Positions 1 to 33,752 of a stretch of DNA of 33,752 nucleotides are shown here, piece by piece. The stretch is taken from NCBI GenBank assembly GCA_024697845.1, contig JAILRZ010000015.1:1-33752 (forward strand), read 5' to 3'. Position 1 is the stretch's first letter. Each line of letters begins with the position of its first letter. A program made the translations under genes and the position numbers. The notes beneath the pieces were generated by a model. The model saw only the letters and a list, made by a program, of their open reading frames with translations, was not told where the DNA came from and made no database searches. The stretch is from Eubacterium sp. (GTDB taxonomy: Bacteria > Bacillota > Clostridia > Lachnospirales > Lachnospiraceae).

Positions 1-1
1 T

Positions 2-1693
2 GCCAATTGTTTGATTGACAGTCATGCATTAATGGTTCGAGGAGGATATATCAAAAACGTAGCCAATGGTATTTACTCTCAGTTCCCGCCGATGAAAAGA
101 ATTTCTCAGAAAATAGAAGCAATCATCCGTGATGAAATGGACAAGCTGGATGGCCAGGAAGTATTATTCCCTGTAGCGTTGCCAGCCAGTCTTTGGGATG
201 AATCCGGTCGTTATGAAAGTGTTGGTTCTGAACTTTTGAGATTCTCAGACAGAACCGGATCCAAGATGGTTCTTGGGATGACTCATGAAGAAGCATCCGT
301 TCAGTTGATTCGTGAATATGCCAACAGCTATGCGAAGTATCCATTTATGATTTACCAGATTCAGACAAAGTTCCGTGACGAAGCAAGACCACGAGCAGGA
401 CTCATTCGTGTTCGTGAATTTACAATGAAGGATGCTTATTCCTTCCATACATCACAGGAAGATTTGGAACAGTATTATCAGAAATGCTATGATGCGTACA
501 ATCGTATTTTTGCCCGTTGTGGTATTCCGGAAGTTGTTGTTGTAGCTTCTGATTCCGGTATGATGGGTGGTAGCGTATCTCACGAATATATGCTGTTAAC
601 AGCGGCTGGAGAGGATTCTATTGCAATTTGTCCGGAATGTGGATACAGCGCAAACGTGGAAGCTGCTCCAAACATTATTGAAAATGAAAATACTCGCGGA
701 ATGGAAGAATTGACTGAAGTAGAGACCCCAAATGTTTCTACCATTGAAGATTTATGTGAATTCTTAAAGGTTGATGCAAAGAACACTGCAAAGGCTGTTG
801 TATATCAGAAAAACGAAGATGACAGTTATGTGGTTGCATTTATCCGCGGAGATTTGGATATTAATGAAACGAAACTGACCAATGCAGTCGGATGTGACAT
901 CCATCCGGGGGTCATTGAAGATGACAGCATTTTGACTGCCGGTTTCATTGGACCTGTAGGAATTAATGAAAAGGTAACGGTATTATTTGATACTTCTCTG
1001 AAGGGAATCGATTTCCTTGTAACAGGTGCAAACAAAGCAGATACACATTATACAGGTTTCAATGTGGAAAGAGATTGTCCGGGTGTGGAATATCTTGATC
1101 TTGCCAAGATTACAGAAGGTGGAATTTGCCCACACTGTGGAAAGCATACAATCACAATTTCAAGAGGTATTGAAGTAGGGAACATCTTCCAGCTTGGAAC
1201 AAAGTACTCCAAGACAATGGGACTGACTTACTTAGATGAAAATGGTAAAGAACAAAATCCTATTATGGGATGCTATGGTATTGGTGTAGGTCGTATGGCT
1301 GCATCTATCTGTGAAGTGCGTCATGATGACTTTGGACCAATTTGGCCAATTACCATTGCTCCTTGGCAGGTACATCTTTGCTGCTTACGTTCTGATGATG
1401 CCGAATGCAAGGCAAAAGCAGATGAAATTTACGAAACATTGCAGAAGAAGGGAATTGAAGTGATCTATGATGACAGAAAGGTAAGACCGGGAGCAATGTT
1501 TGCAGATGCTGATTTACTTGGTGTTCCGGTAAGAGTGGTTGTGAGTCCAAGAAATCTTGCAGAAAATGCAGTTGAGATTTCAACTCGTGATAAGCAGATT
1601 GACAAGCAGAAGACACCAATCGATAATACGATTGCTGAAGTAGAAAGAATTATTCAGAAGCTGACCGACGATATTTACAGCCAGGTAAAATAA
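2..1693 (+). CDS. proS: Prolyl-tRNA synthetase, 5' end cut by window
   Basis: Class II aminoacyl-tRNA synthetase that charges tRNA-Pro with proline in the cytoplasm. The reading frame is open from base 2 and the first visible residues (ANCLIDSHALMVRGGYI) match the family a short distance inside the usual N-terminus, so the real start lies upstream of the window; the TTG at 11 is not the start. The first 200 residues hold the catalytic core with the THEEA and FRDE..RPRAGLIR stretches. The middle third (about residues 225-400) is the INS editing domain typical of bacterial-type ProS, which hydrolyses mischarged Ala-tRNA-Pro. A CPECGYSANVEAA segment precedes it. The C-terminal part contains GCYGIGVGR (motif 3) and the anticodon-binding domain. 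A terminator hairpin follows the stop within 20 bases. Identification is very secure. Confidence 0.96.
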   Translation, partial: ANCLIDSHALMVRGGYIKNVANGIYSQFPPMKRISQKIEAIIRDEMDKLDGQEVLFPVALPASLWDESGRYESVGSELLRFSDRTGSKMVLGMTHEEASVQLIREYANSYAKYPFMIYQIQTKFRDEARPRAGLIRVREFTMKDAYSFHTSQEDLEQYYQKCYDAYNRIFARCGIPEVVVVASDSGMMGGSVSHEYMLLTAAGEDSIAICPECGYSANVEAAPNIIENENTRGMEELTEVETPNVSTIEDLCEFLKVDAKNTAKAVVYQKNEDDSYVVAFIRGDLDINETKLTNAVGCDIHPGVIEDDSILTAGFIGPVGINEKVTVLFDTSLKGIDFLVTGANKADTHYTGFNVERDCPGVEYLDLAKITEGGICPHCGKHTITISRGIEVGNIFQLGTKYSKTMGLTYLDENGKEQNPIMGCYGIGVGRMAASICEVRHDDFGPIWPITIAPWQVHLCCLRSDDAECKAKADEIYETLQKKGIEVIYDDRKVRPGAMFADADLLGVPVRVVVSPRNLAENAVEISTRDKQIDKQKTPIDNTIAEVERIIQKLTDDIYSQVK

Positions 1694-1710
1694 TTAGATA
1701 TTTCATTTGA

Positions 1711-1740
1711 GCCGTCACATTTGTGGCGGCTTGATTTTTA
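1711..1740 (+). terminator. Rho-independent terminator of proS
   Basis: An 8-bp stem, GCCGTCAC with GTGGCGGC (1711-1718 and 1723-1730, one G-U pair), has an ATTT loop and is followed by TTGATTTTTA. It sits 17 bases after the proS stop codon. Confidence 0.8.
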
Positions 1741-1744
1741 GAGC

Positions 1745-2041
1745 GTACCCTAGCTTTCGAGATTTTTGGCAAAACTGGGGTACAGTTTAGGCATCATGAT
1801 TTTTTTGGTGTACCCTGATTTTCAGGTTTTTGGCAAAACCGGGGTACGGTTTAGACCTCAAGATTTTTTAGGTGTACCCTGATTTTCAGGTTTCTTGGCA
1901 AAACCGGGGTACAGTCGTAGCATCAAAAATTTTCAGCTGTACCCTGACTTTTAGGTTTTTGGACTAAATCGGGGTACAGAAGTAAAAAATAAGAAAAAAT
2001 TGTGTATCCCCAAAAACAAGAAATGTTGATATATAGGGTAC
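1745..2041. repeat. Palindromic tandem repeat array 1 (5 hairpin units, 64-65 bp period)
   Basis: Five units begin at 1745, 1810, 1874, 1939 and 2004, so the spacing is 65, 64, 65 and 65. Each hairpin is 38-39 bases and opens with GTACCC and closes with GGGTAC; the stem continues through TTTT/AAAA to about 13 bp in units 2 and 3, with a loop of about 12 bases. Linkers of 25-27 bases separate the units. Units 2 and 3 are nearly identical, units 1 and 4 diverge inside the loop, and unit 5 (2004-2041, GTATCC...GGGTAC) is degenerate but keeps length and phase. The array fills almost the whole gap between the proS terminator and the HAD gene. There is no room for a real ORF. Read on the minus strand, its interior matches array 2. 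Confidence 0.9.
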
Positions 2042-2069
2042 AAAAGCAAAATATGAAGGGAAAAGACAT

Positions 2070-2720
2070 ATGAAAACAATTATTTTTGATATGGACGGTG
2101 TGATTTTTGATTCCGAGCGAGTAATATTTGATGAGTGGAAAGAACTGGCAAAAAAGTACGGTTTTGAAAATCTTGAAATTCCTTACTTTCAATGTATCGG
2201 TGTGAATGCGGCTAGAACAAGAGAAATCATGCTGGATTTTTACGGGCAGGATTTTCCTTACGATGATTACTGCAAGGAACAATCAAGAAGATATCATGAA
2301 AAATATGACGGCGGACGATTGCCGTTGAAAAAAGGTGTGGAAGAACTGTTACAATATTTGAAAAAAGAGGGATTTTTTGTTGCAATTGCTTCTTCTACAC
2401 GACACACTTTGGTAGAACAACAGATTATTGATGCAGGACTTCGTCCGTATTTTGATCGAATTATTGGTGGGGACATGGTTACAAAGAGTAAGCCAAATCC
2501 GGAGATCTTCCAGAAAGCACTGGAAGGTTTGGAGGCAATACCGGGAGAGACAATTGTCATCGAAGATTCCTTCAACGGAATTCGTGCTGCCTTCAATGCA
2601 GGGATGATTCCTGTAATGGTGCCGGATATGATTGCACCAGATGATGAGATGAGAGAAAAAGCAGAAGTGATTTTAAACAATCTGTTGGAAGTGAAAGAAT
2701 ATCTTGAGAAACAGATGTAA
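2070..2720 (+). CDS. HAD-superfamily hydrolase, beta-phosphoglucomutase-like
   Basis: A 216-residue cytoplasmic phosphatase or phosphomutase of HAD subfamily IA. Motif I is FDMDGVIFDSE with nucleophile Asp7 and acid/base Asp9. Motif II is the Ser in IASSTR, motif III the Lys in KSKPNPEIF, and motif IV is IEDSFNGI with its metal-binding acid. Residues about 15-90 form the helical cap. The VIFDSE and EDSFNGI variants are typical of the beta-phosphoglucomutase/2-deoxyglucose-6-phosphatase-like branch, but the substrate cannot be read from the sequence. The start has GAAGGG at 2055-2060 as a ribosome site. The gene follows the first repeat array by 28 bases; no clear promoter was found in between, so the array or its flank must carry the transcription start unless there is read-through from proS. 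Confidence 0.88.
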   Translation: MKTIIFDMDGVIFDSERVIFDEWKELAKKYGFENLEIPYFQCIGVNAARTREIMLDFYGQDFPYDDYCKEQSRRYHEKYDGGRLPLKKGVEELLQYLKKEGFFVAIASSTRHTLVEQQIIDAGLRPYFDRIIGGDMVTKSKPNPEIFQKALEGLEAIPGETIVIEDSFNGIRAAFNAGMIPVMVPDMIAPDDEMREKAEVILNNLLEVKEYLEKQM

Positions 2721-2736
2721 CAAAAGGACTCAATGA

Positions 2737-2765
2737 TTGACACTCCTTTTTGCATGTAGTAAAAT
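2737..2765 (+). promoter_or_regulatory. Sigma-A promoter of the fur-znuC-ygiQ row
   Basis: TTGACA (2737-2742), a 17-base spacer and TAAAAT (2760-2765) form a near-consensus promoter 36 bases before the Fur-family start codon. Confidence 0.8.
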
Positions 2766-2779
2766 GAAAAGGATTTTCA
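2765..2779. promoter_or_regulatory. Candidate autoregulatory operator (inverted repeat)
   Basis: TGAAAA-GGA-TTTTCA is a perfect 6-3-6 palindrome that begins at the last base of the -10 box and covers the expected transcription start of the Fur-family gene. Its position suits a repressor site. It does not match the well-known Fur, Zur or PerR boxes closely, so the assignment is inference from position and symmetry only. Confidence 0.4.
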
Positions 2780-2800
2780 AATTCATTCGTGGAGGAAAAT

Positions 2801-3202
2801 ATGGCAGGAAAATACAAGACCAGACAGAATGAAGTTATCAAAAAATGTCTGGAAGAAAATAAAGATGGATATGTTACTGTCCAGCAGGTGATGGATTACT
2901 TGAAAAAACAGGATATCTCCGTTGGTTTAACGACGATTTACCGTCAGTTGGATCGCTTGGTGGATGAGGGATTTGTAACGAAGGTTAATGTGGAAGGGAA
3001 ATCAGGAGCATGCTATCAGTGGATGCCGGAGCAGGATGAGCAGGACATGATTTATATTCAATGCGAACGATGTGGTGAAGTCTCTAAAATGGAATGTCAT
3101 CATCTGGCAGAATTGTATCATCATGTGGAAAGTGATCATCATTTTAAAGTGAACACAAAGAAGACCGTGTTATATGGTCGATGTGATAAGTGCAATAAGT
3201 AA
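2801..3202 (+). CDS. Fur-family metal-responsive transcriptional repressor
   Basis: A 133-residue DNA-binding repressor of the Fur/Zur/PerR family. The N-terminal winged helix spans about residues 1-75 (TTIYRQLDRLVDEGFV is the recognition-helix region). The C-terminal dimerisation half has two CxxC pairs, Cys88/Cys91 and Cys128/Cys131, forming the structural zinc site, plus His-rich stretches (CHHLAEL, SDHHF) that could hold the sensing metal. I chose ATG 2801 because the in-frame GTG at 2789 is itself part of the GGAGG ribosome site. The ZnuC-like ATPase starts 10 bases downstream, so a zinc (Zur) role is the best guess, but Fur, Zur and PerR cannot be separated by eye. The gene probably represses its own promoter. 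Confidence 0.88.
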   Translation: MAGKYKTRQNEVIKKCLEENKDGYVTVQQVMDYLKKQDISVGLTTIYRQLDRLVDEGFVTKVNVEGKSGACYQWMPEQDEQDMIYIQCERCGEVSKMECHHLAELYHHVESDHHFKVNTKKTVLYGRCDKCNK

Positions 3203-3212
3203 GGTGAAAGAA

Positions 3213-3986
3213 ATGATTTTTGATTTTAAAAATGTTAGTTTGGGATATGACAATTTAGTAGTGGCAAAGGACCTAAATTTTTGTGTGAATCAGGGAGACT
3301 ATGTCTGTATTGTAGGAGAAAACGGTGCAGGAAAAAGTACATTGATTAAAACATTGCTGGGACTGATTAAGCCATTAGATGGAAGTATTGAGAATAATAT
3401 CCATAAAGGAATCGGATATCTGCCACAGCAGACAGCAGTGCAGAGGGATTTTCCGGCCAGTGTCTGGGAAGTAGTTCTTTCCGGCACATTAAATGGAAGT
3501 CGTAAGCTTCCATTTTATACGAAAAAAGATCGAGCATTGGCGCAGGAAAATATGGAAAAAATGCATATTATGCCATTGAAAAAGAACTGTTATCGAGAGT
3601 TATCCGGTGGACAGCAACAGAGAGTTTTGCTGGCCAGAGCACTTTGTGCCACCGATGGAGTGTTGATTCTTGATGAGCCGATTACAGGACTGGATCCTGC
3701 GGCAACAATGGAATTCTACGAAGAACTAAAGAATTTGAATGAGAAAGAAAATGTAACGATTATTATGGTTACTCACGATATTGAAAATGCTATGGATTAT
3801 GCGTCGCATATTTTGCATTTGAAGCAGGATGCGACATTTTTCGGAACAGTGGAGGAATACAAAAAATCCAATGTTTCGAATATGTTTCTGGGGGATACGG
3901 TGCTTCACCGAATTCATCAGGCGGATGAAAAATCAGGGAGAGATGTGGCAGAGACCATTGATCAACTGGTAAAATCAAATAAATAG
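3213..3986 (+). CDS. Metal-type ABC transporter ATP-binding protein (ZnuC-like)
   Basis: A 257-residue ATPase subunit of an ABC importer, closest in style to ZnuC/MntB-type metal transporters (the YLPQQ...[13 protein letters not shown] segment is characteristic). Walker A is GENGAGKST (35-43), the signature is LSGGQ (130-134), Walker B is LILDEP (151-156), and the switch His lies in VTHD. The start is ATG 3213 with AAGGTGA just upstream; a longer frame beginning inside the repressor gene has no ribosome site. It follows the Fur-family gene by 10 bases, so the two are surely co-transcribed. No permease or substrate-binding protein gene is beside it: the next gene is ygiQ. The partner subunits must be encoded elsewhere or have been lost. 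Confidence 0.88.
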
Positions 3987-4003
3987 AACGGATGGATGAT
4001 GTT

Positions 4004-5974
4004 ATGTCTTTTTTACCAATTTCAAAACAGGATATGAAAGAACAGGGAATCGAACAGTTAGATTTCGTGTATGTGATTGGGGATGCTTATGTAGATCATC
4101 CTTCTTTTGGACATGCCATTATCTCCAGAGTATTGCAGGCTCATGGATACACTGTGGGAATTATTTCCCAACCGGATTGGAAGGATGAAGAAAGTATAAA
4201 TATTCTTGGGGAACCACGACTAGCTTTTCTGGTAATGGGCGGAAATATGGATTCCATGGTAAATCATTATTATGTTTCGAAAAAACATCGAGATAGTGAT
4301 GCTTATACACCAGGTGGTGAAATTGGAAAACGTCCGGATCATGCGACAGTTGTTTATTGCAATTTAATCAGAAGGACTTATAAAACAAAACCGATTCTCA
4401 TTGGAGGAATCGAGGCCAGTCTTCGACGAATGGCTCATTACGATTATTGGAGCAATAGTTTTAAGCGTTCTATTCTTTTGGACAGTCAGGCAAACATGAT
4501 TACTTATGGAATGGGAGAAAAATCCATTGTACAGGTAGCGGATGCTTTAGCCAGCGGAATGGATATCAGTGATATTACTTATATTCCGGGAACGGTATTT
4601 AAAACAAAAAATTTGGAATTGGCCTATGACCCAATTATTCTTCCGTCTTATGACGAGATGAAAGAGGACAAGTTGCGTTATGCAGACAGTTTTCGTGTAC
4701 AGTCGGAAAATACGGATCCGTTTAATGGAAAAACATTGGTGGAACCTTATCCGAATGGGGTATATGTGGTGCAAAATCCACCACAGGAACCAATGACCCA
4801 GCAGGAAATGGATGATGTTTATGATCTTCCATATGAAAGGACTTACCATCCGATTTATGAGGCACAGGGAGGAATCCCTGCAATTCAGGAAATTCAATTT
4901 TCATTGATTAGTTGTCGCGGATGTTTTGGGGCTTGTAGTTTTTGTGCGTTGACCTTCCATCAGGGAAGAATTATTCAAACAAGAAGTCATCGCTCCATTA
5001 TTGATGAGGCGAAGAAAATTATTGAAATGCCAAATTTCAAGGGATATATCCATGATGTGGGAGGGCCGACAGCGAACTTCTATCACCCGGCCTGTAAGAA
5101 ACAGCTCAAGTACGGTGTGTGTAAACATAAGCAATGTTTGTGGCCGAAACCGTGTGAAAATCTGGATACAGACCATAGTGAATATTTGAAACTGTTACGG
5201 AAGTTAAGAGAATTACCAAAAGTGAAGAAAGTATTTGTTCGTTCCGGAATTCGTTTTGATTATATTATGGCAGACAAAGACAAGAGCAGCACTTTCTTCA
5301 AGGAATTGGTAGAGCATCACATTAGCGGACAGTTAAAGGTGGCACCGGAACATATTTCCGATGTGGTATTGTCCTATATGGGAAAACCACAAAATTGTGT
5401 CTATGAAGGCTTTATTGAGAAGTATTACAAGCTCAATGAAAAGGCTGGAAAGAAACAGTTCGTGGTTCCGTATTTGATGAGTTCTCATCCCGGCTCTACG
5501 ATGAAAGAAGCTGTTAAGCTGGCAGAATATTTAAGAGATATCGGATACAATCCACAGCAGGTACAGGATTTTTATCCGACGCCATCCACAATGTCTACAG
5601 TGATGTATTACACTGGGGTGGATCCGAGAACCATGAAGGAAGTATATACACCGAAGAACCCTCATGAAAAGGCAATGCAGCGAGCGTTGATGCAATATCG
5701 TAATCCTGCCAATTATGAATTGGTAAAAGAAGCCTTGCATATTGCGGGACGAGAGGATTTGATCGGTTTTGATAAGCATTGTCTGATTAAACCGCGAAAA
5801 TTAAGTAACAATCGGGTCAATTATAAGAAAAATGAAAAACAGGGAAATGGCTCGAAACGAAACTTAGCAAAAGGACGAGGAAACGGTTCAAAGGGAAAGG
5901 GGAAAAATGGAAACACCTGGAATGAAAAACGGAATCATTCCAGTAAAAAAACAGGAAGAGGAAAAAGAAAATAA
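4004..5974 (+). CDS. YgiQ-family radical SAM protein
   Basis: A 656-residue iron-sulfur enzyme of the YgiQ family, whose biochemical reaction is not established. The N-terminal domain (about 1-280) is the family-specific part, opening with MSFLPIS and [17 protein letters not shown]. The radical SAM cluster motif CxxxCxxC is Cys307, Cys311 and Cys314 (CFGACSFC). Further conserved cysteines follow in [21 protein letters not shown]. The last 50 residues are rich in Lys, Gly and Asn, suggesting a disordered nucleic-acid-binding tail. I prefer ATG 4004 because family members usually begin at MSFLPIS and GGATG lies about 8-12 bases upstream; ATG 3992 in the same frame is possible. The gene starts 17 bases after the ATPase gene, so it appears to belong to the same transcript. 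Confidence 0.92.
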
Positions 5975-5994
5975 GTCGTTGAAAGGGAGAAAAA

Positions 5995-8673
5995 ATGGGA
6001 GCAAAAAAGAAAATTTTAGCTTATGTATTGTCGCTATGTTTAGTATTTAGTGGAATTACTCTATCAAAGCCACAGATTAATAATGCAGCAGACAGTACAA
6101 CAGTTTATTTTTTGAACTCTGATAATTGGAATGTAATTTATGGATATGCATATGCAAATGATGCCGGTGTGTCAGATGGTTGGCCGGGAACAAAAGCAAC
6201 GAAAGCATCTCAGATGGGAGAGGGATGGTATCAGGTTGTTGTTCCTAGAAGTGCTTCAGCAGGTTTTAGCATGATTTTGAATGACGGCTCCGGAAACAGA
6301 GCAGAAGTTTATATTAACAATGACATTTATACTTATGTAACTGCAGAAGCAAATGTCTATAGTTCGAAGGAAGCTGCAGAATATGCTGTGGGTTTTTCAT
6401 CAGGAGAAGAACCAACAAAAAAGAATTATTATGTGGATGCTACAGGAGTTGGAGCAAGCTTGCCTTATACATCTTATGAAGCAGAGGATGCAGAAACCAA
6501 TGCTACCGTTTTAAAAGATAATAGAACTTATATTACCGCAGTTCAGTCAGAAGCCAGTGGAAGAGAAGCGGTCAAATTACAAAATACAGGAGATTACGTT
6601 GAGTTTCAATTGACAAAACCGGCCAATACGATAGTTTTAAGGTACAGCATGCCCGACAGCACTGATGGGAACGGATTAAACGCGTCTCTATCGTTATATG
6701 TGAATGGAAATAAGTCAAAGGATTTGTCTTTAACTTCAAAGTATGCCTGGGTATATGGAGCATATCCCTATGATAACAATGTCAATGGAGGAAATGGTCA
6801 TCGATTTTTTGATGAGACCCGTGCATTCTTTAAAGAAGGAACCTTAGATGCGGGAACAAAAATCCGTTTGCAGAAAGATGCATCCTGTAATGCTGCTTAT
6901 TACATTGTGGATTTTATCGAATGTGAAAATGTTACTGCAAAGGAACGCCCGGACAACTGCTTATCCATAACAGAGTTTGGTGCAGTAGCAGATGACAATA
7001 AGGACGATTATAATGCATTTTTATCCTGTGTTCAGGAAGCGAAAAATCAACATAAGGAAGTTTGGATTCCTACAGGAACTTTTCAATTGGAACAAAAAAG
7101 AAATCTGGTAGTTTCGGATGTTACGATTCGTGGCGCGGGAATGTGGTATTCAAACCTGGTAGGTCTGGGAGCTGCTTTTGATTATTCCGGAACCTGTAAA
7201 TTTTATGATTTCTCGATGACAGGACTTGCAGATCATCGATTGGATGCGGAGGATTTACCGGCGTTTGGGGGGACTTCGGCAAGTACAAATTGTGTCATTG
7301 AAAATATTTGGATGGAACATGTTAAAGTAGGTGTTTGGACGTATGCTGCAAAAAATCTGACAATTCAGGGATGTAGAATTAGAAATACCTATGCAGACGG
7401 AATGAATCTTTGCAGCGGAACAAGCGGAGCAATTGTAAAGGACAATTCTGTTAGAAATACCGGCGATGATGGAATTGCTATTTGGCCATGGCAGGGAAAT
7501 TGCTATAACAATACGATTTGTAATAATACAGTGCAGATGCCGATTCTTGCAAATTGTATTGCGGTTTATGGTGGATATGGAAATGTGGTTTCCAATAATT
7601 ATGTGACAGATACGGTAAATAATGGTGGTGGAATATGTGTATCCAGCCAGTTTGACACTTCAAATGGATTTTCAGGAACAATTCAGGTGAATGGAAATAT
7701 CCTGGTTCGGTGTGGAACACAGCATTCTGATTATAAATATAATGTAGGAGCAATTTGGTTTTGGGTGACCAATGCAGCAATGAATGCAGATTTCCAAATT
7801 TCGGATAATATTATTATCGACTCAACTTATGAGGGAATTCTGTTTGATTGTTTTAATGAATTATCCCGAGTGACAGTTTCAGATACCAGTATTTATGGCC
7901 CACAAACTAATGGTATTGATGTTCGCGGATACAAACAGGCTTCTCTGGTAATTGATGGGGTAGCGGTCGTAGACTATAACGGAGTACGTTTAAACAATGA
8001 AAATAATAACTGCTCCATATCATATTTAAATCAGGGAATCTACGATGGAACAGCACCGGAAACTCCAACAGAGCCTGTGACAGAAACTCCAACAGAACCT
8101 ATCACTGAAGCAACAACAGTCAAGGAAGAACCTAAGATTTCTGAAAAGGTTAAGATTGAAGGATATCAGATTAGTACAACGGCAGGTGGAAGTCGTGTGA
8201 TTGCATCTGTGGAACCGGAAATTGATGGGAAAAAAGTTGTAGAATATGGTTTAATTTATGGATTGGCGATGTATAATGGAAGAGTAACATCGTGGACACA
8301 AGATGATATGATTGTCCATTCAGATAATTATTTTGTAAAAGGCTATGACAGTAAGGGGCTTGGTATCGTGGAACAACAGTTGGGAAGTTCTTCGTCGGCG
8401 ATAGAATATAGTTTGGTAATGCACTTTGGAGCACACTCAAAAGTTGCATATGAAGCTGACTATAAAGTGAGAGGTTATGCAAAGTTGTCTGATGGAACTT
8501 ATGTTTATAGTGAAATTTGTTCCTATACGATATTTAAGATAGCAAATGTACTCTATCAAAATCAATTGATGCCTCGTGAATCCGCACATGACTATCTGTT
8601 CAATAATATTTTAACAGTGGTAGATTCCACGTACAAAAAAATTGATTTTAAGAAAATTACCTGGGTAAGATAA
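5995..8673 (+). CDS. Secreted GH87-like alpha-1,3-glucanase with carbohydrate-binding modules
   Basis: An 892-residue exported protein. Residues 1-31 are a signal peptide. Residues about 35-125 (VYFLNSDNW, GWPGTKA, GEGWYQVVVP) resemble a CBM25/CBM26 alpha-glucan-binding module. Residues about 155-315 (YEAEDAETNA, EASGREAVKLQNTGDYVEF, YSMPDS.DG) match the CBM35/CBM6-like module that precedes the catalytic helix in GH87 mycodextranases. Residues about 320-690 are a right-handed beta-helix starting SITEFGAVADD. Asp468 (YADGMN) and Asp491-Asp492 (NTGDDGIAIW) fit the three-aspartate arrangement of GH87. A Thr/Pro/Glu linker leads to a C-terminal domain of about 170 residues that I do not recognise. 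Predicted role: hydrolysis of alpha-1,3-glucan (mutan or fungal wall). The ribosome site is GGGAG, 20 bases after ygiQ. A pectate-lyase-like or GH28-related annotation is the alternative. Confidence 0.75.
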   Translation: MGAKKKILAYVLSLCLVFSGITLSKPQINNAADSTTVYFLNSDNWNVIYGYAYANDAGVSDGWPGTKATKASQMGEGWYQVVVPRSASAGFSMILNDGSGNRAEVYINNDIYTYVTAEANVYSSKEAAEYAVGFSSGEEPTKKNYYVDATGVGASLPYTSYEAEDAETNATVLKDNRTYITAVQSEASGREAVKLQNTGDYVEFQLTKPANTIVLRYSMPDSTDGNGLNASLSLYVNGNKSKDLSLTSKYAWVYGAYPYDNNVNGGNGHRFFDETRAFFKEGTLDAGTKIRLQKDASCNAAYYIVDFIECENVTAKERPDNCLSITEFGAVADDNKDDYNAFLSCVQEAKNQHKEVWIPTGTFQLEQKRNLVVSDVTIRGAGMWYSNLVGLGAAFDYSGTCKFYDFSMTGLADHRLDAEDLPAFGGTSASTNCVIENIWMEHVKVGVWTYAAKNLTIQGCRIRNTYADGMNLCSGTSGAIVKDNSVRNTGDDGIAIWPWQGNCYNNTICNNTVQMPILANCIAVYGGYGNVVSNNYVTDTVNNGGGICVSSQFDTSNGFSGTIQVNGNILVRCGTQHSDYKYNVGAIWFWVTNAAMNADFQISDNIIIDSTYEGILFDCFNELSRVTVSDTSIYGPQTNGIDVRGYKQASLVIDGVAVVDYNGVRLNNENNNCSISYLNQGIYDGTAPETPTEPVTETPTEPITEATTVKEEPKISEKVKIEGYQISTTAGGSRVIASVEPEIDGKKVVEYGLIYGLAMYNGRVTSWTQDDMIVHSDNYFVKGYDSKGLGIVEQQLGSSSSAIEYSLVMHFGAHSKVAYEADYKVRGYAKLSDGTYVYSEICSYTIFKIANVLYQNQLMPRESAHDYLFNNILTVVDSTYKKIDFKKITWVR

Positions 8674-8734
8674 ATTAAGCTCGTTATCGAGGAAACTCAT
8701 ATGAATATAAACGAAACTTAGGAGGTAGAAAGAA

Positions 8735-9172
8735 ATGGATTTAAAAACTTTACAGAAAGATATGATTGCAGCAATGAAGGAAAAGGATAAAGCCAGAAAA
8801 GAATCTATTTCTGCGTTGGTACAGGCAGTGAAGAAGGCAGGAATTGATGCCGGATGTCGTGAAGATATTCCGGAAGAAATGGTCAATAAAGTGATTTTAA
8901 AAGAATTAAAATCTGTGAAGGAACAGATTGACGGATGTCCTGATTCCAGAGGGGATTTAAAAGCAGAATATCAGGCTCGTTTCGATGTATTTAATGAATA
9001 TGCTCCAAAACTAATGAGTGCAGAAGAAGTGGAAGCAGAGTTGAAAGAAAAATTCGCTGATGTGATTGCCACAGGAAATAAAGGTCAGATTATGAAAACC
9101 GTAATGCCTGCATTTAAAGGCAGAGCAGATGGAAAAGTAATCAACCAGATAGTAGCAAAACTTTGTTCATAG
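8735..9172 (+). CDS. GatB/YqeY domain protein
   Basis: A 145-residue cytoplasmic protein of the YqeY family, which resembles the C-terminal tail domain of the amidotransferase subunit GatB. It begins MDLKTLQKDMIAAMKEKDKARKESISALVQA and ends in GRADGKVINQIVAKL, both hallmark stretches. The family is thought to bind tRNA, but its role is not settled. The start has a perfect AGGAGG site. It lies between secreted-protein genes and 20 bases before the phosphoesterase gene, so it is probably co-transcribed with it. No gatCAB genes are in the window. Confidence 0.92.
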   Translation: MDLKTLQKDMIAAMKEKDKARKESISALVQAVKKAGIDAGCREDIPEEMVNKVILKELKSVKEQIDGCPDSRGDLKAEYQARFDVFNEYAPKLMSAEEVEAELKEKFADVIATGNKGQIMKTVMPAFKGRADGKVINQIVAKLCS

Positions 9173-9191
9173 GATTGGAAAGGAGAATCAT

Positions 9192-10928
9192 ATGAAAAAC
9201 AAAAAATTATTATCTTTGACGATTGCAACAGCAGTTGCAGTGTCCGGAGTATCTGTTTCGCAGATTACAAAAGGCAGAGAATTGGAACCGGTAAAAACAG
9301 TCACATATCAGTTCGCAAATCAGACTGCAGGATCTGCGGCAGGAACAATTACAGTGACCCCTGAAAAGGCAGGAACCTATCAGTTATACTGGGGTGATGC
9401 CGAAGGAAATAAGTTGAAAGCCGGAAAAGTAGAATTTACTGAATTGGGTGACATTACAACAACGAAAGCAAATCAGACGACAACATATAAATTTATATCG
9501 CCATATACTGTGATTCCGGAAGGGGCTGAAAAAGTATTGGTAACAGATAAAGACAATGAAGTCGTTGATGATTATGAAATTCCAGAAAGCAAGCGCTTTA
9601 ATGAAGGAACAAGTACGTATTCTTTTGCGTTGATGAGTGATGTTCATTTTAACAGATTTGCAGATTTCAGCGCCGATGATGCCGTACCATCTTTTGATAA
9701 TGCTTTGAAATTTGTGAATGCACAAGGAATTGATACATTATTCTTAACAGGAGATTTAAGTAATCAGGGGGAAATTGATTCTTATAATAAGTTCAATAAA
9801 GCCACTGGAAAATATTCTAATTTGACTGTATATACCTGCATGGGAAATCACGATGTGTCTTGGACCAAAAATGCGAAAAAAGAAGTAAAACTTTTTGCCA
9901 AGAATATCAACAAGAAGCGTTCAACAGATAAGAATGTTTTGGACATCGGATATGAGGGAGTCGATATTGTATACAAGAAAGGTGACGATATTCATATCTT
10001 CTTTAGCCAGACAAAATCCACTTATGGAAAAGGAAAAGATTTATATGCTAAGGAACAGTTAAATTGGCTTGAAAAAACATTAAACAAATATGCAGATAAG
10101 AAAGTTTATTTGTATATGCATACTTATTTGGCGGCAGAAGGTGGTAATATCACAAAGGCTGTTGGAAACTTAGAGACGCCTTTAGGATATAGTTATAATT
10201 TAACTTATATTTATGGAAATAATGATGAGAAGCGTCTTAGAAAGCTGTTAAAGAAGTATTCTAATGTAACACAGTTCAGCGGACATTCTCATTGGGCATA
10301 TGAACAGCAGATTTATAACCCATACCTGAACATTGGAAACATTTCTTCCAATGGAAGTGGAGCAAGTCTGGTACATCTTGCCAGCGTTAGTCAGCCAAGA
10401 ACTGCGGTATTGGATAAGAAACAGTTTGATGAAGGAAAGAAACGTTATGAAAATAACGGTGTAAAATCCGAAGGAACGATTGCAGTTCGTTATCCAAAGA
10501 GTACAGTATATTACAGTACAGACTTTGTTAGTGGAAAATACATTGCCAATGCATGTTACTTGAATTATGATGGAAAAACATCTACACCGGAGAAGGATAT
10601 TAAAACAGGTACAACCCAAATTAAGAAGGTTGGAAAAGTTAAAAAGATGAAAAAATCTTCGAAGAAGAATCCGAAATACCAGGTGACAATCAAGTTCAGC
10701 AAGGTTAAACCGGTATCGAAGTATCAGATTCAGTATTCAACAGATAAGAAATTTAAAAAATCTAAAAGAAAGAGTAAGACAACGAAGAAAACTTCTTATA
10801 CCATTACAAATTTGAAACCGGGAAAGAAGTATTACATTCGTGTCCGTGCTTATAATTACCAGTTTGGCTACCAGATTTTTGGTAAGTGCAAAAAAGTTAG
10901 AACAGTTAAGACACCAAAAAAGAAATAA
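9192..10928 (+). CDS. Secreted calcineurin-like metallophosphoesterase with C-terminal Fn3-like domain
   Basis: A 578-residue exported hydrolase. Residues 1-29 are a signal peptide; about 35-130 are a beta-rich leader domain of unknown type. The metallophosphoesterase core follows with all its metal motifs: Asp150-x-His152 (MSDVHF), GD at 187-188 (LTGDLSNQG), GNHD at 218-221, a His in MHTYL and the GHSH motif near residue 363. Substrate is unknown; nucleotides, phosphodiesters or cell-wall phosphates are options. The last about 110 residues are very Lys-rich and form a fibronectin-III-like unit (YQIQYSTD, LKPGKKYYIRVRAYN), which suggests attachment to the negatively charged wall. The ribosome site GGAAAGGAG is 8 bases before the start. 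The M23 peptidase gene follows by 15 bases, so they share a transcript. Confidence 0.88.
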   Translation: MKNKKLLSLTIATAVAVSGVSVSQITKGRELEPVKTVTYQFANQTAGSAAGTITVTPEKAGTYQLYWGDAEGNKLKAGKVEFTELGDITTTKANQTTTYKFISPYTVIPEGAEKVLVTDKDNEVVDDYEIPESKRFNEGTSTYSFALMSDVHFNRFADFSADDAVPSFDNALKFVNAQGIDTLFLTGDLSNQGEIDSYNKFNKATGKYSNLTVYTCMGNHDVSWTKNAKKEVKLFAKNINKKRSTDKNVLDIGYEGVDIVYKKGDDIHIFFSQTKSTYGKGKDLYAKEQLNWLEKTLNKYADKKVYLYMHTYLAAEGGNITKAVGNLETPLGYSYNLTYIYGNNDEKRLRKLLKKYSNVTQFSGHSHWAYEQQIYNPYLNIGNISSNGSGASLVHLASVSQPRTAVLDKKQFDEGKKRYENNGVKSEGTIAVRYPKSTVYYSTDFVSGKYIANACYLNYDGKTSTPEKDIKTGTTQIKKVGKVKKMKKSSKKNPKYQVTIKFSKVKPVSKYQIQYSTDKKFKKSKRKSKTTKKTSYTITNLKPGKKYYIRVRAYNYQFGYQIFGKCKKVRTVKTPKKK

Positions 10929-10943
10929 GATAGGATTTAGGTC

Positions 10944-12059
10944 ATGAGAAAATCAAAAACAATGAAAAGAACATTATGTCTTTTCTTGTGTTTTGTGCTT
11001 GTTGCATCCATGGATTATTATGCAATGGGAGACAATGGAGCAAGCCAAAGAAAAAAGATTCTGGATATACAAAATCAGAATGAAAGTCTGGAAAATAAGA
11101 AAGATTCTGCGGAAAAAGAGTTGGAAGCAATCAATAAAAAGCTGGATGATTTTGGAAAAGCGTTGATGGAAACCACAGAAAAACTTCGTAAGAAAAAGAA
11201 GGAAATCCAAGCAAACCAAAAGAAACTGGCGCGTGCTAAGAAAAAAGAAGAAAAGCAGTACGAAGATATGAAACTCCGGATTCAGTATATGTATGAAAAT
11301 GGAGATATGCAGATGATTGATTTGTTATTCAATTCTTCCAGTGTTTCAGACATGCTTAGTAAGGCAGAGTACATTAGTCATATTTCCGAGTATGACCGAG
11401 AGATGTTTCAGAAACTTTCAGATACAAGAAAGGAAATTGAAGCGATTGGAAGAAAACTCGATGCAGCAAAAAAGAAACTGGAGAACTTGAAGAAAAAGCA
11501 AAAAAAATCCATTGCTGCAATGAAAAATTTATCTGAGAAAAAAGAAGCAGAAATCAAATTATACAAAGGACAACTTGCTCAGAATCATGTGGATGAGAAA
11601 GCGTTAATTAATGAAATCCGCAGTATCATTCAAAAGGAACAGGCAGAACAGAAGAAGAATGGTACAGAGGATAAGATGTCTACACCACATGCCTGGCCGT
11701 TACCGGGACATACTTATTTGTCTTCCAATTGGGGGGATCGTGCCGGCCGTAAGGCACCGCATAAGGGAATTGATATTCCGGCACCAATTGGAACACCGAT
11801 TGTTGCTTCCGGGGCAGGAACCGTTATTTGGGCATACAACAGCAAATCTGCCGGAATGTTTGTCGGAATCAGTCACGGAGGTGGCGTGGTAACGGAATAT
11901 ATGCATATGATGGCATTTGTCGTTGCACCGGGGGATAAAGTATCTGCCGGGCAGACCATTGGCTACGTGGGGCTGACGGGAAATACTACCGGACCACACT
12001 TACATTTTGGTGTAAAAGTAAATGGCATAAATGTGAATCCACATATGTATGTGGGATAG
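10944..12059 (+). CDS. M23-family peptidoglycan endopeptidase with coiled coil (EnvC/CwlO-like)
   Basis: A 371-residue exported cell-wall protein. A hydrophobic signal segment spans residues about 8-28. Residues about 35-240 are a long charged coiled coil rich in Lys and Glu, interrupted by a short YMYENGDMQMIDLLF helix that is typical of EnvC and CwlO/PcsB-type hydrolase regulators. The LytM/M23 domain occupies about 247-371, with zinc ligands His273 and Asp277 (HKGID) and His354 (PHLHFG) and the catalytic His321 and His352. All are present, so it should be an active endopeptidase rather than a degenerate activator. Start 10944 has only a weak AGGAT site; ATG 10962 is an alternative. The gene ends at a strong terminator and closes the yqeY row. 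Confidence 0.9.
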   Translation: MRKSKTMKRTLCLFLCFVLVASMDYYAMGDNGASQRKKILDIQNQNESLENKKDSAEKELEAINKKLDDFGKALMETTEKLRKKKKEIQANQKKLARAKKKEEKQYEDMKLRIQYMYENGDMQMIDLLFNSSSVSDMLSKAEYISHISEYDREMFQKLSDTRKEIEAIGRKLDAAKKKLENLKKKQKKSIAAMKNLSEKKEAEIKLYKGQLAQNHVDEKALINEIRSIIQKEQAEQKKNGTEDKMSTPHAWPLPGHTYLSSNWGDRAGRKAPHKGIDIPAPIGTPIVASGAGTVIWAYNSKSAGMFVGISHGGGVVTEYMHMMAFVVAPGDKVSAGQTIGYVGLTGNTTGPHLHFGVKVNGINVNPHMYVG

Positions 12060-12070
12060 CAAATGATAAT

Positions 12071-12107
12071 AAGACTGTTAATCAGAGATGATTAGCAGTC
12101 TTTTCTT
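12071..12107 (+). terminator. Rho-independent terminator after the M23 gene
   Basis: A stem AAGACTGTTAATC/GATTAGCAGTCTT (12071-12083 and 12090-12102, one G-U pair) is followed by TTTTCTT. A copy with 28 of 32 identical bases lies at 14439-14470. Confidence 0.88.
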
Positions 12108-12214
12108 GTAACCTTTTTATTTTTTGAAATCATAGATTTCTGGGAATGTATGATTTATACTGAAAATATATTAGCAATGATCGGAATTTTAATTACAACA
12201 GAAAGGAGTACAAG

Positions 12215-13456
12215 ATGAAAAAAGCGTTATTAATTATCTTAACAATGGCTATGATTGTTACGGCATTTCCAATGTCGCTTCAGGCCGGTACGGGACAAAG
12301 TGATCAGGATCTTTTTTTTGAAGGATTGGCAAATCCGAAGGCGACGCAAACAACAAAAAATTATGATGGCTATAAATTTGTTGTAGGCTCCAAGTCAACC
12401 TGGGATTGTAAGCTGTACACCCTTACAGCGACAGCTTCAAAAATTTCTGGGACAAAAGTGACTTTTGATGTAACTTTCAAAAATAAGATTTCGGAAAGTT
12501 ACGCAAAAACAAGTGACTACAGTGTTGATGTGGGATGGAAAACTTTTAAAGCAAATGAAAAAATCCAATATACGTTGGATTTGGAAGAAGCCCATGAAGG
12601 AATGAATTTCCTGAAACTGAAAGTCAATCGTCATGAACGGAACAAGTTTACGATTTATCCAAGCAATCAATATTATGATGCAATCCGGAAAAACAGAAAG
12701 GTTGCACCGGAAGGTGTAAACTATATTGACGAATATTGGCTTGAGGATGTCTATGCATTGTCTTATTATAAGAGACCGGACCTGTATTTAAACACAGATT
12801 ATTTCCAGGTGAAATCAAAATCCATTTCGCTTGGAACATACACCTTTAAAACCATTGTGTATTACAAAGCAAAGACCGATAAGAAGTGGAAACAAAAGAC
12901 CTTTAAAATGAATCAGAAAATTCAGTTTAAAGGATTAAAGGCAGGAAAAACTTATTACTTCAGAGCATTGTTTGCACTTCCATATGAGGATCCGATAGAC
13001 GGAAAGAAAAAAGAAGTGGTTGATTCTCTGCAGGACACATTTTATCTAACAACGATAATCAACAAAAAGCCGAAGGTTGCCTCTGTCAAAATTTCCAAAG
13101 CCAAATTCGGTAGAAAGAAAATCGACGGTTATTGGGAAACACACGCAGATTCAAGAAGTGTCTGGCATCGTTCTGAAACTATGAACACCGCTACTTATAC
13201 CGTTAAGGTTAAGCTGAAAAATGTTCCTAAGGATATCAGAGGATTGTATTTAAAATCAAATAATGCATCCTACTTCCAAAAAGGAAAGAAGAAAACCTAT
13301 ACGTTCAAAATGTACTATCAGGATAGAAAGAAACTGAAAGGGAAAAAGATGACATTCCAATTTGCTTATGCGTGCAATTCTTTTAATAATAAGCCGGTAG
13401 GAATCGGACCGTACAAGAAAGTAAAATATAAACTGAAGAACGGAACGTATAAATAG
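12215..13456 (+). CDS. Secreted Lys-rich protein with Fn3-like segments, function unknown
   Basis: A 413-residue protein with a clean signal peptide (about 1-24, ending SLQA). I do not recognise a named family. The mature part is beta-rich and basic. Around residues 205-280 there is a fibronectin-III-like unit with the LKAGKTYYFRALFALP strand pattern also seen in the phosphoesterase tail and in the gene at 28439. The C-terminal 130 residues hold further beta strands and Lys clusters (KGKKKTYTFKMYYQ, KKLKGKKMTF). No catalytic motif is visible. It stands alone: a terminator lies before it and another after it, so it should have its own promoter in 12108-12190. A TATACT box at 12156-12161 is present but without a good -35. 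Ribosome site AAAGGAG. A structural or adhesive surface role is only inference. Confidence 0.7.
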   Translation: MKKALLIILTMAMIVTAFPMSLQAGTGQSDQDLFFEGLANPKATQTTKNYDGYKFVVGSKSTWDCKLYTLTATASKISGTKVTFDVTFKNKISESYAKTSDYSVDVGWKTFKANEKIQYTLDLEEAHEGMNFLKLKVNRHERNKFTIYPSNQYYDAIRKNRKVAPEGVNYIDEYWLEDVYALSYYKRPDLYLNTDYFQVKSKSISLGTYTFKTIVYYKAKTDKKWKQKTFKMNQKIQFKGLKAGKTYYFRALFALPYEDPIDGKKKEVVDSLQDTFYLTTIINKKPKVASVKISKAKFGRKKIDGYWETHADSRSVWHRSETMNTATYTVKVKLKNVPKDIRGLYLKSNNASYFQKGKKKTYTFKMYYQDRKKLKGKKMTFQFAYACNSFNNKPVGIGPYKKVKYKLKNGTYK

Positions 13457-13464
13457 GATTAAAA

Positions 13465-13500
13465 AAAAGGGGAGCTGACTTCATTTACAGCTTCCCTTTT
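13465..13500. terminator. Bidirectional terminator between convergent genes
   Basis: A 13-bp stem (13465-13477 with 13488-13500, one wobble pair) has an A-run on its left and TTTT on its right, so it can stop transcripts from both the secreted-protein gene and the deacetylase gene. Confidence 0.85.
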
Positions 13501-13512
13501 CTTTTGTCCGAT

Positions 13513-14319
13513 TTATTGCGTGATTGTTTCCTTCAATTCCAGTACCTGACTACCATCCACATCAATATGATAATTGTCTTTGTAAATTAATTGAGAAATT
13601 GGCACAATTTCATATCCCTTTTTCTGCAATCCGGTGATGACTTTTGGCAATGCCTTTGCGGTATACTTTCCCCCATTGTGCATCAGGATGATGGCACCGT
13701 TCTTCAAAGCCTTGTGATTCAGAATCGTATCCACGATGCTGTCTACCCCATAATTTTTCCAGTCCAGACTATCCACGGACCACTGAATGGGGTAGTAACC
13801 ACATTCCTTTAGTTGATATATTAATTGATTGTCATAGTCGCCGTAAGGAGGACGGAACAGTTGCATTTTCTCGCCGGTTAATTTTTCTACTTTTTTCGTG
13901 ACTTGAATGATTTCATCGTTTGTTTCATTATAGGTTAATTCACTCATATGTTTGTGATGTTCACTGTGATTGCCAAGGTCATGTCCCGCTTGATAGATTT
14001 TCTTGACATCTTCCGGATATTTTTCCACCCAACCACCGGTCATAAAGAAAGTGGTTTTGACGTTGTATTGGTCTAAGATTTTCAAAAGTTTTCCAGTGTC
14101 TTCATTTCCCCAGGCAGCATCAAAACTAATTGCTACTTGTGGCTTGTCGGTTTTCACGCAATAAATCGGCAGTTCCTTTTTTTGCATTGAAGTGGCAATG
14201 GAATCCCAACCATCGGAAATGAGAGTTTTATCGTAATGGTATGTAAGTCCTACTACAGCAATGAGTACACAGAGCCAGAAGATGCTTCGGCGAAGCATAG
14301 AAGTTTTGGAAGTTGACAT
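13513..14319 (-). CDS. PdaB-like polysaccharide deacetylase, membrane-anchored
   Basis: A 268-residue NodB-fold deacetylase. Residues about 11-27 form one membrane helix that should hold the enzyme on the outer face of the cytoplasmic membrane. Motif 1 is SFDAAWGNEDT with base Asp67, the PdaB-type variant of TFDDG. Motif 2 is GNHSEHH with metal ligands His118 and His122. Motif 3 is RPPYGDYD, motif 4 is SVDSLDW, and motif 5 is ILMHNG with the catalytic His. Likely substrates are N-acetylated wall sugars; in Bacillus, PdaB acts in spore peptidoglycan, but nothing nearby points to sporulation. The start has AGGAG at good distance. The gene is monocistronic, divergent from the short segment at 14340-14480. 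Confidence 0.88.
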   Translation of the reverse strand: MSTSKTSMLRRSIFWLCVLIAVVGLTYHYDKTLISDGWDSIATSMQKKELPIYCVKTDKPQVAISFDAAWGNEDTGKLLKILDQYNVKTTFFMTGGWVEKYPEDVKKIYQAGHDLGNHSEHHKHMSELTYNETNDEIIQVTKKVEKLTGEKMQLFRPPYGDYDNQLIYQLKECGYYPIQWSVDSLDWKNYGVDSIVDTILNHKALKNGAIILMHNGGKYTAKALPKVITGLQKKGYEIVPISQLIYKDNYHIDVDGSQVLELKETITQ

Positions 14320-14370
14320 AGGAACTCCTAAGAGAGTTTTATAATAATGTATGCGGAAACAAGGAGGAGT

Positions 14371-14415
14371 ATGAGAGATAGGATTATTATTATCCCAGAC
14401 AGTATTAAAGTGTAA
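14371..14415 (+). CDS. Possible 14-codon small ORF with strong ribosome site
   Basis: ATG at 14371 is preceded by AAGGAGG and followed by 13 further sense codons (MRDRIIIIPDSIKV) and TAA. A 21-bp hairpin starts 15 bases later. The layout, SD plus short ORF plus terminator, looks like a tiny gene or a regulatory peptide, divergent from pdaB. The SD is only 3-4 bases from the ATG, and no good promoter is visible: TTGACA at 14313 and TATAAT at 14340 are 21 bases apart. It may be chance. Confidence 0.2.
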   Translation: MRDRIIIIPDSIKV

Positions 14416-14430
14416 AGTAACAGGAAAGTA

Positions 14431-14477
14431 AACTAAAGAAGACTGTTAATCAGGAATGGTTAACAGTCTTCTTTAGT
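14431..14477. terminator. Strong bidirectional hairpin terminator
   Basis: An inverted repeat of 21 bp (14431-14451 and 14457-14477, one G-U pair) with a 5-6 base loop. The outer stem is A/T-only apart from a few pairs, so it gives a U-rich tail on either strand. It ends the minus-strand hydrolase transcript 30 bases after its stop codon, and can stop plus-strand transcription too. Confidence 0.8.
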
Positions 14478-14507
14478 TATGGTGTAAAGATCTAGGCCAT
14501 GAAGGGG

Positions 14508-15293
14508 CTAAACCTTTGCTTTTTCTACAACATTTAATTCACTTAAAAAGTTTAAAACTAATTTATTAAAAGTTTCATATTTTTCGATACTACAGACGTG
14601 ACCGCATTTTTCAATGAAAGACAAGGTTGCTTCATTCAGCTTCTTGTGCGTTCTTCGGGCACAATTTACAAAGAAATAATCTTCTTCACCGGAAATCAGG
14701 AATAATGGCAGCTTGTTTTCTTTAATGACTTTAATGTAGTCTTTTAATTTAAACTGCGTCTTGTAAAATTCACTCAGCCACATCCGAAAAGCAGCGGATT
14801 TCATTTTCAAAGATTCCTTGATAAAGACATCTCTGGATTTTTTGTGATTTTTTCTTGGCATCATAATATTTGCAAACATTGGATAGAAAAATCTTTTTGG
14901 AATGATGTATTTAAATCCTTCCACAAAAGTCAGCAATGTTTTGAAACCAAGATGCAAATTCAGGACATAACCGGCCAGTACAATGGATTTCACTTTTTCT
15001 TTGTACAAGTAAGTAAATTCCAATGCCACAATAGTTCCCAAAGATAGGGAAATGATATGCACCTGGTGAATGTTTTCCTTTTCTAAAATCTGATTGATAT
15101 CAGAAGCAGAACGTGCTAACAAATGTTTATGTTTGTTAATGGAAGAACCGCCGTGCCCCTCTAAGTCAACCGCAATGATATTGTAATTCTGCATATCATT
15201 AATCTGATATTTCCAAGTGTTGATACTTCCACCTAATCCGTGGATCAACAAAACCCATTCTTTGGAATGGTTGTCATAAATATTATAATTCAT
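14508..15293 (-). CDS. Alpha/beta hydrolase
   Basis: A 261-residue cytoplasmic alpha/beta-hydrolase-fold enzyme. The oxyanion region is LIHGLGGS (16-23). The nucleophile elbow is S-L-S84-L-G: the usual first Gly of GxSxG is replaced by Ser. The acid is the Asp in SGEEDYFF and the catalytic His lies in KCGHVCSIE near the C-terminus, so the triad is complete. The protein is basic and Lys-rich. The substrate is unknown; ester, lactone or acyl hydrolysis is possible. Start ATG 15293 has AAGGAAA close upstream. A palindrome (15324-15344) lies just before the gene and could be its operator. Confidence 0.85.
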   Translation of the reverse strand: MNYNIYDNHSKEWVLLIHGLGGSINTWKYQINDMQNYNIIAVDLEGHGGSSINKHKHLLARSASDINQILEKENIHQVHIISLSLGTIVALEFTYLYKEKVKSIVLAGYVLNLHLGFKTLLTFVEGFKYIIPKRFFYPMFANIMMPRKNHKKSRDVFIKESLKMKSAAFRMWLSEFYKTQFKLKDYIKVIKENKLPLFLISGEEDYFFVNCARRTHKKLNEATLSFIEKCGHVCSIEKYETFNKLVLNFLSELNVVEKAKV

Positions 15294-15323
15294 TCATATT
15301 TCCTTTTTAAAACGATCTATTAT

Positions 15324-15344
15324 TGATTATCGAGTCGACAATCA
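15324..15344. promoter_or_regulatory. Candidate operator palindrome upstream of the alpha/beta hydrolase
   Basis: TGATTATCGA-G-TCGACAATCA is an inverted repeat with 10-base arms, one mismatch and a single central base. It is 31 bases upstream of the hydrolase start and includes a minus-strand GATAAT that could be the -10 box. Size and symmetry suit a TetR- or MarR-type dimer. No such regulator gene is adjacent. Confidence 0.45.
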
Positions 15345-15439
15345 GTCAGTAAGTTAAGAATACAGCAGAAGAGACGTTTTTACAAGCCCCAAAATAATAT
15401 TTTAATTTGAAAAAACCGCATCAATGAAAAGTGATTTAC

Positions 15440-15468
15440 TTCAAAAGATATTTGGTGTAGAATATACT
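15440..15468 (+). promoter_or_regulatory. Promoter of pyrF
   Basis: TTCAAA (15440-15445), a 17-base spacer and TATACT (15463-15468) lie 41 bases before the pyrF start codon. No PyrR-type attenuator is visible in the short leader. Confidence 0.6.
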
Positions 15469-15509
15469 CTGATTGAACTGAAATAAAGAGAAATGAATGG
15501 AGGACAAAA

Positions 15510-16208
15510 ATGGGAAAAGATGTAATTATTGCTTGCGATTTTAACAGCAAGGACGAAGTGATGAATTTTTTGGATAAGTTTCAGGAAGAAAAGCCATTTG
15601 TAAAAATTGGTATGGAACTTTTTTATTCAGCCGGCCCTGATATTGTGAGAGAAATTAAGGCAAGAGGACATAAAATATTCCTAGATTTAAAACTTCATGA
15701 TATACCGAATACAGTTAAGAAATCTATGGCAGTACTTTCAAACCTGGATGTTGATATGACAAATCTTCATGCAGCAGGAACCAAGGCAATGATGACTGCA
15801 GGGCTGGAAGGACTTACAAGAGAAGATGGAAGCAGACCGATTCTTATTGCGGTAACTCAGCTGACATCTACAAGCGAAGAAGCAATGCACCAGGATATCT
15901 GGATTGACAAACCAATGGATGAAACAGTAATGCATTATGCAAAGAACGCTATGGAAGCAGGACTCGACGGTGTAGTTTGCTCACCTTTGGAAGCAGGAAA
16001 GGTTCACGAACACTGCGGAGCGAAGTTCCTGACAATTACTCCGGGAGTACGTTTTGCTGACGGTGACGTGGGAGACCAGAAACGTGTAATGACTCCGGCT
16101 CAGGCAAAAGAAATCGGATCTGACTATATCGTTGTAGGACGCCCGATTACACAGGCCGATGATCCGGTAGAAGCTTACAGAAGATGCGTAAGAGAATTCA
16201 TTGGATAA
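15510..16208 (+). CDS. pyrF: Orotidine 5'-phosphate decarboxylase
   Basis: A 232-residue cytoplasmic enzyme that converts OMP to UMP, the last step of de novo pyrimidine synthesis. It is the type 1 (short) bacterial form. The catalytic charge network is [12 protein letters not shown] with Asp59, Lys61 and Asp64; Asp10 (ACDF) and Lys32 (VKIG) are the other phosphate/ribose-site residues. The C-terminal [12 protein letters not shown] binds the phosphate. The ribosome site is GGAGG. Unusually for this group, no pyrD, pyrK or pyrE neighbour is present; instead a GNAT-nucleoside phosphorylase fusion follows after 29 bases without a terminator. Confidence 0.95.
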
Positions 16209-16237
16209 TCCTGAATTGAAAAAAGGAGGCGTAATCA

Positions 16238-17419
16238 ATGATAACTAAAGCGGAATTAAAACATGTGGACATTGTTCACAGTATTGTAAAAGAGACTATT
16301 ACAGAAATATATATGAAATACTATCCGCAAGAGGTGGTTCGGTTTTTTCTGATTTTGCACAGCCGTTCAAGTGTTAAGAAAGATATTGAAGATGGAAAGA
16401 CCTTTATTATTTCCTGTGATGGTGAGATTGTGGGAACCGGAACGGTAGACGGGAACCGAATTGGAAGAATTTTTGTTCTTCCTCAATATGAAGGACGAGG
16501 ATTGGGATCCAAGCTCATTGATTTTCTGGAAATGGAAGTTCTGAAAGAATATGGCTCCGTAGTTCTTGACTCGATGTTGCCTGCAGCGGATTTTTACCGC
16601 AAGAGAAATTACGAAAAAGTTAAGCATGTAGAACATGTTGTTGCAAAGGGAAAAATATTGTCCTATGAAGTGATGTGTAAGCGTGACTTTGGAGTTACTC
16701 CGGAAGGCTTTAATGCCCCTGAAAAATTGGTAGAGCGCGAAGCACAGTTGCAGGGATTGGATTTGGAGGAAGTAAGGAAAAAGACTCCTACGCGTGTCTA
16801 TATTTTGGCAGACTCCTTGTTTGATACCATGGTTGAACGAAATGTCGGAGAAATGACCTTTGATTTCGGTGGTGGCATTTATGTGATGAACCATAATGAT
16901 AAAATCGGATTTGTGAAAGGAGAAATGTGTTCTCCGGGAATAGCAACTCAGGCAGAAGATTTGTATGCAGCAGGTGTAGAAGAATTAATTCATGTCGGCT
17001 TCGCAGGTGGAAATCAGATTGGTGATTATGTCATTTCCAATGGAGCATATCACGATACGGCAATTGCCGGTTTATATGGATTCTCCGGAGAACTGATGGA
17101 AAGCACTCCGGAACTGACCGAAACATTTTGCAAGGAAATGGAAGAAAAAGGACTTAATTTTACGAGGGGATATCATTGGACTACAGATGCAGGATATGTT
17201 CAGCCGGAATGGAGACAACGATATTTTCTAAAAGATAAGGAAGCTCTTTGTGTGGAAATGGAAGGCGCCGGATTATTTACCGTAGCAAAGTTCCGTTCCC
17301 GTAAAGCGACAGCGATTTATTTAATCTCAGATAGTGGTTCCGATGAAAATTGGAAACTGGGATGGGGAGAAGAAGTGCTGGAAAAAAGTATTCAGCGCAT
17401 AATTGATGCGTTAATTTAA
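16238..17419 (+). CDS. GNAT acetyltransferase fused to a nucleoside phosphorylase-like domain
   Basis: A 393-residue two-domain protein. Residues about 1-150 are a GNAT N-acetyltransferase: motif A is IGRIFVLPQYEGRGLGSKL with the acetyl-CoA loop at 85-91, and ADFYRKRNYEKV is the usual motif B region. Residues about 185-393 look like a PNP/UDP phosphorylase-type domain: GEMCSPGIATQAEDLYAAGVE and VGFAGGNQIGDYV form the nucleoside/phosphate site, CVEMEGAG (338-345) binds the ribose, and Asp365 in ISDSGSDE sits where the general acid is expected. A linker of about 35 residues joins them. It is 29 bases behind pyrF with a good AAAGGAGG site, so the two are very likely co-transcribed. Nucleoside salvage or modified-nucleoside handling is inference. 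The fusion is one continuous frame with no sign of a sequencing join. Confidence 0.8.
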   Translation: MITKAELKHVDIVHSIVKETITEIYMKYYPQEVVRFFLILHSRSSVKKDIEDGKTFIISCDGEIVGTGTVDGNRIGRIFVLPQYEGRGLGSKLIDFLEMEVLKEYGSVVLDSMLPAADFYRKRNYEKVKHVEHVVAKGKILSYEVMCKRDFGVTPEGFNAPEKLVEREAQLQGLDLEEVRKKTPTRVYILADSLFDTMVERNVGEMTFDFGGGIYVMNHNDKIGFVKGEMCSPGIATQAEDLYAAGVEELIHVGFAGGNQIGDYVISNGAYHDTAIAGLYGFSGELMESTPELTETFCKEMEEKGLNFTRGYHWTTDAGYVQPEWRQRYFLKDKEALCVEMEGAGLFTVAKFRSRKATAIYLISDSGSDENWKLGWGEEVLEKSIQRIIDALI

Positions 17420-17450
17420 TAATGTTAGGAAATGAAAAAAGTTCCAAAAG

Positions 17451-17487
17451 AAAAACAGTTATAGTGTCGCGACTATAACTGTTTTTT
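17451..17487 (+). terminator. Rho-independent terminator of the pyrF row
   Basis: A perfect 15-bp stem AAAAACAGTTATAGT/ACTATAACTGTTTTT with the loop GTCGCG and a T-run at the end. Confidence 0.92.
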
Positions 17488-17495
17488 GGTATAAT
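17487..17495 (+). promoter_or_regulatory. Extended -10 promoter before the GH13 gene
   Basis: TGGTATAAT is a TGn-extended -10 box directly behind the terminator. No good -35 is at the right distance, which is usual for extended -10 promoters. The same TGGTATAAT is found before the Y-family polymerase. Confidence 0.5.
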
Positions 17496-17602
17496 GAAAG
17501 CAGATTGAATTTTATTTCCATAAAGGGAATAATACAAAAATATGAGCGGCGAAACAACGGGGCTTGGAACTGAATAATAGTGATTTGAGGACGGAGAAAT
17601 GT

Positions 17603-19471
17603 ATGGAAATAACAAAAAGAGAAGAACAGATTTTTGAAAAAAGATTTGAAAAATATGACGAAGAATTACGCTGGCTTTATATGGAACTTTACGACAATGG
17701 AGACATGTACGGAGAATTATGTCATACCATGAGAAAGTTCTATGTTGACAGAGGAAAAGAGTTAAAACAGTTGGATGAAGAAAGAGAAGTAAGTTCTGAC
17801 TGGTATCGGGATAATTCTTTGCAGGGGATGATGCTTTACATTGAAAACTTTACAGGAACCATTCAGGGAATGGAGGAAAAACTTTCCTATCTGGAGCAGA
17901 TTGGAAGTAATCTGATTCATTTAATGCCTTTTTTTGATACGGATTCTGAAAAAGCGGATGGAGGATATGCCATAAAAGATTACAGGAAAGTTCGAAAAGA
18001 TTTAGGGACAATTGAGGACCTAAGGAATCTGGCAAAAAAATGTCGGACCAAAGGAATGAATCTTTGCTGTGACTTTGTGATGAACCATACTTCAGAGAAA
18101 CATGATTGGGCAATCAAAGCGAAACAGGGTGATGGTGAATATATGAGTCGGTACTTCTTCTATGACAGCTATGAAGAACCATTTCGTTTTGATCAGATGG
18201 TGCCACAGATTTATCCGGCCACAGCTCCGGGAAATTTTACCTATTTAAAAGAATTAGAGCATTATGTGATGACGACGTTCTATCGTTATGAGTGGGATTT
18301 GAATTATCAGAATCCGAGAGTTTTTAATGAGATGATGTACAATTTCCTGTTTCTTGCTAACTGCGGAATCAATGTTTTTCGATTGGATGGGATTTCCTAT
18401 CTTTGGAAAGAAGTTGGAACCAATTGCCGAAATCACCCGAAGGTTCATACAATTCTTCGTATGATGAGAATGATTAGTGAAATTGTTTGTCCGGGAGTAT
18501 TGTTTTTGGGAGAGGTTGTTATGGAACCGGAGCGAAGCGTCTCTTATTTCGGAACGAAAGAAAAACCGGAATGTCATATGCTCTATAACGTTACGACGAT
18601 GGCAACCACCTGGCATACCGTGGCCACAAGAGATGTAGTTCTGTTAAAAACACAATTGGACGTAATGAATCAATTGCCAAAGGAATATGTATTTCTTAAT
18701 TACTTGCGATGTCATGACGATATTGGCTGGGGACTGGATTATGATATGCTTCTTCGATATGGAATTGCGGAAGTAACTCATAAGGAGTACCTGAATGAAT
18801 ATTTTCTCGGAAATGCCGGATATAGTAATAGCAGAGGGGAATTGAATAGGGAGAATTCTTCCAGTGGGGATACAAAGTTTTGCGGAACAACAGCTTCTCT
18901 GTGTGGGATTGAAAAGGCCTTAGAAGAAAACAATCAGCCGTTAATGAAACAGGCAATCAGGCTTGATTTGATGCTTCATGCATATATGTTTATGCAATCC
19001 GGTGTGCCGGTACTGTATAGCGGTGATGAAATTGGTCAGATGAACGATTATTCCTATAAAGAAAATCTGGAACTGGCAGAAGATTCCAGGTACTTACATC
19101 GTGGAAAGTTTTTGTGGGAGAAGGTGGAGAGCTTAAATGATGAATCGTCTGTGGAATATCAATTGTTCCAAGGAATTAAAAACTTATCGGAAATTCGAAA
19201 AAAGCACATTGCCTTTTCCGGGAAAGCAGATGTTTGGACCATGGAAACATGGGAAGATGGTATTTTGGGAATTGGGCGATATTATCAGGGAGAAAAAATT
19301 ATCGGATTATTCAATTTCAGCGAGCATGGAAAAACCGCATGGATTGAGGAAAATGATGGACTGTATGTGGATCTGATTACCGGGGAACAAAGAGAAGCCC
19401 AATCAGTTCCGGTGAAAGGGCATTCTTTCCGTTTGCTGGTACATGATTTTGAAAAAACAGAGGGTTACTAG
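17603..19471 (+). CDS. Amylosucrase-like GH13 glycosidase/transglucosidase
   Basis: A 622-residue intracellular GH13 enzyme (no signal peptide) of the amylosucrase/sucrose hydrolase branch (GH13_4). An N-terminal helical domain covers about 1-90. The (beta/alpha)8 barrel has GGYAIKDY and DFVMNHTS, nucleophile Asp262 in FRLDGISYLWKE, acid/base Glu304 in LFLGEV, and the His371-Asp372-Asp373 pair in CHDDIGWG; HDDIGW and the long B' domain are typical of amylosucrases. It should split sucrose or transfer glucose to glucan or acceptor. The start is ATG 17603, because GGACGGAG lies 6 bases ahead; an upstream in-frame TTG at 17564 has no such site. No sugar transporter or regulator is next to it. 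Sucrose phosphorylase or alpha-glucosidase are less likely alternatives. Confidence 0.8.
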   Translation: MEITKREEQIFEKRFEKYDEELRWLYMELYDNGDMYGELCHTMRKFYVDRGKELKQLDEEREVSSDWYRDNSLQGMMLYIENFTGTIQGMEEKLSYLEQIGSNLIHLMPFFDTDSEKADGGYAIKDYRKVRKDLGTIEDLRNLAKKCRTKGMNLCCDFVMNHTSEKHDWAIKAKQGDGEYMSRYFFYDSYEEPFRFDQMVPQIYPATAPGNFTYLKELEHYVMTTFYRYEWDLNYQNPRVFNEMMYNFLFLANCGINVFRLDGISYLWKEVGTNCRNHPKVHTILRMMRMISEIVCPGVLFLGEVVMEPERSVSYFGTKEKPECHMLYNVTTMATTWHTVATRDVVLLKTQLDVMNQLPKEYVFLNYLRCHDDIGWGLDYDMLLRYGIAEVTHKEYLNEYFLGNAGYSNSRGELNRENSSSGDTKFCGTTASLCGIEKALEENNQPLMKQAIRLDLMLHAYMFMQSGVPVLYSGDEIGQMNDYSYKENLELAEDSRYLHRGKFLWEKVESLNDESSVEYQLFQGIKNLSEIRKKHIAFSGKADVWTMETWEDGILGIGRYYQGEKIIGLFNFSEHGKTAWIEENDGLYVDLITGEQREAQSVPVKGHSFRLLVHDFEKTEGY

Positions 19472-19512
19472 ACAAAAAACTCCCACAATGTAGTTTTCAA
19501 TACAATTTAATC

Positions 19513-19540
19513 TAGACAAATATGAAAAAATAGATAAAAT
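19513..19540 (+). promoter_or_regulatory. Probable promoter of the DegV gene
   Basis: TAGACA (19513-19518), 16 bases, and TAAAAT (19535-19540), 48 bases before the start codon. Confidence 0.45.
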
Positions 19541-19588
19541 AGTAATATAGAATACGTTAAGGTGTTTTAGTGGAAAGGAGATCCTTTT

Positions 19589-20425
19589 ATGGATTGGAAG
19601 ATTGTTACAGATTCCAGTTGTGACTTTTACGAATTGGAAAAGAAAGATGAAAAGGTTGGCTTTGCAACAGTACCGTTTGTAATTTCTATTGATGGAGTAG
19701 ATTATGTAGATGATGAAAACTTGAAGGTTAGTGAAGTGATTGATGCCATTGATAGCTGTAAAGAAACAAGTTTTACATCCTGTCCTTCTCCTGCAGAATG
19801 GATTCGGGCGATTGGTGATGCTACAAAGTGCTTTTTAGTGACGATTTCATCTAGCCTTTCTGGAAGCTATAATAGTGCAGGAGTGGCGAAGAAAATGATT
19901 TTAGAGGAGGATCCAAGTAGACAGATTGAAATCCTGGACTCGTTATCTACAGGACCGACTCTTTGCCTGATTGTTAGAAAACTTCAGGAACTGATTTCAG
20001 AAAATGACGATTTTGAAGTAGTAAAAAATGAAATACATAATTATATGAAATCAATGCACGTGGTATTTGCACTTTCTTCATACAATAATTTAGTACGAAA
20101 CGGAAGAATGTCAAAGATTGCCGGTATGGTTGCCAGCAAGTTAAGGCTGACCGGTATAGGAATTGGAAGTGAAGAAGGAACGATTGAAGTGAAGAAAATT
20201 GCTCGTGGAACGAAGAAAGTAATTGAAATCATTATTGATGATATTAAGGAACGAGGGGAAAATTGTCGTTCGATTATTATTTCACATTGTCAGAATGAGG
20301 AATTAGCATCGACTTTAAAAGAAGCCATTCATAAGGTTTTTGACAGTATTGATATTAAGATTATTCCCACGAGAGGTTTGGACAGCTACTATGCGGAAAA
20401 GCATGGTATTATTGTTGGATATTAA
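19589..20425 (+). CDS. DegV/FakB-family fatty-acid-binding protein
   Basis: A 278-residue cytoplasmic protein of the DegV family. Such proteins bind a fatty acid and, when paired with a FakA kinase, present it for phosphorylation before phospholipid synthesis. The N-terminal KIVTDSSCDF, the TSCPSPAEW segment and the SSSLSGSYNSA loop are the family signatures, and SYNNLVRNGRMSK is the usual helix over the binding cavity. Ribosome site GGAAAGGAG. A terminator hairpin starts 9 bases after its stop. No fakA is in the window. The next gene, a patatin-like lipase, fits a lipid theme but has its own promoter. Confidence 0.92.
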   Translation: MDWKIVTDSSCDFYELEKKDEKVGFATVPFVISIDGVDYVDDENLKVSEVIDAIDSCKETSFTSCPSPAEWIRAIGDATKCFLVTISSSLSGSYNSAGVAKKMILEEDPSRQIEILDSLSTGPTLCLIVRKLQELISENDDFEVVKNEIHNYMKSMHVVFALSSYNNLVRNGRMSKIAGMVASKLRLTGIGIGSEEGTIEVKKIARGTKKVIEIIIDDIKERGENCRSIIISHCQNEELASTLKEAIHKVFDSIDIKIIPTRGLDSYYAEKHGIIVGY

Positions 20426-20433
20426 AGTAGGCG

Positions 20434-20465
20434 AAACCTGGCACAAAAAAGTGTCAGGTTTTTTC
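20434..20465 (+). terminator. Rho-independent terminator of the DegV gene
   Basis: An 11-bp stem AAACCTGGCAC/GTGTCAGGTTT, loop AAAAAA, then TTTTT. Confidence 0.9.
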
Positions 20466-20483
20466 TATATTGGAGAGAAAATA

Positions 20484-20492
20484 TGGTACAAT
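20484..20492 (+). promoter_or_regulatory. Extended -10 promoter of the patatin-SulP pair
   Basis: TGGTACAAT fits a TGn-extended -10 box and lies 37 bases before the patatin-like start codon. Confidence 0.4.
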
Positions 20493-20528
20493 AAGAGTAG
20501 ATTGATTGTACGGAAAAAGGAGGGAATT

Positions 20529-21386
20529 ATGAAAACAGGTTTAGTTATGGAAGGTGGTGCCATGCGTGGAATGTTTACCGCCGGTGTCATCGATGTCTGG
20601 ATGGAAAATAATATAAAATTTGATGGTGCGATTGGGGTTAGTGCTGGTGCGGTATTTGGTTGCAATTACAAATCAAATCAGCCGGGAAGAACGATTCGAT
20701 ACAACAAAAAATACTGTAAAGATCCGAATTATATGAGTTTTTGGTCTTTCTTGAAAACGGGAAATATTTTTGATGTACAGTTTGCTTATCATGACATTCC
20801 GGAAAAGTTGGATCCCTTTGATACGGAGACTTTTAAAAACAATCCGATGGAGTTTTATGCTGTATGTACTGACGTGGTAAGCGGACAAGCAATTTATCGA
20901 AAAATAAAAACCGGTGTGGGAGATGACTTGCTGTATTTGCAAGGGTCTGCTTCGATGCCTTTGGTATCAAAGATTGTTGAAGTGCATGGACGAAAATTAT
21001 TAGATGGTGGTGTTAGTGACTCCATTCCGCTGAAATATTTCGAGAGTATTGGATATGACAGAAATGTAGTGATTCTGACGAGGCCAAAGGGCTATGAAAA
21101 GAAACCGATGAGTGCAATGCCGGTGGCAAGGGTTCAGCTGAAACAATATCCACACTTCTTACGTGCGATGGAAAACAGACATATTATGTACAATGAAGAA
21201 GTTCATTATGTTCGAAAAAAAGAGATTCATGATGAGATTCTTGTCATTAGACCAAAGGAAGCATTGCCGATTGGTCATATTGAAAAGAACCCGGAAAAAT
21301 TGCAGGAAATTTATGAACTGGGAAGGGAACAGGGAGAAAAATACCTGGAGAAGGTACGGGAATTTTTGAAAAAAGACGGAAAATAG
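20529..21386 (+). CDS. Patatin-like phospholipase
   Basis: A 285-residue cytoplasmic serine hydrolase with the patatin Ser-Asp dyad. The oxyanion loop is GGAMRG (9-14), the nucleophile elbow is GVSAG with Ser38, and the dyad Asp is in LLDGGVSDSIP. It belongs to the YjjU-like bacterial branch, which carries the TRPKGY and MYNEE segments. Likely reaction: acyl-ester hydrolysis of phospholipid or neutral lipid. A longer frame exists back to 20340 inside the DegV gene, but it crosses the terminator and has no ribosome site; ATG 20529 follows AAGGAGG. The SulP gene starts 16 bases downstream, so the two are co-transcribed. Confidence 0.9.
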   Translation: MKTGLVMEGGAMRGMFTAGVIDVWMENNIKFDGAIGVSAGAVFGCNYKSNQPGRTIRYNKKYCKDPNYMSFWSFLKTGNIFDVQFAYHDIPEKLDPFDTETFKNNPMEFYAVCTDVVSGQAIYRKIKTGVGDDLLYLQGSASMPLVSKIVEVHGRKLLDGGVSDSIPLKYFESIGYDRNVVILTRPKGYEKKPMSAMPVARVQLKQYPHFLRAMENRHIMYNEEVHYVRKKEIHDEILVIRPKEALPIGHIEKNPEKLQEIYELGREQGEKYLEKVREFLKKDGK

Positions 21387-21402
21387 TTATTGGAGAGTCA
21401 AA

Positions 21403-23583
21403 ATGAACAGAGACAATAAAAAAAAGACAACTGAACAGTTTCCAAAAAAATTGATTGCCGGAAAAGTACACCTGAAAAATGATGTCTTATCCGGCATCAT
21501 TGTTGCATTAGTATCGATTCCGATTTCAATGGGATATGCTCAGATTGCCGGACTTCCTGCAATCTACGGATTGTATGGATCGCTATTGCCCATTCTGGTG
21601 TTTGCGTTTTTGACCACGTCGCCACAGTTTGTTGTGGGGGTGGATGCAATGCCGGCTGCTATGGTTGGTGGCCTGTTGGCAACATTGGGAATTCAGGCAG
21701 AATCCGAAGAAGCTTTCAAAATTATTCCGGTCATATCCTGGCTGGTAGCCTTGTGGTTTTTAGTATTTTATGTGCTACGGGCAGGACGAATTGTGAAATA
21801 TATTTCCACACCGGTAATGGGTGGATTTATTTCCGGAGTCGGAACATCTATTATTCTGATGCAGATGCCAAAACTTTGGGGTGGAAGTGCAGGAACAGGG
21901 GAACTGATTCAATTGCTTCGCAATATGTGGAACCAGAGACATCTGTTTCATAGGGTTTCTTTTGCATTAGGGGTTGGAACTATTGTAATAATTCTTGTTT
22001 GTAAAAAGCTGATTCCAAAAGTACCAATGTTGGTGGTAATGATGATTGTAGGAATGTTGCTTCAGATATTTTTTCATTTGGATCAATATGGTGTGAAGTT
22101 GTTACCACAGGTAGCAGGAGGGTTGCCGAAATTAGTCGTTCCACATTTTTCCGTGCTGAAATACAATACAGTAGATTTGTTTATGCAGTCTTTGAGTATT
22201 GCGGCAGTGGTTATGACACAGACCTTACTGGCTACCGGAAATTATGCGATGAAGTATCAGGATGCGGTAGATAACAATAAAGAATTGTTGGCATATGCTG
22301 GCATGAATTCTGCCGGAGCGATTGTGGGGTGTTGCCCAATCAACGGTTCGGTATCCAGAAGCGGAATTGCTGATAATTTTGGATGTAAATCTCAGGTAAT
22401 GTCTATTTCAGCATCAGCAACAATGTTGGTAATATTATTGTTTGGAACGCCATTACTGGAATATTTGCCGGTACCATTTTTGACAGGAATCGTAATGACG
22501 GCATTGATTGGAATTATTGAATTTTCACTGGCAAAACGTCTTCGAAAAACCAGTAAGAATGAATGGGTGATTTTCATGATTTCTTTCTTTGGCGTTTTAC
22601 TGTTTGGAACGGTTTATGGCGTTATGATTGGTTGTATCCTTTCCTTTGGTGCAGTTGCAATTAAGGCGGTGGCTCCATCCACAGCATTGCTTGGAAGAAT
22701 TCCGGGAGAAGGTAATTTTTATCCAATGAATCGAAATAGTTCTGCCAGACCAATTAAGGAAACCGTCATATATCGTTTTAACGGGAACCTGTTTTTTGCT
22801 AATATCGATAAATTCGAAAACGATATAGAAGGGGCAATGAAAGCGGATACGAAACAGGTGGTAGTTGATGCCCGCGGAATTGATAATATTGATATTACGG
22901 CAGTAGACCGTTTGCTAATATTCAGGGAAAAACTGAGGAAGCAAGGCATTCATTTTTATATTACGGAGCATGACGGTTCTTTGAATGATCAGATTCGAAA
23001 ATTAGGAGGCGAACGTCTCATTGATGAAGGAGTAATGCGTAGAACCATTACGTTGGCATTGAGAGATGCAGGATTGCATAAGCCTTATGACCTGGAAGGA
23101 ACGACCGAGTCTAAGAGCAGTATTGAATCGGAAGAACGTCTGGCAGAATTTGAATGGGCGTTTGGAAATGAGGCAGAGGCCAGGTTTGAGCAGATGGCAC
23201 GAGAAACGGCAGAGCACCTGATTGATACCATGACCGGGGATGCACAGCATCAGGATGTTTTTGGAACCTATGCGTTGCAGACATCCTGGGGGGTGTTGGG
23301 ACGATACGATGAAGATGAATTTTTTGATTATCTGGAAATTGTATTGGAACAGATGGCAAATCAAGGACGATTAACATTGGAAGATGCAACTCATCTGGAG
23401 CAATTGATTGAAGAACGAAGGGAAAAGGGAGAAGTCCGGGTGCAGGAATTAAATCCGAAAGCTATGGATATTCTGCTGAAACATCGTAGGGCAATTCGAG
23501 ATCAGTTGAAAGAACAGCTACCGGAAGAATATGCCAGAGTACATAATTTGAGAAAACAAAGAAGGTTAGAAAAGGGATTGTAA
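21403..23583 (+). CDS. SulP-family anion transporter with STAS domain and long C-terminal extension
   Basis: A 726-residue membrane protein of the SLC26/SulP family, which moves sulfate, bicarbonate or other small anions. Residues about 25-440 contain the 10-14 membrane segments, starting with DVLSGIIVALVSIPISMGYAQIAGLPAIYGLYG and including the NGSVSRSGIADNFG motif. The cytoplasmic STAS domain spans about 450-560. A further about 159 residues (568-726) are hydrophilic and helical, rich in Glu, Arg and Gln, and are not part of the usual SulP plan, which ends near 550-600 residues. This extension is acidic at first and basic at the end. Start ATG 21403 has GGAG. It converges on a second SulP gene across one shared terminator. 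Confidence 0.88.
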   Translation: MNRDNKKKTTEQFPKKLIAGKVHLKNDVLSGIIVALVSIPISMGYAQIAGLPAIYGLYGSLLPILVFAFLTTSPQFVVGVDAMPAAMVGGLLATLGIQAESEEAFKIIPVISWLVALWFLVFYVLRAGRIVKYISTPVMGGFISGVGTSIILMQMPKLWGGSAGTGELIQLLRNMWNQRHLFHRVSFALGVGTIVIILVCKKLIPKVPMLVVMMIVGMLLQIFFHLDQYGVKLLPQVAGGLPKLVVPHFSVLKYNTVDLFMQSLSIAAVVMTQTLLATGNYAMKYQDAVDNNKELLAYAGMNSAGAIVGCCPINGSVSRSGIADNFGCKSQVMSISASATMLVILLFGTPLLEYLPVPFLTGIVMTALIGIIEFSLAKRLRKTSKNEWVIFMISFFGVLLFGTVYGVMIGCILSFGAVAIKAVAPSTALLGRIPGEGNFYPMNRNSSARPIKETVIYRFNGNLFFANIDKFENDIEGAMKADTKQVVVDARGIDNIDITAVDRLLIFREKLRKQGIHFYITEHDGSLNDQIRKLGGERLIDEGVMRRTITLALRDAGLHKPYDLEGTTESKSSIESEERLAEFEWAFGNEAEARFEQMARETAEHLIDTMTGDAQHQDVFGTYALQTSWGVLGRYDEDEFFDYLEIVLEQMANQGRLTLEDATHLEQLIEERREKGEVRVQELNPKAMDILLKHRRAIRDQLKEQLPEEYARVHNLRKQRRLEKGL

Positions 23584-23587
23584 AAAA

Positions 23588-23628
23588 CTCTCCTAACAGA
23601 AATAAAGGTCTGTTAGGAGAGCTTTTTT
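23588..23628. terminator. Bidirectional terminator between the two SulP genes
   Basis: A perfect 13-bp stem CTCTCCTAACAGA/TCTGTTAGGAGAG with AAAAAA on the left and TTTTTT on the right. Confidence 0.93.
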
Positions 23629-23640
23629 AGCTTTTTATGT

Positions 23641-25293
23641 TTATTCCTCACACAATTTTGTTGCCCAAGCAATTGCATCATCAATGTGTGGTTGGAAATT
23701 TTCTTTTCCAACTTTTTCAATAAATCCGGCTTTTTCCATGGCGTGCAGTGGTTGTTCATTTACATGGGAGAATACCAAGGTGATTCCTTTCTTTTGACAA
23801 CGTTCGAAGCAGAGACGCAGAGAACGCATTGCAGTAGCATCAATGGCCGGAACACCACGCATACGGATAATAATTACTTTCGTAAAATCTTTAAAATCAA
23901 TAGAAGCTAACTGTTCTGCAGCACCAAAGAACATTGGACCTGAAATTTCGAAGACTCGAACCTGCTTTGGAATCGGTGTTAAATTCATTCCGTCCGGATC
24001 TTCTTCCGGATCATAATAGGTCCAGCCTTTGACCTGAGATTCGTCGCTCATTCGCTTCAGGAACAATAATACAGCCAGTACCATTCCGATTTCAATGGCA
24101 ACAACCAAATCAAACACTACAGTCAGTCCGAAGGTCGCAACTAAAACAAGAATATCACTTTTCGGTGCTGCTTTACAAAGCAACACGAAAGTTCTCCACT
24201 GGCACATATTGTAAGCAACCACGAACAGAATTGCTGCAATGGTTGGCATTGGAATCAGTGCTGCGTATGGCATAAGAATTACCAATACTAAAACAAGTAC
24301 AATGGAATGAACAATTCCGGCAATCGGTGTACGTCCACCATTTTTAATGTTGGCAGCAGTTCTTGCGATAGCACCTGTGGCAGGAATTCCACCGAACAGG
24401 GCAGAACCGATATTTCCGCATCCCTGTGCAATCAATTCCATGTTGGAACGATGATGGGAATTAATCATACTGTCTGCAACAACGCAGGAAAGCAGTGATT
24501 CAATAGAAGCAAGAATTGCAATAGTAAATCCGTCTGAGAAAACAGAACGTATTGCCGGAATTGAAAAATGTGGCATATGAAGTGTCGGAAGCTGATTGCT
24601 GATTTTGTATAAATCACCAATAGTATTCACATTCATATGGCTGAATTTCACAATCAAAATTCCTGCAATTACTGCAATCAGAGATCCTGGAATTTTTTCA
24701 CTGATTTTTGGCCATACAATTAAAATCACCAGACTGATTACACCAATTAACAGTGCGCATGGATTAATTGTTTTAATATTGGAAGCAAAGGCTTCAATCT
24801 TTTCTGTTGTTTCAATGGTGACAGTTCCTTTCGGATAAACAAGACCAAAGAAATCCTTTAATTGACCAATTAATATCGTTACCGCAATCCCGGCAGTAAA
24901 TCCGGTGGTAATGGTAAACGGAATAAATTTAATTAAGGTACCTAACCGGCAAAGACCCATAACAATCAAAATAACGCCGGCAATGATGGTGGCAAGCATC
25001 AGACCTTCCATACCGCTTCGTGCCACAATTCCCGCAACGATAGTTGCAAAAGCAGCAGTCGGTCCTGCAATCTGAACACGGCTTCCACCTAAAAAGGAAA
25101 TGATAAAACCGGCAATGATGGCAGTATATAATCCTTCTTCCGGTCCAACGCCGGAAGCAAGTGCCAGGGCAATAGACAATGGCAGGGCAATCACGGCCAC
25201 AATAATTCCTGAAATAATATCTGTTGTAAGTTGTTTTCCCGAGTAATTCTTTAGTGTGCTGAAAAGCATAGGTTTGATTTTGTCTTTATGCAT
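23641..25293 (-). CDS. SulP-family anion transporter with STAS domain
   Basis: A 550-residue SLC26/SulP transporter of the standard length. The N-terminal DIISGIIVAVIALPLSIALALASGVGPEEGLYTAI leads into 10-14 membrane segments; the GGIPATGAIARTAANIKNGGRTPIAGI motif is the SulP signature, and the STAS domain (about 430-545) has the VPAIDATAMRSL phospho-site-like loop. It differs clearly from the plus-strand SulP, which has NGSVSRSG at the same place, so the two are not a recent duplication. I prefer ATG 25293: the upstream ATG 25305 overlaps its GGAG ribosome site. Substrate unknown; sulfate or bicarbonate are typical. Confidence 0.9.
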   Translation of the reverse strand: MHKDKIKPMLFSTLKNYSGKQLTTDIISGIIVAVIALPLSIALALASGVGPEEGLYTAIIAGFIISFLGGSRVQIAGPTAAFATIVAGIVARSGMEGLMLATIIAGVILIVMGLCRLGTLIKFIPFTITTGFTAGIAVTILIGQLKDFFGLVYPKGTVTIETTEKIEAFASNIKTINPCALLIGVISLVILIVWPKISEKIPGSLIAVIAGILIVKFSHMNVNTIGDLYKISNQLPTLHMPHFSIPAIRSVFSDGFTIAILASIESLLSCVVADSMINSHHRSNMELIAQGCGNIGSALFGGIPATGAIARTAANIKNGGRTPIAGIVHSIVLVLVLVILMPYAALIPMPTIAAILFVVAYNMCQWRTFVLLCKAAPKSDILVLVATFGLTVVFDLVVAIEIGMVLAVLLFLKRMSDESQVKGWTYYDPEEDPDGMNLTPIPKQVRVFEISGPMFFGAAEQLASIDFKDFTKVIIIRMRGVPAIDATAMRSLRLCFERCQKKGITLVFSHVNEQPLHAMEKAGFIEKVGKENFQPHIDDAIAWATKLCEE

Positions 25294-25367
25294 AATAAAC
25301 TCCATTCTTTTGCCTGAATAGGCGAGATTAAAATTATTAGAAAGTCCGATAGGACAAGAACTTATCG

Positions 25368-25395
25368 ATTATAGCACAGGGATAGGAAAAATCAA
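25368..25395 (-). promoter_or_regulatory. Minus-strand promoter of the second SulP gene
   Basis: On the minus strand TTGATT (25390-25395), a 16-base spacer and TATAAT (25368-25373) give a good sigma-A promoter, leaving a leader of about 70 bases. Confidence 0.65.
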
Positions 25396-25433
25396 GGGGA
25401 AATATTCCGGATACAATAAATTGATAGAGGCAA

Positions 25434-25462
25434 TTGACATTCGTTATTTCTTATAATATAAT
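25434..25462 (+). promoter_or_regulatory. Consensus sigma-A promoter of the aspS T-box transcript
   Basis: TTGACA (25434-25439), exactly 17 bases, TATAAT (25457-25462). Confidence 0.92.
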
Positions 25463-25468
25463 CGAAAA

Positions 25469-25762
25469 CGATAGCGACGACGAAGAGAAGTAGCCGTACT
25501 TATCGCTGACAGAGAGCAGGCGTTGGTGGAAGTCCTGTAGAATGAATTACGGTGAATAACACTTCAGAGCTGTGAACTGAAAGAGATTTTTCTTTAGTAG
25601 GGGATCCGTCATCTGCACGAGACGCAGAAGGTCTTTCATAAAGCGAAGACCGTGAGGGGCTGCAGTTGCAGTAAATCAGGTGGTACCGCGGACTTTTATT
25701 AAATTGATTATAAATAAAGAGTTCGTCCTGAAAGAGTGAATCTTTTAGGATGAACTCTTTTT
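25469..25762 (+). ncRNA. T-box riboswitch leader of aspS, probable AAC specifier
   Basis: A tRNA-sensing leader that lets transcription continue when the matching tRNA is uncharged. The T-box itself is AGGTGGTACCGCG at 25678-25690. The terminator is the 25717-25762 hairpin (about 13 bp plus an inner helix) ending in TTTTT. Stem I carries AGTA (25489-25492) and ACAGAGAGC on its 5' side, and GTGAATAACACTTCAGAG on its 3' side. Aligning the conserved ACxTCxGAG that follows a specifier places AAC (25558-25560, asparagine) in the codon position; no GAC or GAT lies in this loop. The 5' end is estimated from the promoter. T-box identity is certain, the specifier reading is not. Confidence 0.93.
25717..25762 (+). 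terminator. T-box regulated terminator
   Basis: AAGAGTTCGTCCT pairs with AGGATGAACTCTT (one wobble), with an inner GAAAGA/TCTTT helix and a T-run. It is the off-state structure, competing with the antiterminator that contains the T-box. Confidence 0.92.
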
Positions 25763-25819
25763 GTTATACGACGAGGAAAATGCAGAAAGCTTGCTTTTAT
25801 GCATTTGACGACCGTGATA

Positions 25820-25854
25820 CAATCCCGAAACAAGTTTAGAGATTTCGGTGATTG
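25820..25854 (+). other. Stem-loop between T-box and aspS start
   Basis: CAATCCCGAAA (25820-25830) pairs with TTTCGGTGATTG (25843-25854) over 11 bp with one bulged T, and a 12-base loop. It lies 31 bases before the aspS start codon, beyond the T-box terminator. No T-run follows, so it is not a simple terminator. Role unknown. Confidence 0.5.
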
Positions 25855-25885
25855 CATTTGAAAAAATAGTAAAGGAGAAAAAACA

Positions 25886-27643
25886 ATGGACGTTAACACA
25901 AACAACATTTATCGTGATGTGACAATGGATCAGCTTTCAGAAACAAACGTAGGTCAGACAGTGAAAATTTCTGGTTGGGTGGAAAACATTCGTGACCACG
26001 GTGGCGTTTCATTTATTGACTTAAGAGATATGTATGGCGTAATGCAGGTCGTTATGCGTGATACATCTCTGTTGGAAGGATTAAGTAAGGAAGATTGTAT
26101 TTCTGTAGAGGGACCAATCGAACACAGAGATGAAGAAACTTACAATCCAAAGATTCCTACAGGAACAATTGAATTAGAGGCAAAAACTGTAAAGGTTTTA
26201 GGAAAAGTTTACAGACAGCTTCCTTTTGAAATTATGACTTCAAAAGAAACAAGAGAAGATGTGAGACTGAAATATCGTTACCTGGATCTTAGAAATGCAA
26301 AGGTTCGTGACAATATGATTTTCCGTTCCAATGTCATTTCTTATCTTCGCCAGAAGATGACAGATTTAGGATTCTTAGAAATCCAGACACCGATTCTTTG
26401 TGCGTCTTCTCCGGAAGGTGCCAGAGATTATATTGTACCTAGTAGAAAATTCAAGGGAAAATTCTACGCATTGCCACAGGCACCACAGCAGTATAAGCAG
26501 TTGCTGATGGTTTCCGGGTTTGATAAATATTTCCAGATTGCTCCATGTTTCAGAGATGAAGATGCCAGAGCAGACCGTTCACCGGGAGAATTTTATCAGT
26601 TAGACTTTGAAATGAGTTTTGCTACACAGGAAGATGTTTTCCGTGTAGGAGAAGAAGTGTTAGCAGATACATTCAACAAATTTGCACCGGAAGGATACGA
26701 AGTAACACAGGCTCCGTTTCCGGTAATTAGTTTCAAAGAAGCAATGTTAAAATATGGTACTGATAAGCCGGATCTGAGAAACCCATTGGAAATTATTGAT
26801 GTTACTGATTTCTTCCAGAGATGTACATTCAAGCCATTCCATGGAAAGACTGTTCGTGCAATCGTTGTAAATCAGAAGTTATCAAAAGGTCAGCATGAAA
26901 AATTATTGAAGTTTGCCCAGAGCATTGGCATGGGTGGACTTGGTTATCTGGAAGTTCTAGAAGATGGTTCTTACAAGGGACCAATTGACAAGTTTATTCC
27001 AGATGATATGAAAGATGAAATCAGAAGTCAGGCAAACTTAAAGCCAATCGATACCATTTTCTTCATTGCGGATAACGAAAGAAATGCATCCCTTTATGCA
27101 GGACAGATTCGTACAGCATTAGGAGAAAGACTGGATCTGATTCAGAAGAACCAGTATAAGTTCTGTTATATCAATGACTTCCCAATGTATGAATATGACA
27201 ATGAAACAAAGCAGATGATTTTCACACACAATCCGTTCTCAATGCCACAGGGTGGTTTGGAAGCTTTGGAAACAAAGAATCCGGAAGAAATCCTTGCATA
27301 TCAGTACGATATCGTATGTAACGGTGTGGAATTATCATCAGGAGCTGTCAGAAACCACGATATGGAAATTATGGTAAAGGCTTTTGAAATTGCCGGATAT
27401 ACTGAGGAAGACTTAAAAGAAAAGTTTGGAGCACTTTATAATGCATTCCAGTTTGGAGCACCACCTCATGCAGGTATGGCACCGGGAGTAGACCGTATGA
27501 TTATGCTTCTTCGTGATGAAGAAAACATCCGTGAAGTCATTCCATTCCCAATGAATGGTAATGCACAGGATTTGATGTGCGGCGCACCGGGAGAGGTTAC
27601 GGAGCAGCAGCTTAGGGAAGTACATATTAAAGTGAGACAATAA
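25886..27643 (+). CDS. aspS: Aspartyl-tRNA synthetase, bacterial type
   Basis: A 585-residue class IIb synthetase that charges tRNA-Asp. The N-terminal OB-fold (about 1-120) binds the anticodon. The catalytic core starts near 140 with RLKYRYLDLRNAKVRDN; motif 2 is FRDEDARADRSPGEFYQLD; the bacterial GAD insertion spans about 290-410; motif 3 is GAPPHAGMAPGVDRMIMLL. Residue 38 is His (IRDHGG), as in non-discriminating AspRS enzymes, where discriminating ones such as E. coli have Leu; the second known determinant is not the expected Gly, so the specificity call is open. It is controlled by the T-box upstream. Ribosome site AAAGGAG. A secreted-protein gene follows after 24 bases without a terminator. 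Confidence 0.97.
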   Translation: MDVNTNNIYRDVTMDQLSETNVGQTVKISGWVENIRDHGGVSFIDLRDMYGVMQVVMRDTSLLEGLSKEDCISVEGPIEHRDEETYNPKIPTGTIELEAKTVKVLGKVYRQLPFEIMTSKETREDVRLKYRYLDLRNAKVRDNMIFRSNVISYLRQKMTDLGFLEIQTPILCASSPEGARDYIVPSRKFKGKFYALPQAPQQYKQLLMVSGFDKYFQIAPCFRDEDARADRSPGEFYQLDFEMSFATQEDVFRVGEEVLADTFNKFAPEGYEVTQAPFPVISFKEAMLKYGTDKPDLRNPLEIIDVTDFFQRCTFKPFHGKTVRAIVVNQKLSKGQHEKLLKFAQSIGMGGLGYLEVLEDGSYKGPIDKFIPDDMKDEIRSQANLKPIDTIFFIADNERNASLYAGQIRTALGERLDLIQKNQYKFCYINDFPMYEYDNETKQMIFTHNPFSMPQGGLEALETKNPEEILAYQYDIVCNGVELSSGAVRNHDMEIMVKAFEIAGYTEEDLKEKFGALYNAFQFGAPPHAGMAPGVDRMIMLLRDEENIREVIPFPMNGNAQDLMCGAPGEVTEQQLREVHIKVRQ

Positions 27644-27667
27644 ATAAAAAAAGAGAGGTATTGAAAA

Positions 27668-28297
27668 ATGAAGAAATCAATGAAAGTACTCGTAATTGCT
27701 ACATTAGCAACAGCAGTAGCATTTGCAACACCACAGAAGGCATCTGCAGGACAGAAATTTTCTGTTGACAGAATTTCACCTTATGGAACCAGTGTAACTT
27801 TGAATTTAGCAAAATCTTCTGAACGTACAGAAGTGGAATTGTCTGATTCTAATGGAAAAGTTGTAGACACAAAAACTTATTACAAGGGTGCAAAATATGG
27901 AAATTTCTTGAGCCTTAAGAAAAATAAAGCATATACTGTTCGTTACAGATCGGTAGATGGAGTGGGTGATCCAATTTCCGGATGGTCTAAAAAGATTGGA
28001 TTTGTAACTTTGAATGTTGAAGCAAAACAGGTTGGAAAATCAATGAAGGCTTCATATAAAATTCCGAAAATCAAAGGCGTGAAAAAATTTAAAGTTTTAA
28101 TTTCAAAGAAAGAAAAAAGCGGATTTAAGAAAGTTACAACAGTGAAACCTGGAAAGAAAGTAATCCTTAGCAAGTGCTATGGTAAAGCTTTTGGGTATAC
28201 ATCTTACTACGTAAAATTTCAGCCTGTTTTCAAAAAGAAAGTGAAAGCTTCTTATGCAAATATCACAGGATTCCGTTTTACAAAAGGGTTCTTCTAA
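27668..28297 (+). CDS. Small secreted Lys-rich Fn3-like protein, function unknown
   Basis: A 209-residue protein with a signal peptide (about 1-27, ending KASA). The mature part is basic, with repeated beta strands: ISPYGTSVTLNLAKS, TYYKGAKYGNFLSLKKNKAYTVRYRSVDG, and a second unit from about 115 with KKFKVLISKKEKSGFKKV. This resembles two tandem fibronectin-III-like folds. No catalytic motif is seen. AGAGAGG serves as ribosome site. Because no terminator separates it from aspS, it may be transcribed under T-box control, which would be odd for a wall protein; a promoter inside aspS cannot be excluded. Confidence 0.7.
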   Translation: MKKSMKVLVIATLATAVAFATPQKASAGQKFSVDRISPYGTSVTLNLAKSSERTEVELSDSNGKVVDTKTYYKGAKYGNFLSLKKNKAYTVRYRSVDGVGDPISGWSKKIGFVTLNVEAKQVGKSMKASYKIPKIKGVKKFKVLISKKEKSGFKKVTTVKPGKKVILSKCYGKAFGYTSYYVKFQPVFKKKVKASYANITGFRFTKGFF

Positions 28298-28320
28298 AAA
28301 AGAATATGAGGAAAATGAAA

Positions 28321-28365
28321 ATTGGTCTTGCCATATGCAAGGCCGATTTTTTTTTTTTTTTTTTT
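28321..28365 (+). terminator. Terminator with 19-base T-run
   Basis: An 11-bp stem ATTGGTCTTGC/GCAAGGCCGAT (two wobbles), loop CATAT, then an uninterrupted run of 19 T (28347-28365). Confidence 0.9.
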
Positions 28366-28438
28366 CATAGGAAATTATAACATTTTGTAAAACAGAGGGA
28401 TTCTTATCATTAATAACAAGTGAAAGAGAGGATGGAAT

Positions 28439-29539
28439 ATGAGTTTTATGAAAAAAATGATAGGGGCGATGGTAATTGTGGCATTTTTTGTATTGGCCGG
28501 AAATACTACAAAGACGAATGCAGTGATGATTCCAAGGGAAAAAAATGGAATGCGTCAGCCGGTTTGTGTGAAGTATCAATTAATTGATTTTAATACGGTG
28601 AAGTTATCTTGGGAAAAAGAAAAGAATGTGTTCTATTATCTGGTGGATTTTCAATTGCAGGGGGCGGACAGAATTTGCAAGAGATTTGCAGTGAAGAAAG
28701 ATTCTCTTACAGTGAAAAAATTGAAAGCCAATCAGGACTATGTTGCTATTATTACACCGATTGCGGTGAAAAAGGGAAAAAGACTTTGTGGAGAACCTAC
28801 AAAAATAGAAATTTCTACAAAAATTGAAACCCCACAAGTGTATGACCGAGGGTTCGACGGAAAGAAAATCAGTCTGGATTTTAAGACTAGCGATACAGGA
28901 AGCAAAATATTAGTATATCGTTCTGATTCAAAGGATGGCGTTTACAGAAAGGTTTCAGACAAGGTTTCATATGGTGCATTTAATATTAGTAATTGTATTC
29001 CGGGGCTTACATTAACACCCCTTGCAAGTATCCAGGATACTGCAGTGAAAGGTGGAAAAACCTACTATTACAGAGTAAGAGCTTATAGTAATATGCATGG
29101 TGTGATTCGTTACAGTGCCTTTTCTCCGGTAATTGAATGCTCTGCAAGGTACGAAACCCCACACATTTATGGAGAAAAGATTAAAGATGATGGAAAGGAA
29201 GTAATTTTTAGACTGTCTTCTGATAGCTATAACTACAATATACAGCTTACGAAAGATGCATATATTTCAGGAAGTTCTCGCTTGAACTACCAGGTTTATT
29301 ATGCAAAGAGTCAGAGTGATGAATTTAAACCAATTGAGGAGGAAATAAATATTGCACCGGGAGGTACGATTTATGTAAAAATAAATACAAATCGAGTGCT
29401 TTCGGAAAATGATTACGTTAGATTTTATCTTCACAGTGAATTTTATCCGGCTTCTCGAACAAGTTATATGGGATATGACTTGCGTTATGAGGTAGGAGCC
29501 GATGAATTTATGGTTTGGCCGGACATCATGGTCGCTTAA
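28439..29539 (+). CDS. Secreted Fn3-domain protein, function unknown
   Basis: A 366-residue exported protein. Signal peptide about 1-28. Residues about 38-130 form one fibronectin-III-like unit (YQLIDFNTVKLSWEKEKNVFYYLVDF, LKANQDYVAIITPIAVKKG) and about 132-235 a second (ISLDFKTSDTGSKILVYRSDSKDGVYRKV, GGKTYYYRVRAYSN). The remaining about 130 residues are beta-rich and not recognised. No enzyme motif is visible. Less Lys-rich than its upstream neighbour, though the two share the Fn3 style and lie in the same orientation, divided by a terminator. GAGAGGA is the ribosome site. It is probably a surface or extracellular-matrix-type protein. Confidence 0.72.
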   Translation: MSFMKKMIGAMVIVAFFVLAGNTTKTNAVMIPREKNGMRQPVCVKYQLIDFNTVKLSWEKEKNVFYYLVDFQLQGADRICKRFAVKKDSLTVKKLKANQDYVAIITPIAVKKGKRLCGEPTKIEISTKIETPQVYDRGFDGKKISLDFKTSDTGSKILVYRSDSKDGVYRKVSDKVSYGAFNISNCIPGLTLTPLASIQDTAVKGGKTYYYRVRAYSNMHGVIRYSAFSPVIECSARYETPHIYGEKIKDDGKEVIFRLSSDSYNYNIQLTKDAYISGSSRLNYQVYYAKSQSDEFKPIEEEINIAPGGTIYVKINTNRVLSENDYVRFYLHSEFYPASRTSYMGYDLRYEVGADEFMVWPDIMVA

Positions 29540-29576
29540 AATAATGGGTTATTCCCTTTGGGAATAGCCCATTATT
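29540..29576 (+). terminator. Strong hairpin after the Fn3-protein gene
   Basis: A 17-bp stem (29540-29556 with 29560-29576, one wobble) with a 3-base loop; the first base is just after the stop codon. The T-run is absent, so termination may be weak, or the hairpin may protect the 3' end. Confidence 0.7.
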
Positions 29577-29580
29577 ACTG

Positions 29581-29634
29581 GGATGCAACCGCTGGTTGAC
29601 AAATTGATTAGTCAACTTGGTGGTGCGCAACCGG
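29581..29634. other. Imperfect inverted repeat upstream of the XRE gene
   Basis: A perfect GTTGAC/GTCAAC core (29595-29600, 29611-29616) lies between imperfectly matched outer arms that contain GCAACCGC and GGTGGTGCGC. It may be a structured RNA or an operator. It is about 75 bases before the XRE promoter. Confidence 0.35.
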
Positions 29635-29706
29635 GAAAAATGATATGTTTTCTTCATCAGCTGAGACATTGAAGTCGGAAAAGATTTTAATGAAGAACTA
29701 ACAGGT

Positions 29707-29735
29707 TTGGTATTTGCAAAGTTATAAGTTATAAT
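29707..29735 (+). promoter_or_regulatory. Promoter of the membrane XRE gene
   Basis: TTGGTA (29707-29712), 17 bases, TATAAT (29730-29735), 22 bases before the start codon. Confidence 0.7.
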
Positions 29736-29757
29736 AAGAAAGAATGGAGGAGACGAA

Positions 29758-30753
29758 ATGAATTTAGCAGATAAGATTATTTTACTTAGAAAACAAAAAG
29801 GTTGGTCCCAGGAAGAATTGGCAGCACAGATGGATGTGTCCAGACAATCCGTATCCAAATGGGAGAGCGGAGCCAGTATTCCGGATATTGATAAAATATT
29901 ATTGCTTAGCAAAATATTTGGAATTTCTACAGATTATCTATTGAAGGCAGAAAATGAGATTGCTCATAAGGAAAGTACAGATGAACCGGTAGAGAAAGAA
30001 ACACCGAAGAGATTTGTTTCAAGAGATGAAGCAAGTGAATTTCTTGACGTACAGAAAAAATCAGCAAAGAAAATTGCACTTGGTGTTATGCTATGCATCT
30101 TATCGCCGGTAACGTTGTTAGTTTTATTAGGAATGCGAGAGGGAAAGTATTTGGTTCTTTCCGAGAAGATGTGCGTGATTGCAGGTCTTTGTACATTATT
30201 TGTTCTGGTAACAATTGCCGTAGCAATTTTTGTTGTTACCGGTCTTTCAATGAGTCGATTTGAATATTTGCAAAAGGAAGAAATTTTGTTGGATCCGGAT
30301 TTTGAAAAGGAAGTTATTCGGAAAAGTGATGACTTTGCACCAAAGTTTGCCAGAAACATTGCAGTAGGAATTACATTATGTATCATATCTGCAATTCCGA
30401 TAGTAGTTTTAGGCGTGTTAGAAAAAGAGGGTTTGCTAATCATTTCAGTAGGTGTTCTGTTAATGCTTGTTTCTGTTGCAGTAAATATTTTTGTCTGTTC
30501 CGGAATGGAAAAGGGCGGATTCGACCAATTATTGCAACGAGAAGGATATTCTGTAGAACGTAAGGAAACAAGCCAGGAAATGGAGACTTTTGCAGGCGTT
30601 TACTGGCTGGTGATTACAGCATTGTATTTGGCAATCAGCTTTATTTGGAACAGTTGGAGAATCAGCTGGCTGATTTGGCCAATTGCAGGAATGATGTATG
30701 GAGCAATCACAATTATTGTGGAACATCGGCATAAGAAGAATAGGGAAGTTTAG
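29758..30753 (+). CDS. Membrane-anchored XRE-family regulator
   Basis: A 331-residue protein joining a DNA-binding head to a membrane tail. Residues 1-65 are a typical Cro/C1-type helix-turn-helix ([29 protein letters not shown], then [21 protein letters not shown]). A charged linker of about 40 residues follows. From about 105 on there are three pairs of hydrophobic helices, six membrane segments in all (near 106-125, 137-160, 200-220, 226-248, 278-296, 300-320), with two similar repeats each opening [13 protein letters not shown] or [13 protein letters not shown]. Such HTH-membrane proteins may sense envelope state, but targets are unknown. Ribosome site GGAGG. No target operon is obvious; the second repeat array follows 26 bases after the stop. 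Confidence 0.85.
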
Positions 30754-30779
30754 GAAATGCCTTATCGATGGTGTCTAAT

Positions 30780-31032
30780 TAGTAGCGGTTTTTGCACGTT
30801 GTGAATTCCGCTACTATTTTTATGAGGGATCATTAGTAGCGGTTTTGCCATATCCTGAAATCTGCTACTAGTTCTGAGACGAATTATTAGTAGCGATTAT
30901 GCCATATCCTGAATGCTGCTACTAGTTCTAGGATGAATCATTAGTAGCAGATTAGTCATATCTTAAATTCCACTACTATTTCAGGACCAAATCATTAGTA
31001 GCTATTTTGCCATATCTCAAATTCCGCTACTA
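30780..31032. repeat. Palindromic tandem repeat array 2 (5 units, exact 54 bp period)
   Basis: Hairpin units of 37 bases start at 30780, 30834, 30888, 30942 and 30996, every one exactly 54 apart, with 17-base linkers between them. Units open TAGTAG and close CTACTA; the stem is 9 bp in unit 1 and 6-9 bp with wobbles or mismatches in the others. The typical interior is CGGTTTTGCCA-TAT-CCTGAA. Linkers usually end ATCAT or ATTAT. The units are diverged in the loop but never in length. The array occupies nearly all of the 332-base gap between the XRE and polymerase genes, and its last unit ends 20 bases before the polymerase -10 box. Confidence 0.92.
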
Positions 31033-31048
31033 TTTTTACAAAATCATG

Positions 31049-31057
31049 TGGTATAAT
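31049..31057 (+). promoter_or_regulatory. Extended -10 promoter of the polymerase-YolD pair
   Basis: TGGTATAAT, 28 bases before the start codon. The -35 position (about 31029-31034) falls in the end of the last hairpin of array 2. No GAAC...GTTC SOS box is visible near it. Confidence 0.5.
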
Positions 31058-31085
31058 AATTGAACAAAAAAATGAGGAGGTATAG

Positions 31086-32456
31086 ATGAGCAAAAAAACA
31101 TATATAGCAATTGATTTAAAATCATTTTATGCCTCCGTGGAATGCGTGGAGAGGGGATTGAATCCTCTAACTACCAATCTGGTAGTGGCAGATGCTTCCA
31201 GAACTGCAAAAACAATCTGCCTGGCAGTTACTCCGTCCTTGAAGAGGTATGGGCTTTCCGGCCGTAGCAGATTGTTCGAGGTGGAACAAAAGGTCAAGGA
31301 AATTAAGCAGGCTACCGGACAAACAATAGAATATATTACGGCGGTTCCGCGAATGGGCTTGTATATTAAATATTCTGCGTTGATTTATAGCATCTACTTA
31401 AAATATGTCAGCCCGGAAGATATTCATGTTTATAGTATTGATGAAGTTTTTATGGACGTTACACATTACCTGGCCTTATATCAGATGAGTGCCAAGGAAC
31501 TGGCGAAAAAGATTGTGTTGGATGTCTATCAAAACACAGGAATTACAGCAACGGTAGGACTGGGAACGAATTTGTATCTGTGTAAGATTGCTATGGATAT
31601 TGGCGCAAAGCATATTCTACCGGATGAGGATGGGGTTCGTATTGCGGAAATGGATGAAATTTCTTATCGGGAAAAATTATGGGAACACAAGCCGCTGACG
31701 GATTTTTGGAGAATCGGAGCCGGCATTACAAGAAAACTGGCACAACATGGAATATATACTATGGGAGATATTGCCAGGATGTCTCTACAAAATGAAGACT
31801 GGCTTTATAAACTTTTTGGCATTGATGCGGAAATTTTAATTGACCATGCATGGGGATATGAGCCTTGTACGATTTCTCATATTAAACAATATAAACCGAA
31901 AAGTAACAGCTTGGGTTCCGGCCAGGTGCTGCAGGAACCTTACAAGAATGAAAAAGCAAGAATTGTTGTACGTGAAATGACAGAACAGTTGGTACTTGAT
32001 TTGGTGGATCAGGATTTGGTGACGGAATCATTGACTCTGCATATCGGTTATGATCGCATTAACGTGGACGAGGGGAATTACGACCGGGAAATCAAGGCAG
32101 ATTACTATGGGAGAAAGGTACCAAAACCGGCTCACGGGACGGCAAATTTGGGGGCACCATCTTCCTCCACGGCGGAAATTGTGGGAGCGGTGCTGGCATT
32201 GTTTGATCGAATTACCGATCCGTCATTATTCATTCGGAGAATTAATATTTCGGCTAATCATGTAACACCAAGAGGATTTGAACAATTAAATATTTTTTCA
32301 AATCCAGAGCAGTTGGAAAAAGAGCGAAAGATGCAAAAGGCAATGCTGGATATTCATAAGCGTTTTGGAAAAAATGCAATCTTGAAAGGAACAGATTTGC
32401 AAAAAGGAGCAACCACAATAGAACGAAATCATCAGATTGGAGGGCATAAGGCATAA
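31086..32456 (+). CDS. Y-family DNA polymerase (UvrX/YqjW-type)
   Basis: A 456-residue translesion polymerase of the DinB/UmuC family. The palm acids are Asp10 (AIDLKSFYASVEC) and Asp119-Glu120 (YSIDEVFMDV). The thumb has a helix-hairpin-helix-like LWEHKPLTDFWRIGAGITRKLAQHGIYTMGDIA. The little finger follows, and Gln400-Phe404 (QLNIF) is a typical beta-clamp-binding motif. The CLAVTPSLKRYGLSGRSRLFE segment and coupling to a YolD protein match the YqjW/UvrX branch of Firmicutes rather than classic DinB. The start has GAGGAGG. Its stop codon overlaps the YolD start (TAATG). Regulation by LexA is expected from the family, but no SOS box is seen. Confidence 0.92.
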   Translation: MSKKTYIAIDLKSFYASVECVERGLNPLTTNLVVADASRTAKTICLAVTPSLKRYGLSGRSRLFEVEQKVKEIKQATGQTIEYITAVPRMGLYIKYSALIYSIYLKYVSPEDIHVYSIDEVFMDVTHYLALYQMSAKELAKKIVLDVYQNTGITATVGLGTNLYLCKIAMDIGAKHILPDEDGVRIAEMDEISYREKLWEHKPLTDFWRIGAGITRKLAQHGIYTMGDIARMSLQNEDWLYKLFGIDAEILIDHAWGYEPCTISHIKQYKPKSNSLGSGQVLQEPYKNEKARIVVREMTEQLVLDLVDQDLVTESLTLHIGYDRINVDEGNYDREIKADYYGRKVPKPAHGTANLGAPSSSTAEIVGAVLALFDRITDPSLFIRRINISANHVTPRGFEQLNIFSNPEQLEKERKMQKAMLDIHKRFGKNAILKGTDLQKGATTIERNHQIGGHKA

Positions 32457-32866
32457 TGGAGCAGAACCGGGATATCATCCATAAAAAATGGACAGGAACC
32501 GTAAGCCACAGACCGATGTCAATGGAAGAACGGGCAAAGATTTTTTTGCCTTTTGCAGCATTGAAAGGTCATGAGGAAGCGATCGCGGAAAAACAGCGCA
32601 TTACGGTGGAAAGAATCGATTTGTCGGAAGAAATGCGTGAAGTTCTAGATCAGCGATTTCAAGAAATCAGGCAACTAGTGGAACAGAAGGAGCATCCCAT
32701 TGTTACGGTGATTTATTTTGAAAAGGATAAGTATCGGCAGGGAGAAGGAGTCTATTTGAAACTAACTGGGATGGTGAGCAGACTGGATATTGAATCCAGA
32801 TTCATTCAGGTAATTCAGACAAAAATTAACTTTGAAAACATTCGTAGTATAGAACTGGAAGTATAG
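32456..32866 (+). CDS. YolD-like protein
   Basis: A 136-residue protein of the YolD family, typically found beside UvrX/YqjW-type polymerases and thought to be a regulatory or accessory partner (a UmuD-like role has been suggested). The defining RPMSMEERAKIFLPFAALKGHEEAI segment is at about 20-44. The C-terminal half has the usual mix of strands ending in INFENIRSIELEV. The first base of its ATG is the last base of the polymerase stop codon, so translation is coupled. The HAD phosphatase gene follows 13 bases after it. Confidence 0.88.
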   Translation: MEQNRDIIHKKWTGTVSHRPMSMEERAKIFLPFAALKGHEEAIAEKQRITVERIDLSEEMREVLDQRFQEIRQLVEQKEHPIVTVIYFEKDKYRQGEGVYLKLTGMVSRLDIESRFIQVIQTKINFENIRSIELEV

Positions 32867-32879
32867 GAAAGGAAAGAAA

Positions 32880-33527
32880 ATGGTTCAGGCAGTTATTTTT
32901 GATTTAGATGGAACATTATTAAATACAATTGACGATTTGGCAAACTCCGTGCGATTTGTGCAGAGAACTTTTGGATGGGAAGAAGATTCCACAGAACTGG
33001 TAAAGCAGCATGTGGGAAACGGAATTCGAAATCTGATTATTCGTTCTGTTCCTCATGGAGAAGAAAATCCATTGTTTGAGGAAGCGCTCAGCACCTTTAA
33101 AAAATATTACCAGGAGCATTGCGAAGATTTGACAGATTTGTATCCGGGAATTCTTGAACTGCTGAAGGCGTTAAAGGAAAAGAAAGTGAAGATGGCCATT
33201 GTGTCAAACAAAGCGCATCCGGCAGTGTTAAAGCTCTATGATACCTATTTTAAAGAGTATATGGATGTGGCATTGGGAGAAAATGAAGAAGCAGGCATTC
33301 GGAAAAAGCCGGCACCGGATATGGTGGAATTGGCAATGGAACGCCTGGGGGTGTCAGAAGCACAATCCATTTATGTAGGCGATTCCGATGTGGATAAGGC
33401 CACTGCAGACAATTCCGGATTAGATTGCGTTCTGTGTGAATGGGGATTTCGGGAGCGAGAACTGTTAGAGAGCCTGGAACCGAAAGCGATGATCAAAGAG
33501 CCGATGGAACTACTTGAACAGCTTTAA
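32880..33527 (+). CDS. HAD-superfamily phosphatase, Gph-like
   Basis: A 215-residue phosphatase of HAD subfamily IA, in the phosphoglycolate phosphatase style. Motif I is FDLDGTLLNTIDDLANSV with Asp8 and Asp10; the cap follows to about residue 85. Motif II is the Ser in IVSNKAH, motif III the Lys in RKKPAPDM, motif IV is YVGDSDVDKATA. The GNGIRNLI and LYPGILELLKAL segments are typical of Gph. It would remove 2-phosphoglycolate, for example from DNA repair of 3' ends, which fits its place behind a translesion polymerase, but other sugar phosphates are possible. Ribosome site AAGGAAAG. The third repeat array starts 8 bases after the stop codon. Confidence 0.9.
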   Translation: MVQAVIFDLDGTLLNTIDDLANSVRFVQRTFGWEEDSTELVKQHVGNGIRNLIIRSVPHGEENPLFEEALSTFKKYYQEHCEDLTDLYPGILELLKALKEKKVKMAIVSNKAHPAVLKLYDTYFKEYMDVALGENEEAGIRKKPAPDMVELAMERLGVSEAQSIYVGDSDVDKATADNSGLDCVLCEWGFRERELLESLEPKAMIKEPMELLEQL

Positions 33528-33535
33528 TGGGGGAT

Positions 33536-33752
33536 TAGTAGTAGAGGTGCGAGATGTTCAACACATACTATTAGGTTCTGGGGGCGTATTAGTAGTAACT
33601 TAGCTAAATGTTCAATTTTGCTACTATGTCTTTGGGGGCATATTAGTAGTGACTTAGATAAATGTTCAATTTTGCTACTATGTCTTTGGGGGCATATTAG
33701 TAGTGACTTGGCTAAATATCCAATTTTGCTACTAAGTTCCAAAGCAATTATT
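33536..33752. repeat. Palindromic tandem repeat array 3 (4 units, exact 54 bp period, runs off window)
   Basis: Units start at 33536, 33590, 33644 and 33698, each exactly 54 apart, with 37-base hairpins opening TAGTAG and closing CTACTA (unit 1 ends CATACTATT). Interior consensus is TGACTTAGCTAAATGTTCAATTTTG; most linkers are TGTCTTTGGGGGCATAT or close. The final linker ends at 33751 and base 33752 is T, exactly where a fifth TAGTAG would start, so the array probably goes on. It begins directly after the gph-like stop codon. Confidence 0.88.

Follow-up and report, generated by a model that had tools for sequence, protein, structure and literature searches.

Dyad-ended tandem arrays between the genes of one Lachnospiraceae genus, a possible REP-like mobile satellite DNA without RAYT

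The closest described systems, REP, BIME and REPIN elements, are short extragenic palindromic units with several end classes per genome, some of them species-specific; tandem clusters are reported to occur and co-directional and convergent gaps to be preferred (PMC3733652, PMC3116915). REPs with a CGTC tag 'apparently lack a dedicated transposase' according to one of these sources, whose main text does not contain the word Firmicutes (PMC3733652). Among the matches listed for open-licence literature, arrays such as those described below are not reported for this group.

The window analysed here, 33,752 nucleotides long, is the whole contig G000:C16 of its genome. It contains 14 dyad-ended units, all in three intergenic arrays, and an earlier note on this DNA had given their coordinates, ends and periods correctly. 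Array 1 (1745-2041) is of the GTACCC class and consists of five units (1745-1783, 1810-1847, 1874-1912, 1939-1977 and 2004-2041) with 26 bp spacers and a period of 64-65 bp (successively 65, 64, 65 and 65). Four units have perfect GTACCC/GGGTAC ends and one has a single mismatch; the last unit starts with GTATCC. Upstream lies a prolyl-tRNA synthetase-like gene, proS (2-1693, plus strand; PF00587, PF03129, PF04073), with its 5' end beyond the contig and a prolyl specificity that we assume from the domain order. Its terminator-like hairpin and T run, as read from the sequence, directly precede the array (1708-1739, plus strand). The same hairpin is found in the related genomes G004, G009 and G007; our terminator scan detected it in G004 but not in the window. 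A HAD-family hydrolase gene (2070-2720, plus strand; PF13419) follows downstream.

Array 2 (30780-31032) is of the TAGTAG class, with five perfect TAGTAG/CTACTA units of 37 bp each (30780-30816, 30834-30870, 30888-30924, 30942-30978 and 30996-31032), 17 bp spacers and a period of 54 bp. It is located between an XRE-like HTH gene (29758-30753, plus strand; PF01381) and a Y-family DNA polymerase gene of the DinB/UmuC type (31086-32456, plus strand; PF00817, PF11799). Just 3' of the array, TGTGGTATAAT (31047-31057, plus strand) resembles a promoter and probably is a promoter element of dinB; identical letters stand upstream of dinB in G004, G009 and G007. Array 3 (33536-33734), of the same class and period, has one degenerate unit at 33536 and three perfect ones (33590-33626, 33644-33680 and 33698-33734), downstream of a second HAD-family hydrolase gene (32880-33527, plus strand; PF13419). 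The contig ends 18 bases past this array. It is one of several arrays located at or near contig ends, and such arrays may interrupt draft assemblies. Scanned against Rfam with gathering scores, the window shows only a T-box elsewhere, and the arrays match none of these RNA families.

The units belong to a much larger population, as the earlier note had supposed. Pattern scans with reversed controls gave 50 matches against 0 for the three-arm TAG pattern and 24 against 0 for the three-arm GTA pattern in the same genome, and the looser two-arm patterns gave 63 against 10 and 35 against 1, respectively. Further stem classes, also anticipated, exist: besides TAGTAG (TAG) and GTACCC (GTA), this genome carries TGCACCC (TGC) and TACGAATG (TAC) ends, and another member of the genus, G020, carries a fifth class, GGGCATAT. 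GTA arrays are present in this genome, G004, G007, G009 and G019, TGC arrays in this genome, G009 and G016, and TAG arrays in this genome. Our table of arrays, intergenic throughout, comprises 67 arrays with 304 units and 237 intervals; it takes lone units only if perfect and not TAG, and leaves aside L106 (overlapped by L186) as well as G009 C6, the GTACCTT array of G004 and G020, which were fetched later. Detection via the ends makes arm counts too low.

The geometry is near-invariant, in agreement with the fixed unit length and period claimed from the window. Units are mostly 36-39 bp long, of which 6-9 bp at either end form the class-specific dyad, and periods are 53/54, 63-66 or 93-95 bp. 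Since the eight two-unit arrays would fit their own modal period trivially, intervals were tallied against the class period in the respective genome; 231 of 237 deviate by at most 1 bp, the six others being 192, 192, 126, 167, 167 and 168 bp. G020 combines other ends with the identical geometry of 38+26=64 bp. The periods 53/54, 63-65 and 94 are all near whole helical turns. Three-arm scans of the family and relatives fix the spacing and thus miss arrays of other period: G019, a genome in one contig with 54 GTA units, scored 0 in the GTA scan, its GTA units having a period of 94. TAG units at exact spacing were found in 1 of 60 genomes tried. Outside the genus, two TAGTAG units in a Leptospirales MAG (L053) and matches inside open reading frames of four viral contigs were judged coincidental. 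A repeat scan of 302 kb, made up of a single stretch per genus from 20 other genera of the family, yielded three noncoding arrays with periods of 41, 48 and 53 bp, none of them with known ends. The array with period 48, in G029, has 8-bp dyad ends.

Consensus ends are 99-100% identical across the arrays of one class within a genome, while interiors reach 51-65%. Spacers are 75% similar within arrays; similarity drops to ~50% just beyond the first or last unit and to ~40% further away. Neighbouring units disagree at 15-33% of the positions in interior and spacer (the sole TAC array at 41-65%). This homogenisation, together with copy numbers that differ between species, would be expected if palindromes expanded locally through slippage during replication, without any trans-acting factor, the sameness of a class reflecting common descent. 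We consider this distinctly improbable. The same ends occur at many loci though arrays of one class differ by 35-49% in their interiors, and the 38+26 geometry is common to unlike ends. Moreover, period changes relate to substitutions between adjacent units as 11:2234, and gap events to substitutions in alignments with G004 as 36:457 in nearby noncoding and 36:4283 in coding DNA; across these two different kinds of comparison, period changes are ~16-fold rarer per substitution than nearby noncoding gap events.

Per substitution, length is in fact as strictly kept as in coding DNA (p 0.13), and such strictness would suit arrays useful to the host, i.e. sites of a nucleoid, segregation or regulatory protein that are under host selection and not self-mobile. 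A two-unit array common to the window's genome and G004 points in the same direction, with identity at 24/24 arm, 48/53 interior, 13/26 spacer and 68/78 flank positions; its interiors being hardly more conserved than its flanks, it is also a counterpoint to a mobile element. Weakly in favour, 13 of the 18 arrays of G019 are found in the half of the genome around the origin (origin near 0.5 Mb by GC skew). Several unrelated end classes in one genome and the occurrence of exactly spaced TAG units in 1 of 60 genomes tried argue against host sites, as does the distribution over loci described below, and altogether we regard this reading as unlikely.

From arrays 1 and 2 it had been concluded that a loop was kept while the stem ends were exchanged. 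Its sequence basis stands, since both units that had been named contain CGGTTTTGCCA and then CCTGAAA; they are a hand-picked pair whose score of 15 is reached by 0 of 5000 letter shuffles. At the level of the consensus, the score of arrays 1 and 2 is 12. This is the maximum over the 81 TAG-GTA pairs, but shuffling also produces a maximum of at least 12, in 7 of 60 runs when letters are shuffled and in 19 of 100 when dinucleotides are preserved. The match is unexceptional among cross-class pairs, and the two classes are also unlike in unit and spacer length, so that the exchange of ends around a kept loop is not supported. On average, interiors show a weak relationship between the three main classes, their mean similarity being reached by 0 (TAG-GTA), 0 (TAG-TGC) and 2 (GTA-TGC) of 100 dinucleotide shuffles. 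Against the single TAC array there is no clear excess (8 of 60 letter shuffles for TAG, 5 of 60 for GTA).

The hairpin as such had likewise been taken for the conserved feature, which our analysis does not support. In 61 array consensuses the four positions beside the arms are Watson-Crick paired in 116 of 244 cells, with 133 expected (the set excludes three presumed orthologous duplicates and, of the 64 arrays that then remained, 3 in length groups with fewer than five members). Deeper in the interior two positions show pairing at p 0.03, among about 50 position tests. The arms are near-invariant within a class and of little use for judging covariation; between classes both arms differ together, as those of a dyad protein site likewise would. 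T tracts of the interior lie on the same strand in both halves of the unit. Because of the missing covariation beside the arms and the one-stranded T tracts, the data agree better with recognition as DNA than with selection for a hairpin. The strongest harmonic of A/T tracts is ~10.5 bp in TGC and 10.4 bp in G019 GTA arrays, 7.7 bp in TAG and ~9.2 bp in other GTA arrays; helical phasing as a general rule was dropped, as it fails for the latter two.

Arrays might nevertheless act as RNA hairpins at gene 3' ends, be it as terminators, mRNA stabilisers or protein-binding RNAs. Their placement relative to genes is indeed biased, a point which the earlier note had proposed to examine: 27 of the 67 arrays are in co-directional, 20 in convergent and 5 in divergent gaps, and 15 lack one or both neighbours. 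With both neighbours present, 20 of 52 arrays are convergent as compared to 13 of 153 background gaps (p 2e-6; the background may include gaps with arrays, and orthologues from different species count separately), while the divergent deficit is not significant (p 0.36). The GTA class carries the enrichment with 18 of the 20 convergent arrays. On the sense strand G.U exceeds A.C by 106:66 cells (18:11 arrays, 6 ties, sign test 0.26), which weakly leans to RNA. Furthermore, 44 of 75 array-facing gene ends, including those of arrays 2 and 3, have no scan-detected terminator before the array, and array 2 occupies the place of a terminator hairpin in relatives. On the other side, a terminator-like hairpin already precedes the array at the remaining 31 of 75 ends, at least as often as in controls (40 of 141; the stretches differ in length). 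Large loops also disagree with an RNA function, as do the absent covariation and one-stranded T tracts, and strict spacing is unexpected for separate hairpins. We thus judge an RNA role very unlikely. Targeting of terminators was also discarded: TTTTT is enriched in the 25 nt before arrays (20 of 75 gene-facing sides, 166 of 1410 background windows), yet not specifically at gene ends (12 of 44 other sides).

Orthologous sites are variably occupied. At the array 1 site G009 has a closely similar array (92% alike over 243 bp), G004 a different one and G007 an empty site. Most windows of the flanking genes place G004 closer to G009, but the arrays of these two are only 54-72% alike; array 1 thus departs from the gene tree. 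In place of array 2, G004, G009 and G007 have a plain hairpin and T run. The array 3 site holds a GTACCTT..AAGGTAC array in G004 (38 bp units, period 64) and none in G007 and G016; the contig of G009 stops short of it. Arrays have been copied to unrelated loci. Those of G019 at 645 kb and 650 kb are 89% alike over 440 bp and resemble each other also in a short stretch that lies between the terminator and the array, with no blast match between the flanks of the two loci, and those on G004 C41 and C54 are 82% alike over 374 bp in inverted orientation. The closest such pair being only 89% identical, spread is therefore old or slow. Both alike arrays at unrelated loci and orthologous sites with an array, without one or with another class are at odds with host sites. 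The selected or self-spreading character suggested earlier is supported by these comparisons, the genome-wide copies and the geometry.

A linked RAYT transposase, also put forward earlier, was not encountered in most array-rich genomes. The Y1 profile PF01797 exceeds the cut-off in 5 of 23 genomes of the genus, with complete or almost complete matches in G004, G013 and G014 and short pieces in G005 and G022. G004, with two full-length matches, is the sole array-rich genome checked with full-length Y1; G019 (one contig) and, among the other genomes, all of them drafts, G009, G007 and G016 gave no match. The window's genome contains a single fragment below the cut-off (21.6 bits), by eye an IS200 remnant. 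Reading the translations around a three-array cluster in G019 revealed no transposase. Linkage of the arrays to RAYT is accordingly not supported.

We propose, with confidence evenly balanced, that the arrays are a mobile satellite DNA, akin to REPs but without RAYT, which a putative DNA-binding protein recognises. They would form a family of non-autonomous, dispersed satellites in several species of one genus, their units standing head to tail at fixed period with class-specific dyad ends and a strand-asymmetric T-tract interior. Arrays may enlarge and contract through tandem duplication, and multi-unit blocks may be copied into other intergenic gaps, occasionally between species. Ends and spacing would be kept because this putative protein, probably an enzyme of recombinase or transposase-like type, recognises the dyad ends as double-stranded DNA; new classes would arise when its specificity changes, and the benefit would probably be the element's own. 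More tentatively, and with some doubt, the arrays could represent a new prokaryotic satellite DNA whose geometry is read by a fast-evolving DNA-binding enzyme, such that end sequences vary with class and species at constant unit and spacer length, entire arrays passing between loci and species. If right, some dispersed palindromic repeats of bacteria are independent of RAYT transposases, and the several end classes of this genus would offer a natural series in which to identify the reader protein and to follow the evolution of its specificity.

Type III toxin-antitoxin loci encode ToxI-like RNAs in tandem repeats of about 35-40 nt. The arrays resemble these in repeat length, but their neighbours in the window are synthetase, HAD, HTH and dinB-like genes, with no toxin seen. 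With CRISPR they have in common dyad-ended repeats of 36-39 bp and, in two classes, the 63-65 bp period; in contrast, the stretches between units themselves repeat (75% alike) instead of being unique spacers, and arrays are many and small. Like CGTC-tagged REPs they are dispersed palindromes without a known enzyme, from which they differ by the missing CGTC end tag, the fixed period and the strand-asymmetric T-tract interior. Likeness to REPs and REPINs lies in many dispersed intergenic palindromic copies in co-directional and convergent gaps, in several end classes and in copying to new loci. Differences are the lack of an unpaired GTAG or CGTC tag (GTAG occurs only within the paired TAGTAG arm of one class, and GTA, TGC, TAC and GGGCATAT ends have neither), the lack of full-length Y1 in array-rich genomes other than G004, and tandem arrays of near-invariant period, which are the rule here.

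The source genome is a 2.41 Mb draft of 210 contigs, and the window is the entire contig C16, whose gene content resembles that of a Clostridia-type bacterium. Re-reading of the sequence agrees with the earlier note on its three arrays, array 1 (1745-2041, GTACCC ends) and arrays 2 (30780-31032) and 3 (33536-33734, both TAGTAG ends), and the genome-wide scan for more copies proposed there found many, above reversed controls. TAGTAGN18-30CTACTA matched 63 times (control 10) and GTACCCN18-32GGGTAC 35 times (control 1); stricter three-arm patterns gave 50 (TAG) and 24 (GTA) matches with 0 in both controls. An any-sequence tandem-repeat scan of 20 stretches of this genome (L084-L103, ~224 kb, picked regardless of arrays) added two classes, TGCACCC..GGGTGCA (TGC) with period 63 and TACGAATG..CATTCGTA with period 53. 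Five noncoding arrays with periods of 40-110 turned up there, four of them from these two classes; the fifth, a 44-bp repeat of 2.7 copies at 16275-16392 of L091 (contig C8), has no dyad ends.

Among the 23 genus genomes, GTACCC units are present in eight, five of which have at least 20 (source genome 35, G007 21, G004 25, G009 48, G019 54), and TGCACCC units in five (source genome 53, G016 18, G009 8, G004 and G007 one each). TACGAA-ended units (TAC) are adjacent at 53 bp steps in the source genome, G007 and G004; this pattern is looser, with counts in most genomes no higher than their own control. The three-arm patterns were found solely in the source genome, TAG in 1 of 60 genomes and GTA in 1 of 299 family-drawn genomes, but they fix the spacing, and G019, whose GTA arrays have a different period, gave no match with the GTA form. 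A fifth class, GGGCATAT..ATATGCCC, occurs in G020, where units measure 38 bp and spacers 26 bp; pattern counts of the other class ends are zero there, bar one TACGAA match, below control. The first unit of one G020 array has GGCAGAT/ATCTGCC ends. Between classes both ends differ together (GTACCC, GTACCTT, TGCACCC, TAGTAG, TACGAATG, GGGCATAT). Further repeats were seen in G022 (L302 7803-8153, period 74, ATATATGTAA/TTACATATAT ends, perhaps a further class) and in G029 from another genus of the family (L278 3043-3157, noncoding, period 48, 2.4 copies, 8-bp dyad ends GGCAGCCC/GGGCTGCC). G013 holds a dispersed 35-36 bp TACGAA..TTCGTA element in five near-identical copies (C1:133799, C2:95334, C2:133437, C3:92151, C4:166437).

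The earlier note had read the arrays as one hairpin-repeat family with a kept loop and exchanged stem ends. Mean likeness between the interiors of the TAG, GTA and TGC classes exceeds dinucleotide shuffles, hence one family is plausible for these three, while the interior of the single TAC array does not stand out in similarity to other classes. In oriented consensuses, the T tracts of both halves lie on the same strand. The exchange of ends around a kept loop is not shown, because in 19 of 100 shuffles the best pair matches at least as well as arrays 1 and 2, and the T-tract rule orients array 1 opposite to the alignment proposed.

Comparing arrays of one class within a genome gives 99-100% identity for the consensus ends and 51-65% for the interiors (best orientation). 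Arm change rates are biased low since units were located by their ends; however, few units inside arrays were missed, as no more than three intervals equal a whole multiple of a class period. Covariation beside the arms was not found, 116 of 244 cells being Watson-Crick versus 133 expected with partners dealt anew; of about 50 positions tested, two lying further into the interior gave p 0.03. This pattern is more readily explained by a dyad that a protein dimer recognises than by selection for a hairpin. On the sense strand, G.U exceeds A.C (106:66 cells; 18:11 arrays with 6 ties; sign test 0.26), a weak, non-significant lean towards RNA.

Geometry was evaluated for 67 arrays with 304 units from the source genome and five relatives. 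Altogether 231 of 237 unit intervals deviate by no more than 1 bp from the period of their class in the genome concerned, the other six being 192, 192, 126, 167, 167 and 168. Periods are 54 for TAG (45/45 intervals), 53 for TAC (4/4) and, in the source genome, 63 for TGC (55/57) and 65 for GTA (25/29); GTA has 64 in G004 (19/20) and 94 in G019 (45/52). Adjacent equal-length units show 2234 substitutions, and 11 intervals are off the modal period of their array; when the source genome is aligned with G004, noncoding and coding sequence each show 36 gap events, against 457 and 4283 substitutions respectively. Period changes per substitution are thus 16-fold rarer than noncoding gap events, a ratio to be taken as a guide because the comparisons differ in kind and period-neutral changes in unit length are uncounted. 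The 56-bp spacers of the 94-bp G019 arrays (e.g. L186 12490-12811; L188 1564-1772) have their own palindrome-like motifs that recur, CAAACTATATGTTG and CACTTATAAGTG among them.

At the site of array 1, between proS and a HAD hydrolase gene, G009 has a close copy, G004 a different GTA array and G007 none, with ~25 bp from the terminator region to the HAD gene. In the flanking genes, most 100-column windows place G004 and G009 closest to each other (proS 0.86-1.00, HAD gene 0.72-1.00 identity, versus 0.84-0.97 and 0.68-0.81 for the source genome against either). Inside the array, however, the source genome and G009 are 87-96% alike and G004 and G009 54-72%; at fourfold sites, the identity between the source genome and G009 amounts to 0.67 for proS and 0.38 for the HAD gene. 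We favour exchange between lineages, which could explain this mismatch; alternatively, it could reflect replacement in G004 plus unusual conservation elsewhere. The site of array 2 holds a plain terminator in G004, G009 and G007, and that of array 3 a GTACCTT-ended array in G004 and none in G007 and G016. A two-unit array common to the source genome and G004 has kept 24/24 arm, 48/53 interior, 13/26 spacer and 68/78 flank positions. At unrelated loci of one genome, arrays can be alike over their full length, spacers included: a G019 pair is 89% identical over 440 bp with flanks without blast match, apart from a short similar stretch after both terminators, and a G004 pair 82% over 374 bp. At the first and last unit of arrays, similarity to the spacers drops off.

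The 67 arrays lie in 27 co-directional, 20 convergent and 5 divergent gaps, 15 being without one neighbour in the stretch, versus 116, 13 and 24 among 153 background gaps of at least 150 bp. Of these departures, the surplus in convergent gaps reaches significance, unlike the shortage in divergent ones. The GTA class carries the excess (18 of 33 arrays with both neighbours; TGC 1 of 13). A terminator-like hairpin precedes the array at 31 of 75 array-facing gene ends versus 40 of 141 controls (p 0.07), in a scan that overlooks some terminators, including the window's proS terminator; a sizeable fraction of the arrays therefore probably lies outside transcripts. In G019, with the origin near 0.5 Mb by GC skew, the origin half holds 13 of 18 GTA arrays, a weak bias by our own arithmetic.

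Other elements were noted. A T-box leader (25468-25733, plus strand; Rfam RF00230, 95 bits) precedes the gene at 25886, and G004 and G009 match the stretch 25434-25692 at 96.5% identity. G004 and G009 also share a 43-bp tandem repeat of 2.9 copies with hairpin-like pieces in its unit (L229 10301-10423; L230 498-623), which precedes one and the same gene in these two genomes. A CRISPR-looking array lies in G002 (L107 65-826, 11.6 copies, period 66, 66% matches).

A linked RAYT-type transposase, which the earlier note proposed to look for, is not supported: save G004, the array-rich genomes checked are without a full-length Y1 transposase. PF01797 (Y1 transposase) scored above cut-off in 5 of the 23 genus genomes. 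G004, G013 and G014 have matches of full or almost full length, G005 and G022 short ones, and G019, G009, G007 and G016 none. The source genome has a sub-threshold fragment beside a hairpin, which we take to be an IS200-like remnant, at the end of its contig C105 (L123); this contig end seems to enter another TAGTAG unit. Genes near three G019 arrays (643-655 kb) look ordinary on reading by eye.

Taken together, the arrays are a real family of tandem DNA units with dyad ends that is selected and disperses, apparently without a RAYT, and for which we favour recognition at the DNA level by a putative reader protein. According to PMC3733652, REPs are small extragenic palindromes, the majority tagged by an unpaired GTAG or CGTC, chiefly in gaps of unidirectional and convergent genes, CGTC REPs being without known transposase; PMC3116915 describes REPINs as able to form tandem clusters and, in SBW25, one cluster per REPIN class adjoining a RAYT. 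Measured against these descriptions, the arrays lack the tag and, in the array-rich genomes checked except G004, the RAYT, and hence are not classed as REPs, which they nevertheless resemble in placement and dispersal.
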